64,000 bases of DNA from Saprospirales bacterium (GTDB lineage: Bacteria; Bacteroidota; Bacteroidia; Chitinophagales; Saprospiraceae). The stretch lies in NCBI GenBank assembly GCA_016703765.1, contig JADJBL010000011.1:1-64000 (forward strand), given 5' to 3'. A model generated the notes under the pieces. The model was not told the origin of the DNA, did not search any database, and saw nothing but the letters and a program-made list of their open reading frames with translations. Made by a program: the position numbers and the translations under genes. Every line of letters begins with the position of its first letter. Position 1 is the stretch's first letter. Shown piece by piece: positions 1 to 64,000 of the stretch.

Positions 1-242
1 CTATATCACCACCATATCCCGGTCAATAGGTCCGGGACTTAGGCGGGGGGCGTTTGTGAGAGCTTATCGGTTGGTTATCCTCACCCTCTAGTCTCTGCAC
101 CTTCCAGGTTACATTTAAAACCATTCACCTGGCTTGGCTCAGGATTGCCTTCAGCGCGACCTGCTAAGGTTTCCCTGAATTAACCCCTTCACCCCTGGTT
201 TCTCCGTACGGGCACCTTTAGGAAAAATTTTGCCCTCTGATT
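1..242 (-). ncRNA. Group I self-splicing intron in the tRNA gene (3' end outside window)
   Basis: The minus strand carries the conserved group I core in the right order. The internal guide GGTG (216-213) can pair with the exon end CAU through a terminal U-G pair. The P element AATTCAGGGAAACC is at 181-168, the Q element AATCCTGAGCCAAGCC at 146-131, the R element GTGCAGAGACTAGA at 100-87, and the start of the S element GATATAG at 7-1. P pairs with Q (TTCAGG/CCTGAG) to form P4, and R with S forms P7. The arrangement, including a GUG guide and insertion after a CAU anticodon, resembles the Azoarcus tRNA-Ile(CAU) intron. No homing endonuclease frame is visible. The last P7 bases, P9 and the 3' splice site are off the edge. 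Confidence 0.88.
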
Positions 243-279
243 ATGAGTCAGATGCTCTGACCAGCTGAGCTAAGGGACC
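243..279 (-). tRNA. tRNA (CAU anticodon), 5' exon only, interrupted by a group I intron
   Basis: Read on the minus strand from 279, the sequence gives an acceptor strand GGTCCCT, the D arm GCTC...GAGC, the anticodon stem TCTGA and loop CTCAT, with the anticodon CAT at 245-243. After that the expected variable loop and T arm do not follow; group I intron core elements do. The tRNA is therefore split after the last anticodon base (U36), and the 3' exon must lie beyond the left edge of the window. CAU could be elongator Met or, after lysidine modification, Ile2. The visible half does not decide between them. Confidence 0.85.
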
Positions 280-384
280 TCTTTTGGCAACGCAAAAATA
301 GGGTTTTCAAAATGGGTATGCAAGCCGGATTTTTTTAATCTTTACTAAAGCCAAAGCGTTATACAGTTTCAAGAACACTCCACT

Positions 385-1452
385 ATGCGCCTCCTGATAT
401 TCTCTCTGCTTCTCGCCAGCTCCCTCTCCCTTTCCGCACAAGACCGCATCGCGCTGGAAAACCCCTCCTTCGAAGACGTGCCCCAAACGGGCCGCGTGCC
501 GCAGAGTTGGGACAACTGTGGCGCCCCCAACCAGACGCCACCCGATATTCACCCCAACGACTTCCCGCCGTACCATTTCTTCGGCGTCAACCTCCGGCCG
601 GACGACGGCTGGACCTACCTGGGCATGGTGGCCCGGCAGACGGACACCCGGGAAGGAGTCACTCAAAAGCTGGCGATGCCCATGAAGGCCGGCGCGCAAT
701 ACCTGTTCAGCCTTTCCCTGGCCCGCTCGAAAACCTACTTCAGCGGCTCCATGGGTGAGGTGGATTTCACCAGGCCCGTCGTGCTTCGCATCTGGGGCGG
801 CGATGCGCCCTGCGCCCCCGGCGAACTCCTCGCCCTCACTGTGCCGGTCGAAAACACCGAGTGGCTGGAATACGTCTTTACCCTGAGCCCCACCCAGGCC
901 TGGCCCTACCTGACCCTCGAAGCTTTTTACGCCGGTGAAGAACTCTACAACGGCCACGTGCTGCTCGACCATTGCTCCGACCTGGTGCTGCTGCCTCCCC
1001 CGCTCCTGCAGGAAGATCTGGAAGCGATGGACGACGCGAAACTCGAAACGACCATGTTGGAATCGGTTAAAAAACAGTTGTCGATTGGGAAATTGGGCGA
1101 CCTGACCGCCGTGCCCTACCTCGGGGTCTGCTATAAATCTTCGGTATTCGAACAGGAGGTCGCCGAAATGGGCCTCCGCCGCTTTGTCAACAACGCCCCC
1201 TACGGCGAACTGACCTCCCTCATCCGGGCCCTGGAAGCCCTCCGGGTAGAAAAGAACCTGGCTCTACTGAAAGACGTGACCCGCATTTCCAGAAAAAACA
1301 AAAACCAGATCAGCCCCGAGGAATACCAGTATTTCGAAAGAGCGGATGCCGCATTTGAAGAAAACCTCGCATCCGAACCAATCCGAGACAAACGGCTCGA
1401 ATATATCAGGAAGCATCGCGGGGAGATTATCGCGGAATTATTGGGGTTGTAA
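385..1452 (+). CDS. Secreted protein of unknown function
   Basis: The 355-residue product begins with a clear signal peptide (hydrophobic residues 4-16, then SLSAQ at the cleavage point). Residues 20-195 start with a NPSFEDVP motif and look like a jelly-roll, carbohydrate-binding-like module that appears fused to other domains in Bacteroidota secreted proteins. The remainder (about 205-355) is helical and charged with no recognised motif. There is no T9SS sorting domain. Its 3' end overlaps the convergent trmB by 15 bp. Function not recognised; the module assignment is an impression from sequence style, not a search. Confidence 0.8.
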   Translation: MRLLIFSLLLASSLSLSAQDRIALENPSFEDVPQTGRVPQSWDNCGAPNQTPPDIHPNDFPPYHFFGVNLRPDDGWTYLGMVARQTDTREGVTQKLAMPMKAGAQYLFSLSLARSKTYFSGSMGEVDFTRPVVLRIWGGDAPCAPGELLALTVPVENTEWLEYVFTLSPTQAWPYLTLEAFYAGEELYNGHVLLDHCSDLVLLPPPLLQEDLEAMDDAKLETTMLESVKKQLSIGKLGDLTAVPYLGVCYKSSVFEQEVAEMGLRRFVNNAPYGELTSLIRALEALRVEKNLALLKDVTRISRKNKNQISPEEYQYFERADAAFEENLASEPIRDKRLEYIRKHRGEIIAELLGL

Positions 1453-2133
1453 GGCGCGAAACCTCACATATTTAATCCGCCGCCCCTCCTCCAAATGCAT
1501 GTGCTCGTAAGTCGTCTTTAAATCCAGTTCGGGCATGGGCAGGGGCTTGGCGTAGATGTCGTGGTCGTGATACTCCAACTGAAAATCCGTGCGGGTAGCC
1601 AGGACCTCCAGGGTGTATTCGTACAAAGTGGGGTCGTCGGTCTTGAGGTGGATCAACCCGCCGGCTTGCAGGACCTTTATGTATTCTTCCAAAAAAAGCG
1701 GCGCCGTGAGCCGCCGGTTGGGACTGTTGAGGAAAGGATCCGGGAAGGTGATCCAGATCTCGGCGACCTCTCCCGGGCCGAAAAAATGCCGGATCAACTC
1801 GATGCGGGTGCGCAGGAATGCAGCGTTAGGGAGATTTTCCGCCAGAGCCTTGCGGGCGCCTTTCCAAATACGGGCGCCCTTGATGTCCACCCCGATGAAA
1901 TGCCGATTGGGGTACATCCGCGCCAGCCCCAGGGTGTATTCGCCGCCCCCGCAGGCCAGTTCCAGCGTAATGGGCCGGCTCTGGCCGAAATGCCGTTCGT
2001 TCCAATGCCCCCTCAGGTCGATGGGCTCCCCGTCGACGCCTGTGAGCACCGGCTCCCGATACGAAAAGTTCTCGAACACGTTCGGGAACGTCAGCAGCTC
2101 GGAGAATTTTTGGAGTTTATTGCGCTTGCTCAT
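1438..2133 (-). CDS. trmB: tRNA (guanine-N7-)-methyltransferase TrmB
   Basis: The 231-residue protein transfers a methyl group from S-adenosylmethionine to N7 of G46 in the tRNA variable loop. The SAM-binding motif LELACGGGEYTLGLA lies near residues 57-71, followed by the acidic end of strand 2 (GVDIKG) and the TrmB signature WITFPDPF near residue 127. Length is normal for the family. The start at 2133 lies inside the last codons of the upstream hydrolase reading frame (17-bp overlap), suggesting translational coupling on the minus strand. Confidence 0.93.
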   Translation of the reverse strand: MSKRNKLQKFSELLTFPNVFENFSYREPVLTGVDGEPIDLRGHWNERHFGQSRPITLELACGGGEYTLGLARMYPNRHFIGVDIKGARIWKGARKALAENLPNAAFLRTRIELIRHFFGPGEVAEIWITFPDPFLNSPNRRLTAPLFLEEYIKVLQAGGLIHLKTDDPTLYEYTLEVLATRTDFQLEYHDHDIYAKPLPMPELDLKTTYEHMHLEEGRRIKYVRFRALQPQ

Positions 2134-2952
2134 TTTTTTGGGTGAGGGGTGCCCCTAAAATTTTTTCCATCTCCACCAAATACTTATCGTAGTACAGCAA
2201 ATCATTGTGCGAGCCCCCTTCGATCCGGAAAAACCGGTCGCCTGGTTTAAGCACGGGTTTGAGGGCGGCGGCTACGCGGAAGGGCACGACGAGGTCTTCG
2301 TCGCCCTGGAATATGTAAACGGGAATGGATACGCTTCTGAGCCAGCGGTGGTTGGGGAAGAGGTACTTGTAGCGAAAAACCGGCGGCATGAAGGGGAAAT
2401 AGGCCCGAAACACGCGCCGCATGCTGGCGAAGGGGGTCTCCAGGATGAGGAGACGGGCCTCCACGCGACCGGCGAGCCAGGAGGCGAAGGCGGAGCCCAT
2501 CGAGCGGCCGAAGATGACGATCTGCTCGGGAGGGTAATGTGCGCGGACAAAATCGTAGACCGCCCGGGCGTCTTCGTACAGGATGGATTCGGTGCGGCGG
2601 CCGCGGCTTTTCCCGAAGCCGCGGTAGTCGTAGGTGAAAAAATCGTAGCCGAGGCGGGCGAAGAAGTAATGCAGATGGCCCCAGCGCCGCAGGCTCCCGC
2701 GGTGCCGTGGCAATAGAGGATCACCCCCCGGGTTTTGGGGCGCTGGTCCTGGCGAAACCAAAGGGCGTTGAGACGTCCCTTGTCGGGGCTTTGGATAAAC
2801 AGTTCTTCGTAGGGTTTTTCAAAAACATAGGAGTAGTCCTCCCGCAGGCGCTCGGGGCGAAAGATGAAAAAATCCTGAATGACCATGGTGAAAAAGTTGC
2901 CCAAGGCCAAGGCCACAACCAGCGCAATCAATAAGTAAAGCCAAAATTCCAT
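2117..2952 (-). CDS. Alpha/beta hydrolase, membrane-anchored; frameshifted as sequenced
   Basis: An N-terminal hydrophobic anchor (residues 4-25) is followed by an alpha/beta hydrolase domain. The first 86 residues are read in one frame up to CHGTAG; the rest, starting SLRRWGHLHYFF, continues in another frame. One base is missing near 2695, next to a CCC run. The restored protein has the nucleophile elbow GRSMGS, the acid in GDEDLVVP and the histidine in GGSHND, so the triad is complete. The gene at 37168-38025 is an intact paralogue with the same architecture and aligns through the break (WGKFARDF against WGHLHYFF). Substrate unknown. Confidence 0.85.
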
Positions 2953-2990
2953 ACGGCGCCAAAACTAGGCAATTTTCAGCAGGCAATGAT

Positions 2991-2998
2991 TATTTTTG
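2991..2998 (+). promoter_or_regulatory. Candidate -7 promoter box for the outer-membrane protein gene
   Basis: TATTTTTG matches the Bacteroidota -7 consensus TAnnTTTG and lies about 80 bp before the chosen start codon in the gap between divergent genes. No good TTTG -33 box is seen at the expected distance. Confidence 0.4.
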
Positions 2999-3076
2999 CG
3001 GTACAACGCAGCAGAGTTCCCCTTGCTCTGTTTAGGATTAAGGAAAAGATTTTTTTACCTGTTAATAACCTCCTTC

Positions 3077-3973
3077 ATGAAAAACATATTTACGATACTC
3101 TTTGTCCTGGCCCTCTTTGGCGCCGCCAACGCCCAGGGACTGGCTTACGGATTCAAGGCGGGATTGAACTTCTCCACCCTCGAAGGCGATCTGGAAAAAG
3201 ACGATAAAGGCGCGAGCGTCGAGGAATTCAACCGGGTGGGCAGCTTTCACGTGGGTTTTGGGTTTTCTTACGGGTTCACGGAACGGATCGGGGCGAGGGC
3301 GGAGCTGATGTATTCCCAGAAAGGCGCGCGGTTCCGCTACGAAGGGACCTCTTACGAGATTCTCACTTCGAAGACCGGAGACCTGATCTATAGTAACGGC
3401 ACGCGGAATACTATAAATAACGTGTTGAACTCCTATATCGACCTGCCGGTTCTTTTTTATGCGCGGCCTCTGAGTTGGTTGGAGATCAGCTTCGGGCCGA
3501 GCGTCGGATTGCTGGTCAGCTCTACCGGGTCCGGCTCGACGGCTTTCAGCGGAAAGACTTTCCTGATCGGCGGCACGCCCTCCGAAAAGACAGTGCCGGA
3601 GCATTCCTTTACCCTGGAAACCAACTACCTGAGCGACGAAACCGGCGAGGCGGATGTGTCCACCACCACTCCATTGACGATCGGTAGCCAGACGGTCGAT
3701 ATCCCCGCCAACATCGGCGCTTATTACGACATCCCTCGCGGCGACGGCAGCTTTTTCAACGCCCTCGACCTCGGTCTCAACGCCGGGCTTTCCCTCTACC
3801 TCAGCCCTACCCTCTACATCGGCGGCCGCCTGAACTACGGCTTGTCGGACGTCACCAACAACAATTATGAATTTTCGCAGGTGAAGCTCGATGCCCAAAA
3901 TGCCCGCATCCCGCGTGCAGATATGGATCGGAATGTGTCGATACAGGCGTCGGTCGGGTTTAACCTGAGATGA
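3077..3973 (+). CDS. Outer-membrane beta-barrel protein, PorT-like family
   Basis: Starting at the ATG at 3077 gives a 298-residue protein with a standard signal peptide (MKNIFTILF...ANAQG). The frame is open further upstream but that extension would bury the signal peptide. The mature part has the features of an outer-membrane barrel: FKAGLNFS after the signal, GFGFSYGF, RAELMYSQKGA, then alternating aromatic strands and a final strand ending in NLR. It belongs to the broad PorT/OMP_b-brl_2 type of Bacteroidota barrels. These are structural or transport proteins of the outer membrane; no specific role can be assigned. Confidence 0.8.
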   Translation: MKNIFTILFVLALFGAANAQGLAYGFKAGLNFSTLEGDLEKDDKGASVEEFNRVGSFHVGFGFSYGFTERIGARAELMYSQKGARFRYEGTSYEILTSKTGDLIYSNGTRNTINNVLNSYIDLPVLFYARPLSWLEISFGPSVGLLVSSTGSGSTAFSGKTFLIGGTPSEKTVPEHSFTLETNYLSDETGEADVSTTTPLTIGSQTVDIPANIGAYYDIPRGDGSFFNALDLGLNAGLSLYLSPTLYIGGRLNYGLSDVTNNNYEFSQVKLDAQNARIPRADMDRNVSIQASVGFNLR

Positions 3974-4032
3974 GTTTTGAGTTTTTAAGGGTATAAGTTT
4001 TTGGCGTTAAAAACTTATAAAAACTTAAAAAC
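3972..4032. repeat. Stop-anchored tandem-unit hairpin A
   Basis: The arm begins at the stop codon of the barrel gene (TGAGTTTTGAGTTTTTAAGG) and is mirrored by AAAAACTTATAAAAACTTAAAAAC just before the stop of the convergent gene at 4037. It is a long imperfect stem with a short GGCGTT loop, made of degenerate units of about 7-8 nt. See hairpins B-L. Confidence 0.75.
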
Positions 4033-4036
4033 CTGA

Positions 4037-4963
4037 TTAATGCAGTTTATCAAAATCCTCCACAATATCGAACAGCATGGAGATATCCTCGTAGAACTCC
4101 CGGACAAGCTCGAAGCTGGTATTGGAGCGGAAGAGGTAGGGCTCCAGGATATTTCGGTCGCCGGTGATGGCCAGGTAGATATTGGTATCGATGAATGAGA
4201 TATAGATCTCCTTATCGGTTTCATCCCGGTAATCCACGAGGAAGTTTTGCATATCGAGGGAGAGCAGGTCGCGCACTTTGGCGTCGGGGGTGGCGTAGGA
4301 GAGGAAGGTCTCGCGAAATTCCTCGCTGCGCATCATGTCGTTGATGCTCCGCGCGCCGTCGCTTACAGAATGCCGGATAGCCCGTGACAGGTATTGGCGG
4401 TATTCCTTCGGGTAGATGGTGATGGCGCCCTGAAGGGACTCCTCCAGGGTGGCGTGCAGAAAGATGCCTTTGAAGACGTAGTTGAGGCGACTGCGCACCC
4501 TGGAGAACTCGCGGACGTTGAGCTCGCAGAGCTCGAAGCTGATGCTGCCAATCTTACCCTTTATATAATCTTCCGCCTCGTACACGTCGGCATTGGAGCC
4601 GAACAGCTTGCTCTCGTGAAAAAGGCTTTTGGGCAAGCCTCCTTTGGCCTCGTAGGTCAGGGCGCCGTAGTTGACGCTGTCGTCTATGAAATCGAGGATG
4701 AGGCTGACGATCTGCGGTTTGAAGGCGCGAAAAAACCGCTGGATGCGGTAGCCCAGAAAGGAGATATACATCCCGATGGGCAGGGTCAGGAGCAGGGTGA
4801 TGAACCAGATGCCCACCACCATTTCGAACAGGAAGACGCCCAGGAGGAAGAGCAAGGACAGGAAAAGCAGCAACAACAGGCGCTTTCGCTGCTTGTCGAG
4901 CCGCATGAGCTCCGGGTGGATCGTATGATTGTAGAAAATTCTGAATTCCTCCAGGCGACGCAT
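4037..4963 (-). CDS. DUF3137-family membrane protein
   Basis: The 308-residue protein has a charged N-terminus (residues 1-27), two adjacent transmembrane helices (about 28-48 and 50-70), then a long cytosolic domain. That domain carries DUF3137 landmarks: LFGSNADVYEAEDYIKGKIG, an ELCELNV stretch and the FKGIFLHATLEE segment followed by ITIYPKEY. Function of the family is unknown. It is monocistronic, transcribed away from the T9SS cargo gene, and shares a hairpin with the convergent barrel gene. Confidence 0.75.
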   Translation of the reverse strand: MRRLEEFRIFYNHTIHPELMRLDKQRKRLLLLLFLSLLFLLGVFLFEMVVGIWFITLLLTLPIGMYISFLGYRIQRFFRAFKPQIVSLILDFIDDSVNYGALTYEAKGGLPKSLFHESKLFGSNADVYEAEDYIKGKIGSISFELCELNVREFSRVRSRLNYVFKGIFLHATLEESLQGAITIYPKEYRQYLSRAIRHSVSDGARSINDMMRSEEFRETFLSYATPDAKVRDLLSLDMQNFLVDYRDETDKEIYISFIDTNIYLAITGDRNILEPYLFRSNTSFELVREFYEDISMLFDIVEDFDKLH

Positions 4964-5119
4964 AAATGGCAGGTATTGGTCAAAAATGCCAAAATTTTAC
5001 AATTTAACCCATAATTTGAAAAGCCATCGTGTTGAATCAACACTTTTATTGCTTTAATGTTACTATATTTACGGGTGTTTGAAACTCAAAAATCTTTCTA
5101 AACCTAAATCGATGTTTTT

Positions 5120-5854
5120 ATGAAGAAGCTGTACTTTATTCTTTCCTTTCTTCTTTTCGCAGGCTTCGCCATGGCCCAAAACAATGAGGCTATTGCCGGC
5201 TCTTGCAAAAACTCTACCGCCGAATCCGTTACGATCGTTTTCGACGAAAGCATGAACTGTACCAACTCCCCCGGCGATCTGGCCGGCCTTGCGGAAATCG
5301 GATTTCACTCCGGTTACAGCGGCTGGACCAACGTGGTTACCTGGGATGCCGCTACGGCTGTTAAACTGGTGAACGACGGAAACGACAAATTTTCCGGCAC
5401 CATCACCCCGGCTACCTACTATGCCGGCGCTGTATGGGCTACCCTCGATGTCGTAAACTTCGTGCTGAACCAAGGCCCCGCCGTTCCGGCCGAACCCTGG
5501 GCTTCCGAAGGCAAAGACAACAACGCCGACGGTACCGCTTGCCAGGATTTCTTCCTGACGCTGGCTACCCTGGCTGAATGCACCAGCTCGACCATCGACC
5601 ATGTGCTTTCCAACAGCATCGCCGTGACGCCCAACCCGTTCAGCGAAACCGCTGTGATCAGCTTTTCCAACACCAACAACCAGGTGTTCGACATCACCGT
5701 TACCAGCCTGACCGGCCAGGTAGTGCGCAATTTCCAAAACGTAAGCGGTAGCGCCGTGGAACTCGAAAGAGGCAACATGACCACCGGTATGTATTTCGTG
5801 ACCTTCGTGTCCGAAACCGGAAAAATCGCCACCACGAAAGTGGTCGTACGTTAA
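5120..5854 (+). CDS. Secreted T9SS cargo protein with C-terminal sorting domain
   Basis: The 244-residue protein has a signal peptide (residues 1-20, FAMAQ cleavage) and a mature region rich in Gly, Asn and Thr. A typical type A T9SS sorting domain occupies the last 75 or so residues: VTPNPFSETAVISF, a VTSLTGQVV core, a GMYFVTF motif and TKVVVR at the end. The Por machinery should export it across the outer membrane and anchor or release it. The mature module (about residues 21-165) has conserved-looking cysteines but no recognised fold. A strong terminator follows directly. Confidence 0.85.
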   Translation: MKKLYFILSFLLFAGFAMAQNNEAIAGSCKNSTAESVTIVFDESMNCTNSPGDLAGLAEIGFHSGYSGWTNVVTWDAATAVKLVNDGNDKFSGTITPATYYAGAVWATLDVVNFVLNQGPAVPAEPWASEGKDNNADGTACQDFFLTLATLAECTSSTIDHVLSNSIAVTPNPFSETAVISFSNTNNQVFDITVTSLTGQVVRNFQNVSGSAVELERGNMTTGMYFVTFVSETGKIATTKVVVR

Positions 5855-5878
5855 TCCTGCCCTAAACAAGTGTAGGGT

Positions 5879-5913
5879 AAGCCCGCTCTCCTCTGGGAGC
5901 GGGCTTATTTTTT
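5879..5913 (+). terminator. Rho-independent terminator
   Basis: The stem AAGCCCGC/GCGGGCTT, extended by further pairs around a small loop, is followed by a run of T residues, 25 bp after the T9SS cargo stop codon. Confidence 0.9.
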
Positions 5914-5968
5914 GTGGACCCAACCTTTCTGAAAAGCCCCCGGTCCTTGATAGAGTTCCCGGCTCTCG

Positions 5969-5999
5969 TTTGTTTCTTTCAGAAAAATCCTTAATTTTG
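5969..5999 (+). promoter_or_regulatory. Bacteroidota promoter for bamD
   Basis: TTTG at 5969-5972 and TAATTTTG at 5992-5999 are separated by 19 nt and match the Bacteroidota consensus TTTG-N19-TAnnTTTG. The bamD ATG at 6007 lies only 7 nt after the -7 box, so the transcript would have almost no leader. Confidence 0.65.
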
Positions 6000-6006
6000 C
6001 AGCCCT

Positions 6007-6846
6007 ATGAAAAAAGCTTTTTGGGTCCTTTCCACCATTTTATTGTTTGCCCTTCCGGGCTGCAAGTCGGAGTTCGAGAAGATCCGGACGAGCGGCGACG
6101 CGGAGACTATGTATAAAATGGCCGTGGATCTTTACGACAAAGGGGAGTACCTCAAAGCCCAAACTCTGTTCGAACTGGTGATCGGCGCCTTCCGCGGCCG
6201 CAAGGAACTGGAAGACGTGTACTTCAAATACGCCTACACCTTTTTCTACCTGGAAAAATTCGTCCTCGCCGCCTACTATTTCGAAAGCTTCTCCAACACC
6301 TTCCCGACCAGCGAAAAGCGGGAGGATGCGTATTATATGACCGCGTTTTCCTATTACCAGATGTCCCCTTCTTATCGACTGGACCAGCAATACTCCGACC
6401 TGGCGATCGAAGCCTTTCAGCTCTTTGTCAATACCTACCCACAGAGCGAACGGGTGGACGAATGCACCCGCCTGATCGACATCATGCGCAAAAAGCTGGA
6501 AACAAAAGCATTCGAAGCGGCGTTAATGTATTTCGATATGCGGCAGTACCAGTCGGCCACCCGGTCTTTTGAAAACCTGCTCAAGGATTTTCCGGAAACC
6601 AAAAACGCCCAGGAAGTCCGCTATCTGATCGTTCAATCCGCTTTCCTTCTGGCCGACAACAGCGTGCTCGACAAGCAGAAAGAAAGATACCAGGCCGCGC
6701 TGAACTACGCCAGGGAGTTTGTCCAGAAATACCCCCGCGGGGCGAAGACCAGAGAAGTAAAGATCATTTTAGATACCGCTGAAAAAAAATTAAAATCCAT
6801 AGCTGATGGCAGATATCAAGAACAAAGTGCAAGGGATCGATCCTAA
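6007..6846 (+). CDS. bamD: Outer-membrane assembly lipoprotein BamD
   Basis: The 279-residue protein is a lipoprotein (lipobox LPGC, Cys20) built of tetratricopeptide-like helical repeats from residue 30 to 260. Repeat motifs include YKMAVDLYDKGEYLKAQTLF, YYFESFSNTFPTSE and FQLFVNTYPQSE. It is a BAM complex subunit that helps insert beta-barrel proteins into the outer membrane from the periplasmic side. It heads a run of genes with rpoZ, coaBC and a DUF4835 gene, an order familiar from other Bacteroidota. Its last 41 bp overlap the rpoZ start. Confidence 0.92.
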   Translation: MKKAFWVLSTILLFALPGCKSEFEKIRTSGDAETMYKMAVDLYDKGEYLKAQTLFELVIGAFRGRKELEDVYFKYAYTFFYLEKFVLAAYYFESFSNTFPTSEKREDAYYMTAFSYYQMSPSYRLDQQYSDLAIEAFQLFVNTYPQSERVDECTRLIDIMRKKLETKAFEAALMYFDMRQYQSATRSFENLLKDFPETKNAQEVRYLIVQSAFLLADNSVLDKQKERYQAALNYAREFVQKYPRGAKTREVKIILDTAEKKLKSIADGRYQEQSARDRS

Positions 6847-7150
6847 TGTGCGCGCCCGCGACGTAGGCGGAATGGCCGAAGAAACTGCGAATATTTACGA
6901 AACCCTGAACATCATCGCCAAGCGCTCCAAGCAGCTTGCGATCGATATCAAGCAGGAACTGCACCAGAAACTCGAAGAATTCGCAGTCAACTCCGACACC
7001 ATCGAGGAAGTGACGGAAAACAAGGAGCAGATCGAGATCTCCAAGTTCTACGAGCGCCTGCCCAACCCCGTGATCATCGCCATGGAGGAATACCTGGCCG
7101 GCGACCTGCACTACCACTACACCGACAGGAAGAAAAAACCACGCCCGTAA
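6806..7150 (+). CDS. rpoZ: DNA-directed RNA polymerase omega subunit
   Basis: The 114-residue protein carries the omega/Rpb6 helix region NIYETLNIIAKRSKQLAIDIKQELHQKLEEF and the C-terminal ITKFYERLPNP-like segment (here ISKFYERLPNP) seen in Bacteroidota omega subunits. Omega assists assembly of beta' into core RNA polymerase. The start at 6806 overlaps bamD by 41 bp, so the two are probably translated from one message. The position between bamD and coaBC supports the identification. Confidence 0.85.
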   Translation: MADIKNKVQGIDPNVRARDVGGMAEETANIYETLNIIAKRSKQLAIDIKQELHQKLEEFAVNSDTIEEVTENKEQIEISKFYERLPNPVIIAMEEYLAGDLHYHYTDRKKKPRP

Positions 7151-7192
7151 TCCCTTCCACTTTCACCCCGACCGCCGATTGCGGGTACTGAT

Positions 7193-8405
7193 ATGACCCA
7201 CCTGCAAGGAAAAAAGATCATTCTGGGCATTTCCGGCAGTATCGCAGCCTACAAGGCGGCTAACCTGACCCGCCTGCTGGTGAAGGCAGGGGCTGAAGTA
7301 CAGATCCTCATGACCCGGGCCGCCGCCGACTTTATCACTCCGCTCACGCTGAGCACCTTGTCCAAACGGCCCGTTATTTCCGATATCCATACCGGAGAAA
7401 GCTGGAACAGCCACGTGGACCTCGGCCTCTGGGCCGACGCCCTGGTGCTGGCACCCGTGACCGCCACAACCCTGGGCAAACTGGCCTCCGGCATCGCCGA
7501 CAATATCCTCGTGGCCACCTACCTCTCGGCGCGCTGCCCCGTTTTCTTCGCCCCCGCCATGGATGTGGACATGTGGAAACACCCCTCTACCCGGCGCAAC
7601 GTGCAACTCCTCGAATCCTTCGGCAACCGCCTCATCGAGGTGGGGTATGGCGAACTGGCCAGCGGCCTGACCGGCGAAGGGAGGATGGCAGAACCCGAGG
7701 AGATCCTCGACGCTGCTCGACCGCTTTTTTGCCGGAACCCAAACCCTCGTCGGGAAACGGGCCCTCGTCACCGCCGGGCCCACTTATGAAGCCATTGACC
7801 CCGTCCGTTTTATCGGAAATAACTCCTCCGGAAAAATGGGCATCGCCATCGCCGAATGCCTCGCCGAGAACGGCGCCCTCGTCGACCTGGTCCTCGGCCC
7901 TTCCTCGCTCGAACCGAAACACCCCAATATCAGCCTGACGCGGGTGCGCAGCGCCCAGGAAATGTACGAGGCCTCGATGGCCTTGTTCGATCAGGCGGAT
8001 ATAGCAGTGCTTTCCGCCGCGGTAGCCGACTACCGGCCCGCGAAACCCTCCGCCGAAAAGATCAAGAAGGACAAGGCCGACCTGCATATCGACCTGGAAC
8101 CTACCCCCGATATCGCCGCCACCCTCGGCGCCCGCAAAAAGCCCGGACAGGTACTGGCCGGCTTCGCGCTGGAAACCGAAAACGAGCTGGAAAACGCCGG
8201 GAAAAAGCGCCAAAAAAAGAACTTCGATTTCATCGTGCTCAACTCCCTGCGCGACCCTGGCGCGGGATTCCACCACGATACCAATAAAATTACCCTCGTT
8301 CATTCGGACAATAAGACGGAGGAATTTGAGTTAAAAAGCAAGCGGGCCGCAGCCGAAGATATCGTCGCGGCCCTGATCCGTTATTTGGAACGCGCCCGGC
8401 CCTGA
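7193..8405 (+). CDS. coaBC: Bifunctional CoaBC (phosphopantothenoylcysteine synthase/decarboxylase); frameshifted as sequenced
   Basis: CoaC (residues 1-180) is a flavoprotein that decarboxylates phosphopantothenoylcysteine. CoaB (the rest) ligates cysteine to phosphopantothenate. The first frame shows GKKIILGISGSIAAYKAA, SHVDLGLWADALVLAP and PAMDVDMW. The second has RFIGNNSSGKMG and KKDKADLHIDLEPTPDI. The frame changes between 7711 and 7716 (two bases missing or one extra), after EEILDA and before LDRFFAGTQTLVGKRALV. Joined length is about 404 residues, normal for CoaBC. The PASANT-like motif reads PVTATT, which is unusual. CoA synthesis is essential, so a sequence error is likelier than a dead gene. 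Confidence 0.9.
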
Positions 8406-8435
8406 GCCGGATAGGCGCAAAAAAATCCCGACCTT

Positions 8436-9341
8436 ATGGCAAAATGCCTCTTTACCGCCTTTTTGGGCCTTATGCTAGGCCTTACCCTGCATGCGCAGGA
8501 GCTGGAAGTGACCGTCAAGGTCAATACCCCCACCATCCAGATGGCCGACCCCCGGGTTTTTCAGGACCTTCAGGCCGCTATCCAGGGGTTTATGAACAAC
8601 CAGAAATGGACCAATGAGACCTACCAGCCCGAAGAGCGGATCAAGGTGACCCTGTTGCTCAACATCACCCAGGAATTTTCTGCCAGCAGCTTCGGGGGCG
8701 ACCTCAACATCCAGGCGGTGCGGCCGGTGTACGGAAGCACCTACGAAACCCCGCTCATCTCGCACCTCGACAAGGATGTCACCTTTACCTACGAACAATT
8801 CCAACCGCTCGAATTCAGCGAGAATAACTTCAACGACAACATCTCCTCCATCCTTTCCTTTTACGCCTACGTCATTCTCGGGCTGGATTACGATTCGTTT
8901 TCGCCTTTGGGCGGGGAGCCCTATTTCCAGATCGCGCAGGATGTGCTGAACGCCGTTCCGCAGGCCGTCACGGCCAACAACAAGGGCTGGCGCTCCATCG
9001 ACGGCAACCGCAACCGGTACTGGATCGTCGAAAACCTCCTTTCGCCCAGGGTGCGCAACCTCCGGCAGGCATATTACGATTACCACCGGCAGGCGCTGGA
9101 CCTCATGTCCTCGGATGTCGTGAGCGGCAGGGCCCTTATGCTGGAGGCGATCGAGGCCGTAGCTCAGGTGAACCAGACCTACCCCAACGCCATGGCCGTC
9201 CAGATGTTTACCAACGCGAAATCCAACGAGATCGTCGAGATCTATAAGCAAGGCACCCCGACCGAAAAGAACCGCATCGTACAGTCGATGACGCGCATCG
9301 ACGGCTCAAACGCCTCCAAATACCGGGCCATCCGTGAATAG
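8436..9341 (+). CDS. DUF4835 family protein, PorD-like T9SS component
   Basis: The 301-residue secreted protein (signal peptide ending LHAQ, residue 21) matches the DUF4835 family: ELEVTVKVNTPTIQ at the mature N-terminus, ERIKVTLLLNITQ, LSFYAYVILGLDYDSFSPLGG and the NAKSNEIVEIYKQG region near the end. This family has been linked to type IX secretion under the name PorD, and its gene often follows coaBC, as here. The window has at least three T9SS cargo genes, consistent with an active system. The functional link comes from family knowledge, not from this sequence. Confidence 0.82.
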   Translation: MAKCLFTAFLGLMLGLTLHAQELEVTVKVNTPTIQMADPRVFQDLQAAIQGFMNNQKWTNETYQPEERIKVTLLLNITQEFSASSFGGDLNIQAVRPVYGSTYETPLISHLDKDVTFTYEQFQPLEFSENNFNDNISSILSFYAYVILGLDYDSFSPLGGEPYFQIAQDVLNAVPQAVTANNKGWRSIDGNRNRYWIVENLLSPRVRNLRQAYYDYHRQALDLMSSDVVSGRALMLEAIEAVAQVNQTYPNAMAVQMFTNAKSNEIVEIYKQGTPTEKNRIVQSMTRIDGSNASKYRAIRE

Positions 9342-9348
9342 CATTTCC

Positions 9349-10938
9349 ATGAAAAAAAGAAGCCGGTACCTCCTGCTCCCGCTCCTCTTCGCGGCGCTGC
9401 ATCTCCACGCCCAGGAACCGGAGCAGCCGGCCTTGAAATGGGGCCCCTCCTTTCGCTCGCCCTCCAATTCCACCCTTGAGAAAGTGGTAGGCTTTACTCC
9501 CGCCGAGATTTATTTCCTTCGGGTGAAAAACCCCTCGGCTTTTGCCAATCGCGACAAGATCTACATGGAGCGCTTTACCCGGGAGGGGAAGCTCCAGCAT
9601 TCGGAAGAGATCGTCTTGTCGCTGGAAAAAAAGGACCTGACGCTGGAGGATGTGCTCTTCCTGAAAAACCGTCTTTACCTGCTTACCTCATACGCCAATC
9701 AGTCGCACGAAAAAAACTACCTCTTCCTGCAAAACCTCAGCGAGCGGCAAATGCGGCCGACCGGTTCGGCGAAAAAGATCGCGGAGGGCCCCCTGGCAAA
9801 AAACAGGTATGGCCGCGCCTTCGATATTCAGTTGTCGGCCGATAGCTCCAAAGTGCTGGTCTATAACCAGGTCCCCTCCGCTCCCAAAGAGCCGGAGCGT
9901 TTTTCCCTGCATGTATTCGACGAGCAGATGGAGCTGATTTGGGAGCGCGATGTCATGCTGCCTTATCCCGACGAGCAAATGGCCATCCGGGAGTATCGGG
10001 TGGACGACGAGGGCAGGGTCTATTTGCTCGGGGCGGTCTACGATCAAAACCTCCGCTCGCGCCGGCTTCCCACCCATTACCTGGTGCTGGAGTATCGCCC
10101 GGGCGACCTGGCGCCGGTGGAGTGGAAGATCAGTCTCGACGAAAATTTCATCAGCGACCTTACCTTTCGCATCGCCAAATCGGGAGACCTGATCTGCAGC
10201 GGTTTTTATTCCGAAAAAGACGCGGAAAGCGCCAAGGGGATTTGCTATTTCCGGCTGGACGCGGCGACCCGCCGGGTGCTTACCCAGACCTGGCAGCCCT
10301 TTGACTTCGAATTCCGGACCGAAGACCTCAGCAACCGCGGCAGGCAAAGGGCCCTCGATGCAGAGCAGGCAGGGAACCAACGCCAAAGCGCCGAACTCCT
10401 CCGCTACAACCTCGACGAGCTGGTGCTTCGCACCGACGGCGGCGCCTTGCTGGTAGCCGAGCAGTATTACGTCCACGAAAGCTACCAGCGGTTTTGGGAC
10501 GGCACCATGCAGGTGTCTTACTTTTATCACTACAACGATCTGATCGTAGTCAATATCCAGCCCTCGGGCGCCATCGAATGGACGGTGCGGATACCCAAAG
10601 AACAGGTGAGTATCGACGACGGGGGTTATTTTTCCTCCTACGCCATGGCCACCGTTCGCGACCGCCTGTATTTTTTGTACAACGACAACAGCCGCAACTT
10701 CGACCCGGAGGCCCGGCCCGGCCGCACCCGCGCTTTTAGCGGTTCGCAAGCCGTGATCGCGCTGGCGGAGGTCCGGAAAGACGGCTCGCTCTCTACCGTA
10801 CCTCTTTATCTTCAGCAAGGCGCTTCCATCATGGCCCGGCCCAGGATCGCCAGGCAAATCGGGGGGCGGACGCTCTTGTTGCCGGGCGAATGGGGCCGCA
10901 ACATCAGGCTGGGCTACGTGAGCTTTCCGTCGCAGTAA
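9349..10938 (+). CDS. Secreted protein of unknown function
   Basis: The start at ATG 9349 places MKKRSRYLLLPLLFAALHLHAQ as a signal peptide; an earlier ATG at 9334 would overlap the preceding stop. The 529-residue product has repeated strand-like segments (KVLVYNQVPS, RVYLLGAVYDQN, GDLICSGFYSEKDAES, DRLYFLYNDNSRNFD) that look like a beta-propeller, but I recognise no family. It has no lipobox and no T9SS domain. It follows the DUF4835 gene with an 8-bp gap, so both may be expressed together. In other Bacteroidota recN often occupies this place. Confidence 0.75.
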   Translation: MKKRSRYLLLPLLFAALHLHAQEPEQPALKWGPSFRSPSNSTLEKVVGFTPAEIYFLRVKNPSAFANRDKIYMERFTREGKLQHSEEIVLSLEKKDLTLEDVLFLKNRLYLLTSYANQSHEKNYLFLQNLSERQMRPTGSAKKIAEGPLAKNRYGRAFDIQLSADSSKVLVYNQVPSAPKEPERFSLHVFDEQMELIWERDVMLPYPDEQMAIREYRVDDEGRVYLLGAVYDQNLRSRRLPTHYLVLEYRPGDLAPVEWKISLDENFISDLTFRIAKSGDLICSGFYSEKDAESAKGICYFRLDAATRRVLTQTWQPFDFEFRTEDLSNRGRQRALDAEQAGNQRQSAELLRYNLDELVLRTDGGALLVAEQYYVHESYQRFWDGTMQVSYFYHYNDLIVVNIQPSGAIEWTVRIPKEQVSIDDGGYFSSYAMATVRDRLYFLYNDNSRNFDPEARPGRTRAFSGSQAVIALAEVRKDGSLSTVPLYLQQGASIMARPRIARQIGGRTLLLPGEWGRNIRLGYVSFPSQ

Positions 10939-10954
10939 TTCCCATCGAATTAGC

Positions 10955-10962
10955 TATCTTTG
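10955..10962 (+). promoter_or_regulatory. Candidate -7 promoter box before mlaE
   Basis: TATCTTTG matches TAnnTTTG, 17 bp after the preceding stop codon and 38 bp before the mlaE ATG. No convincing -33 box is seen. Confidence 0.45.
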
Positions 10963-11000
10963 CAGGGCTTCCGGCTAGAAAAGCCAAAGAACGGATAACT

Positions 11001-11744
11001 ATGAAATTCAATTTCTTCTACCACTTCGGCAGGTATGTCTATATGATGGCTCAGGCGCTTGCCCGGCCTGAGAAGTTTTCCATGTACTGGAAAGAGACGA
11101 TCCGCCAGATGGAGGCCATCAGCGTGGGGTCGGTGATCATCGTGGTGCTGATCTCGATCTTCATCGGGGCGGTGTCCGCACTTCAGTTCTGCTACCAGCT
11201 CGACGGCCAGCTCATTCCCATGTATTACGTGGGGTATATCGTGCGCGACCTGGCGATCATCGAGTCTGCGCCCACTATCACCTGCCTGGTGCTTGCGGGG
11301 AAGGTGGGGTCGAACATCGCCGCGGAAATAGGCGGGATGCGCCAAAAAGAGCATATTGACGCCATGGAGATCATGGGCGTCAATACGGCCGCTTACCTGG
11401 TGACCCCCAAGGTCATCGCCGCCATCTTTGTTATCCCCCTGCTCGTGACTATCGCCGCTTTCGTGGGCATCATCGGGGGGTATCTGGCCTCCGTGCCTGC
11501 GGGATACCTCACGGATATGGAGTATATGCGGGGCCTGAGGGCCTACTTCGAGCCCTACAACGTGTTCATCATGTATGTCAAATCGGTGGTCTTCGCTTTC
11601 ATGATCACCTCCATTTCGGCCTTTTTCGGCTATTATGTGACGGGGGGCAGCATTGAACTGGGGAAAGCCAGTACGAATGCCGTCGTGATCGGCAACATTT
11701 TTATCCTGGCGGGCGATTATTTCATAGCGCTGATACTGACGTAA
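11001..11744 (+). CDS. mlaE: MlaE family ABC transporter permease
   Basis: The 247-residue integral membrane protein has five to six transmembrane segments and the MlaE signature (VGSNIAAEIGGMRQKEHIDAMEIMGVN). MlaE with MlaF moves phospholipids between inner and outer membranes to keep outer-membrane lipid asymmetry. ATG 11001 was chosen because the longer frame upstream overlaps the previous gene and lies before the promoter box. mlaF follows after a 154-bp gap containing two hairpins. The substrate-binding MlaD protein is not in the window. Confidence 0.9.
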   Translation: MKFNFFYHFGRYVYMMAQALARPEKFSMYWKETIRQMEAISVGSVIIVVLISIFIGAVSALQFCYQLDGQLIPMYYVGYIVRDLAIIESAPTITCLVLAGKVGSNIAAEIGGMRQKEHIDAMEIMGVNTAAYLVTPKVIAAIFVIPLLVTIAAFVGIIGGYLASVPAGYLTDMEYMRGLRAYFEPYNVFIMYVKSVVFAFMITSISAFFGYYVTGGSIELGKASTNAVVIGNIFILAGDYFIALILT

Positions 11745-11772
11745 GGTTTAAATAAAATTCATGAAGCAGGGA

Positions 11773-11845
11773 TGGGCGGGCTGCGCCCGCCCATTAGTGT
11801 TTCAAAAGAGATTCTGCGGCCTGCGGCCGCAGAATCTCTTTTGAA
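11773..11845. terminator. Two tandem hairpins between mlaE and mlaF
   Basis: The first stem is TGGGCGGGC/GCCCGCCCA (11773-11793). The second is a perfect 20-bp inverted repeat (11801-11820 with 11826-11845) around a CTGCG loop, rich in A/T at its base. Either could attenuate read-through from the permease gene into the ATPase gene; neither has a strong downstream T-run on the plus strand. Confidence 0.65.
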
Positions 11846-11898
11846 AATCATTTAAGAAACTTTGTTTACAAAGTATCTATTTCTAAAAGCTCGTTTCG

Positions 11899-12684
11899 AT
11901 GATCCGCATAGAGAATATAAATAAATCTTTTGACGGGGTAGAGGTCCTAAGCGGCATCAACCACGAATTCAGTCCCGGCAAGACGAACCTGGTCATCGGG
12001 CGAAGCGGCTCGGGGAAAACGGTCTTGCTCAAGATCCTCGTGGGTCTGATGCAGCCATCGGAAGGAAAGGTTTGGTACGAGAAGATCGATTTTTCGACCC
12101 TCGATAAAAAGGAGGTCCGCGCGCTGCGGATGGAGGTGGGGATGTTGTTTCAGGGTTCGGCTCTTTTCGACTCCCTGACGGTGGAACAAAACATTCGTTT
12201 TCCGCTGGATATGTTCACCAACTGGACCACAAAGGAGAAACTCGACCGGGTAAATTATTGCCTGGAAAGGGTAAACCTGACGGGGGTGAACAAGAAATAC
12301 CCTTCGGAAACCAGCGGGGGGATGCAAAAACGCGTCGGCATTGCCCGGGCTATCGTCCTGAACCCCAAGTACCTCTTTTGCGACGAGCCCAACTCCGGCC
12401 TCGACCCGAAGACGGCCCTGCTGATCGACGAGTTGATCCAGGACATTACCTACGAAAACCAGATCACCACCATCGTCAATACCCACGACATGAACTCGGT
12501 TATGGAGATCGGCGACAACGTCATGCTGCTCTCCGGCGGTAAAGTAGCCTGGACCGGCACCAAAGAGGACGTCATCGCCAGCGACAACGCCGTGCTTCAG
12601 GATTTTATCTTCGCTTCTCCTTTCCTCAAGCGGCTTCGCGTCGCCGCTTTGGAGCAACAGCAAAATCCCCAGCAGCAGAAGTAA
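11899..12684 (+). CDS. mlaF: MlaF family ABC transporter ATP-binding protein
   Basis: The 261-residue cytoplasmic ATPase shows Walker A GRSGSGKT (residues 34-41), the Q-loop MLFQGSALFDSL, the signature TSGGMQKR, Walker B YLFCDEP and the switch histidine in NTHDM. It would power the MlaE permease in phospholipid trafficking across the cell envelope. Family length is about 250-265. The C-terminus is a glutamine-rich tail (EQQQNPQQQK). It is convergent with the glucosaminidase gene. Confidence 0.92.
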   Translation: MIRIENINKSFDGVEVLSGINHEFSPGKTNLVIGRSGSGKTVLLKILVGLMQPSEGKVWYEKIDFSTLDKKEVRALRMEVGMLFQGSALFDSLTVEQNIRFPLDMFTNWTTKEKLDRVNYCLERVNLTGVNKKYPSETSGGMQKRVGIARAIVLNPKYLFCDEPNSGLDPKTALLIDELIQDITYENQITTIVNTHDMNSVMEIGDNVMLLSGGKVAWTGTKEDVIASDNAVLQDFIFASPFLKRLRVAALEQQQNPQQQK

Positions 12685-12746
12685 AAAAGGCCGCCTTCCG
12701 AAACCGGAAAGCAGCCTGCCCAGAACATACGTAATGCCTTCTGTTA

Positions 12747-12792
12747 GTTTATGAGGTTGATAAAGTTTATGAAGTTTATCAACCTCATAAAC
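12747..12792. repeat. Tandem-unit hairpin B (9-nt units)
   Basis: The units GTTTATGAG, GTTGATAAA and GTTTATGAA are mirrored by TTTATCAACCTCATAAAC, giving a near-perfect stem. It lies between the convergent mlaF and glucosaminidase genes, 15 bp from the latter's stop codon. Confidence 0.8.
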
Positions 12793-12807
12793 CACATAAA
12801 TTCTCCT

Positions 12808-13677
12808 TTATCGGTCCAGCGTTTGTAAATCGTAGCGTTCGATGTATTCGAGGAGTTTTTCGGTGTATCGGGGGTCGGTGGCGTAGCCCAATTCTTTCAG
12901 GCCGCGGGCCCAGTCCTTGTAATCGGTTCCGTTTTCCAGCAGTTTCTTGTATTTCCCTTTCACGATCAGATAGCTATGGGAGCGCCAGCTTTCCCAGGCG
13001 CTGACGTAGGTGCGGAAGAAGTCCTTGTGGTGGTCGTCGGAGAAATTGGCGCAATGTCCTTTTTTGCAGGATTTGGAGAAGCATTTGATCCCGAAATGGT
13101 TGTTGTTTTTGGTGGCCAGCCTGCTGGTCCCGGCCTGGCTTTCGATGAGGGCCTGGGCCATTTTGACGCTGGCGGGGATGCCGAATTTCTCCATTTCGGT
13201 CTTGGCCACTTCCTGAAAGCGGCGTATGTAGGACTTGTTGCGGCGGTCTTCGTCGCTGTCGCCGGCGGCGTCGGCGAAGGGGTCGCGGGGCCCGAGCAGT
13301 CCCCAGCCGAATCCCTTTTCGTGCGCCGCGCCGGCAGACTGGGAAACCAGCATGCCGGGTCCTTCCAGAGAGGCTTCCCCCGGAATAGCGGAGGATTCCA
13401 TGCCTGGCTTTTTGAGGTTGATCTGAAATTGCATATCCCGTTTTAAGGCCATCCACACGAGCAAAGCGGCGACGGCGATCTTGAACCAGGGCAGACTTCT
13501 CCCGCCCGGCAAAAGCCGCAAAAACTGGTAGTGGAGCGCCACGAGCAGGCGTTTCAACCCGAACAGCAGCTTTTCGAGCAGCACCGCGAGCGACAGATCT
13601 GCATGATCGGCGCCGGAGCGCTTGGAGCGCATTCCCCTGGAGGAAGCGGGAGCGGGAGTGTAACGGGAAGATTTCAT
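12808..13677 (-). CDS. Glucosaminidase-domain peptidoglycan hydrolase
   Basis: The 289-residue protein has a basic N-terminus, a hydrophobic segment around residues 64-78 (LPWFKIAVAALLVWMAL) that would anchor it in the inner membrane, a linker, and a C-terminal glucosaminidase domain (about 145-285). Domain landmarks are IPASVKMAQALIESQAGTS, with a candidate catalytic glutamate, NNNHFGIKC, FRTYVSAWESW and LKELGYATDPRYTEKL. Such enzymes cut the glycan backbone of peptidoglycan during growth or division. It is transcribed away from the S24 regulator gene. Confidence 0.85.
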   Translation of the reverse strand: MKSSRYTPAPASSRGMRSKRSGADHADLSLAVLLEKLLFGLKRLLVALHYQFLRLLPGGRSLPWFKIAVAALLVWMALKRDMQFQINLKKPGMESSAIPGEASLEGPGMLVSQSAGAAHEKGFGWGLLGPRDPFADAAGDSDEDRRNKSYIRRFQEVAKTEMEKFGIPASVKMAQALIESQAGTSRLATKNNNHFGIKCFSKSCKKGHCANFSDDHHKDFFRTYVSAWESWRSHSYLIVKGKYKKLLENGTDYKDWARGLKELGYATDPRYTEKLLEYIERYDLQTLDR

Positions 13678-13803
13678 TTTTTTTGCCTTAAAAACGATTT
13701 GTATGTAAAATAGCTGTACATTGATCTAAATTGTTTCAAGTGCAACAAAAATAAAACAAAAAGTTTTTTCTGCAAATATTTTTCAAACATTTTTGTTTAA
13801 AAA

Positions 13804-14523
13804 ATGAACAACTTTTCCGAAAACATTGTAAACCAGCGATTTAAAGCTGTGTTTGAAGAATTGGAGGCCAGGCGCCTGATCAAGGGGAAATCCGATATCG
13901 CAAAACGCCTCGGCACATACAACCACGTGGTCAACAGCATCCTCAAAGGGCAGCGCAACGTCACCGTCGACCAGCTCTGGAAGCTGTTCGAAACCTATGA
14001 AGTCAACGCCAACTACCTCTTTGGCCAAAGCGAGGATATCTTCCTCCCTACCGCCAAGATCCTCGATCTGCTACCCACCCGCTCCCTCCAGGAGCGCCAT
14101 TTTCCCGGAAGGCAAAATATCTCCATGGTGCCCGGCAGGGCCATGGCCGGCTATGCCATGGAGTATCAGGACAAGGACTTTTTAGGGGGATTCCAGAAAT
14201 TCTCCATCCCCGGACTGGAAGGCGAACTGGTCGCCTTCGAGATCAGCGGCGACAGCATGATGCCCACCGTCACCAACGGGGATATCGTGGTCTGCGAACC
14301 CCTCGAAAGGGGCGAACCCCTCCGCGACAACCAGGTCTATGTCATCGTCACCGACGTGGTGGTCGCCAAAAGGATCCAGCAGGTCAAGGAGGGAGACCGG
14401 ATACCCCAGCTCCTGCTCATCTCCGACAATAGTACCGTCTATAAGCCTTATGAAGTGGATCTGGAAGAGATCCGCCAGATTCTCAAAGTGAAATGCCGCC
14501 TCACCTCCTACGCAATCGGCTGA
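13804..14523 (+). CDS. LexA-like transcriptional regulator with S24 peptidase domain
   Basis: The 239-residue protein has an N-terminal helix-turn-helix (residues 5-75: FKAVFEELEAR, KSDIAKRLGTYNHVVNSILKGQRNVTVDQLWKLFETYEVN). Its C-terminal S24 domain (115-238) keeps the catalytic Ser in GDSMMPT and Lys in VVAKRI. This is the LexA/CI arrangement, in which self-cleavage after a stress signal relieves repression. No cleavage site pair (AG/CG) is obvious, though RAMAGYAM near residue 118 contains a candidate Ala-Gly. It has no neighbouring phage genes. The AT-rich divergent gap to the glucosaminidase gene probably holds both promoters. Confidence 0.85.
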   Translation: MNNFSENIVNQRFKAVFEELEARRLIKGKSDIAKRLGTYNHVVNSILKGQRNVTVDQLWKLFETYEVNANYLFGQSEDIFLPTAKILDLLPTRSLQERHFPGRQNISMVPGRAMAGYAMEYQDKDFLGGFQKFSIPGLEGELVAFEISGDSMMPTVTNGDIVVCEPLERGEPLRDNQVYVIVTDVVVAKRIQQVKEGDRIPQLLLISDNSTVYKPYEVDLEEIRQILKVKCRLTSYAIG

Positions 14524-14611
14524 TTCGGGCATTTTTTTTGCGCGTAGCAATTATTGGGTACTTGCATTATCTTTAGCCTTCCAAACCCCCAGACATACGA
14601 CCAACCGCATC

Positions 14612-15568
14612 ATGAAGGTTACAGAGCATTTTGAAAAGGCCAAAGGCCAGACCCTTATTTCATTCGAGGTGTTGCCCCCGCTCAAGGGAGGAAGCATGCA
14701 AACCATTTTCGACACCCTCGACCCGCTCCTGGAATTCAAACCTCCGTTCATCGATGTGACCTACCACCGGGAGGAGTTTGTGTATAAAATGCGGGACAGC
14801 GGCTACTACGAAAAGATCGCCATCCGCAAGCGCCCCGGCACGGTGGGCATTTGCACCTCCATCATGCATTACTACGGCATAGACTCGGTGCCCCACCTCA
14901 TCTGCGGCGGCTTTACCAAAGAGGAAACCGAAAATGCATTGATCGACCTCAACTTCCTGAACGTCAACAACGTACTGGTGCTGCGGGGCGATGCACGCCG
15001 CTTCGACGACAAGTTTACCCCCGAACCCGGAGGCCACGAATACGCGGTGGACCTCGTCAAGCAGGTGGTGGAAATGAACAAGGGAAAATACCTGGAATCC
15101 AATATCGAGAACGGCCAGAAAACCGACTTCTGTATCGGCATCGCCGGGTATCCCGAAAAACATTTCGAAGCGCCCAACCTCGAATCCGACCTCTTTTACA
15201 CCAAACAAAAAGTCGATGCCGGGGCCCACTATATCGTCACCCAGATGTTTTTCGACAACTCCAAGTTCTTCACCTACTCCGACAAATGCCGCGAAATGGG
15301 CATCCAGGTGCCTATCGTGCCCGGACTGAAGCCCCTGACCAAAAAATACCAGTTCAACTCCATTCCCAGAAACTTTCACATCGGCATTCCGGAAGAACTG
15401 ACCCGCGAAGTGGAAAAAACGACCAAATCCGAAGCCCTCCGCGAAATCGGGATCGAATGGTGCATCGCCCAATCGAAAGAACTCAAAGCCAGAGGCGTGC
15501 CCTGCCTGCATTATTACACGATGGGAGATACCGAAACGATCCGGCGCATCGTCGCGGCCGTTTTTTGA
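14612..15568 (+). CDS. metF: Methylenetetrahydrofolate reductase
   Basis: The 318-residue flavoenzyme reduces 5,10-methylene- to 5-methyltetrahydrofolate, supplying methionine synthesis. Motifs include SFEVLPPLKGGS with the catalytic glutamate near the N-terminus, the PFIDVTYHREE segment, LNVNNVLVLRGDA, CIGIAGYPEKHFEAPN, and YIVTQMFFDNSKFF near residue 210. Length matches the bacterial family. A TATCTTTA element at 14568-14575 may be its -7 box. No other methionine genes are adjacent. Confidence 0.95.
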   Translation: MKVTEHFEKAKGQTLISFEVLPPLKGGSMQTIFDTLDPLLEFKPPFIDVTYHREEFVYKMRDSGYYEKIAIRKRPGTVGICTSIMHYYGIDSVPHLICGGFTKEETENALIDLNFLNVNNVLVLRGDARRFDDKFTPEPGGHEYAVDLVKQVVEMNKGKYLESNIENGQKTDFCIGIAGYPEKHFEAPNLESDLFYTKQKVDAGAHYIVTQMFFDNSKFFTYSDKCREMGIQVPIVPGLKPLTKKYQFNSIPRNFHIGIPEELTREVEKTTKSEALREIGIEWCIAQSKELKARGVPCLHYYTMGDTETIRRIVAAVF

Positions 15569-15595
15569 TCCGCGGTGTCTCTAAAAACTTCCGCC

Positions 15596-18268
15596 ATGTA
15601 CCGCATTGCCCTCCCCCTGCTGGGCTTGTTTTTGAGCCTGGGCATGTCCCGCGCGCAAGACGCCTTGCTCTCCCCGGCCGATTTTCTGAAGCACCCCTAC
15701 GGCGGGCAATTTACCCCTCACCATCAGGTGGTCGACTACGTGGAATACATCGCCCGCGAAAGCGAAAGAGTGGAACTGCTCACGTACGGATATACCCACG
15801 AGGGCAGACCCCTGCTCCTGGCCTTTATTTCGAGCCCCGCCAACCTGACCCGGCTCGAAGAGATCCGCCAAAACCACCTCCGGCAGGCGGGCTTCCTCGA
15901 CGGGGTGGCCATCAATGAAAGTCCTGTCGCCATCGTCTGGCTCAGCTTCGGCGTGCACGGCAACGAAGCGGGCGCCACCGAAAGCTCCATGGGCGTGCTG
16001 CATGCTCTGGCCGACCCCGGCCATGCGGAAACGGGAAAATACCTGGAAAACACCCTGGTCATACTCGACCCCGCCGTCAATCCCGACGGCAATAACCGCT
16101 ATACCAACTGGTACCGCCAGGTGGCCCCACTGGAAGCCGACCCCCTCGAATTTACCCGCGAACACCAGGAGCCCTGGCCCGGAGGCCGCGAAAACCACTA
16201 CCTGTTCGACCTCAACCGCGATTGGGCCTGGGGAACCCAGTCGGAGACCCGCGACCGGCTCGAACAGTACCAGCGCTGGCTGCCCCATATCCACGTGGAC
16301 TACCACGAGCAGATGCCCAACGACCCCTATTACTTCGCCCCCGGCGCCGAACCCTATCACCCCGCCATCACCCAGTGGCAAAGAGATTTCCAGGTGGAGA
16401 TCGGCAAAAACAACGCCTCCTATTTCGACCGCGAGGGCTGGCTCTACTTTACCCGCGAATATTTCGACCTCTTTTACCCCGGATACGGCGATACCTATCC
16501 CACCTTCGCCGGGGCCATCGGCATGACCTACGAGCAGGCGGGCCACGGCAGGTCCGGCAGGTCCATCGAACTCGAAAACGGCGATACCCTCACCCTGGCC
16601 GACCGAATCGACCACCATACCACCACGGCCCTTTCGACCGTGGAAATCGCATCCCGGAACGCCCAGGGACTGGTCAGGCAGTTTGTGGAGTTTTACAACC
16701 GCTCCCGCACCAACCCGCCGGGTCCTTTCAAATCCTTCGTCATCCGGGCTTCCAATCCGCCGGACCAGCTCCGGGCATTCACCCGGTTTTTGGATATGCA
16801 TCAAATCGCTTACGGAAAAGCGGGCAAGAGGCGATCCCTCGAAGCGTACGACTACCTGACGGGCGCAACCTATACCACAGCCATTTCCGACGAGGACCTG
16901 GTCGTTTCGGCCTACCAACCTGCTGGCGCCCTGGCACAGGTGCTCCTGGAGCCCGTGGCCTCCCTTTCCGATTCGCTGACCTACGACATTACGGCCTGGT
17001 CGGCCATCCTGGCCTATGGCTTCGACGCCCTGGCCCTCGCCACCCGGCTGGAACCCGAAGCCCCCTGGCAGCCGCTTCCCTATCAGAAAGGCAATTGGCC
17101 CGAACAGGCGCCCTATGCGTTTCTCCTGCCCTGGACCTCGGTCGAAGACGCCCGCTTTTTGGGTAGCCTGCTCCGGGAAGGGATCGTCGTGCGGGTAGCT
17201 ACCAAGCCTTTTCGCATCGATGGCCGGGATTACGAGCGCGGCACGTTGGTCATTACCAGGGCCGACAACCGGAAATGGGAGGGTTTTCACCGGCAGGTCA
17301 AGTCGCTTGCCGAAGCCGGGGAGCGCAACCTGGTGGCCATCGGCTCCGGCTTCGTGGAAACGGGTTTCGACTTCGGCTCCGAATCCATGCGCCTTTTGCG
17401 CTCGCCGAAGATCGCACTCATCGCGCCGGCAGGCGCCGACCCGGATGCCTTCGGGAGCGCCTGGTATTATTTCGAACAAGTGCTGCAATACCCCGTATCG
17501 ATCCTCGATGCCTCTGGCTTCCATCCTTCGAAGCTGGAGGGAATGGACCTGCTCATCCTGCCCGACGGCTACTACTCCTGGGACGAAAATATCAGAAGCA
17601 GGCTGGCCGATTGGCTCCGCTCGGGCGGAAAGGTGATCGCCATCGGCAGGGCCCTCGACTGGTTGCAGTATGTGGGCGGCGTGCACCTGACCGTGGCCGA
17701 CACGACCCCGAAAGTCGAGAAACCGGAGGAGAAAATACCGGAAAGGTATGAGGAGCGCGAACGGAATGCCCTTTCCAAGCAAATTCCGGGCGCCATTTTT
17801 AAAGCCGTGGTCGACAATTCCCACCCCGTCGGTTTTGGGATTCCGGACTCCTATTTCACCCTGAAAAGGGGGGCCCGTGCGTTTTCTTATCTCGAAAAGG
17901 CAGGCAACGTAGCCTACCTCGAAGAAGAACCGTTTTCGCTGGGCTTTGTGGGTTCTGAGGCGAAGCTCAAGGTGAAGAAAACGCTGGTCTTGGGCGCCGA
18001 GGCCATCGGAAAAGGCTCGGCGGTGTATTTCGTAGACGACCCCCTCTTCCGCGGTTTTTGGCACAGTGGCCACCTCCTCTTCGCCAATGCGGTTTTTTTC
18101 GGGGATTGTAAGTTGTTTGTATTTTTGACAAGCAGGCGCTCAGTCAAATTATTTGATGATGTAAATATATCCTTTGATTTTACCGCCAAGACGCAAAGAC
18201 CGCTAAGAGGACACAAATATTCTTTGCGGTTTTCTTTGCGCCTTAGCGTCTTTGCGGTTCATTCTTGA
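15596..18268 (+). CDS. M14 family zinc carboxypeptidase-like exoprotein
   Basis: Starting at ATG 15596 gives a signal peptide (MYRIALPLLGLFLSLGMSRAQ). The M14 peptidase domain covers about residues 35-360, with zinc ligands His121 and Glu124 in GVHGNEAGATES and a later His in HVDYHEQ. A long C-terminal region follows, with a glutamine-amidotransferase-like segment (MDLLILPDGYYSW). The family normally ends near the HLLFANAVFF motif at about residue 833. Here the frame runs on for about 60 residues through intergenic repeat L, and inserting one T in the T-run near 18095-18101 would give an early TAA. The true C-terminus is therefore probably near 18110. Confidence 0.85.
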   Translation: MYRIALPLLGLFLSLGMSRAQDALLSPADFLKHPYGGQFTPHHQVVDYVEYIARESERVELLTYGYTHEGRPLLLAFISSPANLTRLEEIRQNHLRQAGFLDGVAINESPVAIVWLSFGVHGNEAGATESSMGVLHALADPGHAETGKYLENTLVILDPAVNPDGNNRYTNWYRQVAPLEADPLEFTREHQEPWPGGRENHYLFDLNRDWAWGTQSETRDRLEQYQRWLPHIHVDYHEQMPNDPYYFAPGAEPYHPAITQWQRDFQVEIGKNNASYFDREGWLYFTREYFDLFYPGYGDTYPTFAGAIGMTYEQAGHGRSGRSIELENGDTLTLADRIDHHTTTALSTVEIASRNAQGLVRQFVEFYNRSRTNPPGPFKSFVIRASNPPDQLRAFTRFLDMHQIAYGKAGKRRSLEAYDYLTGATYTTAISDEDLVVSAYQPAGALAQVLLEPVASLSDSLTYDITAWSAILAYGFDALALATRLEPEAPWQPLPYQKGNWPEQAPYAFLLPWTSVEDARFLGSLLREGIVVRVATKPFRIDGRDYERGTLVITRADNRKWEGFHRQVKSLAEAGERNLVAIGSGFVETGFDFGSESMRLLRSPKIALIAPAGADPDAFGSAWYYFEQVLQYPVSILDASGFHPSKLEGMDLLILPDGYYSWDENIRSRLADWLRSGGKVIAIGRALDWLQYVGGVHLTVADTTPKVEKPEEKIPERYEERERNALSKQIPGAIFKAVVDNSHPVGFGIPDSYFTLKRGARAFSYLEKAGNVAYLEEEPFSLGFVGSEAKLKVKKTLVLGAEAIGKGSAVYFVDDPLFRGFWHSGHLLFANAVFFGDCKLFVFLTSRRSVKLFDDVNISFDFTAKTQRPLRGHKYSLRFSLRLSVFAVHS
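18179..18266. repeat. Tandem-unit hairpin L (CGCAAAGAC type)
   Basis: The left arm is CGCCAAGACGCAAAGACC then GCTAAGAGG. The right arm holds TTTGCGGTT, TTCTTTGCG, CCTTAGCGT and CTTTGCGGTT. The units are about 9 nt. It lies between the M14 peptidase and fahA, inside the probably spurious C-terminal extension of the peptidase frame. Confidence 0.8.
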
Positions 18269-18273
18269 ATTTT

Positions 18274-19539
18274 ATGATCCAAGCCAATGACCCCTCGCTG
18301 AAAACATGGCTCGAAGTTCCCGAGGGGAGCGATTTCCCTATTCAGAACCTTCCTTTCGGGGTTTTCCGGACCCAAAGCAATCCCGCGCCGCGGCTATGCA
18401 CCGCTATTGGGGATTACGTGATCGACCTCTCGGTCCTGAACTTTTTGTCCGTTTTCGACGAGCTGGATTTTCCGCCGGAAGTGTTTTTGTCCTCGTCTAT
18501 CAATAATCTTATGGCCTTGGGCAGGCCTAAGGCCCTGCAGTTGCGCAACCGCCTGGCCGATTTATTCCACGAAGGGAATACCGAGATCAGGGATAGCGCT
18601 TGGCATTATCTCCACCCCGTCGAAAAAGTGGAGTTGCTGCTCCCGGTTCAGATCGGGGACTATACCGATTTCTATTCCAGCATCGAGCACGCCACCAACG
18701 TGGGCTCGATGTTTCGCGATCCCGCCAACGCCCTGCTCCCCAACTGGCGGCACTTGCCGGTGGGGTACCACGGCCGGGCTTCCTCCATCGTGGTGTCCGG
18801 CACGCCGATCCGCCGGCCCAAGGGGCAAACCCGTCCCAAAGACGAGGAGCCGCCGGTTTTCGGGCCCAGCCGCCAACTCGACTTCGAGCTGGAGACGGCT
18901 TTCGTCATCGGAAAAGAAACTGCGCTCGGCCAATCCGTCTCCACCTCCGAAGCAGAGGACCATATTTTCGGAATGCTCCTCTTCAACGACTGGTCGGCCA
19001 GGGATATCCAGAAATGGGAATACGTGCCCCTCGGGCCTTTTCTGTCAAAAAATTTCGGATCCACCGTTTCGCCCTGGGTCGTCACCCTCGACGCCCTGGA
19101 ACCCTTTCGGGTAAAGGGGCCGGAGCAGGAACCCAGTCCCTTGCCCTACCTGCAATTTCAGGGAAAAAAGAACTACGATATCCGGCTGGAAGTGGCTATC
19201 CGCACAGCGGCCGGCGCCGAAAAGACGGTTTGCCGCTCCAATTTTCAATACATGTACTGGAATATGTGCCAGCAACTGGCCCACCACACCGTCAACGGCT
19301 GCAATCTCCGGGTGGGAGATCTCTGCGCCTCCGGCACCATCAGCGGCCCGACCCCCGACTCCTACGGATCGATGCTCGAACTCGCCTGGAAAGGGACCCG
19401 CCCGATCGACATGCCCGACGGCTCTATCCGCACCTTTATCCAGGACGGAGACACGGTCATCGTCAAGGGCTTTGCGGAAAAAGACGGCCTTCGCATCGGG
19501 TTTGGGGAAGCGAAGGGAGAGGTGCTGCCCGCTTTTTAG
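18274..19539 (+). CDS. fahA: Fumarylacetoacetase
   Basis: The 421-residue enzyme hydrolyses fumarylacetoacetate to fumarate and acetoacetate, the last step of tyrosine breakdown. It shows the N-terminal FAH domain (FPIQNLPFGVFR), the metal site DYTDFYSSIEHATNVG, catalytic region LPVGYHGRASSIVVSG, DFELE, FNDWSARDIQKWEYVPLGPF and the end motif CASGTISGPTPDSYGSMLEL. ATG 18274 is preferred over the TTG three codons earlier. No other tyrosine-degradation genes are in the window. Its TAG stop codon is the first element of hairpin C. Confidence 0.95.
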   Translation: MIQANDPSLKTWLEVPEGSDFPIQNLPFGVFRTQSNPAPRLCTAIGDYVIDLSVLNFLSVFDELDFPPEVFLSSSINNLMALGRPKALQLRNRLADLFHEGNTEIRDSAWHYLHPVEKVELLLPVQIGDYTDFYSSIEHATNVGSMFRDPANALLPNWRHLPVGYHGRASSIVVSGTPIRRPKGQTRPKDEEPPVFGPSRQLDFELETAFVIGKETALGQSVSTSEAEDHIFGMLLFNDWSARDIQKWEYVPLGPFLSKNFGSTVSPWVVTLDALEPFRVKGPEQEPSPLPYLQFQGKKNYDIRLEVAIRTAAGAEKTVCRSNFQYMYWNMCQQLAHHTVNGCNLRVGDLCASGTISGPTPDSYGSMLELAWKGTRPIDMPDGSIRTFIQDGDTVIVKGFAEKDGLRIGFGEAKGEVLPAF

Positions 19540-19626
19540 TTTAGGGGGTTTAGGAAGTTTAGAAGGTTTAGTCTTTTAATGCTGACTAAACCTCCTAAAC
19601 CCTCTAAACATCCTAAACCCTTTAAA
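19540..19626. repeat. Stop-anchored tandem-unit hairpin C (9-nt units)
   Basis: The left units GTTTAGGGG, GTTTAGGAA, GTTTAGAAG and GTTTAGTC are followed by a short loop and GACTAAACC, TCCTAAACC, CTCTAAACA, TCCTAAACC. It starts in the fahA stop codon. The six-base core pairs exactly, while the purine triplets between cores vary and pair imperfectly. Confidence 0.85.
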
Positions 19627-19640
19627 AAAGGTGATTCATT

Positions 19641-21092
19641 ATGGTAAAAAAAATCCTCCTCGCTCTAACGCCCTTACTTGTCTTCCACTCTGCCTGGGCG
19701 CAAAACCCTCTCCAGACGGCTCTTCACGCCTGGGTGGCAGACGAAGAGCTGGAGCGAGCCGGCGTCAGCATTACCATTATCGACACGGAGACCCGGCAGG
19801 TGGCGGGGAGCTGGGATCCGCATGCCTTGCTCACTCCCGCCTCTTCCCTGAAAATACTCGCCACTTCGACGGCCCTGGCCCTGCTGGGAGGGGACTACCG
19901 GTTTAAGACCGAGCTCCAGTACGAAGGATGGATCGACGCGGGAGGAACCCTGCACGGCAATTTATACATCAAGGGATACGGCGATCCGGTGCTGGGGTCG
20001 GACCAGATGGCGGAGGCGGACGACCTGGACGCGGTGATGCAGGCCTTTCAACAGGCTGTTTCGGCGGCGGGTATCCGCAGGATAGAAGGATCGGTGGTTG
20101 GCGACGCTTCCTGGTTTTCCGGCCCACCGGCCCCGGATAGCTGGCTCGAACAGGATGCGGGCAATTATTACGGCGCCGGCGCCTGGGCACTGAACATCCA
20201 CGAGAACCTGTACTATCTGCCTTTTCAGCAAAATCCGAAACTGAACGGCCAGCCCAAAATACTCGATCCCTACCCTCCTATTCCGCAGTTGAGCTTTGCC
20301 AATGAGGTGCGCTCTGCTTCCAAAGGCTCGGGCGATAATGCCTATATCTTCGGAGGGCCCTACGACTATTCCTGTCCGGTTAAAGGCACCATTCCGCTGG
20401 GCGCCGGGACATTCAGGATCAAGGGCGCCGTGCCCGATCCCCCGCTGCTTGCGGCTCAATTGCTCAACAAGACCCTGATCATGGGGGGCATCGACGTGGT
20501 CAAAGCGCCGTTGGCCAAAACGGAGGCAGGCGGGGCGGAACGCAAGGTGATCTTTACCCATTATTCACCTTCCCTGCAGAAGATCGTGGAGCGCGCCAAC
20601 CAGGAAAGCGTCAACCTGTATTGCGAGGTGCTGTTGCTGGCCCTTGGGAAAAAGAAGTACGGAGAAGGAACCCGCCAGGCGGGGCTCCGGGCGGTTATGG
20701 AAACCTGGGCAGACCGGGGTATTTCCCTCGAAGCCAGCCCACTCATCGACGGAAGCGGCCTGTCTTTGGGCAACCGGGTGAGCAGCTATCAGATGGCGCA
20801 GATCATGCGCAAGATCTACTCCGATCCGCAACTCTGGCCTCTATTCGGCCCTTCCCTACCCGTAGCCGGGAAGACCGGAACCCTGGCCGATCTGCTGAAA
20901 GGCACGGCCGGAGAGGGGCGGGTTCAGGCCAAGAGCGGATCGATGAAAACCGTGCGCTCCTACACCGGCATCGTTCGGGCAAAGAGCGGCCGGGTGCTGG
21001 CTTTCAGTATGATCGCCAACGGCTTTTCCTGTTCGGGCTACGAGATGCGAAAAAAGATGGAGCAGCTCATGCTCCGGATGGTGCAGGAATAG
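19641..21092 (+). CDS. dacB: D-alanyl-D-alanine carboxypeptidase/endopeptidase, PBP4 (DacB) family
   Basis: The 483-residue periplasmic protein has a signal peptide ending at residues 20-21 (AWAQ). The nucleophile Ser68 and Lys71 sit in PASSLK, SVN forms the second motif (QESVNLYCE) and KSG the third (VQAKSGSMKT). The insertion domain typical of class C penicillin-binding proteins lies between the first two. It cleaves the terminal D-Ala or cross-bridges of peptidoglycan. Length agrees with the family. Confidence 0.93.
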   Translation: MVKKILLALTPLLVFHSAWAQNPLQTALHAWVADEELERAGVSITIIDTETRQVAGSWDPHALLTPASSLKILATSTALALLGGDYRFKTELQYEGWIDAGGTLHGNLYIKGYGDPVLGSDQMAEADDLDAVMQAFQQAVSAAGIRRIEGSVVGDASWFSGPPAPDSWLEQDAGNYYGAGAWALNIHENLYYLPFQQNPKLNGQPKILDPYPPIPQLSFANEVRSASKGSGDNAYIFGGPYDYSCPVKGTIPLGAGTFRIKGAVPDPPLLAAQLLNKTLIMGGIDVVKAPLAKTEAGGAERKVIFTHYSPSLQKIVERANQESVNLYCEVLLLALGKKKYGEGTRQAGLRAVMETWADRGISLEASPLIDGSGLSLGNRVSSYQMAQIMRKIYSDPQLWPLFGPSLPVAGKTGTLADLLKGTAGEGRVQAKSGSMKTVRSYTGIVRAKSGRVLAFSMIANGFSCSGYEMRKKMEQLMLRMVQE

Positions 21093-21094
21093 TT

Positions 21095-21121
21095 TTTGGC
21101 CTTCGTTTTTCATTACCTTTG
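21095..21121 (+). promoter_or_regulatory. Candidate promoter for the methyltransferase lipoprotein
   Basis: TTTG at 21095-21098 and TACCTTTG at 21114-21121 resemble the -33 and -7 boxes, but the 15-nt spacer is short. The ATG follows 17 nt after the -7 box. Confidence 0.45.
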
Positions 21122-21138
21122 CACAAACAACGCCCGGC

Positions 21139-21858
21139 ATGAACGCTGCTTCTTTTGTCACCCTGCTCGCTTTGCTCACCGGATTGATTGCCTGCGGAAA
21201 CGGCGCCGACCCCAACACCCAAATCGAGGACCCTTTCCAGGATACGACCCTGGCGGTTGATATTCCTTCGGCAGGCGAAGAAAGCACTTTTGAAGAACGG
21301 GTGGCTACCTACGAAGCCAAGGATCGCGTATTCTGGCAAAAACCAGATCTGGTGATCGACCGGCTCGGGGACCTGTCGCAAAAGACCGTGGCGGATATCG
21401 GCGCGGGTTCGGGATATTTTGCACGCCGATTGGCCTCGAAGGCCAAACACATCATAGCCATCGACATCGACGAGCAGTTCATCCAGTTCATGGACAGCAT
21501 CAAACTGGTGGAACTGCCTGTGGAGGCGCAGTCCCGCTTTGAAACCAGGCTGGCTACGCCCGAGGATTCCAAATTGCGCCCCGAAGAAGCCGACGTGGTG
21601 ATCATCGTCAACACCTACATCTACATCCCAAAACGGGTGGAATATCTGGCCCGCCTCAAGCAGGGATTGAAGAAAGGGGGAACGATCGTGATCGTCGATT
21701 TCAAGAAAAAGCGCATGCCCGTACAAACTCCTCCGGACAAGTTGAGGCTTCCCCTTCACCAGGTGGAAAACGAACTGGAAGAGGCCGGCTATACCTGGCT
21801 GGCATCCGATGATACGTCGCTGGATTACCAATACATCGTGATCGGCGAACGGCGCTAA
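21139..21858 (+). CDS. Lipoprotein with class I SAM-dependent methyltransferase domain
   Basis: The 239-residue product has a lipoprotein signal (lipobox LIAC, Cys19), then a Rossmann methyltransferase fold. Motif I is VADIGAGSGYFARRLA, the acidic motif II IIAIDIDEQFI, motif post-I ADVVIIVNTYIYI, and a later LKKGGTIVIVDFKKKR. SAM is cytosolic in bacteria, so a lipid-anchored periplasmic methyltransferase is puzzling. It may be noncatalytic, or the signal may be misread. It overlaps no neighbour and converges on the acyl-CoA ligase with a 6-bp gap. Confidence 0.75.
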   Translation: MNAASFVTLLALLTGLIACGNGADPNTQIEDPFQDTTLAVDIPSAGEESTFEERVATYEAKDRVFWQKPDLVIDRLGDLSQKTVADIGAGSGYFARRLASKAKHIIAIDIDEQFIQFMDSIKLVELPVEAQSRFETRLATPEDSKLRPEEADVVIIVNTYIYIPKRVEYLARLKQGLKKGGTIVIVDFKKKRMPVQTPPDKLRLPLHQVENELEEAGYTWLASDDTSLDYQYIVIGERR

Positions 21859-21864
21859 ACTTGC

Positions 21865-23567
21865 TCAGGCGGTTTCCACCATGGCTGCTTTGCGCAATCC
21901 GAGTTCTTCGATACTGGTTTCCCGCATTTTGAACTTCTGCACTTTGCCCGTCACGGTAAGCGGAAACTCTGCCGTGAACTTGAAGTATTTCGGGATTTTG
22001 AAGTGGGTGATCTTGCCTTTGCAGAAAGCGATCATCTCCTCCGCATCTGCGCTTTCCCCTTCCTTGAGTTTGATCCAGGCCATGACCTCCTCGCCGTATT
22101 TTTCGTCGGGCACCCCGATCACCTGTACGTCCTGTACTTTGGGGTGGGTAAAGAAAAATTCTTCGATTTCCCTCGGGTAGATATTTTCTCCCCCCCGAAT
22201 GATCATGTCTTTGATCCGGCCTACGATCTTGATATAGCCGCTTTCGTCGAGGGTAGCCAGGTCGCCGGAGTGCATCCAGCGGGCGGGGTCGATCGCTTCT
22301 CGGGTTTTTTCTTCGTCATTCCAATATCCGAGCATTACGCTGTATCCGCGGGTGCATAGTTCGCCGGGAATGCCGAGCGGAACGGTCAGGCCCGTGACCG
22401 GGTCGATGATCTTGATTTCCAGGTGCGGGTGGATCTGTCCGACGGTGCTCACCTGTTTTTCGAGGGAGGTGTCGGGGCGCGTCTGAGTGCTCACCGGGCT
22501 GGTTTCGGTCATGCCGTAGCCGATCTGAACTTCGGACATGTGCATGGCGGTCTGCACCCGTTTCATGACCTCGATGGGGCAGGGCGACCCGGCCATGACG
22601 CCGGTGCGGAGGCTGCTCAGGTCGAAGCGGTCGAATTCCGGATGTTCGAGCTCGGCGATGAACATGGTGGGTACGCCCAGCACGGCTGTGGCTTTTTCAT
22701 CCTGCACTGCTTGTAGTACGGCGCCGGCTTCAAAACCCTCGCAGGGATAGATCATGGTGGCGCCGTGGGTGATGCAGCCCAGGTTTCCCAACACCATGCC
22801 GAAGCAGTGGTACAGGGGCACGGGGATGATCAGGCGATCGCGGTGGCTGAACCGCATGGTCTCGGCCACGAAGAAGGCGTTGTTGAGAATATTGTGGTGG
22901 CTGAGCGTGGCGCCTTTCGGGCGGCCGGTGGTGCCGCTGGTGTACTGTATATTGATGGGATCGTCGAAGGAGAGTTGTTTGCCGCGGCTGGCGAGCTCTT
23001 CGGCGGCGACGCCGTTGGAAAGCTCGATAAATTCTCTCCAGGTCCAGGTTCCGGGGATCTTCTCCGCGCTGAGGTGAACGATGGTGCGAAGCTCGGGAAA
23101 GCGCTCCGAGTGGAGTTTCCCGGGGTTGGAATGCGAAAGTTCGGGGGCCAGATCCTGGATCATTTTTACATACTCCGAGGACTTAAAGCGATCGGCCGTT
23201 ACGACCAGCTTGCAGCCGGAATGTTGGAGTGCGTATTCCAGTTCGTGAAGGCGATAACTCGGGTTGATGTTGACCAGGATAGCGCCGACCTTGGCGGAGG
23301 CCAGTTGCATCACGGTCCATTCGAGCAATTGGGCGACCAGATGCCGACGCGGTCGCCTTTCTGAATCTTCTTGGCTAACAGCGCTCTTGCGCAGGCGTCC
23401 ACCTGCTGATGAAGCATAGAATAAGTCCAACGGATATTTTGAAAGGGAACTACGAGTGCTTCGTTTTCAGGAAAGCGCTCTACCATTTCGTCGAAAAAAT
23501 CGCCAATGGTCTGTCCCATAAGGGGTATTTCCCCGCTCCCACAGACATAACTTAATTTCCGTTTCAT
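21865..23567 (-). CDS. AMP-forming fatty-acyl/acyl-CoA ligase; frameshifted as sequenced
   Basis: The enzyme activates a carboxylic acid with ATP and transfers it to CoA. It is about 567 residues when joined. The N-terminal part ends [12 protein letters not shown]; the rest resumes [24 protein letters not shown] in another frame, so one base is missing at about 23322. The P-loop [65 protein letters not shown] and the terminal [10 protein letters not shown] lysine region are all present. The sequence is closest in style to medium/long-chain ligases of the FadD/AcsA type. Chain length cannot be judged. Confidence 0.88.
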
Positions 23568-23828
23568 ATTTAAGGCATTATTTAGCCCAAGAAACGAAAT
23601 ATAATTTTCCGGTCCGCTGATCTTTGTTTTTGCGCCGGGTGATTTTTGTCAGTTATAGTTAAGTTAAAAGTGGGGTGTTTAGGTATATTTTTGACAGCTG
23701 GCCGACAGTGCACTTGAACTGTGAGTACTTTTTGCATAATTTGAAATTTTATTGAAATTCTCCCCCATTTAAAAAAGGGCCGCGCGCACCAAAAAAGCGG
23801 AAATTCTTCGTTAGTACGTTTTAAATGC

Positions 23829-24932
23829 ATGACTATGAAACAATACGGGCTCATCCTCGGGTTCTCCATGTTATTTTCCGCGGCGTTAAGCACTACCCTA
23901 ACCTATTACCTGTTTCGCCATTGGTGGATCAAGGAAGTGGAAGCGTATACCGAGCCGGCTGAGTCCAATTCCTACCGGCCGGTGCTGACCGACACGCGCA
24001 GCAATGTTTGGGCGGCCCCGGAAGACTTTGTGGCCATTTCCGAAAGAGTGACCTCCTCGGTGGTCAACGTGCAGGTTTTCGACGGGGTATCCCCGCTGGG
24101 AGGAGGCTCGGGCGTCGTCCTGACTTCCGATGGATATATCGTGACCAATTACCACGTCATCGAAGGCGCCACGCGCATTCAGGTGACCCTCAACGATAAG
24201 CGGGAACTGGCCGCCAAGGTCATCGGCTCCGATCCCAGCACCGACCTGGCCCTGCTAAAAGTCCGCTCAACCGGACTAAGGCCCGTTTCCTTCGGCGATT
24301 CGGACGATGTCCAGATCGGAGAATGGGCCCTGGCGATCGGCAACCCCTTCAACCTGACCTCTACGGTGACGGCGGGAATCGTGAGCGCTAAAGCCCGCAA
24401 TATTAATATTCTATCCGGCACCTATGCCATCGAGAGCTTTATCCAGACCGATGCCGCCGTCAATCCCGGCAACAGCGGTGGCGCGCTGGTCAACGACCGG
24501 GGCGAGCTGATCGGTATCAACTCGGCGATCATGTCGGAAGGAGGGAGTTATGAAGGGTATTCCTTTGCCATCCCCGCCAACCTGGTGAGCAAAGTGGTCA
24601 GCGACCTGAGAGATTACGGAAAGGTGCAGCGAGCCCTGTTGGGCGTCAATATCGCGGAGGTCAACGAGTTTGTGGCCCGCGATCTCAATCTTCCGAATAT
24701 CTCCGGTGTACTCGTGCGCAGCGTGACCCCCGGCAGTTCCGCAGAAGAAGCCGGAATCCTCCCGGGCGATGTGATCCTCAAGGTCAACGGCATCCGGACT
24801 AACTCTGTGCCCGAATTGCAGGAACAAGTAGCCCGTTTCCGCCCCGGCGACGCCATTACTCTGGAGTATGTCAGGGCCGGAAAGCAGTATACTAAAGAGA
24901 ATATATTGCTCAAGGGCCTGGCTGGGAATTAG
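23829..24932 (+). CDS. HtrA/DegQ-like trypsin-type serine protease with PDZ domain
   Basis: The 367-residue protein has a single N-terminal membrane segment (residues 7-30), a protease domain with His109 (TNYHV), Asp139 (STDLALLK) and Ser216 (GNSGGAL), then one PDZ domain (about 265-360). This is the membrane-anchored DegS/HtrA layout, used for quality control or signalling in the periplasm. A second ATG two codons later (23835) is equally possible as a start. It converges on ackA-pduL across hairpin D. Confidence 0.92.
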   Translation: MTMKQYGLILGFSMLFSAALSTTLTYYLFRHWWIKEVEAYTEPAESNSYRPVLTDTRSNVWAAPEDFVAISERVTSSVVNVQVFDGVSPLGGGSGVVLTSDGYIVTNYHVIEGATRIQVTLNDKRELAAKVIGSDPSTDLALLKVRSTGLRPVSFGDSDDVQIGEWALAIGNPFNLTSTVTAGIVSAKARNINILSGTYAIESFIQTDAAVNPGNSGGALVNDRGELIGINSAIMSEGGSYEGYSFAIPANLVSKVVSDLRDYGKVQRALLGVNIAEVNEFVARDLNLPNISGVLVRSVTPGSSAEEAGILPGDVILKVNGIRTNSVPELQEQVARFRPGDAITLEYVRAGKQYTKENILLKGLAGN

Positions 24933-24962
24933 AGTTAAGGAATAGTCCTTGTGATGAATACA

Positions 24963-25033
24963 GTTTAAATGGTTTAGAGGGTTTAGAGAGTTTAGTTCGC
25001 TAAACCTTCTAAACCCTCTAAACTTTCTAAACT
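24963..25033. repeat. Tandem-unit hairpin D (9-nt units)
   Basis: The left units are GTTTAAATG, GTTTAGAGG, GTTTAGAGA and GTTTAGTT; the right arm is CTAAACCTT, CTAAACCCT, CTAAACTTT and CTAAACTCTTC. On the minus strand the first GTTTAAGTG unit is the last codons and stop of the acetate kinase fusion gene. Confidence 0.85.
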
Positions 25034-25035
25034 CT

Positions 25036-26862
25036 TCACTTAAACACCGAACTCATAATCCTCCTCTTCTGCAGCACGCCTTTCGACTTGGTGGCCATGA
25101 GTGCGCCCGCGTCGCCCGTATCGATTTCGGCGGCGTTTCCTTCGTCGGTATCGATGTGCATTTCCAGGATAAAGCTTTCCGAAATCCGGATCAGCACGTT
25201 ACCGAAAACAAGAGCCCGGTCGCTACCATTGACCACTGCCACGTCGACGATGTCGCGGTCTTCCACTCCGAAGATGGCGGCTTCTGTCGGCGACATGTGA
25301 ATATGCCTCCAGGCGCAGATCACCCCTTCGGGGAGAATTACCGTCCCCTTCGGCCCCACCATTTTGATCCCGGGGGTATTTTCGATCCGGCCGCTCTCGC
25401 GGATGGGCGCGTCGATGCCCAGGAAAAATTCGTCGGTCCGGGAGATCTCCACCTGGTCGTGGTCCCTGCAGGGGCCCAATATCCTGACATGTTCGATCTT
25501 GTTTTTCGGCCCGATGATGGTTACGGTCTCGTTGGCTGCAAACTGATTGGGCTGGCTCAGCCATTTGTGTACAGTGAGTTCGTGGCCTTCTCCGAATAAG
25601 GCTTCCACCGTTTCCTGTTGCAGGTGGATATGCCGGGCCGAAATGGCGATGGGTATTCTCGGAATAGTATTGACCGTATCTTCCCCTTGTATGACGCTTC
25701 TGGCCTTGCGGGCAATGGCCAATTGCTCGTCGGTTTTGATCGCCAGTAATTTTACCCGGCTGTTGGGCGAGGAAAAAACGGCCACGGGGTTTTCGTCCGT
25801 CAGGCGGATATCGTTGTTGAGGTCCTCGTCGTGCAAGGCGCCGAGGAAGTGGAGTTTTTGGACGATGCGATGGCGCACCTCCTCGCTGTTCTCGCCGATC
25901 CCTCCGGTGAAGAGGATGGCATCCACCCCGCCCATCACCGCCGCATAGGCGCCGATGTATTTCATGGTCCGGTAGGTGAAAACCTGGAGGGCCAGGCGGG
26001 CATCTTCGTCGCCGGCGGCGGATTTTTCGAGGATGTCGCGCATATCGCCGCTTCCACCCGACAGGCCTTTGAGGCCGCTTTCCAGGTTGAGCAGTTCGTT
26101 CAGTTGCTCGGCCGTATAGTCCCCTTTTTTCATCAGGTAGTAAAACAGGCCGGGGTCGAGGTCGCCGCTGCGGGTGCTCATGACCAGGCCTTCGAGGGGG
26201 GTCATGCCCATGCTGGTATCGACGGAGCGGCCGTATTCAATGGCCGCCACGCTGCAGCCGCTGCCGAGGTGGCAGGAGATGATGCGCATTTCCTTGATAT
26301 CGCGGTCGAGGTGCGAGGCTGCCAGTTCGACGATATATTCATGGCTGGTGCCGTGAAAGCCGTAGCGTCGGATCTGGAATTTTTCGCGCATCGCTTTCGG
26401 AAGGGCGTAGGTATGTGCGCGTTTGGGGAGGGTATGGTGGAAAGAGGTGTCAAACACGGCCACATGGGGCAATTCGGAAAAGAATTCCATCCCGATGCGG
26501 ACCCCCATCATGATGAGGGGGTTGTGGATGGGGGCCAGGTCGTTCAGTTCTTCCAGTTCCAGCACCAGTTCCGGGCTGAGTTTTACGGGGCGGTCGAATT
26601 TGCTACCCCCGTGGGCTACCCGGTGTCCGATCCCGCGCACGGCGAGGTCTTTGATTTTGTTTCTCAGAAAAGGCATCAGTGCCCGGAGCACCGGTTCGTG
26701 CCCTGCCTCCGGGAATTCAATTTCCACGCCGTCGGAAAAATGGGCTACAGGCTGCGAGGGGACTCTTTCCACCTCGACCGAGAAGCTGCGCAACCCCGTT
26801 TCGCTGTGTACAATTGCCGCCTTGATCGAAGAACTTCCGACATTCAGGACGAGTATATTCAT
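25036..26862 (-). CDS. Acetate kinase fused to PduL-type phosphotransacylase
   Basis: Residues 1 to about 395 are a full acetate/propionate kinase: NVGSSSIKAA, FDTSFHHTLP, RRYGFHGTSH, HLGSGCSVAAI and FTGGIGENSEEVR. After a short linker, residues 405-608 are a complete PduL domain with the zinc motifs ISARHIHLQ and AWRHIHMSP. PduL makes acyl phosphate from acyl-CoA; the kinase then converts acyl phosphate plus ADP to acid plus ATP, or the reverse. One 608-residue chain thus covers both steps without a Pta enzyme. The frame is unbroken through the junction, so the fusion is real in this sequence. Confidence 0.93.
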   Translation of the reverse strand: MNILVLNVGSSSIKAAIVHSETGLRSFSVEVERVPSQPVAHFSDGVEIEFPEAGHEPVLRALMPFLRNKIKDLAVRGIGHRVAHGGSKFDRPVKLSPELVLELEELNDLAPIHNPLIMMGVRIGMEFFSELPHVAVFDTSFHHTLPKRAHTYALPKAMREKFQIRRYGFHGTSHEYIVELAASHLDRDIKEMRIISCHLGSGCSVAAIEYGRSVDTSMGMTPLEGLVMSTRSGDLDPGLFYYLMKKGDYTAEQLNELLNLESGLKGLSGGSGDMRDILEKSAAGDEDARLALQVFTYRTMKYIGAYAAVMGGVDAILFTGGIGENSEEVRHRIVQKLHFLGALHDEDLNNDIRLTDENPVAVFSSPNSRVKLLAIKTDEQLAIARKARSVIQGEDTVNTIPRIPIAISARHIHLQQETVEALFGEGHELTVHKWLSQPNQFAANETVTIIGPKNKIEHVRILGPCRDHDQVEISRTDEFFLGIDAPIRESGRIENTPGIKMVGPKGTVILPEGVICAWRHIHMSPTEAAIFGVEDRDIVDVAVVNGSDRALVFGNVLIRISESFILEMHIDTDEGNAAEIDTGDAGALMATKSKGVLQKRRIMSSVFK

Positions 26863-27193
26863 GTCTTGGTATCATTTTATGGATGAATGGCCGCTTTCGC
26901 AAACCACCCCAAAATTACGGGCATTTAAAGGTAAAGGGAATAGCAGGGCTTCGAAATCGAGATTTATTATCACAAGAGGTCAACCATAGTTTTTGGAGGT
27001 CCAAAGTACTGGTAGTTAGTGTAGAATAAGCGGTTGGTTTGTTTTGGGGGCTTTAAGTCAAGGTAGGTTTGTTTTATGGAAGCGAGGAAGGAAACATCCC
27101 CCGGCCTTGATCGAATTTTTCCATAATCTCGACGACAAAATGAGTTTTCCTGATATTCTTGCCCCAAATTTGTCCCTCCATTAAGCCCCAGGC
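26863..27193. other. 331-bp intergenic region, no gene seen
   Basis: This gap separates the divergent ackA-pduL and ECF sigma genes and presumably holds both promoters. TATTCTTG at 27154-27161 is a weak -7 box candidate for the sigma gene. I see no conserved RNA, hairpin or credible small reading frame. Confidence 0.5.
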
Positions 27194-27732
27194 ATGACCC
27201 ACAACAACCCGGATCTTCAAAAACGGCTTGGATCAGACGATCCCTCCGCTTTGCGGGAACTCTTCCAGGTTCATTATTCCGGGGTTTGCCATACGCTTTT
27301 CCGCCTCGTACAGGACAAACATCTTTCCCAGGACCTTGCCCAGAATGTCTTTATCCGGGTTTGGGAGAAAAGGACGGACATCCAGGTCCATACCTCTTGG
27401 GGCGCCTACCTCAACCAAATGGCCATACGCGAAGGCCTGGCCCATTTGAGAAAGGTCAAACGAATCGATGTCCGGGAGGAAATTCCAGACCGGGCCGACC
27501 CCCAAACTGCGGAAGAAACCCTCCTGCACGGCGATTTGAACCGCCATTACCAGTCCGCCCTCCAAACCCTTCCCCCCCAATGCCGGATCGTCTTCCAGCT
27601 GAGCCGTCAGGAAGGACTGACTTATCCGGAGATCGCCAGGAGATGGGCATTTCTTCCAAAACCGTTGAAAACCAGATGGGTAAAGCCCTCCGTATTCTGC
27701 GCGAACAACTGCACGATTTCCTGCCCGAATAA
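27194..27732 (+). CDS. ECF-type RNA polymerase sigma factor; frameshifted as sequenced
   Basis: The joined product is about 180 residues. Region 2 includes LSQDLAQNVFIRVWEKR near residues 45-60. Region 4 begins LPPQCRIVFQLSRQEGLTYPEIAR and, in another frame, continues EMGISSKTVENQMGKALRILREQLHDFLPE. One G is missing at about 27640 (GCCAGGAGATG in place of GCCAGGGAGATG). As written, the first frame would instead run to 27979 and lose the DNA-recognition helix. Directly downstream is its FecR-type anti-sigma gene, as in the usual cell-surface signalling pairs. Confidence 0.87.
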
Positions 27733-27797
27733 TTTTTTTTCAAAACACATAGGGGTATCGCCCGGGGCGCCGCATCCTAATTTCAGAAGTAGCTACT

Positions 27798-28811
27798 ATG
27801 GATCTTTCTACACAGCAAAGCCTGGAAAAAATCGCAAAGTTTCTTTCGGGGAATATGTCCCCCGGAGAGCTCGCACTCTTTCAGGACTGGCTGGAAGAAA
27901 ATCCGGCCAACCAGCAAATGCTGCAAGAAGCTTTGGGGGTTTGGCAACTGGGGGAAGAAGAACCGATCCCCGACTTTGACAAGGATATGGACGTGGCCTG
28001 GACGAAGGTCGAACAACATATCCAACGAGAACCCATCGGTACGACCCGCAAACTAAAAGTATCTTTCCGCTCCTGGGCGCCGCGCATCGCCGCCTCCCTC
28101 GCCTTTATCCTCCTGGCTGCCTGGGCGCTGACCCAATGGAGGCAGGGAGACGTGGAAATGGTGGCGTACACGACCGGACCGAACGAAACGCTTTCCATCG
28201 TCCTGCCCGACAGCAGCACGGTTTGGCTGAACGAACGCTCCACCCTCCGCCGGCCGGCAGATTTTTCTCAAAGGAATATCCAGCTCGAAGGCGAGGCGTA
28301 TTTCCAAATCCGCCGGATGGAACACTCGCCTTTCCGCATCGAATCCGGCGCCGCCATGACCGAAGTGCTGGGCACCTCTTTCAACGTCCGGGCTTATCCG
28401 GAGGAAGAAAAAGTGGAACTCACCGTCGTTACGGGAAAAGTGGCCTTCGGCAGGGCGGATGCCCCGAAAACCCGCCTGCTCGTGGAGGCCGGCGCCTCCG
28501 CTGTCCTGGATGAAAAGCGGGAAACTGCTCTGCAGGCCGAAGAAAAAATAAGCAACGCCGAATCCTGGCATACCGGAAAGCTCCTCTTTGAGGATGCAAC
28601 CCTGGAAATGGTCCGCCTGTCCTTCGAACGTTTTTATGGAATCCGCCTGGAAGTCGACGATCCCGCTATCTGGAACTGCCATTTTACCGGCTCTTTTGAC
28701 AAGGCGCCCGCGGCCGAATTAGCTCAGACCATTGCTTTTTCCCTCAATCTGGAGCTGCAACAGAGCGATTCGGTATTTACCCTTTCCGGTAAAGGATGCG
28801 AAAGCCAATAA
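27798..28811 (+). CDS. FecR-type anti-sigma factor
   Basis: The 337-residue protein has a cytoplasmic N-terminal region (1-92) that would bind the sigma factor, one transmembrane helix (about 93-112), the FecR domain (TGPNETLSIVLPDSSTVWLNERSTLRRP to FNVRAYPEEEKVELTVVTGKVAFG) and a C-terminal DUF4974-like domain (KLLFEDATLEMVRLSFERFYGIRLEVDD). It transmits a signal from the envelope to the ECF sigma factor encoded 65 bp upstream. The next gene supplies an STN-domain outer-membrane candidate instead of a full TonB-dependent receptor. Confidence 0.93.
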   Translation: MDLSTQQSLEKIAKFLSGNMSPGELALFQDWLEENPANQQMLQEALGVWQLGEEEPIPDFDKDMDVAWTKVEQHIQREPIGTTRKLKVSFRSWAPRIAASLAFILLAAWALTQWRQGDVEMVAYTTGPNETLSIVLPDSSTVWLNERSTLRRPADFSQRNIQLEGEAYFQIRRMEHSPFRIESGAAMTEVLGTSFNVRAYPEEEKVELTVVTGKVAFGRADAPKTRLLVEAGASAVLDEKRETALQAEEKISNAESWHTGKLLFEDATLEMVRLSFERFYGIRLEVDDPAIWNCHFTGSFDKAPAAELAQTIAFSLNLELQQSDSVFTLSGKGCESQ

Positions 28812-28823
28812 TCCCCTTGAATC

Positions 28824-30368
28824 ATGCTTCCCTTGCGTTATCTGATCTTGTTTGTCGCCCTTTTGCCGGGACCTGGAGCCTATGCCCAGGACGAAAGCCT
28901 GTCGCGTATAGTGAGCGCTCACTACGACCGGGTGCAACTGAAACACGCCCTCAACGACCTGCAACGGAGGTACGATATTCAGTTTTCGTATAGCAGCGAC
29001 CATATCCCGGTGACTCAAAAGGTGAGCGCCCATCGCGAGCGCACCCCCCTGCGGGAAGTGCTCGACGACCTGCTCGCAGAGACGAAAGTGGTCTATGCCC
29101 AGATTGGTAAACAGATCGTGCTGAAAATCGACCCGGGCAAGCCCATCCGGGACCCCTGGACAGGGGAATCGGGGAAAATGGGATACCAAAGGCCCGACCT
29201 TCAGATCCTGCCGATCGGCTCGCTCGAGTTGGCGCCCATCGAAGGCCCTATCGACGCGAGCGTGGTAAAGAAACAAACGGTCGTGCTGCCGCCGCCGAGC
29301 CAAACCGCCTTCCCCCGCTGGAACGGCTGGGCCTTCCTGGACTCCATGAATATCGGAATGCCGGAGGGGAAAAAGATCTTTCAGGCCTCCGTCTTTCCGC
29401 CTTTCGGATCCAACGGCTGGGAAAGCAGCCGCACGAGCAACCTCTTCTCGGTCAACCTCCTGGCCGGATTGAGCGCCGGGGTGGAAGGGTCGGAGTGGAG
29501 CCTCCTGCTGAATACCACGGAGGGTAGCGTCCGCGGAGCGCAGGTCTCCGGCCTGGCAAACGTCGCAGAGGGAGTAGTCAGCGGCATGCAGGTGGCAGGG
29601 GGCGTAAATATCGCCCTGAGCGAGGCCAATGGCCGTCAGATCTCCGGTCTGATGAACGTGGCCGGGGAAATGACCGGCGCTCAACTGGCGCTGCTGGCGA
29701 ATTTTTCCGGAAAGAAATTTCACGGAAAGCAGGTCTCCGGGCTGTTCAATTACGCAGGTGGCGCCGGGGCGCCGCGAAGCGTGCAGCTCAGTCCCTTGTG
29801 CAATTTCAGCGCAGGAGAAGTGGGCTTCCAGGCCGGCCTGATCAATATCGCCGACACGGTTTCCGGCGCCTCGATCGGGTTGATCAACCTGGTCAGAAAA
29901 GGGTACAACCGCGTGGAACTGGCGGCAGGCGAATCGCTTTGGACCAACCTGTCCTTGAAAATGGGGACCCGCCGGTTTTACAATGTATTCCACTTTGGCT
30001 TTCGTTGGGGTGGACAGTTTGATGAGCACATCTGGGGGATCGGATACGGTTTTGGAACTGCCTTCCCTCTGACGCCACGCTTCGACCTGCACCTGGAAGG
30101 AGGGAGCACCCATCTGAGCAAAGGGGGTGGGTTCACCGAACGACTCAACCTGCTCAACCAGCTGCGGCTCAGCCTCGACTGGAAAGCCGGGAAGCACTTC
30201 AGCTTATTTGCGGGGGGCACGCTCAACCTCATGGCAAGCCGGGTACAGGACCCCGAAACCGGCGCAATGGGCTACGACATTGCACCCCACAACCTGTACC
30301 ACAAAGTATCCAAAAACGGAACGGATATCCAGGCCTGGGCCGGACTGACCGCCGGAGTTCGTTTCTAA
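28824..30368 (+). CDS. STN-domain surface-repeat outer-membrane protein
   Basis: The 514-residue protein begins with a signal peptide (PGAYAQ, residue 22). An STN domain follows (about 35-105: LKHALNDLQRRYDIQFSYSSDHIP, TPLREVLDDLLAETKVVYAQIGKQIVLK). A middle region (210-350) repeats a VSGLxNxAxG pattern: QVSGLANVAEG, QVAGGVNIALSE, QISGLMNVAGE, QVSGLFNYAGG, GLINIADTVSG. These resemble LA_2272-type surface repeats. The last 140 residues are barrel-like with a terminal GVRF. In place of a SusC receptor, this is the likely partner of the FecR/sigma pair, 12 bp downstream of fecR. Confidence 0.78.
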   Translation: MLPLRYLILFVALLPGPGAYAQDESLSRIVSAHYDRVQLKHALNDLQRRYDIQFSYSSDHIPVTQKVSAHRERTPLREVLDDLLAETKVVYAQIGKQIVLKIDPGKPIRDPWTGESGKMGYQRPDLQILPIGSLELAPIEGPIDASVVKKQTVVLPPPSQTAFPRWNGWAFLDSMNIGMPEGKKIFQASVFPPFGSNGWESSRTSNLFSVNLLAGLSAGVEGSEWSLLLNTTEGSVRGAQVSGLANVAEGVVSGMQVAGGVNIALSEANGRQISGLMNVAGEMTGAQLALLANFSGKKFHGKQVSGLFNYAGGAGAPRSVQLSPLCNFSAGEVGFQAGLINIADTVSGASIGLINLVRKGYNRVELAAGESLWTNLSLKMGTRRFYNVFHFGFRWGGQFDEHIWGIGYGFGTAFPLTPRFDLHLEGGSTHLSKGGGFTERLNLLNQLRLSLDWKAGKHFSLFAGGTLNLMASRVQDPETGAMGYDIAPHNLYHKVSKNGTDIQAWAGLTAGVRF

Positions 30369-30435
30369 AAAACACACCTTCATAATCCTGTTAATCCGAA
30401 TCAAATCTTTTAATCCTGAAAAAATAAGAAACAAA

Positions 30436-31041
30436 ATGAAAAGAATCTTCTTGTTGGTTATCATCGCCGTAGCTGCCTTTCAGGCACAGGCACAAGATCA
30501 GACCCTCCTGGGTCGCAGCAGCCGGATCGGCTTTTTCGTCAGCCCCTACCTCGAAATGGGGCCCTTAAACCAGCCCTGGGAAGCCTCCCTCGGCGCAGGC
30601 GCAGGCCTGGTTCTGGGCAATGGGTTCATCGGTTTTTATGGCGCAGCCGGCGCCGATTACGAACAATTGCTCCAGGAGGACGAGTTCGACCGGATCGACC
30701 TGGCGCATGGCGGCCTCTGGGTGGGCTACAACCCCGTGCAGCGCTGGGTATTCCACCCCTATACGACCCTCCGCATCGGCCCCGGTGTGGTGAACATCGA
30801 TACCAATAGCTGGGACGACTATATCGACAACGTCCTGGTGGTCAGCCCCGAACTCGGCGTGGAAATGAACCTGACCAAATTCCTCCGCATCGCCGGAACA
30901 GCAGGCTATCGCTGGGTGGATGGCGTGAGCTCGCCCGGACTGACAAACGACGACTTCACCGGCTGGACGGGCGCGCTTACCCTTCGCCTCGGGTATTTCG
31001 GCAGGGACAACCGCCCGCGCCACCAACCGGCCAATGATTAA
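30436..31041 (+). CDS. Small outer-membrane beta-barrel protein
   Basis: The 201-residue protein has a signal peptide (MKRIFLLVIIAVAAFQAQAQ) and about eight strand-like segments (RIGFFVSPYLEMG, GAGLVLGNGFIGFYGAAG, GGLWVGYNPV, TTLRIGPGVVNI, VVSPELGVEMNL, IAGTAGYRWVDG, GALTLRLGYF). It is probably a small barrel. It lies 67 bp after the STN protein and 36 bp before the GIN-domain lipoprotein gene and may belong to the same regulon. No specific family recognised. Confidence 0.72.
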   Translation: MKRIFLLVIIAVAAFQAQAQDQTLLGRSSRIGFFVSPYLEMGPLNQPWEASLGAGAGLVLGNGFIGFYGAAGADYEQLLQEDEFDRIDLAHGGLWVGYNPVQRWVFHPYTTLRIGPGVVNIDTNSWDDYIDNVLVVSPELGVEMNLTKFLRIAGTAGYRWVDGVSSPGLTNDDFTGWTGALTLRLGYFGRDNRPRHQPAND

Positions 31042-31077
31042 TTTCTCATCACATTTTCCAAAAAACAATCTACCATT

Positions 31078-31806
31078 ATGACAAACCTGAAATTATTTGC
31101 AGCGGCAATTGCAGCCGCCGTTTCCCTCAACAGTTGTTTTCTCGACGACGACGATTTCCTCAGCTGCGAAAGGGGGCAGGGCCCGACCGTTACCCGTACC
31201 CTGGAGCTTCCCTCCTTCTCCGGTATCGACCTGAAGATCTCCGGCAATGTGGTGATCAAACAAGGCCCCGAGCAATTCGTGGAAGTGGAAGGACAGGAAA
31301 ACATCATCGAGCTCCTCAAGCTGAATGTGAACAACGATACCTGGGATATCCGCTTTGAAGACTGCGTGCGCAACCACGAAGACCTCACTATCTATATTAC
31401 CCTTCCCGAAATCGGCTACCTGTCGATCAGCGGCTCGGGCAGAATTGAGGGAGATGAGCTCCTCGCGGGAAATGACCTCAACCTCCGTATCTCCGGCTCG
31501 GGCGACATGGATCTCCAACTCGATTACGATAAAGTCGATGCGACCATCTCCGGCTCGGGCGATATCAAACTGGAAGGCGATTGCCAGGATTTCGACCTGG
31601 ATATTACCGGATCGGGCGACTACCACGCTTTTGATCTGGAAACCCAGACCGGAGACATCAACATCACCGGCAGTGGCAATGCAGAGGTTTTTGTCCACGA
31701 CAACCTCGACGTGCGGATCACCGGCAGCGGCGACGTGTATTACATCGGAAACCCCTTCCTGGATATCCAAATCACCGGATCGGGGAAGGTGAAGGACGCT
31801 AACTAG
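31078..31806 (+). CDS. GIN-domain (DUF2807) lipoprotein
   Basis: The 242-residue protein has a lipoprotein signal (LNSC, Cys20) and a head GIN domain. From residue 60 on it is a beta-solenoid of repeats carrying ISGSG or ITGSG every 17-20 residues (ISGSGRIEG, ISGSGDMDL, ISGSGDIKL, ITGSGDYHAF, ITGSGNAEV, ITGSGDVYY, ITGSGKVKD). The family is a putative auto-transporter-like adhesin of unknown role, common beside sigma/FecR systems in Bacteroidota. A bidirectional terminator follows. Confidence 0.88.
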   Translation: MTNLKLFAAAIAAAVSLNSCFLDDDDFLSCERGQGPTVTRTLELPSFSGIDLKISGNVVIKQGPEQFVEVEGQENIIELLKLNVNNDTWDIRFEDCVRNHEDLTIYITLPEIGYLSISGSGRIEGDELLAGNDLNLRISGSGDMDLQLDYDKVDATISGSGDIKLEGDCQDFDLDITGSGDYHAFDLETQTGDINITGSGNAEVFVHDNLDVRITGSGDVYYIGNPFLDIQITGSGKVKDAN

Positions 31807-31822
31807 AGAATAGGCATTAAAT

Positions 31823-31870
31823 AAAAGCAAAGGGGGCCTGGCATGGTGTGCCAGAGCCCCCTTTGCTTTT
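31823..31870. terminator. Bidirectional terminator between convergent genes
   Basis: AAAAGCAAAGGGGGC pairs perfectly with GCCCCCTTTGCTTTT around a loop that itself folds (CTGGCA/TGCCAG). T-runs flank both sides. Confidence 0.88.
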
Positions 31871-31951
31871 GTTTAGGTGGTTTAGAAAGTTTAGGATGTT
31901 TAGTTTTTTATGTCTGCTAAACTTCCCTAAACCTTCTAAACCTCCTAAACC
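31871..31951. repeat. Tandem-unit hairpin E (9-nt units)
   Basis: The left arm holds GTTTAGGTG, GTTTAGAAA, GTTTAGGAT and GTTTAG; after a TTTTTATGTCTG loop come CTAAACTTC, CCTAAACC, TTCTAAACC and TCCTAAACC. It abuts the terminator on one side and the stop of the S8 protease gene (7 bp away) on the other. Confidence 0.85.
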
Positions 31952-31957
31952 TACATT

Positions 31958-34900
31958 TCAGAGTTTAACGAGCCTGGTCGTCAACACCTCCGTTTCCGTT
32001 TGCACGACGATCATGTAAATTCCTTCCGGTAGTGCGGCGATATGGATTTCTTGCCGACCAGATTGAAGAGCAAGCGGTTGAACCGTTCTGCCGTTCATGT
32101 CGGTCAGGAAAGCGCGCAGGATCGGGCTTTGAACTTGCACATCGACAAAGGCGACATCGAGGGCCGGGTTAGGGGCCACGCTGATCACGCTTTCTTCGGC
32201 TGCGCCTATGAAGCTGGCGATCGGACCGCTGCCACCGCTTGCAGTGACGTTTAGGGGTATAGTCTTCGGTTTCACCCCAGGTATAGGTCTCGCAGGAAGT
32301 GGGGTAAGAGCCCCATTTCATCATGACGCGCATCCGGGTGGTGCCCACGGAGGCGTTGGAGGGAACGGAGATCGAGCGGTTTTGGTTGCCGTTGCTTTGC
32401 GAGCGGAAACTAACTTCCTGTTCGCCGCTATCGGTAAAATCGCCGTCCCGGTTCCAGTCGCAATAAACCCTCCAATAGCCCCAATCCGTATAAGGAGAGC
32501 CTTTGCTGAGGATAAGGGTATAATTGCTACCTCTAACCACGTTTGCCGACAAGTTGGTGAAGTTGGCATAGCCGCCATTGGCGCCGGTGATGTTGTTAAT
32601 TGCGCCGATATTTACCCGATCGATCCATTCATCGGTCGTATTGGTGCCGCCTGCGCTGCAATAGGTAACCCCCGCAGCCTGGGTGGTAAACGAAGCGTCA
32701 GCCGTCCAGGCGGAGGTCAATCCGTTGGAACAGTTGGTGCGCACCGACCACTGGTAGGTGGTGGAAGCCGCCAGGCCGGTGAGGCCATAGGACGTCGCTG
32801 CAATAGCGCTCACCTGGGTATAGCTGCCACCAGAGGGGCGGTAGCGCAGGTCGTAAGTGCTGGCGCCGCTCACAGCGCCCCAGGTAACCGTGGCGGTGGT
32901 GGAGGTTACGTTCGAGCTCGACTGGCTGCCCGGTGCGTTGCAGGTGGGGGCGCTGCCGCTGATATTCATGGTATAATCTTCCACTTCTCCGTAGGCGAAA
33001 ATTTCGCAATAGGAGGGCACGGCGTTGTACTTCATGGAAACGCGCATCCGGGTATTGCCCGTTGTGGCGCCGGCCGGGATGGTGATAGATCCGGTAACGG
33101 TGCTCGTGGCAGGTCCGGCGGCAAATACCTCCTCACCTGCATCTGCAAAGTCGAGATCCTGGTTGAAGTCCACCCAAATGCGGAAATATTCGTTGTAGGT
33201 GGACCCGGAAAAAGCCGGGGTGATGCTCACGTTGTAGGAGCTGCCCTGACTGGTATTCACCGTAACGCCTGTAAAATCGGTATAACCCGAGGCGCCCGAG
33301 TTGTTGGTCATGCTTCCGACCACCACCTGGGAAATCCATTCATCCGAGGAGTTATTGCCCTGCGAAGTGCAATAAGCGGGAGGAGGGGGAGGAGCAGAGC
33401 AGCCCACGCCGCCGGCCTGAGCGCAAAGAACAGCCTGATGCGCGTTTACGCGGCCATTAGCGTATTCCAGGTCGTCGCCTGCGGGACCCATATCGTCGGC
33501 GGTGTCTTGCAGGACGTTTTTGATCGTGGCGCCGCTCAGAGCCGGGTTGGCGGCCAGTGCGAGGGCGGCCACGCCGGCTACGGCGGGGCAAGCGGCGGAA
33601 GTTCCGCCGAAGGTATTGGTATAATTGCCCGTGTTATAACCCGGGGCGCCCATACGGTCGGTGGTACGCACCCCTGCGGCGCCGTTGGAAGGCGCTACGA
33701 TATCGAGGTCGGAGCCGTAATTGGAATAGGAGGAGCGCACGCCCTGATTGGTGACGGCGCCTACGGCGATGACACTGGCCAGGTTGGCGGGATAATCCAC
33801 GCAGTTTTTGGAACCGTTTCCAGAGGCAAATACTACGACGCAACCCAGTCCGCCGCGTCCGCCGCTTGCCGCAGCGTTGATGGCGTTGGTGAGTACGGAA
33901 TAGCTGGCCGTGCAGGAGGTATAGCCCCAGGAGTTGCTCAACACCCAGGAGCCGTTGCTCACGGACCAGTTGACGCCGTTGGCGATGTCGGTGGGCGTTT
34001 CTGCACCGGCGAAGATATTGATTGAGAGAAATTTGGAAAGGGGCGCCGCGCCGCGCACGCCGAGCGTGTTGTGGGATGCGCCGATGATGCCTGCACAGGA
34101 TTGACCGTGGGCGCTGCTGGCTGTGGGGGCGCCGTTGCCGCCGTTCAGCGGGGTATATCCGCCGATGACGCGGGTCGCGCCGCCGCCATCGTTCATGTCT
34201 TCGTGGTTCTCCACGCCGTCGTCGATCACGCCGACGATCACGGATGCGGATCCGAGGGTGATGGCCCAGGCTTCGGGAGCGTCGATATCGACGTCATTTA
34301 CACCAGTAAACCCATCAATGCTCTGGCCCGTATTGTGCATCTGAAACTGATCGGGGTAAAGCGGGTCCTGGAATCGGGTGACAGGAGCGTAGAAGTCGGG
34401 GTGGCAGTATTCCACCATGCCGCTGTTTTGAATGGTATTGGCCAGGTCGACGATTTGAGTGACATCGTCCACTTCAAAGCGGATATTTCCGAAGGCCTCG
34501 TCGAAGAAGCGAACATCCTCGCCGTCGAGGTATTGGTTGAGCATGAACAGGTCGAGACCTGGCTTCATGCGCAGCACGATCTGGTGGGTGAGCCACATCT
34601 GGTAGCCGTCATCCAGATTGAGGGCGTACTCTGCGCTGCGAACCTGGAAGGTCTGAAGTCCGAGGCGGGCAGCCAGTTCACTTGCAGGGCCGGTTTGCGC
34701 TGCGGTGAAATGAATGACGGCCTGGTTGCGGTGCGAGAAATAATCGACCGATTTGACATCGGGCTGCGATTTCAACAAGTTGGTAAGGGCGTCGGCCGTT
34801 ACGGAACCATCGAAATGGACCATGACGGAGCTGCGGTCGGTAAACAGGGAAATTTTCTTCCCATCCGAATAGTAATAATCGGATTGGGCAATTGTTTGGG

Positions 34901-34958
34901 ATGAGGTCCAGGCAAGCAGAAAAGCAAGCAGAACCAGTGGTTTGAAAAATTTCATCAT
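31958..34958 (-). CDS. Subtilisin-like S8 protease with GEVED and fibronectin modules and T9SS sorting domain; frameshifted as sequenced
   Basis: The start at 34958 or 34955 gives a signal peptide (LLAFLLAWTSSQTIAQ). The protein is about 1000 residues. An N-terminal propeptide-like region runs to about 190. The S8 catalytic domain has the Asp in VIDDGVENHED, the His in HGQSCAGI and the Ser in GTSAACPAVAGV. Two modules of about 130 residues then end in EVEDYTM and ETEDYT, with a fibronectin III-like domain between them. The final T9SS domain (VAPNPALDVAFVDV, LPEGIYMIVVQT) is in another frame. An extra base in the GGGG run at 32254-32257 joins EDYT to LNVTASGGSGP. It is a secreted surface protease. 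Confidence 0.9.
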
Positions 34959-35121
34959 ACCAGTTTTTTTTGAATAAAGTGAGTTTGCGTTCTTATAAAT
35001 CGGTGGCGGGAATAAATCCAGCCCTCTTTGGAGCATCCAAATATATAAAGCAAAACTATATTTTGGAATAGTGGGGAAGAAAAAAAAACGAAATTGGATG
35101 TGGGGGAGACAGTTTTTCTTT

Positions 35122-35748
35122 TTATACCAAGGAGTTCTGATTCTCCAAAACATAAAAATAAGACCTCCCTTCCCCCATCAGATCGTAGTTTACAATCCCT
35201 TTTTCGCTGTGCTCATTCATAAAACCGGCCAGGGCAAAATCCCCGGCGCAGAAGGCCGTATGCAGAAACAACAGGCCGATGGCCAGAAGGGGATACCAGA
35301 CCGACAGCACCAAAGCCCCCAAGGATATTACCACAAAAGGGGCGAATGCTACCAGGTAAAACTCCCGCTCGTTTGCCACGAAGCGGTCGGCTCCGGCCAT
35401 GAGGTAGAGTTTACGCCAATTGGCCCGGTATTGGACTGGTGGAGCACCCACTGCCTTCAGCGCCACCCCGTGGATGAGTTCGTGGACAGGCGCCAGCAGG
35501 AAGGCAAGCGCCAGGCCGTAGGAGAATTGGGTCAGGGTATGCTCCCACGCCTTCGGCGCGCGGAAGATGGCAAAGGTTAGAAAGCCTATGGAGAGCGCCA
35601 GGAGTAATAGCACCAGCCCCCGGTAGCTGCGCGAGATCCAGTTGGCCTTGACCAGTTGTTCCTGCACAAAGGGGATGATCTCCCGGTGGTCGAGGCTGGC
35701 GAGGAGGCGGTAGCCGGCGGCGGGGAGGTCTTCGGGGGGGAGGCGCAT
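35122..35748 (-). CDS. DUF3267 family putative membrane zinc metallopeptidase
   Basis: The 208-residue protein has about four transmembrane helices and a HELIH zincin motif near residue 89 (LAFLLAPVHELIHGVALKAVG), followed by a histidine-poor soluble segment and YLVAFAPFVVISLGALV. These are features of the DUF3267/putative zincin peptidase family related to site-2-like membrane proteases. Substrate unknown. It lies 3 bp beyond the end of the broken fic gene on the same strand and may share its transcript. Confidence 0.78.
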   Translation of the reverse strand: MRLPPEDLPAAGYRLLASLDHREIIPFVQEQLVKANWISRSYRGLVLLLLALSIGFLTFAIFRAPKAWEHTLTQFSYGLALAFLLAPVHELIHGVALKAVGAPPVQYRANWRKLYLMAGADRFVANEREFYLVAFAPFVVISLGALVLSVWYPLLAIGLLFLHTAFCAGDFALAGFMNEHSEKGIVNYDLMGEGRSYFYVLENQNSLV

Positions 35749-35751
35749 GGG

Positions 35752-36851
35752 CTATAAAAAGTAATTTTCGACGGCAAATTGATATTGTTCCATGAAAATC
35801 TCCTTGAAAGCCCTGATCGAGTTTTGTTCGTAAAATAGCAGAATAGCCTTTTTTATAATCGACCGTATCGACGCTTCTGTAGGAGAGAGGACACTTATTT
35901 CCGTTCATCAGGAGGCCATTGCCGACAATCCGTCCCTGTTCTTTTATTGCCGTCTTCAAAAGGTTGGATATAGGAGATCAGGAGGATACACAAAAGGGCT
36001 TTCTCGAAGGTATTACTTCTTTTGTTGACCTCCAGGCACATCTACTCCAGGTGTTCCCTGATTTGAAATTCATTGTCGGGAGGCCTGTATTGAGTGCCCG
36101 TGATCCCCACCAGGCGGGTCCTGATATTTCTCGGCAAGCCGAGATCTTTGGTCAAGATTGCGTGGACGTCTTCAATGTCTCTGATTTTAAGCGGATTGAA
36201 CAGGTCTGCATGACTTTTGACATAATCTATGGCGTATTTGTGGTTGAGAAGCATAGTTGCCTCCTCTTTTGTGTTTTTTCCCGATTCGATCTTATATTTG
36301 AGTAGTTGCTCGGTATCGAGCAGGTCATAGGTATTCCCTTCAATTTGCGATGACTTCCAGCTCAGTTCGATAGTCAGTCTTTCAAATTCCTTATTGTATA
36401 ATGTCGGGGAAAAATTTTTTAAGCGATCCTGATATTTGGTTGTCAGGCTGTCCAGAAACTGCAGCTCTTCCGCGGTGAAAAGACTTTCTTTATCCAGCAA
36501 CCTGAAGATATCCCTATTGAAAAGTTTGAAGACCTTCCTTTTATCCGGTTCAACCAGAAAATAAGCCGACGTGTCGATGAACCTGTGCAAAAGATAGCTC
36601 GGCGAGAGCTTGTAGGATGTATATCTGCCCTTCCCTTCTCGGAGGATATACCCCAAGCGCAGCAATTCTGCAAGATCCCTGTTGATGCTGGGGACAGAAA
36701 TCCCCATACCCAGCAATTCCATTACGCTTGAAATGCCTAAGGAAGGGTTCGTTTCTATAATTTCCAGGATTCTCTTCTGCCTCGGGGTTATTTCTGGTTT
36801 CATAAGCTTGAATAGGCTCCTGTGTTCTCTTAAAAGTGAGTTTCCTATCAT
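35752..36851 (-). pseudogene. Fic/DOC family protein with N-terminal HTH; nonsense codon and two frameshifts
   Basis: The N-terminus (residues 15-90) is a winged-helix domain (TPRQKRILEIIETNPSLGISSVMELL, SINRDLAELLRLGYI). A Fic region follows with SSQIEGNTYDLLDTEQLL, the inhibitory-type helix motif, and TGTQYRPPDNEFQIREHLE. There the frame hits TAG (36044-36042) where a Glu codon is expected, then continues in frame as MCLEVNKRSNTFEKALL to the core motif QPFEDGNKRTG. Two one-base insertions follow, in GGG at 35934-35936 and A6 at 35849-35854, before the C-terminus EIFMEQYQFAVENYFL. The core lacks the first His (Gln instead). Fic enzymes AMPylate proteins. Confidence 0.82.
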
Positions 36852-36909
36852 AAAGGTACTTCCAACCTATCAAAAATGATAGATTGGGAGGAGGAAAATG
36901 ATAGGTTGG
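36851..36909 (-). promoter_or_regulatory. Three-copy operator upstream of the fic gene
   Basis: CCAACCTATCA (36862-36872) is inverted relative to TGATAGATTGG (36877-36887) and TGATAGGTTGG (36899-36909). The latter two are direct copies exactly 22 bp apart. A partial fourth TGATAGG overlaps the start codon at 36851. The arrangement suggests cooperative binding of a helix-turn-helix protein, possibly the Fic protein's own N-terminal domain. Confidence 0.55.
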
Positions 36910-36957
36910 AGGGTTGTGGGAGGGGTTTGTCTGGTTAGCCCTCTAGATATAAACAGG

Positions 36958-36991
36958 AAAGGCTCCGGGCGCAAATGCACCCGGAGCCTTT
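36958..36991 (-). terminator. Hairpin terminator after tRNA-Gln
   Basis: The stem AAAGGCTCCGGG/CCCGGAGCCTTT has a 10-nt loop and lies 12 bp past the tRNA 3' end on the minus strand. Confidence 0.75.
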
Positions 36992-37002
36992 CTCAAATTT
37001 TC

Positions 37003-37075
37003 GTAGACCCACAAGGACTCGAACCTTGACTGACGGAACCAAAATCCGGAGTGCTGCCATTACACCATGGGTCTA
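37003..37075 (-). tRNA. tRNA-Gln (TTG)
   Basis: Minus-strand cloverleaf: acceptor TAGACCC/GGGTCTA, D arm with GGTGTAATGGCAGC, anticodon stem CCGGA/TCCGT with one terminal mismatch, loop TTTTGGT with anticodon TTG at 37042-37040, and T arm around GGTTCGAGTCC. The CCA end is not encoded. Confidence 0.93.
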
Positions 37076-37167
37076 AAAACCAGCTCCCAAAAAGAGCGAG
37101 GCAAAAGTAGTGGGTTTGGGGGATATGCGCAAGGGCTTGGGAATCTTTTTTGTGCAGGGTGCACTCC

Positions 37168-38025
37168 TCACGCCACCATCCCCACCCTCGGCTCCTCCCC
37201 TCCCGCCAGGCGGGCAAACAGGGCGTCGTCGTTCAAAATGTCGTACAACCACTCGTGGTACTCCGGAAAACCGGGCAGGTTGTTGTGGCCGCCGCCCTCC
37301 ACGCGGATCAGGTGCACCATGCCGGGGTTGACCCGCGTGAGCAACACACTTTGATGAAAAGGGATGAGCCGGTCGCGGTCGCCATGCAGGATGAAGACCG
37401 GACAAGTAATTTTCTTCAGAAACTGATCGGTGCGGATCTTGTATTTCAGCAGCCACTTTAAGGGCAACCAGAAGGCGTAGCGGCGGATATGATAGATAAA
37501 ACTGTAGTAAGGCGAGTCGAGTAGAAGCATCTTGGGCCGATTCCAGGAGGCGATGCGGGCGGCGATGCCGCTGCCCAGAGAGCGGCCGTAAATGATGATT
37601 TTGTCCTCCGGATATTGGGTGGTCAGCCATTTGTACACAAACTGCCCGTCGTTGAAAAGGGCCGCTTCGGTGCGCTTGCCCAGGCTCTTGCCGAATCCCC
37701 GGTAATCCATCAGGAAAAAATCATAGCCCTTGCTGATGAAATCCCGCGCAAACTTTCCCCAGCCTTTGACGCTCTTCGAATTGCCCTTGAAATAAAACAC
37801 CACCCCTTTGCTGTTGGGCACCTTGAAATGGATCCCGTTGATCTGCCCGCCGTCCTCCATGTCAAAATTGACCTCATCGAACGGAAAGGGATACCGGTAC
37901 TCGAAATTTCGGGGAAGGATCTCCGGTCGGAAGAAGAAATAGTCCTGCATGATGTAAAAAACACCCCACAACAGGAAGTAAATCGCTGCTGTCCAGATGA
38001 GGATGGAGTAGAGGAGAGCGGGCAT
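37168..38025 (-). CDS. Alpha/beta hydrolase with N-terminal membrane anchor
   Basis: The 285-residue protein starts with a transmembrane helix (residues 4-26) followed by MQDYFFFRPEILP, then a hydrolase domain: FYFKGNSKSVKGWG at the oxyanion region, MDYRGFGKS, nucleophile GRSLGSG, acid GDRDRLIPF and histidine GGGHNN. Architecture and motifs match the frameshifted gene at 2117-2952, so the two are paralogues. Related proteins are annotated as alpha/beta hydrolases or BAAT-like esterases; substrate unknown. It is followed by tRNA-Gln on the same strand. Confidence 0.88.
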   Translation of the reverse strand: MPALLYSILIWTAAIYFLLWGVFYIMQDYFFFRPEILPRNFEYRYPFPFDEVNFDMEDGGQINGIHFKVPNSKGVVFYFKGNSKSVKGWGKFARDFISKGYDFFLMDYRGFGKSLGKRTEAALFNDGQFVYKWLTTQYPEDKIIIYGRSLGSGIAARIASWNRPKMLLLDSPYYSFIYHIRRYAFWLPLKWLLKYKIRTDQFLKKITCPVFILHGDRDRLIPFHQSVLLTRVNPGMVHLIRVEGGGHNNLPGFPEYHEWLYDILNDDALFARLAGGEEPRVGMVA

Positions 38026-38103
38026 TATATGGGGTGCTGGTTGATTTCTTTCAGAAATATAGCACTTTTCCCCACAAAGCGCCTAACAGGCGCTTATCAT
38101 TTT

Positions 38104-38571
38104 TTACCTCACCTCAAACGAATTGGCAAAATCCTCAAACAGCTTCCTCCTCGTGCCGCTGACCGTGGTGACGATCAGGGAATAGCGCTTGCCTTGATTG
38201 AAGAAGACGATGTTGTCGGACATAATATGCCGCGTAGCCGTCAGCGGCTTGATAACCTTATAAAACACGGCCGTATCGCTGCGGAAGGTGATCCATTCCG
38301 GTGAAAGATCCTGGGAGACGAGGTCCGCGAAATAGCCGCTGAGGTACTCGCGCTTCGTCAGCCCGTCGGGAATACCGCCTGGGTAATCCTGCACCTCTAT
38401 CTTGTACGTGGCGTTGTAATCGAATTTTTCACAGGAATATACCGTCAAACCCACCTTCTTCTCCACTTCGAAGGTACAAGGGCATTCTGCGGTGAAATCT
38501 GTGTTCGTCTGGCGCTGGGCTTGCAGGGAAAATGCGGCCAGCATTAAAATAAGCGCGATTGGATTTTTCAT
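38104..38571 (-). CDS. Small secreted protein, unknown function
   Basis: The 155-residue product has a signal peptide (MKNPIALILMLAAFSLQAQ) and a mature part with two cysteines in CPCTFEVEKKVGLTVYSCEKFDYN, then mixed alpha/beta sequence ending SFEVR. No family recognised. It sits between the hydrolase and the MFS gene on the same strand, 18 bp beyond the MFS stop codon, and is probably cotranscribed. Confidence 0.7.
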   Translation of the reverse strand: MKNPIALILMLAAFSLQAQRQTNTDFTAECPCTFEVEKKVGLTVYSCEKFDYNATYKIEVQDYPGGIPDGLTKREYLSGYFADLVSQDLSPEWITFRSDTAVFYKVIKPLTATRHIMSDNIVFFNQGKRYSLIVTTVSGTRRKLFEDFANSFEVR

Positions 38572-38589
38572 AGTCTGCTAAACGAAAGT

Positions 38590-39926
38590 TCAAAGTGACT
38601 TATTATCCTGCTTCCATCCCCGCAGGCCGTAAAAGACCAGGTATCCGTAGGCGACGAAAGGAACCAAAAACGCCCCTTTCACCCCAAGTGTCGTATCGGC
38701 AGCAAAACCCTGCAACAAGGGGATCAAAGCCCCGCCCACGATCATCATCACCAGCAGCGAAGAGCCCATGCTGGTGTATTGCTTCAGGTCGCGGATGGCC
38801 AGGGTGAAGATATTCGACCACATGATGGAATTGAACAGGCCCACGCCCAGCACCGCCCACAGGGCAATGTCGCCCTGCCCCAGCATCGTGACGCCCAGGA
38901 GCGCCATGCAGCAGAGCGCGAAAAAGGCCAGCAAACCCTGTGGAGTGTGCCGCCCAAACAGGAAAGCCAGGTAATTGAGCGCCAGCATCACGGCAAATCC
39001 ACCCACCATCGAGAGCGGCAAGTCGTTGATCACCGCCACCATCAGCACCACCAGCACTGCCAGCACCGGGATGGGCAGCATTTGGGTGGCTCGCTGCATA
39101 AGGGTCTTTTTCCCGCTCAGGGCGATGGCCCCCAGGAAACGCCCCACCATGGCGCCGCCCCAATAGAAAGCCACATGGCTGCCGGCGGTCTTGTTGTCCA
39201 GCGCAATCGTGGGCTCTGCCTTGAAATACTCCACCAGGAAACTGCCGATGGCGATCTCCGCCCCCACGTAGCAGAAAATGGCCGCAGCGCCCAGATAGAG
39301 GTGCGGATAGCGCCAGAGGCTGAACCCCTTCCGTTCGGGCTCCGAATATTCGATGACCGGCAAATGCAGGTAGCGAAAAACCAGCCCGATGGCCACCAGG
39401 GCCAGGGCCAAAAAAATGTAGGGGCCTTGTACCGTCTGTACATCGACGACCTCCTTGTTTTGAAGAATCAGCCAGGCGCCTAACAGGGGCCCGATGGTAT
39501 GCCCCAGCGAGTTGAAGCCCTGCGCCAGGTTCAGCCTGCTCGCCGCCGTCTCCGGCGGGCCGATGATAGCCACATACGGATTGGCCGCCACCTGCAAAAT
39601 GGTGATGCCGGAGGCCAGGATGAACAGGCCCAGCAAAAACACCCCATATATTTTTACGATGGAGGCAGGTAAAACACAAAACAACCCACGCCCATCAACA
39701 ACAAGCCGATCACGATGCCCCTTTTGTAACCCACTTTCCGGATCAATGTCCCCGCCGGCCAGCTCATGACGAAATAGGCCCCGAAAAAGAAAAACTGGAT
39801 CAACTGCGCCTGCCAGTGCTGCAACTCAAACGCCGCCTTCATGTGGGGCACGAGGATGTCGTTGAGGGACGTGAGCAGGCCCCAGAGGAAGAAGAGGATG
39901 ATGAGGGAGAGGAAGGAGAAGCGCAT
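38590..39926 (-). CDS. Sugar MFS transporter, FucP/GluP family; frameshifted as sequenced
   Basis: The joined protein is about 444 residues with 12 transmembrane helices. The first frame gives MRFSFLSLIILFFLWGLLTSLNDILVPHMKA and FFGAYFVMSWPAG, ending VGCFVFYLP. The second continues SIVKIYGVFLLGLFILASGITILQVAANPYV, TAASRLNLAQGFNSLGHTIGPLLGA and later SNIFTLAIRDLKQYTSMGSSLLVMMIVGGALIPLL. These are FucP-family hallmarks for proton-coupled sugar uptake. One base is missing near 39663. It is adjacent to a GH92 mannosidase, suggesting uptake of released sugar. Confidence 0.87.
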
Positions 39927-39932
39927 GGGAAA

Positions 39933-40013
39933 ATTTTTAGTTTTTAGTGCTTAGTTTTTAGTTGGGGCGAAGCCTGAACTAACTAAAAATTCAAAACTAA
40001 AAACTAAAAACTA
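39933..40013. repeat. Stop-anchored tandem-unit hairpin F (7-nt units)
   Basis: On the minus strand it begins with the TAG stop of the GH92 gene and repeats TAGTTTT, TAGTTTT, is mirrored by CTAAAAACTAAGCACTAAAAACTAAAAA, and stops 7 bp before the MFS start codon. With 7-nt spacing the TAG falls in successive frames. Confidence 0.82.
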
Positions 40014-42896
40014 CCGAATTGTTATTTCGTCCGCAAAAACCCAACTCTTCCCCCCTTCCCCTTTATGGCCCGGCGGACAAACGCCGCGGTTGACGCCTTT
40101 CACCCTGATATAGCGGGCTTTGGCTTTGACGGGCCTGGCGTAGGACTGGATCAGCACCCCCGGCTTTAGGGGAGAGGTTTCCGTCTCCACGGCCCCAAAT
40201 CTTTCCAGTTTTTTCCATCTTCCGAAATGGCGAACTCTACGCGGAGGGGATAGAAAATCCAGGCGTTTTCGTCCTGCAGGAAGCGAACGGCGACCTCTTT
40301 CAGGGGAATGGACTCGCCCAGATCGAGCGTGGCGTCGAGGTCGACGCCTTCGTAGCCCTGCCATTCGCCGGTGCGGAAATCGGGGCCTCCCTCCAAGCCG
40401 TCTACCAGGCCCTGGTCGCCGCCGGCGGTGTATTGGCGGCCGTAGGGGTTGGCCAGGGCGATGCCCACCTTTCGGGACCGTTTGACAAACTCCGCCGCGA
40501 TGACCTTGCTCGGGCCGCTTTCGGGGTGAATGGCCACGGCTTTCAGGGTCGTGGTTTTGTCGATGGCAAAAGGTTTTTCAAATTTCAGGGCAGTCGCAGG
40601 CGCGGGCTCCGAGCCGTCGAGGGTGTAGTAGATGAGCGCATCCCGCGAGGCGCAGTTGAGGGCGATGGTATCCGTGTCGTCGAAGGAGCGATGGCCCTGG
40701 GAAAGGCGGGTAAAGGCGTGATCAGATGCTCGCCGATGCGGCTTTGTGGCCTATCGCCAGGCTGAGAACCCCAGCCCAGATTGGGTTCCTCGCCCACCTC
40801 GAATTCCAACAGCCCGCCCGCAACGATGTCTTCGTGGCGGATAAAGCTTTTCATATGGGGCTGACCGTTGAGGCGCACCGATTGAATATAGGGAGTACCC
40901 TTCCCTTGTCCGGTCGTTTTTACGGTGAAAGTTTTTCCGTTTTCGAGGTTCAGCGTGGCTTCCCGCAATTTCGGCGCCCCGAGGGCATACTCCCCGCTGC
41001 CGGGGCATACGGGGTAAAAGCCCATGGCGCTGAAGACGTACCAGGCCGACATTTGTCCGCAGTCCTCATTTCCCGAAAGACCGTCGGGGGCGTTGTGGTA
41101 AAGGGTGCTCATGATCTCCCAGACCCGTTCCTGGGTTTTCCAGGCGGCCCCGTCGTAGTTGTAGAGGTAGGCCATGTGGTGGCTGGGCTCGTTGCCGTGC
41201 GCATATTGCCCGATGAGTCCGGTGATGTCGGATTGTTCGCGGCCGGTGGTTTTCGAGTCGGCGGAAAAGAGGTCGTCGAGAAAATCGCTGAGCTTATCCT
41301 GGCCGCCCAGCAAATCCTTCCAGCCATCCACATCCTGCGGCACGTAGAAGCTGTACTGCCAGGCGTTGGCCTCGGTATAGTTGAAATTGACCTCGGAGGG
41401 ATCGAAGGGCTTTGCCCAGCGATGCCGGTTGCGGGCCCGCATGAAGCGGGTATCGGGGTCGTAGAGGTTTTTGTAGGATTGGGCGCGGCGGAGGTATTCG
41501 GCGTAGACATCCTCTTTCCCCATGGCTTTTGCCATTTGGGCGATACACCAGTCGTCGTAGGCGTATTCGAGGGTTTTCGAAACCGATTCCCCTTCCACGT
41601 CCGAGGGGATGAAGCCCCAATCCATGTAGGCTTTTTTGCCGAATTTGTCTTGTCGGGAAATGGCGAGCATGGCCTCCAGGGCTTTTTCCGCGTCGAAGTC
41701 GCGGATGCCTTTGAGGTAGGCGTCGGCGATGACCGACACGGAGTGGTAGCCGATCATGCAATAGGTCTCGTTGCCGGCCAGTTCCCAGACCGGTAGTTCG
41801 CCGCCCTGCTCGTGGTGGCGGAGGAAGGAATGGATGAAGTCGTTGCTGCGATCCACTTCCAAAATGGTGTAGAGCGGATGGGTAGCGCGGTAGGTATCCC
41901 AGATGGAGAAAACGGTGTATTGGGGGTGATCGCCGGCTGTGTGGATCTGCCGGTCCAGCCCGCGGTAGCGCCCATCCACGTCGGAGAATATGTTGGGCAC
42001 GACGCTGTTGTGGTAAAGGGCGGTGTAGAAAATGGTTTTGGTCTCCTCGTCCCCTACTGCTTTTACTTTGGACAGCTGCGTCTCCCATTTATCGGAAGCC
42101 TGTTTCCGGATGGCTTCAAAATCCCAGCCGGGCAGTTCCGCATCGAGGTTTTTGCGGGCGCCTTCGATATCGACGGCCGAGATCCCGACCTTGACCAGCA
42201 GGGTATCGGCGCCGGCCAGGTCGAACAGGAAGGCCGCTTTCGGCAGGGAATCTTGTATCGTTTTAAAAAAGGGTTTGGAAAAACGGGCGACGAAATAGAC
42301 GTGTTGCTCCCGCGCCCAGGCGTTCGACACCCGGAAGCCTTCGATCTCGGTATCGGAAACTACGCGCATGCTGTCTGCCCGCAGGCGGTCGCGGTGGGTG
42401 AGGTCGAGCAGGATATGGGCCGTATCGGCTTTTTCAAAAACATAGCGGTGAAAGCCCGTGCGTTCGGTGGCGGTCAGTTCGACCTGTACATCGGGCCCGT
42501 CCAGATGCACGGCGTAGTAGCCCGGCTCGGCTTTTTCAGTTTCCTTGCGGAAAGGCGATCTATAGCCCGGCTGCCCGTCGGCGCCGTTGTGGAAAAGAAC
42601 CGGCCCTGTGCCGGGCATGAGCAGGATATCGCAGTAGTCGGGAATGCCCGTGCCGCTGAGGTGGGTATGGCTGAACCCGTAAATGATCGAATCGGTGAAA
42701 TGGTAGCCCGAGCAGCCGTCCCATCCTTCCAGGCGGGTATCGGGGCTGAGTTGCACCATGCCGAAGGGCAGGGTGGCGCCGGGGTAGGTATGGCCGTGCC
42801 CGCCCGTGCCGATGAAGGGGTTGACGAAGGAGGTCAGCCGGGGGTGGGCGTGGAGCAGGCGAGATAGGACAAGACGAGGGGAAGGAGGTATTTCAT
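40011..42896 (-). CDS. GH92 family alpha-mannosidase lipoprotein; frameshifted as sequenced
   Basis: The true start is probably ATG 42896, giving a lipoprotein signal (LLPLVLSYLACS). A C missing in the run at 42840-42844 shifts the frame before LTSFVNPFIGTGGHGHTYPGATLPFGMVQLSPDTR, the GH92 N-terminus. Most of the enzyme (42759-40700) is intact, with SIWDTYRATHPLYTI, AGNETYCMIGYHS, MDWGFIPSD and NEDCGQMSAWYVFSAMGFYPVCPG. Further deletions near 40693 and in CCCC 40193-40196 break a C-terminal chitobiase-like/F5-8-like region ending FADEITIR. The enzyme trims alpha-mannosides at the cell surface. About 960 residues when joined. Confidence 0.88.
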
Positions 42897-42966
42897 GGTG
42901 ACTGGTGACTGGTGATTAGTGACTGGTAAAAATACTAGTCACCAGTCACTAATCACTAGTCACCAA
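42897..42966. repeat. Stop-to-start tandem-unit hairpin G (7-nt units)
   Basis: On the minus strand it runs from the last codon and TGA stop of the SDR gene (TGGTGACTAGTGATTAGTGAC) through a short TATTTTTAC loop to TCACCAGTCACC directly against the ATG of the GH92 gene. The whole gap is repeat. Confidence 0.85.
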
Positions 42967-43637
42967 GAAACTTCCTTCTTATCGCTAAAAAATTTCCCAG
43001 AAGGAATCTCCGCTTCGGTGGCGAGCCAGATGGCGGTTTCGGCGCCTTTTTCCACGGGGCGGGAAGCGCCGGGGCCGCCCATCTCGGTGCGCACCCAACC
43101 GGGGCACATGGCATTCACTTTGATAGAGGTGTTTCGCAATTCGTGGGCCAGCATGGCGGTGAATGCGTTCAGGCTCACTTTGGAAAGGCGGTAGCCGGCA
43201 TGGCCGCCGCGCAGTTCGCGCCAGGCGCCCATCTCGCTGGAAATATTGATGATCCTCGATTCGGCGCTCTCCGGCATGAGGGGAAGCACCATTTTTGTGG
43301 TCCGCAGGGCGCCGAACAGATTGGTCTCCAGCACCTCGTGGATCTCCTGGATATCGAAATCCAGCAGCCGCAGCCGCCCGAGGATGCCGGCGTTGTTGAT
43401 GAGCACATCGACCCGGTCCACCCGATCGCGGAGGAGGATGCCGAATGCCTCGGCGCTGTCGTCGCGGGCGACGTCCAACTCCAGGGCGATGGGCTCTCCT
43501 CCGATCTCCGCGGCGGCTCTTTTGGCTTTTTCCAGATCGCGGGCGGTCAGCACCACCCGAAATCCTTTTTGGATCAATTGCCGGGCGATCTCCTTGCCGA
43601 TGCCCCGGTTGGCGCCGGTCACTACAGCTGTTTTCAT
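42960..43637 (-). CDS. Short-chain dehydrogenase/reductase (SDR)
   Basis: The 225-residue enzyme has the Rossmann motif TGANRGIG (residues 7-14), LINNAGILGR, catalytic Ser in INISSEMG and YRLSK (YxxxK) before CPGWVRTEMGG. The start ATG 43637 was chosen because it gives the canonical MKTAVVTGANRGIG; it overlaps the sulfurtransferase stop by 4 bp, which points to translational coupling. Substrate unknown; the sequence resembles carbonyl-reductase-like classical SDRs. The stop codon lies within hairpin G. Confidence 0.9.
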   Translation of the reverse strand: MKTAVVTGANRGIGKEIARQLIQKGFRVVLTARDLEKAKRAAAEIGGEPIALELDVARDDSAEAFGILLRDRVDRVDVLINNAGILGRLRLLDFDIQEIHEVLETNLFGALRTTKMVLPLMPESAESRIINISSEMGAWRELRGGHAGYRLSKVSLNAFTAMLAHELRNTSIKVNAMCPGWVRTEMGGPGASRPVEKGAETAIWLATEAEIPSGKFFSDKKEVSW

Positions 43638-44485
43638 ATTTCGTCTTTTGCTATGGGCCTTTTCGGGTCGGTGATCCACTCGCTCCAGGAGCCGGGGTAT
43701 ATCCTGGCCATTCCGAGGCCCGCGATGCGCATGGCGAGCACATTATGGCAGGAGGTGACTCCGGAGCCGCAGTAGAACACCGTATTCCCGGCTTCCACGT
43801 CCCCGGTAAGGTCCAAAAATTTGCTTCGCAAAATAGCGGGATCTTTGAAGAAACCGTTCTCGTCCACATTATCCATAAAAAAATGATGGACGGCGCCGGG
43901 GATACGCCCCGCCACGGGGTCGATTGGCTCTTCCCGGCCGAGGTAGCGTTCGTAGGCCCGGGAGTCGACCAGGCGCCAGGCGGGGTCGAGGCGGATTTGT
44001 TCCACCATGCCGACCTCGGCGATCCAACCTTCCTGAAGGCGAGGGTTGAATGTCCGGGGCGGCCGCAAAGGGGCTTCTACCGAGACCGGAAGCCGGCGTG
44101 CATCCCAATGGGCCCAGCCGCCGTCCATCAGGGCCACGGCTTCGTGGCCCAACCATTGGAGCATCCACCAGAGGCGCACCGCCATGCCGCCGCCTTTAAA
44201 GTCGTAGACCACCACCTGCACTTTTTCGTCGATGCCCCAGGAGGAAAAAAGATCGACCATGCGCTCGAGAGGCGGTAGGGGATGCCTACCCGTTTTCCCC
44301 GGAATGATCTCTCCGGAAAGGTCTTCCTCCTGGTGGGCGTAAAAAGCGCCGGGGATATGGCCATCGAGGTATTCTTCGCGACCTTTGGAAGACTCCTGGA
44401 GCGAGAACCGGCAGTCGACCACCACCCAATCGGGGTCGTGCAAGTGGGCCAGTACGTCGTCGACGGAGATCAGGGTTGAAAACAT
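43634..44485 (-). CDS. sseA: Two-domain sulfurtransferase (rhodanese/3-mercaptopyruvate type)
   Basis: The 283-residue protein has two rhodanese domains. The N-terminal one has DCRFSLQESSKGREEYLDGHIPGA; the C-terminal one has VDSRAYERYLGREEPIDPVAGRIPGA and the active Cys in FYCGSGVTSC. The CGSGVT loop is typical of mercaptopyruvate-type enzymes, which use CGSGVTA rather than the CRKGVTA of thiosulfate rhodanese. It moves sulfane sulfur to acceptors such as cyanide or thiols. The 4-bp overlap with the SDR gene suggests an operon. Confidence 0.9.
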   Translation of the reverse strand: MFSTLISVDDVLAHLHDPDWVVVDCRFSLQESSKGREEYLDGHIPGAFYAHQEEDLSGEIIPGKTGRHPLPPLERMVDLFSSWGIDEKVQVVVYDFKGGGMAVRLWWMLQWLGHEAVALMDGGWAHWDARRLPVSVEAPLRPPRTFNPRLQEGWIAEVGMVEQIRLDPAWRLVDSRAYERYLGREEPIDPVAGRIPGAVHHFFMDNVDENGFFKDPAILRSKFLDLTGDVEAGNTVFYCGSGVTSCHNVLAMRIAGLGMARIYPGSWSEWITDPKRPIAKDEI

Positions 44486-44583
44486 GGCTCGCCGGTTTTT
44501 GACAATATCTCATTAAATTGCGAGCCGGCAAAGCCTTTAGGCAGCGTTTTCGTATCTTAAGCTCTCATCTCTTTAATCAAAAT

Positions 44584-45837
44584 ATGAGTATGAAAAATTT
44601 CCTCTACACCCTTGCCATTCTGGCATCCACCCCTTTTATCTCCAACGCCCAGTCGGGTCTTTTCATCGATACCAGCTACACGGCGGAGCAGATGATCATG
44701 GACTTTTTCGACAACTCCTGCGTTACGCCTTCCAATATCACCTTCAACGGCAGTCCTGTGATGATGGGCTACTTCGAAGGCGCCAACACCGACCTGGGCG
44801 TCAACGCCGGGATCGTAATTTCGACGGGCGATGTGACCCAATTGAGCCAGAACGCCGGATTTTTTGCCACCACTGCCAACAACGCCGATGGAGACCCCGA
44901 CCTGGGTAGCCTTGTTTTCCTTCCTACCTACGATGCGGCGGTGCTGGAATTCGACATCACGGTGGCCGATACGGGCGACCTCGAATTTCAATATGTGTTT
45001 GGTTCGGAGGAATATCCCGAATACGTCGGCAGCGGCTTCAATGACATTTTTGCCTTCTTCGTGGACGACCAGTCCGGATCGGGCATGCAAAACATCGCCA
45101 TGATTCCGGGCACCACGACCCCTGTGGCGATCAACAACGTCAACGCAGGCCAAAACTCCGGATATTTTGTCGATTACGAAGCCATTATTGGCCAGCATGT
45201 GGCCTTCGACGGCCTGACCACGGTGCTCCCCGCGACTTACGCTTCCGGCAACGGGGCGACATACCATGTCAAGATCGGCGTGACGGACGTCAGCGACGGC
45301 ATCTTCGACTCGGGCGTCTTTATCAGCACCCTCAGCTTGTGCGGACCCGGGCTGGTAAATCCGCCCGCTCAGTTCAGCGCGCAGTTGATCGACAACAAGA
45401 TCACCCTCAGCAATCAATCGCGCTACGCCACTTCCTGGCATTGGGATTTCGGCGACGGCACAACTTCCGAGGAGCGTTACCCCGCGGCGCACGAGTATAC
45501 AAACCCCGGCACTTATGTCGTCACGCTGACCACGCACAACTATTGCTGCTCGGATACCTATTCCCTTACCATGGTGGTCGGTCCTTTGGCTACCGATGAG
45601 TTGGCGGAGAATGGGTTTGAGGTGTTCCCCAATCCGGTGCGTGACGAGCTGAATATTCAGGTGGAAAAGGGCATGGCTTTCGAATACCAGATCTGCGACA
45701 TCAGCGGCCGGATGGTGGCCAAAGGGGAGCAGCAGGGTACGCTGACCCTTCAGACGGGGGCTTGGGAGCGTGGATTGTATTTGCTGACGGTTCGCACCCA
45801 CAGCGGAGTGTTTACGAAAAAATTGTCGTTGTTATAA
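44584..45837 (+). CDS. Choice-of-anchor L protein with PKD domain and T9SS sorting domain
   Basis: ATG 44584 gives a signal peptide (MKNFLYTLAILASTPFISNAQ). The mature part starts with a choice-of-anchor L domain (about 20-260: GIVISTGDVTQLSQNAG, LEFQYVFGSEEYPEYVGSGFNDIFAFFV). A PKD domain follows (SRYATSWHWDFGDGTTSEE, ATHEYTNPGTYVVTLTT-like; the sequence reads AAHEYTNPGTYVVT). The T9SS type A domain closes it (EVFPNPVRDELNIQV, GLYLLTVRTHSGVFTKKLSLL). It is a secreted surface protein, about 417 residues; function unknown, possibly adhesion. Confidence 0.9.
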   Translation: MSMKNFLYTLAILASTPFISNAQSGLFIDTSYTAEQMIMDFFDNSCVTPSNITFNGSPVMMGYFEGANTDLGVNAGIVISTGDVTQLSQNAGFFATTANNADGDPDLGSLVFLPTYDAAVLEFDITVADTGDLEFQYVFGSEEYPEYVGSGFNDIFAFFVDDQSGSGMQNIAMIPGTTTPVAINNVNAGQNSGYFVDYEAIIGQHVAFDGLTTVLPATYASGNGATYHVKIGVTDVSDGIFDSGVFISTLSLCGPGLVNPPAQFSAQLIDNKITLSNQSRYATSWHWDFGDGTTSEERYPAAHEYTNPGTYVVTLTTHNYCCSDTYSLTMVVGPLATDELAENGFEVFPNPVRDELNIQVEKGMAFEYQICDISGRMVAKGEQQGTLTLQTGAWERGLYLLTVRTHSGVFTKKLSLL

Positions 45838-45856
45838 GAAAAGAGGTTTTTCCTGC

Positions 45857-45887
45857 AAACGGCGTCCGCCTGAGGCGGACGCCGTTT
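45857..45887 (+). terminator. Rho-independent terminator
   Basis: A perfect 14-bp stem AAACGGCGTCCGCC with its complement around a TGA loop, then CTTATT, 20 bp after the T9SS cargo stop. Confidence 0.88.
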
Positions 45888-45904
45888 CTTATTAACGCCG
45901 TTTC

Positions 45905-46657
45905 ATGAAAACCCCTTCTTTCCGTTCTCCTCCCATTTTCCAATCTTTCCCCGAACTCCTCGCCGCAGAAAGCACCCGGCACGGAGGGCTTAGCTCTTTC
46001 CCCTACCAATCTCTAAACGTCGGCCTATTTACAGAGGACCGGCCTGAACACATCCGGCAAAACCGGGGCTTGTTGTTCTCCTCCCTGGGTATCTCGGAAG
46101 ACCAGGTAGCTTCCTCCCACCAGGTGCATGGGGACCAGATCCTGATGGCTGAAAAACCGGGATTCTACGAAGGCTACGACGCCCTGATCACATCCATGCC
46201 GGGCCTTTTTCTGAGCGTGACCATCGCCGACTGTACCCCCATCCTGGTCTACGATCCGGTTCATCGGGCGGTAGCTGCCATCCATGCAGGCTGGAGGGGC
46301 ACGGCCAGCCGGATCGTCCAAAAAACCATGCAGGCCATGAAGGAGCTTTTCCAAACGAGGGCCGAAGTTTGCTATGCCTACGTGGGTACCTGTATCGATG
46401 AATGTTCTTACGAAGTGGGAGCAGAGGTGGCCGGGCATTTCGAAACGCCGTTTTCGCGATTCGATGCACAAAAGCAGAAATACTTTCTCGACTTGAAAGC
46501 CGCCAATGTCGCGCAATTGCGAGCGGAAGGCATGGCGGAAGAGCGGATCGGGATATCCCCCTATTCTACCGTGCTGCACAACGAGGACTATTTTTCACAC
46601 CGGAAAGAAAAGGGGGAAACAGGGAGGATGTTGGCGCTTGTCGGGGTGAGGGAGTAA
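45905..46657 (+). CDS. pgeF: Peptidoglycan editing factor PgeF (YfiH/laccase-domain family)
   Basis: The 250-residue protein belongs to the multicopper-oxidase-like DUF152 family that removes mis-incorporated residues from muropeptide precursors. Metal ligands are visible as SSHQVHGD, ADCTPILVYD and AAIHAGWRG, and the family's VGTCIDECSYEVG segment is present. Length is normal. Its last 70 bp overlap the 3' end of the convergent GT39 gene. Confidence 0.92.
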   Translation: MKTPSFRSPPIFQSFPELLAAESTRHGGLSSFPYQSLNVGLFTEDRPEHIRQNRGLLFSSLGISEDQVASSHQVHGDQILMAEKPGFYEGYDALITSMPGLFLSVTIADCTPILVYDPVHRAVAAIHAGWRGTASRIVQKTMQAMKELFQTRAEVCYAYVGTCIDECSYEVGAEVAGHFETPFSRFDAQKQKYFLDLKAANVAQLRAEGMAEERIGISPYSTVLHNEDYFSHRKEKGETGRMLALVGVRE

Positions 46658-47973
46658 ATGGTGTCATTTCTGACTGCCACTACGGCATCCCCCTTTCGCA
46701 ATTCGGGAAGCTCCTCCGCACAAGCAAGGCAAATCAATTGAGGCTCTATAAAATACAGGTACAACAAATCCCGCTGTGAGGGGAGGGACCCTACATAAAA
46801 AACGCGCTCCGCCTGTTCCAGAAAAGGCCGTGCCCGCTCGATCATGGGAGGCAAAGGCCCCCCTTCATGGGCAATTTCCAGCGCCCGGCGCGAAAGCGTA
46901 AAAAGGAGCAATGCGCCAAAAAGAACCCAAACCAACTTGTGTTTCGCCATTTTCCGGAGGAGGAAGACCATAGTAATCGCCACAAAAGGCAAGGCCGGCG
47001 AAAAATACCATCGGTGCGTGGTGGCAGCCAGGGAAAGGAGCAGGCCCAGACTTAGCCAACAGGCGAGCGAATAAACCAGAAGGGGGTTGTCTTTCCAATT
47101 CCAGCTGAAACCGGCTTTTTTCGGGAAAAAGGAAACCACCGCCAAAAGTCCGTACAAGACGTAGTTCCAAAGATTGAAGTAGGCGTCCATGCAGACGATG
47201 AAAAAACTGAATTGCGAAGGGTTTTGCGGGGTTTCAAAGCCGGTATCGGAAAACCGCTCCAAAATATCGTAGCTGATTAGCCGGCCAGGCGCCTGATCTT
47301 CGTTGATAAAAACCAGCCAGATCAAGGGGATTATAGAAAATAACAGAAGCTGGCGCACCAGGAGTTTCCAGTTCAAATCCTTGTAAGCGCCCGTCAGCGC
47401 TAAAAAGATCGCCTGGCCCGGCAACAGCACCGCCATGGCCGGCCCCTTGGTCATAAATGCCCCGGCGAGGAGGAGGGAAGCGAGGGTCAAATTCCATTCC
47501 TTTCCCCCGGAGAAGAACCGCATGAAAAAATAGCTGTTCGCCATCAGGAAAAAGATCAGGAGCGCGTCGAAATCGCCCGTCCTGCCTGTATGATGCCCTA
47601 CCAAACCCTTGACGGATAGCAGTACCAGGCAGGCCATTATGGCAAACACCTCTCCGTAATACCTCCGGCCAAGCAGGTACACAAAAAACAGGGCCCCGAG
47701 CATGGCCAGGGCAGACGGGATCCGCAAGGCCAGGGTGTTGTACCCCAGGATCGAAAACGAGCCAGCCAGAATCCAGGTAAAAAGAGGAGGCTTGTTGACC
47801 CAGGTATCCGGCTCGTTGGCAAACCAGAGACCCCGCCAATGGCCGTGCTCCAGCATTTCCACTGCGTTGATACCGTTCCTGGCTTCGTCGTATTCAAAAA
47901 CGGGAGGCTGGCCCAGGCGAAAAAAGAGGAAAAACAGGACAAGCGCTGCAACCAAAAAGCGTATCAAGGACAT
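46588..47973 (-). CDS. GT39-like integral membrane glycosyltransferase
   Basis: The 461-residue protein has about ten hydrophobic segments and the acidic loop FEYDEARNGINAVEML after the first helix, matching the DE motif of the ArnT/PMT (GT39/GT83) family that uses polyprenyl-linked sugars. Other landmarks are NKPPLFTWILAGSFSILG, HHTGRTGDFDALLIFFLMANSYFF and KGPAMAVLLPGQ. It transfers a sugar to lipid A or protein on the periplasmic side; acceptor unknown. Its 3' end overlaps pgeF by 70 bp, a long antiparallel overlap of two plausible coding regions. Confidence 0.87.
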   Translation of the reverse strand: MSLIRFLVAALVLFFLFFRLGQPPVFEYDEARNGINAVEMLEHGHWRGLWFANEPDTWVNKPPLFTWILAGSFSILGYNTLALRIPSALAMLGALFFVYLLGRRYYGEVFAIMACLVLLSVKGLVGHHTGRTGDFDALLIFFLMANSYFFMRFFSGGKEWNLTLASLLLAGAFMTKGPAMAVLLPGQAIFLALTGAYKDLNWKLLVRQLLLFSIIPLIWLVFINEDQAPGRLISYDILERFSDTGFETPQNPSQFSFFIVCMDAYFNLWNYVLYGLLAVVSFFPKKAGFSWNWKDNPLLVYSLACWLSLGLLLSLAATTHRWYFSPALPFVAITMVFLLRKMAKHKLVWVLFGALLLFTLSRRALEIAHEGGPLPPMIERARPFLEQAERVFYVGSLPSQRDLLYLYFIEPQLICLACAEELPELRKGDAVVAVRNDTIYSLTPTSANILPVSPFSFRCEK

Positions 47974-47992
47974 CTGGAGTTCTTTTGGCTAC

Positions 47993-48029
47993 AAAAAAAA
48001 GGGCGCCGGGTTAACCCCAGCGCCCTTTT
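47993..48029 (-). terminator. Terminator after the small lipoprotein gene
   Basis: The stem AAAAGGGCGC/GCGCCCTTTT has a folded loop. On the minus strand it is followed by a run of eight T residues, 20 bp past the lipoprotein stop. Confidence 0.85.
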
Positions 48030-48048
48030 CATGATTTTCAGCGGTTGA

Positions 48049-48252
48049 TTACTGCTGTTGCGTTCCGCCGTCGGTGCTTTCGGTAGCTGCGGCGCCTTCA
48101 GCAGGAGCTGCTTCCTGAGCCGGAGCTGCCTCTTCAGCGGGAGCTGCTTCTTCGGTCTCTTCGGCTTCGGTCGTGCCGCTGTTGCGGCAAGCCGTGAAAG
48201 TAATAGCGAAAACCATTGCCAACATGGCGAAAATGACTGATACCTTTTTCAT
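48049..48252 (-). CDS. Small Ala/Glu/Pro-rich lipoprotein
   Basis: ATG 48252 gives a 67-residue product with a lipoprotein signal (MKKVSVIFAMLAMVFAITFTAC, Cys22), then a low-complexity tail of EEAAPAEEAAPAQ-like repeats ending TDGGTQQQ. The tail resembles unstructured spacers that reach through the envelope. An upstream in-frame extension would place the signal sequence internally. No family recognised. It has its own terminator. Confidence 0.72.
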   Translation of the reverse strand: MKKVSVIFAMLAMVFAITFTACRNSGTTEAEETEEAAPAEEAAPAQEAAPAEGAAATESTDGGTQQQ

Positions 48253-48408
48253 AGTTCTTTTTTGAATACTGTAAATGTTAAAAATTTTAACAAATTTAAG
48301 GTGAATCTTCAAAATTTTTCTAAAAAAAAGCGGCTTACCACCTCTAATCGAAAAAAATTCTGTTTAAAGACCTAATTTTCCAAACAGGTCACACCCCTTA
48401 ACTACCTC

Positions 48409-49101
48409 ATGGAAGACTTTTTTGCCATATTTTTCAATACAAGCGAGGTGATGTTCGAGTTTGTAGAGCGCTACGGCGCATTCACCTACCTGCTCCTCTT
48501 CCTCATCATCTTCTGCGAAACCGGGCTGGTAGTCACCCCTTTTCTGCCGGGCGACGGACTGCTCTTCTCCGCCGGTATCCTGGCTGCCGCCAATAAACTG
48601 GATATCTGGTGGGCGCTGCTTATCCTGCTCTCCGCCGCCATCCTGGGCAATACCTCCAACTACTTCATCGGAAAATTTCTCGGCGACCGCGTGGTCCACG
48701 CAAAAAAATTCAGGCTGATCCGAAAGAACCACATCCTTCGAACCAATCAATACTACGAAAAACACGGGGGGAAAGCCCTGATCCTCGGTCGTTTTATCCC
48801 GGTGATCCGGACGATGGTGCCCTTCGTGGCCGGGATCGGTAAAATGAAGTTCCGTCCCTTTATGAACTTTACCATCCTGGGCGGAATGATCTGGGTCCTG
48901 CCGATCACGTTGGGAGGTTACTACTTCGGCGAAAGTATCTGGGTGCAAAAAAATTTCCTCCTCATCTACCTATTACTCTGGATACTGACCCTGATACCGC
49001 TGCTCTGGGATGTCATCGTCATGCGGGTCAGGCTGATGTTCGCCAAACGCCCGCTTCCCGGAACCCGGCTCCCCGGAGGAAAAAAACCTCCGCTGGATTA
49101 A
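48409..49101 (+). CDS. DedA family (VTT domain) membrane protein
   Basis: The 230-residue protein shows DedA hallmarks: FCETGLVVTPFLPGDGLLFSAGIL (residues 41-64), GNTSNYFIGKFLGDRV, and FIPVIRTMVPFVAGIGKMKFRPFMNFTILGGMIWV, with hydrophobic helices around them. DedA/VTT proteins move phospholipids or undecaprenyl phosphate across the inner membrane. Monocistronic; its stop codon overlaps the convergent 32-residue frame. Confidence 0.9.
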   Translation: MEDFFAIFFNTSEVMFEFVERYGAFTYLLLFLIIFCETGLVVTPFLPGDGLLFSAGILAAANKLDIWWALLILLSAAILGNTSNYFIGKFLGDRVVHAKKFRLIRKNHILRTNQYYEKHGGKALILGRFIPVIRTMVPFVAGIGKMKFRPFMNFTILGGMIWVLPITLGGYYFGESIWVQKNFLLIYLLLWILTLIPLLWDVIVMRVRLMFAKRPLPGTRLPGGKKPPLD

Positions 49102-49196
49102 CCCAAATAGGCTCGAACCAACATAACGATCAATAATACAAAGGCAATTGCCATAATCGTTATCAGGTAGTAGAAGCCGGCCTTATTCTTGTCCAT
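49098..49196 (-). CDS. Putative 32-residue single-pass membrane peptide
   Basis: ATG 49196 to TAA 49098-49100 encodes MDKNKAGFYYLITIMAIAFV followed by LLIVMLVRAYLG: a short basic N-terminus, a transmembrane helix and a basic C-terminal Arg. It lies 31 bp after the RND pump gene on the same strand, at the end of that operon, where small accessory subunits of pumps can occur. It is too short for family recognition, and a chance frame cannot be excluded. Confidence 0.5.
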   Translation of the reverse strand: MDKNKAGFYYLITIMAIAFVLLIVMLVRAYLG

Positions 49197-49227
49197 ACTT
49201 TTTGTCTTTTCGTTTGAAAGCGCAAAG

Positions 49228-52200
49228 CTATACAATTCTTGCTGAATTCGTTTCCACAACATCTACTGCGTTTGCCTTCTTCGAAGACAGGTAGGAATAG
49301 ATGACCGGCACCACGAACAGGGTGAGAATGGTCGAAAAGATCAATCCCCCTATGATGGCGATCCCCATGGAAACGCGGCTTTCGCTGCCCGCCCCCAGCG
49401 CAAGCGCGATAGGCAGGGTACCTAAAATGGTGGAAAAGCTCGTCATCAAAATGGGCCGGAAACGCGACACCGAAGCGTCCATGATCGCGTCGTGACGGCT
49501 CAAACCCTGGGCCTTTCGCTGGTTGGCGAACTCCACGATCAAAATGCCGTTTTTCGTCACCAACCCGATCAGCATGATGATCCCGATCTGGCTGAAAATA
49601 TTCAGGGTTTCTCCGAAATACCAAAGACTCAGCACGGCCCCTGCCAGGGCCATGGGCACGGTGAACAGAATAATGAGCGGATCCCGAAAACTCTCAAACT
49701 GCGCCGCCAGCACGAGATAAATCAGCGCCAGCGCCAACAAGAAGGCAAATTCCAGGCTCGAAGAGCTCTCCGTAAAATCCTTCGAGGGCCCCGCCAGGGA
49801 GGTAAGAAAGGTATCGTCCAGCACTTTCTTCCCCACCGCATCCATCGCCTCGATCCCATCCCCGATAGTCTTTCCCTTGGCCAGACCGGCAGACACGGTG
49901 GCCGACACAAAGCGGTTGAACCGATAGAGCTGCGGCGGATTGGTCTGCTCATCCAGATGGACCAGGTTGTCGAGCTGGATCATATCTCCCCGCCGGTTGC
50001 GGACGTACAGGGAGCGTAGGTCGACCGGCTCGTCGCGCATGTCCCGCTCAATCTGGCCGATGATCTGATATTGTTTGCCGTTCATGATGAAATACCCGAA
50101 GCGCTGACCGCTCAAGCCCAATTGCAGGGTCTGCGCTACGTCAAGCACCGAAACCCCAAGGTCCTGCGCTTTTTGGCGGTCGATCTCGATGTGGATTTCC
50201 GGCTTGTTGAACTTCAAATCGATATCCACAAAACTGAAAGTTGGATCCTTGCGGGCCTCTTCCAGAAAGGCCGGCAACACCTCCCTGAGTTTTTTAAAAT
50301 TGGGCGCCTGGATCACGTATTGCACCGGCAAACCACCCCGGCGATCGCCGATGGTGGGCTCCTGGGTGCCGAAAGTGCGGGCCCCCGTCAGCGCCATCAC
50401 TTTGGGAGTGATCTCGTCGAGGATCTCCTGCTGCGAACGCTCCCTCGTCTCAGGAGGCGTAAGAATGGAGAACATAAAGCCCGAATTGACCGAACTGGAT
50501 GCCCCAAAGCCCGGGAAGTCACGGAAACGATGCCCTCAGATTCGGGGATCTCTTTGCTGACCAGATCGAACAATTGCCCCATGTAGGTATCCATATTCGA
50601 AGGTCGAGCCTTCGGGCGCCGCGGCGATAAAACGAATCCGGCTCCGGTCTTCGAGGGGCGCCAATTCGGAAGGAAGGCTCCCTCCCAGAAAAAAGATCAT
50701 AACTATGGACAGCCCGATTATGACAAGCGCAACCCAGCGACGGTTCATGATCCAGGAAAGACCGCCGCGGTATGCGTTGTTCAGGCCGGCATAAAATGGC
50801 TCGGTCAGACGGTAGAAATAGGGCTGCCGCACCCGGTGCTTCAACATTCGCGCGCCCAGCATGGGGGTCAGGGTGAGGGCTACGAAAGAGGAAATGAGCA
50901 CCGCTCCCGCCAGCACGATCCCGAATTCCCGGAACAGGCGGCCCGTAAGCCCCTGCAGGAATACCACAGGCATAAATACCGCCACCAGCGCTATCGTGGT
51001 GGCGATCACCGCGAAAATATCTCTTTCGAGCCGACCAGGGCTGCCTCGTAGGGCGGCATTCCCTTCTCGATTTTGGCGTAAATATTTTCCAACACCACGA
51101 TCGCATCATCGACCACGATGCCGATCGCCAACACGATGCCCAGCAGGGTGAGCACATTGATGGAAAAATCGGCTAGATACATGATGAAGAAGGCGCCCAC
51201 CAGAGAGATGGGGATGACCACCACCGGAATGAAGGTGGTACGCCAGTCGCGAAGAAACAGGAAGATGATCAGCACCACCAGCGCAAAAGCCGTGAAGATC
51301 GTCTGTTCGACTTCCTTGATTGAATCCTTTATAAAAACGGTGGTGTCAAACCCGATGCCGAGTTTGATATCCTCCGGAAGGTCTTTTTTGATCTGTTCCA
51401 GGCGGCGGAAAAACTCCTCGGCGATCTCCACGTGGTTGGAGCCCGGCTGTGGAATAATGGCATTGCCCACCATGGGCACCCCGTTGCGCTTGAGGCTGGT
51501 GCGGAGGTTTTCGGGGCCCAGTTCGGCATAGCCCACGTCGCGCAGGCGGACGGTGTTGCCCATATCTTCCTTGAGAATCAGGTCGTTGAATTCCTGGGGA
51601 CTCGTCAGGCGGCCGGCGGTTCGGACCGTCAATTCGGTAAATTGGCCCTCCACGCTGCCGGAGGGAAGTTCGACGTTCTCCCGTATCAGGGCATTGCGCA
51701 CATCGAGGGGCGTCAGTTGATAGGCCGCCAGTTTGGATGGGTCGAGCCAGAGGCGCATGGCGTATTTCTTCTCCCCCCATATCCGTATTTCGCTAACCCC
51801 GTTGATCGTCTGGAGCCGCTCCTTGAACACCTTATCGGCCATATCCGAAAGCTCCAGGAGGGAGCGCTTGTCGCTCTGAATATTGAGAAAAAGAATGGGA
51901 TTGGCATTGGCGTCCGACTTAGCCACCACCGGCGGGTCGGTATCGGGAGGCAGGTTGCCCACGGTCCTGGCCACGCGGTCGCGCACGTCGTTGGCCGCCG
52001 TTTCAAGGTCCATCTCCAGGTTGAACTCCACGGTGATGGTGCTTCGGCCGTCGCGGCTCACCGAGGTCATGGTCCGAATGCCCGCTATCCCGTTGATGGC
52101 CTCTTCCAGCGGTTCGGTGATCTGCGATTCTATGATGTCGGCGTTGGCCCCGGCATAAGAGGTGCTCACCGTGATCACGGGCGGATCCACGTTGGGATAT

Positions 52201-52307
52201 TCCCGGATGCCCAAAAAGACGAGTCCGATAAACCCGAAGAGCAGGATCACGATGGACATTACCGTGGCCAGCACAGGCCTTCTGATACTTACCGAGGATA
52301 GGCTCAT
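49228..52307 (-). CDS. RND efflux pump inner-membrane subunit (AcrB/HAE1 family); frameshifted as sequenced
   Basis: Joined length is about 1027 residues, normal for AcrB-type pumps. The first part (52307-51010) has SIRRPVLATVMSIVILLFG, the porter domain and transmembrane helices with GIVVDDAIVVLENI (motif with the proton-relay Asp pair). A T missing in the A/T run at 51014-51017 restores EIFFAVIATTIALVAVFMPVVFLQG. Frame breaks near 50592 (EGSTFEY to MDTYMGQL) and in GGG 50513-50515 (SVTS to GFGASSSVNSGFMF) precede the intact end with FSQIGIIMLIGLVTKNGILIVEFAN. It exports drugs or lipophilic compounds by proton antiport. Confidence 0.92.
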
Positions 52308-52319
52308 AGCATTCTGTTT

Positions 52320-53414
52320 TTACAGCGTGGACCAGCCCGAAATGGAGACTGCCATGCCTGGGCGAAGTTGCAGGATTCCACTGGTCAGGATCGTATCGCC
52401 TGTTTGAAGGCCCTCGATCACCTGAATGGCGCGGTCTTTTCGGATTCCTGTCTCCACGGGGACCGGCTCGGCCTTGCCATTTCGATAGACGAATATTTTT
52501 TTCCCGCCCAGTTCCGGTATGACCGCTTCGGTTGGCACGAGCAGCGCATTTTCAAATTTTCGCAATTGGACTTTTACCAGGGTAAATGCGCCGGGGGACA
52601 CCCTTCCGGAGGGATTGGGCGCCGCCGCTTCGAAGGTGATGGTCCTGGTTCCCGGATCGACGCGGGGGTCGCGCGCAACGATCGTAGCGGGGAAGTCGCC
52701 CGCAAATCCGGCCAGCTGAAAGCTCACCTTGCCGCCGGTCTGCAGATCGGCGCTGTATTTTTCGGGAATGGAAAATTGAACATGGATGGGGTCGATCTTC
52801 ACCAGCGAAACGATGGGCGTGCCGGGAGAGACATAGCTCCCCTCGCTGATCTGCCGCAGGCCCATTACCCCTCCGAAAGGGGCGCGAATCACCGTCCTCC
52901 CCAATTGGACGTCCAGCAATTTGATCTCTGCGTCGTATTGATCTACCTGCGCCGCCGCGACCTCGTATTCCTGCAGGCTGACTCCTTCTTTTTCGTATAG
53001 CCCCTTGAGGCGGCCAGCGATCTTTTCCGACAGGCGCTTTTGCACTACGAGTTTTTCCCGCTGGGCCTTCCACTCCTCGTCGTTGATCCTCAGGAGCACG
53101 GCGCCTTTTTCCACCCGCTTGCCCTCCTTAAACAGGATGGCCGCCACTTTTCCCGCTATCTCGCTGGTGATCTGCACCTCTTCCTCCGGAATGGTCGATC
53201 CGCTCACCTCGATATTATCCGCCAGTTCACCGGTTTTGACGATAAAGCCTTCCACAGTAAGAGGAGGGGCCTGGCCGCCGGGACCGGCAGCCGCAGTTTG
53301 ACCTGGCTCGGCCACCGGCTTGTCGCCGATAAAACCGAAGCGGTATAAAATAAAGATGGCTGCGAGGATGCCCATGCCGCCTAGGGCAATCCATCGAATG
53401 GTGTGTTTGTTCAT
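52320..53414 (-). CDS. RND efflux periplasmic adaptor (membrane fusion protein)
   Basis: The 364-residue protein has an N-terminal anchor (residues 8-26), a biotin-lipoyl-like segment (GAVLLRINDEEWKAQ, TVIRAPFGGVMGLRQISEGSYVSPGTPIVSLVKIDPIHVQFSIPEKY) and beta-barrel and membrane-proximal domains ending GLQTGDTILTSGILQLRPGM. It bridges the inner-membrane pump to an outer-membrane channel. The pump gene follows 12 bp after. No TolC-like gene is adjacent. Confidence 0.92.
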   Translation of the reverse strand: MNKHTIRWIALGGMGILAAIFILYRFGFIGDKPVAEPGQTAAAGPGGQAPPLTVEGFIVKTGELADNIEVSGSTIPEEEVQITSEIAGKVAAILFKEGKRVEKGAVLLRINDEEWKAQREKLVVQKRLSEKIAGRLKGLYEKEGVSLQEYEVAAAQVDQYDAEIKLLDVQLGRTVIRAPFGGVMGLRQISEGSYVSPGTPIVSLVKIDPIHVQFSIPEKYSADLQTGGKVSFQLAGFAGDFPATIVARDPRVDPGTRTITFEAAAPNPSGRVSPGAFTLVKVQLRKFENALLVPTEAVIPELGGKKIFVYRNGKAEPVPVETGIRKDRAIQVIEGLQTGDTILTSGILQLRPGMAVSISGWSTL

Positions 53415-53521
53415 CTCAAAGGGGTTGAAAACAAAACGTTGTCTTTTTAACAGGCAAAGATACGTAATGTTGAACCCTTCTATGTTTTCGAACTTCTTAA
53501 GTTCTTAACAAAAATTGGTCA

Positions 53522-53558
53522 AAAAGAGCGCGTCCGCCTGCGGCGGACGCGCTCTTTT
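53522..53558 (-). terminator. Terminator after the YeeE/YedE genes
   Basis: A 16-17-bp near-perfect stem AAAAGAGCGCGTCCGC with its complement, loop TGC. On the minus strand it is followed by TTTTT, 20 bp past the stop at 53579. It ends the leftward transcript from the hydrogenase locus. Confidence 0.85.
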
Positions 53559-53578
53559 AAATTATTTTTTTTTAGTAC

Positions 53579-53992
53579 TTAATGCGGCAAATACTTGCGA
53601 AGCAGCCCGTATAAAAACGTACCTAACATCGCGGTCGACAAAAACACGATCAGCACCGTATACCCGCTTCCCAGCAGGATGAACATCGGCCCGGGGCAGA
53701 TGCCGGCCAGGGCCCAGCCCAGCCCGAAGATAAACCCGCCGATGAGGTAGCGGGGCACCGTCTTGTCTTTCGGGTTAAAAGTGATCTCCGTCCCTTCTAA
53801 AGATTTCAGATGCCTCCATTTGATAATCTGCACGATCCCTATGCCCAGCGCAATTGCCGAGCAGATGATGCCGTACATGTGGAAAGACTGGAAATGGAAC
53901 ATTTCATAGATGCGAAACCAGGATACCGCTTCCGATTTATATAACACGATGCCGAAAAGCAGGCCTACCAGGATGAATTTGCTGAGTTTCAT
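53579..53992 (-). CDS. YeeE/YedE-type sulfur transporter half, DUF6691-like
   Basis: The 137-residue protein has four transmembrane helices and the family motifs FILVGLLFGIVLYKSEAVSWFRIYEMF at the start and RYLIGGFIFGLGWALAGICPGPMF in the second half. CPGP is the conserved cysteine motif thought to pass thiosulfate-derived sulfur. It is the shorter partner of the gene just upstream; together they reproduce the two halves of a full-length YeeE. Confidence 0.85.
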   Translation of the reverse strand: MKLSKFILVGLLFGIVLYKSEAVSWFRIYEMFHFQSFHMYGIICSAIALGIGIVQIIKWRHLKSLEGTEITFNPKDKTVPRYLIGGFIFGLGWALAGICPGPMFILLGSGYTVLIVFLSTAMLGTFLYGLLRKYLPH

Positions 53993-54011
53993 GATTTGAG
54001 GTTTAGGGGGG

Positions 54012-54617
54012 TTAGAAGATGAGGGGGAACAAAAGATAGGTCATCGTCAATCCTCCCAGAAAGAAACCGATAACGGCGATGAGCGAGCCGAGTTGCAGCG
54101 CCGACATACCGCTGATGGCGTGTCCGGAGGTGCAGCCCCCCGCATAGCGGGCGCCAAACCCGACCAACAGGCCGCCGCCGGCGATGATGAGCAAGCCGCG
54201 CCAGGTGAAAAGCGCCTCCCAGGAGTAAAACGGAGGTATGAGGGGCACCTGCCCTTCCTGATAGTTCAGCTCCCGGAAATATTCCAGTTTCTGGAGTGAC
54301 TCCACCGTGGCGGCGGATACGTGGGCCACCGCTCCGTCGGGACTCATGAAATAATGCGCGGCAATATACCCGCCGAACATCGCGCCCAGAGCCACCATGA
54401 GGTTCCATCCCTGCGACTGCCAGTCGAACTTGAAGAAATCGGCAAAATCCCCGGCGCCGTCGGCCGCGCACATCACCCGGAAATTGGCCGATATACCAAA
54501 CTCGCGACCAAACCACAGCAGCAAAAACATGATGATCGCGATCATCGGCCCCCCGACCCACCAGGGCCAGGGCTGGCTGATAAAATCCTTGATTTGAATG
54601 AGGAATTCGGGTACCAT
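54012..54617 (-). CDS. YeeE/YedE-type thiosulfate/sulfur transporter
   Basis: ATG 54617 gives a 201-residue protein with five or six helices. Motifs are GAMFGGYIAAHYF, LLIIAGGGLLVGFGARYAGGCTSGHAISGMSALQLGSLIAVIGFFLGGL. The GCTSGHAISG cysteine motif is the family's proposed sulfur relay. An upstream in-frame extension would be built of hairpin H units and is not coding. It sits 19 bp before its partner, downstream of the hydrogenase maturation protease, so a role in sulfur supply during hydrogen oxidation is possible but unproven. Confidence 0.87.
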   Translation of the reverse strand: MVPEFLIQIKDFISQPWPWWVGGPMIAIIMFLLLWFGREFGISANFRVMCAADGAGDFADFFKFDWQSQGWNLMVALGAMFGGYIAAHYFMSPDGAVAHVSAATVESLQKLEYFRELNYQEGQVPLIPPFYSWEALFTWRGLLIIAGGGLLVGFGARYAGGCTSGHAISGMSALQLGSLIAVIGFFLGGLTMTYLLFPLIF

Positions 54618-54621
54618 ATTA

Positions 54622-54747
54622 GTTGAAAAGTTGAAAAGTTGAAAAGTTGAAAAGTTGAAAAGTTGAAAAGTTGAAAAGTTGAATTTCTTTTTGGCAAAGC
54701 CAAAAAGGCTTCCTTTAAACTTTAAACTATTCAACTTTTCAACTCTC
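54622..54747. repeat. Stop-to-start tandem-unit hairpin H (AGTTGAAAA units)
   Basis: Plus strand: at least seven uniform AGTTGAAAA units, then a stem around TTTTTGGC/GCCAAAAA, then TTCAACTTTTCAACTCTCTCA. On the minus strand the first unit encodes the last codons and TGA stop of the maturation protease, and the array ends at the transporter ATG. It is the most regular array, so it may be the youngest. Confidence 0.88.
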
Positions 54748-55237
54748 TCATGACTAATTCCCTCACCGCCTTCGCCACTTCCGGCAGCAGGGCTTTCGTT
54801 TCCGGCGACAATCCTACGTACAAGGGCTGCATATCGGAAATACTGATAACAAACAAATATACATTGGGCATGCGACCTAACAGCTGCATGCCGTCGAGAA
54901 TGTCTTTCAAACCGATATCGTGGGTGCTGAGAGATTTCGGATAGTCTTTGGAAAAACGAGGGCGGATGAGCCGGAACTGGCCGCTCCGCTCGGGCTCCAG
55001 GGCGGCGTCGATGAGGATGACGACGGGGTAATCATCGAGATAGCCCATGAGTTGAAAGCCTGCCGTGCCGCCGTCTTCTACGCTGACCCCGGCGGGCCAT
55101 TCCTCCTCTGCGAGACGGTGGGCCAGATGCACCCCTACGCCTTCATCTCCCATCAGCAAATTGCCGATGCCGAGTATCAGAATGCGATTCTCCGGGTCGC
55201 CCACCGTCTCTTCAGCAAAGGAAGGACTTGTTTTCAT
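54731..55237 (-). CDS. Hydrogenase maturation protease (HyaD/HupD family)
   Basis: The 168-residue endopeptidase cleaves the C-terminal extension of the hydrogenase large subunit after nickel insertion. Family motifs are ILILGIGNLLMGDEGVGVHLA (with Ni-binding Glu), DGGTAGFQLMGYL and LIDAALEPERSG, and STHDIGLKDILDG with the conserved His. It overlaps the cytochrome gene by 4 bp. The last codons are shared with hairpin H. Confidence 0.93.
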   Translation of the reverse strand: MKTSPSFAEETVGDPENRILILGIGNLLMGDEGVGVHLAHRLAEEEWPAGVSVEDGGTAGFQLMGYLDDYPVVILIDAALEPERSGQFRLIRPRFSKDYPKSLSTHDIGLKDILDGMQLLGRMPNVYLFVISISDMQPLYVGLSPETKALLPEVAKAVRELVMRELKS

Positions 55238-55938
55238 TCAACTTTCGATTCTTCTTTTTCAAAAACATCTTCTTCGATGAATTTCCAACCTCCACCCATG
55301 GAGGATATTTCGCCCCTGCCTTCTACGTAGTCGTGATAGAAAACCAGGTACACGTGTATGATCGCAAAGACGATAAAGAACCACATCGCGGCGTGGTGCC
55401 AGTTGCGCAGCCCGAAATCGCCGCCAAACACGCCCGATACCCAGACCCAAAGGTCGGCAAACCACCAGTCGCTCATGCCCGCGTAGAGGCCGAAACCGGT
55501 CACGCATTGCAACAGAAAGGCCAGAAAGGTCAGGAAATAAATAAACCCGGCCAGGGCATTGTGCCCGACCGACAGATGGTCCCGGTTCTTTTGCAGCAGG
55601 ATGTCGATGCGCAGCACGTCCCGCATTTCGCGGAAAAACTTCCGTCCTGTGGGAATGAAATTCTTCCAGTCGGCGTATTTGTTGCCGACAAAGCCCCAGT
55701 ACAGGCGGAACAGAAAATTAAAGAAGAAAATATAGGCCGCCGTGAAATGGATAAAGCGGATCGTCCCGAAAAGGAACCGGTGGGACGCCTCCGCCGTCGA
55801 TTGGATCGCAGGCGGGTTTCCGATCAGGTAGCCGGTAACGCAAAGTCCGACCACGGCCAATGCGTTGATCCAGTGGTAGACCCGTACGGGGAGTTCCCAT
55901 ACGAATACGCGACGAAGTCGTGTTGATGTTGCTTCCAT
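55234..55938 (-). CDS. hyaC: [NiFe] hydrogenase b-type cytochrome subunit
   Basis: The 234-residue membrane protein has four helices and heme-ligand histidines: VRVYHWINALAVVGLCVTGYLIG, RFIHFTAAYIFFFNFLFRLYW, VGHNALAGFIYFLTFLAFLLQCVTGFGLY and LRNWHHAAMWFFIVFAIIHVYLVFYHDYVEGRG. It takes electrons from the small subunit and passes them to quinone. Gene order large subunit, cytochrome, protease is standard for uptake hydrogenases. Confidence 0.95.
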   Translation of the reverse strand: MEATSTRLRRVFVWELPVRVYHWINALAVVGLCVTGYLIGNPPAIQSTAEASHRFLFGTIRFIHFTAAYIFFFNFLFRLYWGFVGNKYADWKNFIPTGRKFFREMRDVLRIDILLQKNRDHLSVGHNALAGFIYFLTFLAFLLQCVTGFGLYAGMSDWWFADLWVWVSGVFGGDFGLRNWHHAAMWFFIVFAIIHVYLVFYHDYVEGRGEISSMGGGWKFIEEDVFEKEESKVE

Positions 55939-55951
55939 GCGGAAAGGTATT

Positions 55952-57670
55952 TTACAAGACTTTCACCTGACTAACATGTTTTCCGTCCTCGTCGTATAAG
56001 TGCACTGCGCAGGCCAAACAGGGGTCGAACGAGTGGATGGTCCTCAGGATTTCCACGGGTTGGTCCGGATCGGCGATCGGCGTGTCCAGCAAAGCTGCCT
56101 CGTATGCCGAGCGCTGCCCTTGCAGGTCGCGCGGCGAGGCGTTCCAGGTAGAAGGCACCACCAACTGGTAGTTGGCCAGTTTTTTGTCCTCGATAACGCA
56201 CCAGTGAGCCAGCGCTCCGCGCGGCGCCTCGGAATGCCCCACGCCCATGGCTTTTGCCGGCCAGCGCTCGGGGTTGAATTTCTCCATATTGGCCATGCGG
56301 GTGTCGCCGTTTCTCAGGTTGGTGATCAATTGGTCGTAAAACTCCAGCGCCCATTGGGTGACCAGCACGGTCTCCAGGCCCCTGGCCGCCGTGCGGCCGA
56401 GCGTCGAGAAGAGTGCCGTAATGGGTACGCCCAGCTTCGATAAAGCGCTGTCGACCACCTCCTTGAAGTCCTCCCGCCCGCGGCCATAGCCGACCAGCAT
56501 TCGCGCAAGCGGACCGACCTCCATGGCGCTACCCTTCCAGCGAGGGGTTTTCAGGAAGCTGTATTTCGCATCCATATCCAGGTTTTGGTAAGGAGGCTTC
56601 GGACCGGTGTAATTGATCTTGGTCTCGCCTTTCCAGGGGTGCAGGCCGACCTCATCGCCTCCCTCGTATTCGTACCAGGAATGGCCAATGAATTCCTGCA
56701 CCTGCACGTCGTCGCGCAGGTCCACATCCAGGACATTAGCTACGTCCTTGTTCAGAATCACGCCCGAAGGGAATTTGAAACTCATCGGGTCATTGTAGCC
56801 GTTGGTAGGCAGGTCTCCGTAAGACATATAATTGCCCAAACCGCCGCCAATGGCGCCCCAGTCGAGATAGAACGGGGCGATAGCAAGCAGATCGGGGATG
56901 TACACCTGTTCGATAAACTCTTTGCCATCTTTCAGCAGTTGCTCCACATAAGCCAAACGCTCGGCGTTGATACCGCTGACGTCGTCCAGGCCGATCGCGC
57001 AAGCCATGCCCCCCACCAGGTAGTTCGGGTGCGGGTTTTTGCCTCCGAAAATGGTGTGGACTTTGACGATCTCCTTCTGCCACTCCAGGGCTTCCAGGTA
57101 ATGCGCCACGCCGATGAGGTTGACTTCCGGCGGCAATTTATAGGCCGGGTGGCCCCAATACCCGTTAGCGAAAATGCCCAGTTGTCCGCTTTCCACGAAC
57201 TTGGTCAGGCGTTTTTGCAAATCGGAGAAGTAGCCCGGCGAGCTCTTCGGATAGTTGGATATGCTCTGCGCCAATTCGGACGTCGCTTTCGGATCGGCCT
57301 TGAGCGCCGATACGATGTCCACCCAGTCGAGCGCATGGAGGTGGTAAAAGTGGACGACGTGGTCGTGCATGTATTGGGTGCAGAACATGATGTTGCGCAC
57401 CAGCTCGGCATTCGGCGGAATGACGATGTCCAGCGCGTCTTCCACCGAGCGGACAGAGGCCAGGGAATGCACCGTGGTGCAAACGCCGCAGACGCGGCCC
57501 ACGAAGGCCCAGGCGTCGCGGGGGTCGCGGCCTTTGAGGATCTCCTCGATCAGGCGCACCATAGTACCTGAGCTAAATGCATCGGTAACTTTTCCATTGG
57601 CAATATCCGCTTCGATCCGCAGGTGACCTTCGATGCGCGTGATAGGATCTATGACGATTCGTTGACTCAT
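55952..57670 (-). CDS. hyaB: [NiFe] hydrogenase large subunit
   Basis: The 572-residue subunit carries the Ni-Fe active site. Ligand motifs are GRVCGVCTTVHSLASVR (L1, about residues 72-88) and DPCLACAVHLYD (L2) near the C-terminus. The 14 or so residues after L2 (VHLYDEDGKHVSQVKVL) are the extension removed by the maturation protease. The rest is typical of group 1 membrane-bound hydrogenases, including EGHLRIEADI, MHDHVVHFYHLHALDWVD and GVGHSEAPRGALAHW. It follows the small-subunit gene by 28 bp. Confidence 0.97.
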   Translation of the reverse strand: MSQRIVIDPITRIEGHLRIEADIANGKVTDAFSSGTMVRLIEEILKGRDPRDAWAFVGRVCGVCTTVHSLASVRSVEDALDIVIPPNAELVRNIMFCTQYMHDHVVHFYHLHALDWVDIVSALKADPKATSELAQSISNYPKSSPGYFSDLQKRLTKFVESGQLGIFANGYWGHPAYKLPPEVNLIGVAHYLEALEWQKEIVKVHTIFGGKNPHPNYLVGGMACAIGLDDVSGINAERLAYVEQLLKDGKEFIEQVYIPDLLAIAPFYLDWGAIGGGLGNYMSYGDLPTNGYNDPMSFKFPSGVILNKDVANVLDVDLRDDVQVQEFIGHSWYEYEGGDEVGLHPWKGETKINYTGPKPPYQNLDMDAKYSFLKTPRWKGSAMEVGPLARMLVGYGRGREDFKEVVDSALSKLGVPITALFSTLGRTAARGLETVLVTQWALEFYDQLITNLRNGDTRMANMEKFNPERWPAKAMGVGHSEAPRGALAHWCVIEDKKLANYQLVVPSTWNASPRDLQGQRSAYEAALLDTPIADPDQPVEILRTIHSFDPCLACAVHLYDEDGKHVSQVKVL

Positions 57671-57698
57671 GGCGATTGTGTGTGGTTAGTGAAGCGGT

Positions 57699-58817
57699 TT
57701 ACAATTCCTTTTCGGCTTCTCGGCCTTCTTCGATGTGCGAGGAGATGAGTTTCGACTTCCGTAAATTGGTGGCTATGGCATGGGCCGTCACACCGGCAAC
57801 CGTTGCGGCGCCAGCGATCATGCCCACCTTGTCGGCGTTGCTCTCTATCCCGAACCCGGGAAAGTTGGCCATTTGCCGGTAAAGCGGCCCGTTGTCCCAG
57901 AAATTCTCCTCACTGCATCCAAAACAGCCGTGACCCGACTGGATGGGGTAGCTCACTCCGTTGTTCCAGCGCATCACGCCGCAGGCATTGTAAGTGCTCG
58001 GGCCTTTGCAGCCCACTTTGTAAAGGCAATAGCCCTTCTGTGCATTCTCGTCGTCAAATGTTTCCACAAATAGCCCGGCATCGTAGAAGGGACGCCGGTA
58101 GCAGGTGTCGTGCACCCGCTTGGAATAAAAAGCTTTCGGACGGCCCACGCGATCCAGTTCGGGCAAACGACCGAACGTGATGATGTGAACCAGCACCCCG
58201 GCCATCACTTCTCCGATCGGCGGGCAGCCCGGCACCTTGATGATCGGCTTGCCTTTGATCAGTTTGTGGATCGGCGTGGCGCCGGTTGGATTGGGCTTGG
58301 CGGACTGCACGCAGCCATTGCTGGCGCAACTGCCCCAGCAGATCACCGCCTTGGCGCCCTCGGCGCATTCCTGCAAGATATCCATCGAAGATTTCCCCCC
58401 GATGCAGCAGTAAACCCCGTCGGCTCCGGTCGGAACCGAGCCTTCCACGCACAACACGTATTCGCCGTGGTATTTTTCCATCGTCGATTTCATGGCTTCT
58501 TCGGCCCGATGCCCGGAAGCGGCCATGAGTGTTTCGGTGTAATCCAGGGAGATTTTGTCGAGCACGATATCCGCCACGATCGGATGCGACGAACGGATAA
58601 ACGACTCGCTGCAGCAGGTGCATTCCTGAAAATGCAGCCAAATCACCGGGATGCGGGGAGTGGTTTCCAGCGTTTTGGCGATTTGCCCGGCGGCGCTGGC
58701 CTCCAAGCCGAGATAGGCGGCCATCATAGTGCAGAATTTCATGAAATCCCGGCGCGAATAGCCTTTGTCCCTTAATTCTTCGTAATAGCTGGGGCGTTTT
58801 GTAGTGGTGGGATGCAT
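57699..58817 (-). CDS. hyaA: [NiFe] hydrogenase small subunit, oxygen-tolerant type
   Basis: The 372-residue subunit has a twin-arginine signal (YSRRDFMKFCTMMAAYLGLEASA), the iron-sulfur domain and a C-terminal membrane anchor (VGMIAGAATVAGVTAHAIA). Proximal-cluster cysteines are C66-T-C68-C69, then C164 and C169 in WGSCASNGC, and C198 in PGCPP. The spacing CxCC-X94-C-X4-C-X28-C is the six-cysteine [4Fe-3S] pattern of O2-tolerant membrane-bound hydrogenases (Ralstonia MBH, E. coli Hyd-1). Standard enzymes have Gly at the two extra positions. Medial and distal cluster motifs (CYRRPFYDAG, CLYKVGCKGPSTYNACG) are present. Confidence 0.96.
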   Translation of the reverse strand: MHPTTTKRPSYYEELRDKGYSRRDFMKFCTMMAAYLGLEASAAGQIAKTLETTPRIPVIWLHFQECTCCSESFIRSSHPIVADIVLDKISLDYTETLMAASGHRAEEAMKSTMEKYHGEYVLCVEGSVPTGADGVYCCIGGKSSMDILQECAEGAKAVICWGSCASNGCVQSAKPNPTGATPIHKLIKGKPIIKVPGCPPIGEVMAGVLVHIITFGRLPELDRVGRPKAFYSKRVHDTCYRRPFYDAGLFVETFDDENAQKGYCLYKVGCKGPSTYNACGVMRWNNGVSYPIQSGHGCFGCSEENFWDNGPLYRQMANFPGFGIESNADKVGMIAGAATVAGVTAHAIATNLRKSKLISSHIEEGREAEKEL

Positions 58818-58831
58818 AACAGCGCTGTTAT
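58816..58831. promoter_or_regulatory. 16-bp perfect palindrome at the hydrogenase start
   Basis: ATAACAGCGCTGTTAT overlaps the hyaA start codon region (58815-58817). It could be an operator or a hairpin in the leader. No regulator is assigned. Confidence 0.45.
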
Positions 58832-58898
58832 TTGTTTGTTTTCAGCAATAGAATAACATGGGGTTGTTCAAAATTATAACCCTGTTCCCCTACGGCAT

Positions 58899-58935
58899 TA
58901 TGACATTTATCATCCCCGGCTATGACTTTTATCAT
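58899..58935. promoter_or_regulatory. Paired FNR/CRP-like activator sites in the divergent hydrogenase region
   Basis: TATGACATTTATCAT (58899-58913) and TATGACTTTTATCAT (58921-58935) differ at one position, each forming an ATGA-N6-TCAT inverted repeat. Their centres are 22 bp apart, two helical turns. The nearer site lies about 45 bp before the expected start of the rightward hyp transcript, a usual activator position. The regulator is not identified. Confidence 0.6.
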
Positions 58936-58958
58936 GCAGGTCCCTATGCCCCTCCCCC

Positions 58959-58966
58959 TAATTTTG
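58959..58966 (+). promoter_or_regulatory. -7 promoter box for the hyp operon
   Basis: TAATTTTG matches TAnnTTTG. The expected -33 position holds no TTTG, consistent with activator-dependent initiation from the adjacent sites. Confidence 0.55.
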
Positions 58967-58989
58967 TAAAGGTTCTAAATCCTTACACC

Positions 58990-59193
58990 ATGAAAAGAAT
59001 TCTGTCGGCTATCCTCCTGCTTGTTCCCGTTACGATGTTCGCCCACGAAGGCCATGGACATTACCCCGCAACCCAGGTTTGGCATTACCTCACCTCCCCC
59101 GGGCATATTGTTCAGACTTCCATAGTAGTAGCAGCTTTTGTAGCTATTTTGGTTTTTCAGGGAGTGAAGAGGCTCAAGGCCAGCAAGCGATAA
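58990..59193 (+). CDS. Small His-rich membrane protein at the head of the hyp operon
   Basis: ATG 58990 gives 67 residues: a signal peptide (MKRILSAILLLVPVTMFA), a HEGHGHYP segment and one transmembrane helix (IVQTSIVVAAFVAILVFQG) with a basic tail RLKASKR. The histidine cluster just outside the membrane could bind nickel for hydrogenase maturation, by analogy with HupE-like proteins, but it is far too short to be HupE. Function unknown. Hairpin I separates it from hypA. Confidence 0.65.
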   Translation: MKRILSAILLLVPVTMFAHEGHGHYPATQVWHYLTSPGHIVQTSIVVAAFVAILVFQGVKRLKASKR

Positions 59194-59196
59194 ATC

Positions 59197-59275
59197 AGTT
59201 TTTAATTTTTAGTTCTTAGTTTTTAGTTAGTCGCAAGTAAAAACTAAGAACTAAAAATTAAGAATTAAAAACTAT
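59197..59275. repeat. Stop-to-start tandem-unit hairpin I (7-nt units)
   Basis: It begins 3 bp after the TAA stop of the small protein (AGTTTTTAATTTTTAGTTCT and on), loop GTCGCAAG, mirrored by AAAAACTAAGAACTAAAAATTAAGAATT, and ends 5 bp before the hypA ATG. It fills the whole gap. Confidence 0.85.
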
Positions 59276-59278
59276 TCC

Positions 59279-59620
59279 ATGCACGAGTTATCCATCGTCC
59301 AAAGCATCATCGGCATAGCCGAGGAGCAGGTCCGCAAAGCGAACGCAAAAACGGTGGATGCCATTGAATTGGAAATTGGCGCCCTGGCCGGTATCGAATG
59401 GGAAGCTCTGGATTTTGCCTGGCAGGCCGGCGTACCGCAAACGGTGCTGGCCCATGCCACACGTTCGATCCACCGCATTCCGGCCCGGACCCGCTGCTCC
59501 GCCTGCGCCCTCGAATTCGAATCGGCCGAATGGTTCGCCCCCTGCCCCAACTGCGGAGAAATATTGGGGGATTTGATACAAGGGAGGGAGCTGAGGGTGA
59601 AGACACTGGTGGTTTCTTGA
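59279..59620 (+). CDS. hypA: Hydrogenase nickel metallochaperone HypA
   Basis: The 113-residue protein has the invariant MHE nickel-binding N-terminus (MHELSIVQSIIGIAEEQ) and two zinc CxxC pairs (CSACALEFES and CPNCGEI). It delivers nickel to the large-subunit precursor together with HypB. Length normal. Next in the operon is hypB, with only hairpin J between. Confidence 0.95.
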   Translation: MHELSIVQSIIGIAEEQVRKANAKTVDAIELEIGALAGIEWEALDFAWQAGVPQTVLAHATRSIHRIPARTRCSACALEFESAEWFAPCPNCGEILGDLIQGRELRVKTLVVS

Positions 59621-59709
59621 AATGGTTTAGTTGGTTTAGGAAGTTTAGGAGGTTTAGATTTACGACACCTCTAAACCTTCTAAACCCCTAAACTTCCTAA
59701 ACTTTAAAC
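59621..59709. repeat. Stop-to-start tandem-unit hairpin J (9-nt units)
   Basis: The gap between the hypA TGA and hypB ATG is wholly GTTTAGTTG, GTTTAGGAA, GTTTAGGAG, GTTTAG, a loop ATTTACGACAC, then CTAAACC-type units. It ends directly against the ATG, leaving no room for a ribosome-binding site. Confidence 0.88.
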
Positions 59710-59710
59710 T

Positions 59711-60526
59711 ATGTGCGACACCTGCGGCTGCAACCAAGCGGCTAACGCCGTCAAGATCACTTTAATCGGAGAAGAAATCGAAGTTATGCACGACCACGAT
59801 CACGATCACGGCCACGGCCACCATCACCACCACGAGCATGGTCATGAGCATGGCCACGACCATTCCCATGGCAAGACGGTCATAGAGCTCGAACAGGATA
59901 TTTTGTCGCAAAACAATCGCCTGGCCGAGCGCAACCGCGGCTATTTCGAAGCAAAAAAGATCCTGGCCCTCAACCTGGTCAGTTCGCCCGGCTCCGGCAA
60001 GACGGCCATCCTCGAGCGCACCCTCGCCGACCTGAAGGGGGAATTGTCCTTCTTCGTCATCGAAGGCGATCAGCAAACCACCCGCGACGCCGATCGCATC
60101 GCCGCCACCGGCGCGCCCGTCGTGCAGATCAATACCGGCTCCGGCTGTCACCTCGATTCCGATATGGTCAACCGCGCCGTCAAAAAACTCGAGCCCTCCG
60201 AGGGTGCATTCCTCATGATCGAAAACGTGGGCAACCTCGTTTGCCCCGCCCTCTTCGACCTGGGCGAAGGCCGCCGCGTCGTCATCATCTCCGTCACCGA
60301 AGGCGACGACAAGCCCCTGAAGTATCCCGATATGTTCCATACCTCGGATCTGTGCCTCATTAACAAGATCGACCTGCTGCCCTACGTGCCTTTCGATGTG
60401 GAAAAAACGAAACACTACGCCCGCCACGCCAACCCCAAACTGCAATTCATCGAAGTCTCCGCTTTGACGGGGCAAGGGATGGAGGAGTGGTATGGGTGGT
60501 TGCGGAAGGAGCGGAAAGAACTTTGA
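59711..60526 (+). CDS. hypB: Hydrogenase nickel insertion GTPase HypB
   Basis: The 271-residue protein begins MCDTCGCNQ, the high-affinity nickel motif CxxCGC, followed by a His-rich stretch (HDHDHDHGHGHHHHHEHG and on, about residues 27-56) that can store nickel. The GTPase domain has P-loop LVSSPGSGKTAILE, GDQQTTRDADRI, IENVGNLVCPALFDLGE with Cys for metal at the dimer interface, and LINKIDLLPY (NKID guanine motif). It uses GTP hydrolysis to hand nickel to HypA and the hydrogenase. Confidence 0.96.
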   Translation: MCDTCGCNQAANAVKITLIGEEIEVMHDHDHDHGHGHHHHHEHGHEHGHDHSHGKTVIELEQDILSQNNRLAERNRGYFEAKKILALNLVSSPGSGKTAILERTLADLKGELSFFVIEGDQQTTRDADRIAATGAPVVQINTGSGCHLDSDMVNRAVKKLEPSEGAFLMIENVGNLVCPALFDLGEGRRVVIISVTEGDDKPLKYPDMFHTSDLCLINKIDLLPYVPFDVEKTKHYARHANPKLQFIEVSALTGQGMEEWYGWLRKERKEL

Positions 60527-60529
60527 AAA

Positions 60530-60611
60530 AAGGTTTAGAATGTTTAGAGAGTTTAGGAGGTTTAGTTTTGTAAGCCTCTAAACCTTCTAAACCTCCTAAA
60601 CCTTCTAAACG
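60530..60611. repeat. Tandem-unit hairpin K (9-nt units)
   Basis: The left units are GTTTAGAAT, GTTTAGAGA, GTTTAGGAG and GTTTAG; loop TTTTGTAAGC; the right arm is CTCTAAACC, TTCTAAACC, TCCTAAACC and TTCTAAAC. It lies between hypB and hypC with only 3 and 8 bp to spare on either side. Confidence 0.87.
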
Positions 60612-60619
60612 CCCAGATC

Positions 60620-60868
60620 ATGTGCCTCGCCATCCCCGGTAAAATCCTCTCTATCGACGCCCAACTCGATGAAATCTTCCGCCAGGCCAAAGTGTCGTTC
60701 GGCGGTATTTTGAAGGACGTCAACCTCTCCCTCGTGCCCGAGGCGCGGATCGGCGATTACGTGCTCGTGCACGTCGGCGTAGCCCTCAGCGTGGTGGATG
60801 AGGAAGAGGCGAAAACGACGTTTGAGTATTTGAGGCAGATTGGGGAAGTAGATGAGATGAATGAATAG
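60620..60868 (+). CDS. hypC: HypC family hydrogenase maturation chaperone
   Basis: The 82-residue protein has the diagnostic MCLAIPGKI start, with the N-terminal Cys that carries the Fe(CN)2CO precursor, and the VKVSFGGILKDV-like core (here AKVSFGGILKDVNLSLVPEARIGDYVLVHVG). It works with HypD, which is not in the window, nor are HypE or HypF; they must be elsewhere. The GDYVLVHVGVALSVVDEEEA tail is normal. Confidence 0.95.
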   Translation: MCLAIPGKILSIDAQLDEIFRQAKVSFGGILKDVNLSLVPEARIGDYVLVHVGVALSVVDEEEAKTTFEYLRQIGEVDEMNE

Positions 60869-60955
60869 AAGGGCAGGGGTTAAAAAAGCGGGCGCCTGCA
60901 CCTTTTACTTTAATTTTATTATATTCGTTGCCAGGCACCCTAAAAACCAAATAAT

Positions 60956-63900
60956 ATGCCTGGCGTATCCTTCCAGCGGTCCCCCGCACATAGCCGTCTT
61001 TTCATTTCCACAGCTTCTCTTTCCAACTGGTCGGCATTTCTGCTGAGCGACCAAAGTACCTTCAACGGCAACAAGATCGATCTGACCGCCTGCTGGCGCG
61101 AGCGGGGAGCGGCTTTTATCTTTTCGCACAAGGCGCCTGCGGCGTTGAACCAGGCTTACGTGGACGCCCTTTGGCAGGTGATCCTGGCCAAAACGCCCCA
61201 ATTTCTGTGGAACGCCCTCGTTTTTTTGCAAGAGCCCGATGCCGCGCCAACGGCCGAAAATATTTGGGTGTTGCCGATCACACAGCCGTTTACCCTTCAG
61301 TTCCGGGTGCATGAAAATACGGTGCTGCCCATCGGCAACGGGCTCGTGGAATTGAAATTCCGGAAAGACACCCAGGTGAGCATCCAAATCCTGGGAGATA
61401 AATCCGCAATAAAGATCGAATTTCCCAACGGCCACCCCGTGGAGGTCCTCATCCAGGGTAAACCCGTCACCAACCAAACTACCCGGGAGGCATTGCTACC
61501 CCTCACCAGCCCCGCCTGCGGCTGTTTCCTCTTCGGTATGCACCTCACGCCCGACGATCAATTGGTCAATATCGACCTCGGACTGAAATATTTTTTCGGA
61601 AAAGAAAACTCGCAAGAGCTCCATTACCCGGTCTTCCTCCCCGGACCGGAAAAAAGCGGGGTCTTTTTCGATGCAGCCATCGACCCCACCGCCCTGCTGA
61701 ACCCGGAGCGGACCTTCCTGGCCTTCACCGGCGAGACCAGGCGCCTGACGACTCTGGGGGAAAGCACCACTACCGTTTTCGACACCCCTTTCCGCACCCT
61801 GAAAGGCTACGGCATCCGCCTGAAACCCGAAAAGGAACTCGCCCGCCTCGTGTTCAGCCGCCGAAATGCGGGCGCTCCGTATTACTTCGTCCCGGCCGGC
61901 GATTTCGAAGTGGAAATCCTGCCGCAGGCGGGAAAAACAGGACTCGTGAACGGAACCGCCAAATGGCTCGTAGGCTTTGCCGGCACCGAAACCATCCGCT
62001 TCCCCTACGAACCCGGGAAGGTGCTCCTGCGTTTTCATCCGCACCAGCCGGCTTTCGCAACTGATTTTCCGGCACAACCATCTACGCATACCAACCGGCT
62101 CCAACTCGCAGCTCCCCTCGCAGACCATTGCCAAACCGCTTGGCTCAGCCTGCGCCGCCGCGACGGCAAACCCGTCCATTTCATCTCCCAGCCCGACGGC
62201 GGGCCCCTCTATAAACCCGACGCCGAAGACCTCGATACCCCCGTTTTCGATTACCTCGACACGACCCTCGAACTGCCCGGCGACGGCGTTTTCTGCCTGC
62301 CCATCATTCCGCATATCCCCGGCCCGCATGCCGCGGAGGAGCTGAATTTTGAAAACCAGATCCTCAGCCCCGCCCGGAAACAAGCGGTGGACGCCATTCG
62401 AAAAACGCTTCCTCCGGCTCAACAGATCGTCCAATCTACCACGCCCCAGGGCAACCTGGTCAAACTCCAGCCTCAGGGCAACAACTGGACCGAACTCCTC
62501 CTTGGCGAAGACGCCTCCGCCCAACAACTGCGCTTCGACCTGCCGCCGTTGCCCCTGCAAAAAGCTTTTCAAACCAACCAGCAATTCCTGGTCGTCACCA
62601 ATGCCACCAATCTGGGCAGCTTCCAAAACGAACTGAGCATCGCCGGCTGGCCCTTCTCCTTTAACGCCGGCCAAAACCAGCGCCTGGGCGATTACAGCAA
62701 CGTGCTCATTTTCAAATTTTGCAACGAAAGTGTGCTGGAGCGCATCCAAAATCCCTCGCTCTGGACCCAGCCCAAAGATTTCAACGGCGCCAAATCCGTC
62801 AACCCCTCCGACCTCGAACTCCAGCTGATCTCCCGCTGGCTGCAGGACTATATCGGCGACGCCATCCAAAATCAAAGCGAAAATCCCTACTTCCAGGACT
62901 TCATCCGCCTGGTCCAAAACCCCAGGTGGAACGGCGTGCTCGCCCTCAAAACGGATATCCTTCCCGACGGCCTTCCCGCCGAACTCCAGGGCCTGGTCGG
63001 CGGCATCGACCTTTCCCGCTTCAACGCCCACCACGTCGGCATGGAGATCAATCAGGTGAAAAACCAGGGCGGAGAATTGACCTACAAGGAAAAAAGCTCG
63101 CTCTTCGGACTGGTATATTATCAGGACAGCACCCGCCGAAGCAGTGCTCCGGCGGGCGCAGTCCGCCGAAGCAGCGCGAAGGCGGGAAAATTCCCCTCCG
63201 AAACCTTCGACTTCCGGGTGCTCACTCTGCTGGCGCAGTTCAAAAACTCCGCCCTGCAGCAGTTTTCCAGCAAGATTCGGGTGACGATGAGGGAATTGTT
63301 CGGGGAAAAAGTGGTTCCGGGCTCGACAGATCACATCATTCTGGACGGCACGCACGAAAAGAAAAACGGGAAGGACGTCTATACCTTCCTGTCCGAAACG
63401 CCGGTCCAGTTTCAGGTGGAAAGCGCGCTGTACCAGGAGATCGAGATCGACCGCGCCGTGTTCCTCACCCACCCCCGGGCCGAGGGGAGCCGCGAAGTCC
63501 ACGCCGGATTCAGCTTTATCGGCAACCTGCTTTTCGACATCCCGCAAGCGGGCTTCGACCTGCTCTCCTTCGGAAAAACCGAGGGGAGGGCCGAGGCAAA
63601 TCCGGGGCTCGCCTTTTCCAATCTCCAGCTCGGCTTTTCATTTAATCTCGACCATCCCACCCTGCGCAGCTTCTCGATGAATTACCCCACAGTGCGCTTT
63701 AACCTGGCCAATAGTCCGCTGCGGGAGGGCTCCCTGTTGCACCAGCTCCCCCTGGAACTCAAAAGCTTTAAATTCGGAAATCCGGACACCCCTCCCGGCA
63801 AGCAGGGCTACCTCCCCGTCGAACTCGCAGGCCTCGAAACGGCCGGCATCTCCGGCGACTGGTACGGCCTGGAATGCATCCTCCACATGGGCAGCGCGGG

Positions 63901-64000
63901 CGGGCTTTCCAATCTGGGCAACCTCGCCGCCCCAGTGCTGCTGGCCTGGGGAACCGGAAGCAAAACCGGGAGCCCCAAACTCTTCATGGGCATCAAGCTG
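60956..64000 (+). CDS. Large unrecognised protein, at least 1015 residues, incomplete at the window end
   Basis: ATG 60956 opens a frame that stays unbroken to the last base, 1015 codons, with no stop. It starts MPGVSFQRSPAHSRLFISTA; there is no signal peptide or membrane helix. The sequence is acidic/hydrophobic and beta-rich, with recurrent phrases such as LLPLTSPACGCFLFGMHLTP, FFGKENSQELHYPVFLPGPE, FDFRVLTLLAQFKNSALQQF and LQLGFSFNLDHPTLRSF. That pattern suggests a large structural protein. I cannot place it in a family. A long antisense frame (61496-63547) is a shadow. In-frame palindromic repeats interrupt it at 63131-63186. Confidence 0.8.
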   Translation, partial: MPGVSFQRSPAHSRLFISTASLSNWSAFLLSDQSTFNGNKIDLTACWRERGAAFIFSHKAPAALNQAYVDALWQVILAKTPQFLWNALVFLQEPDAAPTAENIWVLPITQPFTLQFRVHENTVLPIGNGLVELKFRKDTQVSIQILGDKSAIKIEFPNGHPVEVLIQGKPVTNQTTREALLPLTSPACGCFLFGMHLTPDDQLVNIDLGLKYFFGKENSQELHYPVFLPGPEKSGVFFDAAIDPTALLNPERTFLAFTGETRRLTTLGESTTTVFDTPFRTLKGYGIRLKPEKELARLVFSRRNAGAPYYFVPAGDFEVEILPQAGKTGLVNGTAKWLVGFAGTETIRFPYEPGKVLLRFHPHQPAFATDFPAQPSTHTNRLQLAAPLADHCQTAWLSLRRRDGKPVHFISQPDGGPLYKPDAEDLDTPVFDYLDTTLELPGDGVFCLPIIPHIPGPHAAEELNFENQILSPARKQAVDAIRKTLPPAQQIVQSTTPQGNLVKLQPQGNNWTELLLGEDASAQQLRFDLPPLPLQKAFQTNQQFLVVTNATNLGSFQNELSIAGWPFSFNAGQNQRLGDYSNVLIFKFCNESVLERIQNPSLWTQPKDFNGAKSVNPSDLELQLISRWLQDYIGDAIQNQSENPYFQDFIRLVQNPRWNGVLALKTDILPDGLPAELQGLVGGIDLSRFNAHHVGMEINQVKNQGGELTYKEKSSLFGLVYYQDSTRRSSAPAGAVRRSSAKAGKFPSETFDFRVLTLLAQFKNSALQQFSSKIRVTMRELFGEKVVPGSTDHIILDGTHEKKNGKDVYTFLSETPVQFQVESALYQEIEIDRAVFLTHPRAEGSREVHAGFSFIGNLLFDIPQAGFDLLSFGKTEGRAEANPGLAFSNLQLGFSFNLDHPTLRSFSMNYPTVRFNLANSPLREGSLLHQLPLELKSFKFGNPDTPPGKQGYLPVELAGLETAGISGDWYGLECILHMGSAGGLSNLGNLAAPVLLAWGTGSKTGSPKLFMGIKL
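63131..63186. repeat. Palindromic element pair inserted in frame in the large protein
   Basis: CCCGCCGAAGCAGTGCTCC then GGCGGG, and TCCGCCGAAGCAGCGCGAA then GGCGGG, are two copies of a GC-rich inverted-repeat unit. The 56-bp stretch is translated as RRSSAPAGAVRRSSAKAG, a basic patch unlike its surroundings, so the element probably entered an existing gene without shifting its frame. Confidence 0.65.

Follow-up and report, generated by a model that had tools for sequence, protein, structure and literature searches.

Inverted arrays of 7-9-nt units behind stop codons in Saprospiraceae: possible cistron-end stem-loops with changing letters

The 64,000 nucleotides analysed here (the window; contig JADJBL010000011.1 of a Saprospirales bacterium) hold twelve hairpins whose arms are arrays of short tandem units, and the units differ from locus to locus. 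Why should unlike repeats take the same form at the ends of genes? Inverted arrays of C-poor 7-9-nt units closely follow stop codons on the 3' side, both between cistrons and in convergent gaps, and they often take up the whole gap. As to the reason, we give about an even chance to the suggestion that these are REP-like stem-loops at cistron ends, selected for their shape, while their letters are rewritten quickly at the DNA level.

An earlier note, made from the letters of the window, had described twelve stop-anchored inverted arrays, and these are real: all 12 loci were found. Folded as RNA, each is better than its 200 dinucleotide shuffles, with z from -3.5 (3972) to -10.2 (42896); at 11 loci no shuffle folded as well, and at 3972 one did. 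The hairpin finder allowed no bulges and loops of up to 60 nt; the hairpins at 3972 and 18176 fell under its stem score, and it caught only 16 bp of the one at 59624. Of 13 inverted repeats tested in the window, 8 had arms more periodic than shuffled ones (p<=0.01, match >=0.6). The five that fell short are the non-periodic stems at 11800, 45857 and 53522, together with 12747 (lag-9 match 0.67) and 59624. Rfam at gathering scores gave two tRNAs in the whole window and nothing else.

Four hairpins lie in convergent gaps and are assigned to neither strand. The weakest, with a T-rich 5' arm (3972..4032, z -3.5), starts in the stop codon of a plus-strand gene ending at 3973. The next (12747..12792, z -8.4) has an 18-bp perfect stem of a GTTTATGAG-type unit with period 9, and the other two are built of GTTTAGnnn (24962..25033, z -8.1; 31871..31950, z -8.6), the second directly behind a GC-rich terminator-like hairpin. 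On the plus strand, a hairpin of a CGCAAAGAC-type unit (18176..18258, z -6.1) lies inside a called ORF (15596-18268), in its 3' tail, and an in-frame reading as the final codons of that ORF is possible. A GTTTAGnnn array of period 9 (19539..19626, z -7.4) has as its first base the last base of a stop codon and ends 14 nt 5' of the next gene's ATG. Three more plus-strand hairpins accompany hyp genes: AGTTTTT, period 7, placed 3 nt past the stop of the short ORF 58990-59193 and 4 nt before hypA (59197..59274, z -10.1), and GTTTAGnnn in the hypA/hypB gap (59624..59702, z -6.7) and in the hypB/hypC gap (60530..60610, z -7.7). On the minus strand are TTTTTAG, period 7, flanked by minus-strand genes (39934..40013, z -5.9); GTGACTG, period 7, with a 6-nt overlap with the stop codon of gene 42960-43637 (42896..42965, z -10.2), a similar unit being present in the relative G785; and AGTTGAAA (54621..54744, z -5.0), which fills the gap between two genes and overlaps the last codons of 54731-55237 (HycI).

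The earlier note gave a period of 7 or 9, but AGTTGAAA at 54621 has period 8, in 7.9 perfect copies, so that the window shows periods of 7, 8 and 9. Period 8 is common in relatives: periodic hairpins of G001 number 27 of period 7, 15 of period 8 and 16 of period 9. Hairpin arms are mostly A+T-rich. The note's remark that arrays start in the stop codon or last codons is true of several loci. The distance from the stop is 0-4 nt at 3972, 19539, 59197, 59624 and 60530, and the hairpins at 42896 and 54621 overlap the last codons of the upstream genes, but those at 24962, 12747 and 31871 are 29, 62 and 64 nt away, respectively. The short ORF 58990-59193 was missed by the gene caller; it has a signal-peptide-like start with TAATTTTG upstream, and its longer form gave no match in Pfam or NCBIfam.

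Position relative to stops and gap types

Gene calls throughout are those of a codon-score caller. Eight congeners of a distant relative, Saprospiraceae UBA6168, supplied 83 periodic hairpins in gene gaps. Both enrichment at stops and rarity in divergent gaps are seen outside the window, in support of the earlier note: 69 of the 83 hairpins lie in co-directional gaps and six in divergent gaps, which hold 25% of gap bases (p=2.4e-5 by bases). In the eight congeners and the window together, 73 of 91 hairpins are no more than 20 nt from a stop; random placement in the same gaps would give 60.0. In roomy gaps (26 of these hairpins), 12 are near a stop where 3.5 are expected and 6 near a start where 3.6 are expected (p=0.14), with no start anchoring. 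In a separate count, 59 of 77 co-directional hairpins begin no more than 15 nt from the stop. The asymmetry between stops and starts speaks against a rather unlikely alternative, namely that the hairpins are mutational by-products, periodic palindromes made in free sequence by slippage and template switching, purged from coding and promoter DNA, and without function.

For the window, the rule that every array lies 3' of a gene and none in a divergent gap depends on the short ORF 58990-59193: if this ORF is real, the rule has no exception there. Among relatives the avoidance of divergent gaps is a strong tendency, with exceptions also for GTTTAG hairpins (5 of 22 examined; two of these five are also among the six congener cases). 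Of 107 periodic hairpins, ten calls fell within predicted genes of G001, and five UBA6168 hairpins lie in 5' leaders instead. Whole gaps were folded too. In G001, strong folds (z<-3) occur in 42% of 266 co-directional, 59% of 58 convergent and 7% of 58 divergent gaps; in G785 the values are 39%, 67% and 5%, and G005 and G003 show the same order. The only comparison genomes for the count of periodic hairpins were G003, with 4 in 300 kb, and G043, with none in the 80 kb scanned; hairpin densities are biased, some stretches having been chosen because hairpins were known there.

Could the hairpins be intrinsic transcription terminators of unusual make? Strong folds, such as terminators have, are most frequent in convergent gaps and are present in all five G005-C70/C1-type and other convergent gaps; one hairpin of G690 has seven T in a row behind it. 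This T run, the only one among the hairpins read, is absent from the G610 counterpart. Separate terminator-like stems exist as well, one of them directly before the hairpin at 31871..31950. Most congener hairpins are in co-directional gaps, including those between nuo genes, and the window has them between hypA, hypB and hypC. Genes of both groups are normally co-transcribed, which for the present cases we infer from gene order, and for this reason termination, one of the roles that the earlier note had suggested, is not supported as the main one. As a general explanation terminators are improbable.

If the hairpins are instead cistron-end stem-loops, several things might follow from a position like that of REPs. 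An mRNA stem directly behind the stop codon would close off ribosome-free RNA; it could shield the 3' end of the upstream cistron after cleavage, and it may affect ribosomes that have reached the stop. Where genes converge, the hairpin would be the terminal stem.

Folds and units at orthologous gaps

The nuoA-nuoB gap carries inverted arrays in all seven congeners that show the full gap, built of three unrelated units, with flanking proteins 86-99% identical; in G004, outside this count, a contig end cuts the gap and the 3' array alone is visible. The gap folds with z from -5.3 to -8.0 in six and with -4.7 in G005. The long-looped arrays of G005, G595 and G788, and an array in the third G610 gap, were recognised by eye and then folded. 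More generally, 20 of 27 orthologous co-directional gap pairs of less than 70% identity have both members strongly folded, five have one and two neither. The permuted mean for both is 10.2 (p=0.001), where the pairs are non-independent, some groups overlap and gap length is uncontrolled.

The sister species G690 and G610, whose genes are mostly 88-94% identical, give the closest view. All four hairpin gaps retain a strong fold (z -3.4 to -11.9) with changed units, and both arms change together; three of these gaps measured 45, 54 and 71% identical, and one divergent gap 99%. A strong fold thus tends to persist at orthologous gaps while the unit changes, and shape seems to matter more than letters. 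This persistence beyond permutation is again not what functionless by-products lead one to expect. Such by-products do find support in the frequency of gains, losses and unit swaps, and in a direct 7-nt array that differs by three units between G690 and G610, as from slippage. Against selection for shape, some orthologous gaps have lost the hairpin or lack one: of six congeners examined at nuoB-nuoC, two have a hairpin and four a gap of 0-33 nt.

An RNA role of the hairpins is what we infer, and a test of mismatches gives it no support. On the sense strand of 77 hairpins, G-U mismatches number 45 and A-C mismatches 51 (p=0.61); there is no G-U excess, and therefore no sign of selection on RNA pairing, as also expected of by-products. 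At the DNA level, the arrays of cistron-end stems would be replaced fast by unit slippage and by the spread of a favoured unit within the genome, one arm being adjusted to the other; template switching has been described in print as a process that can both create and repair stems. If so, any hairpin would serve and none would be conserved by sequence.

Arms, loops and the spread of units

The 5' arm has more G than C in 93 of 97 hairpins, so that arms are G-first and C-poor; the GTTTAG-first pattern occurs in two of 348 genomes and the CTAAAC-first pattern in none of them. Neither this fixed arm order nor the spread of units across the genome is explained by cistron-end stems. By-products do not account for the order either, nor for unit families common to several loci and species. 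Rho loads on C-rich, G-poor RNA, and a G-rich 5' arm, made first, might mask such a 3' arm; anti-Rho shields of this kind would explain the arm order. They are most unlikely, for a bare C-rich array lies on the sense strand in G690 and G610, and similar hairpins of 7-bp repeats are described in filamentous cyanobacteria (PMC2670836), cyanobacteria being described as without Rho (PMC13289151). A stop codon in every unit was also considered as the purpose and dropped; GGATTGC has none.

Another suggestion, very doubtful as a whole, is that the arms are written rather than copied: the hairpin would break internally, both 3' strand ends would receive the same nearly C-free 7-9-nt repeat, and the ends would be rejoined. 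The geometry resembles two fused telomeres, with the G/T-rich strand running inward from both sides. Each hairpin would then have a private loop, G-first arms, and a shared unit with unshared variable positions; inner units would be younger than outer ones, and each genome would show its current favourite. Compatible with this are the G-rich 5' arms, distinct loops, unmirrored spacers, changed units and the amplification by each genome of its own unit. Against it, a few hairpins mirror an odd-length unit (by eye, 4 of 34 GTTTAG hairpins, three only after a one-unit shift), and the loops of orthologous G005/G787 hairpins look alike.

Fold-back mirror copying was rejected. The variable spacers of the 34 GTTTAG hairpins, in fixed register, match at 0.531 in mirror and 0.570 in non-mirror comparison (p=0.63), and with a one-unit shift allowed at 0.681 against 0.664 permuted (p=0.16). 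Over whole arms the best pairing is 22.2 against 18.4 for permuted units, with 11 of 107 hairpins at p<=0.05, a biased test since arms were chosen for pairing.

The 107 hairpins fall into at least 25 unit clusters, a low number since single linkage lumps unlike 7-mers. Among 53 GTTTAG matches (some are one locus fetched twice) there are 41 distinct loops, and 2 of 820 loop pairs are alike, against none in shuffles. The earlier note had named a single mobile family behind all units as what would count against it, and that is not what is seen. Its purely local expansion, on the other hand, is too narrow, because the same units are met at several loci and every genome has amplified a unit of its own. 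Might the hairpins then be copies of miniature mobile elements, REP/REPIN or MITE-like? Unit families do extend across loci and species, and the AT-rich loops of three G690 hairpins look similar by eye. Yet GTTTAG loops are mostly unrelated, which also makes a single mobile hairpin behind that class unlikely. GTAG/CGTC-type tags, counted on both strands up to 6 nt from the stem base, occur at 12 of 107 hairpins, near the estimated chance rate. Y1_Tnp is found in 8 of 12 genomes; G785, with 19 periodic hairpins in 420 kb, has none. With loops mostly unrelated, tags at a low rate and a Y1 transposase apparently not needed, one mobile family behind all units is unlikely, and we regard copies of mobile elements in general as highly improbable.

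GTTTAG hairpins were also seen in G002, a MAG titled Thermoanaerobaculia, where congener proteins gave matches of 29-51% to 3 of 8 loci; this MAG may be contaminated or mislabelled. This genome enters only the GTTTAG-hairpin counts, the GTTTAG loop, spacer-mirroring and unit-shift tests, and the leader and divergent placement of GTTTAG hairpins.

Comparison with known systems

How do cistron-end stems of this kind relate to repeats already described? REP and BIME elements are placed mainly in uni-directional gaps and in convergent ones, beside 3' ends (PMC3733652), and PMC12306157 cites work in which ribosomes can be stalled by a REP no more than 15 nt from a stop. The present hairpins likewise lie at the 3' ends of genes and seldom in divergent gaps. 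They differ in having no common consensus palindrome in many copies (unit clusters are many and GTTTAG loops mostly unrelated) and no GTAG or CGTC tag at the stem base as a rule among the 107. Their stems consist of tandem units, a RAYT seems not to be needed, and letters are replaced at orthologous sites.

TAACTGA heptamer repeats are reported from intergenic DNA of Beggiatoaceae, cyanobacteria and five Bacteroidetes (PMC4679880). On the other strand such arrays read AGTTATC, and G690 has GTTATCA-type units. As described in the same source, they are direct, without predicted structure and, in BOGUAY, mostly just upstream of starts; the arrays here are inverted, structured and stop-anchored, and the window's units differ.

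The closest kind are the heptamer (STRR) hairpins of filamentous cyanobacteria (hupS-hupL, upstream of hoxW), usually of 7-bp repeats, intergenic, with transcript stability or translational coupling proposed and a function given as not known (PMC2670836). In Nostoc, co-transcription of the hyp operon extends over intergenic regions with GTTGTCA-type and ATTGCGA-type repeats, the GTTGTCA repeats being listed there as forming no hairpin (PMC2408588). Likewise, short tandem units of about 7 bp stand in intergenic DNA of the window (39934, 42896, 59197) and its arrays fold into hairpins, some of them among hyp genes; G690 has GTTGTCA-type units. The differences are that the window's host is one of the Bacteroidota and not a filamentous cyanobacterium, that 8- and 9-nt units occur too and both arms are fully arrayed, and that stop anchoring, arm order and unit replacement at orthologous gaps have been measured. 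The function of the cyanobacterial repeats is still described as not known in the work cited here. A group of Bacteroidota that keeps the shape and replaces the letters makes both stem selection and repeat writing testable, and the G690/G610 replacements are recent enough for study at the strain level. If only the stem counts, such elements escape searches by sequence, and repeats long classed as 'junk' would turn out to be a general device of cistron ends.

Periodic hairpins in the window and among its relatives

All twelve inverted arrays claimed in the earlier note are found where it described them, with strong predicted RNA folds (z against dinucleotide shuffles -3.5 to -10.2) and, in most cases, A+T-rich arms. 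The unit periods of 7 and 9 given there both occur, and a period of 8 has to be added for the AGTTGAAA array. The position is also correct: each of the twelve is placed 3' of a gene or within its last codons, with the qualification that the hairpin at 59197 hinges on a short ORF (58990-59193). Before this ORF stands TAATTTTG, which we take to be of the Bacteroidota -7 type TAnnTTTG.

Several other features of the window can be mentioned. The NiFe-hydrogenase cluster at 54012-60868 (small and large subunits, b-type cytochrome, HycI, HypA, HypB, HypC) contains four of the twelve hairpins, three of them at the hyp genes: one ahead of hypA and one in each of the gaps hypA-hypB and hypB-hypC. Hairpin 18176-18258 is readable in frame as the final codons of a peptidase-M14 ORF, and words like GCAAAGAC, which are similar to it, presumably occur in other phyla. 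The stems at 11800, 45857 and 53522, which lack periodicity, resemble ordinary terminators, and so does a G+C-rich hairpin directly preceding 31871. The stem at 11800-11846, perfect over 22 bp, lies in a co-directional gap behind a second small stem. Tandem repeats are present at 48096-48153 (18-nt unit) and, within the HypB gene, at 59789-59835 (6-18-nt units).

Pfam matches to DUF4835, GEVED and GH92 place the window in Bacteroidota. Since RecN is only 45-47% identical to that of the nearest genomes in samples of 395, 248 and 199 genomes, the window's own genus is absent from these samples. One scan of a species-genome collection found the strict GTTTAG hairpin in 20 stretches, from MAGs titled Saprospiraceae (three genomes), Chitinophagaceae (two) and Thermoanaerobaculia (one). 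The last has many such hairpins on low-coverage contigs (stretches L004, L005, L007, L011, L012, L017, L018, L020), and these contigs are possibly Bacteroidota contamination.

Relatives were studied mainly in the genus of UBA6168 (G001), represented by 14 genomes; among the others, the 11 with a RecN match are 61-80% identical to G001 in this protein. The DNA scanned from this genus was 1.02 Mb (G001), 420 kb (G785), 183 kb (G005) and small portions of five further congeners; for comparison, 300 kb came from a genome of Chitinophagaceae (G003) and 80 kb from another genome (G043). Under our criteria (arm of at least 16, lag 6-10, shuffle p at most 0.01, match at least 0.6) there are 107 periodic hairpins: 58 in G001, 19 in G785, 6 in G005, 4 each in G786, G787 and G003, 3 in G595, 1 in G004, none in G788 or G043, and 8 in the window, counts that are affected by the choice of several stretches for hairpins already known there. 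Exclusion of ten inside predicted genes and two at contig edges, all from G001, leaves 83 in the gaps of eight congeners.

Position relative to genes

These 83 are distributed over co-directional, convergent and divergent gaps as 69, 8 and 6, the available gaps of 50-1500 nt being 645, 129 and 178. The suggested absence from divergent gaps is a depletion (Fisher p=0.003 per gap, p=2.4e-5 by bases), with 6 of the 83 present there. The enrichment at stops is borne out: 73 of 91 hairpins (the 83 and the eight of the window) are stop-anchored against 60.0 expected from random placement within each gap, and 12 of 26 against 3.5 in roomy gaps. Anchoring at starts is not above chance (53 against 52.0, n=91; roomy gaps 6 against 3.6, n=26). 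Fold z-scores of all 50-250-nt gaps give the same picture. In co-directional gaps the stem begins a median of 4 nt past the stop, and the hairpin fills at least 60% of the gap in 53 of 74 cases.

Of the 22 GTTTAG hairpins examined in UBA6168, five are in divergent gaps, all at a distance of 1-18 nt from a start codon. A TAnnTTTG, a motif contained in 1.8% of random 70-nt windows, precedes three of these five by 23-42 nt. The common denominator of hairpin sites is transcribed but untranslated sequence, strongly biased to gene ends.

Hairpins and their units in orthologous gaps

At recN, the sister species G690 and G610 share 93.7% identity across 2.1 kb; in the stretch compared, identity is 88-94% for five gene calls, 81% for one and 45% for another, a cut end. 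All four hairpin gaps found are strongly folded in G690 and G610 alike (z -3.4 to -11.9), and their units have changed. In one gap, between a stop and a TTTGTAACTTTG-like element that are both conserved, the 7-nt GTTGTSS of G690 is matched by the 9-nt GTTTATRGG of G610; another has GACTGTA against a GGGAGWG-type unit, and two have GTTRTSR-type against GTTCTC-type units, the difference being present in both arms. Identity is 45, 54 and 71% in three hairpin gaps, 99% in a divergent gap and 88-89% in two further co-directional gaps. One of these last two (gap 11052-11282) contains a direct 7-nt GTCACCY array with six copies in one sister species and three in the other, a difference that fits slippage by whole units. 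In the array that precedes dacB, the species share the 22 nt at the outer left but neither the inner units nor the loop. The gap of hairpin D (19539-19626 in the window) was considered as an orthologue of this dacB gap and rejected: the gene behind it is of dacB type too, but the preceding gene differs.

The nuoA-nuoB gap is fully available in seven congeners, with flanking proteins 86-99% identical and units that differ: GTTTAGnnn in G001, GGATTKC in G005, G595, G785, G787 and G788, and AAAGTAC/AAAGGAA in G786. Three of these arrays have loops beyond the finder's limit and were spotted by eye and then folded (z -8.0 in G595, -5.3 in G788, -4.7 in G005). Between nuoB and nuoC, six congeners were compared: G001 and G786 have a hairpin and four others a gap of 0-33 nt. 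The gap of G785 at this place measures 465 nt. The nuo operon of UBA6168 (stretch L125, 11533-17654) has extra genes between the nuo genes, and one ORF there ends in a stop codon supplied by the first GTTTAG unit of the following hairpin.

An inverted repeat occurs in at least one species in 27 of 62 orthologous neighbour pairs (a few groups being listed twice). Across these 27, the unit is kept (GGCAGTT, GGGATGA, ATTGYTAT, GTTTAG) or changed, or the hairpin is absent. Among 27 pairs of co-directional gaps with diverged sequence, both members are strongly folded in 20, one in five and neither in two; the 20 compare with a permuted mean of 10.2 (sd 2.7, p=0.001), the pairs being non-independent and gap length uncontrolled. 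In one orthologous gap (group G005 96/77; G785, G595, G788, G786, G005, G004) the hairpins of the species are very unlike and several are non-periodic, so the keeping of a stem may extend beyond periodic arrays.

The order of the arms is fixed. The 5' arms consist of 32% G, 34% T, 28% A and 6% C; of 97 such arms, 93 have more G than C, one is a tie and three show the reverse bias, all CACAGAGG-type from G595. Among other hairpins the bias is slight overall (105 to 90 of 216) and present in the strongly skewed ones (49 to 8), many of which are perhaps decayed members. A search of 348 genomes of the order gave the GTTTAG-first pattern in two and the CTAAAC-first pattern in none. Each genome has its favourite unit: with overlapping registers included, the GGATTKC pattern is found 24 times in G610, 18 in G595 and once in G001, and the GTTTAG pattern 13 times in G001 and in neither G610 nor G595. 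The loops of GTTTAG hairpins are mostly unrelated to one another. Their spacers are purine-rich (A 46%, G 44%), with no detectable mirroring between arms, even with a shift allowed.

Possible working and comparison with known systems

From position and persistence we infer a function: the stem behind the stop codon may well be the selected feature, its letters free to vary, in a REP-like placement. A test of G-U against A-C mismatches gave no support for selection on RNA pairing. Stems, as described in PMC8794818, can be created and maintained by template switching, and this could couple the two arms of one locus; it does not account for the genome-wide spread of one unit or for the one-way arm order.

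Among the matches listed, none deals with inverted arrays of 7-9-nt units at Bacteroidota gene ends, which is weak evidence of absence, as subscription journals are thinly covered. The TAACTGA arrays are direct and predicted to be unstructured, according to PMC4679880, and PMC4853749 repeats this. REPs, according to PMC3733652 and PMC12306157, have their location in common with our hairpins. The nearest kind is the cyanobacterial STRR hairpin (PMC2670836 and PMC2408588); the latter describes heptamer repeats between the genes of the Nostoc hyp operon, and the window likewise has hairpins between its hyp genes. The hairpins form a real class, a variant of this heptamer-hairpin kind. What is new is the measured stop anchoring, the mixture of periods 7, 8 and 9, the fixed arm order and, chiefly, that the hairpin persists while its unit is replaced, down to sister species.
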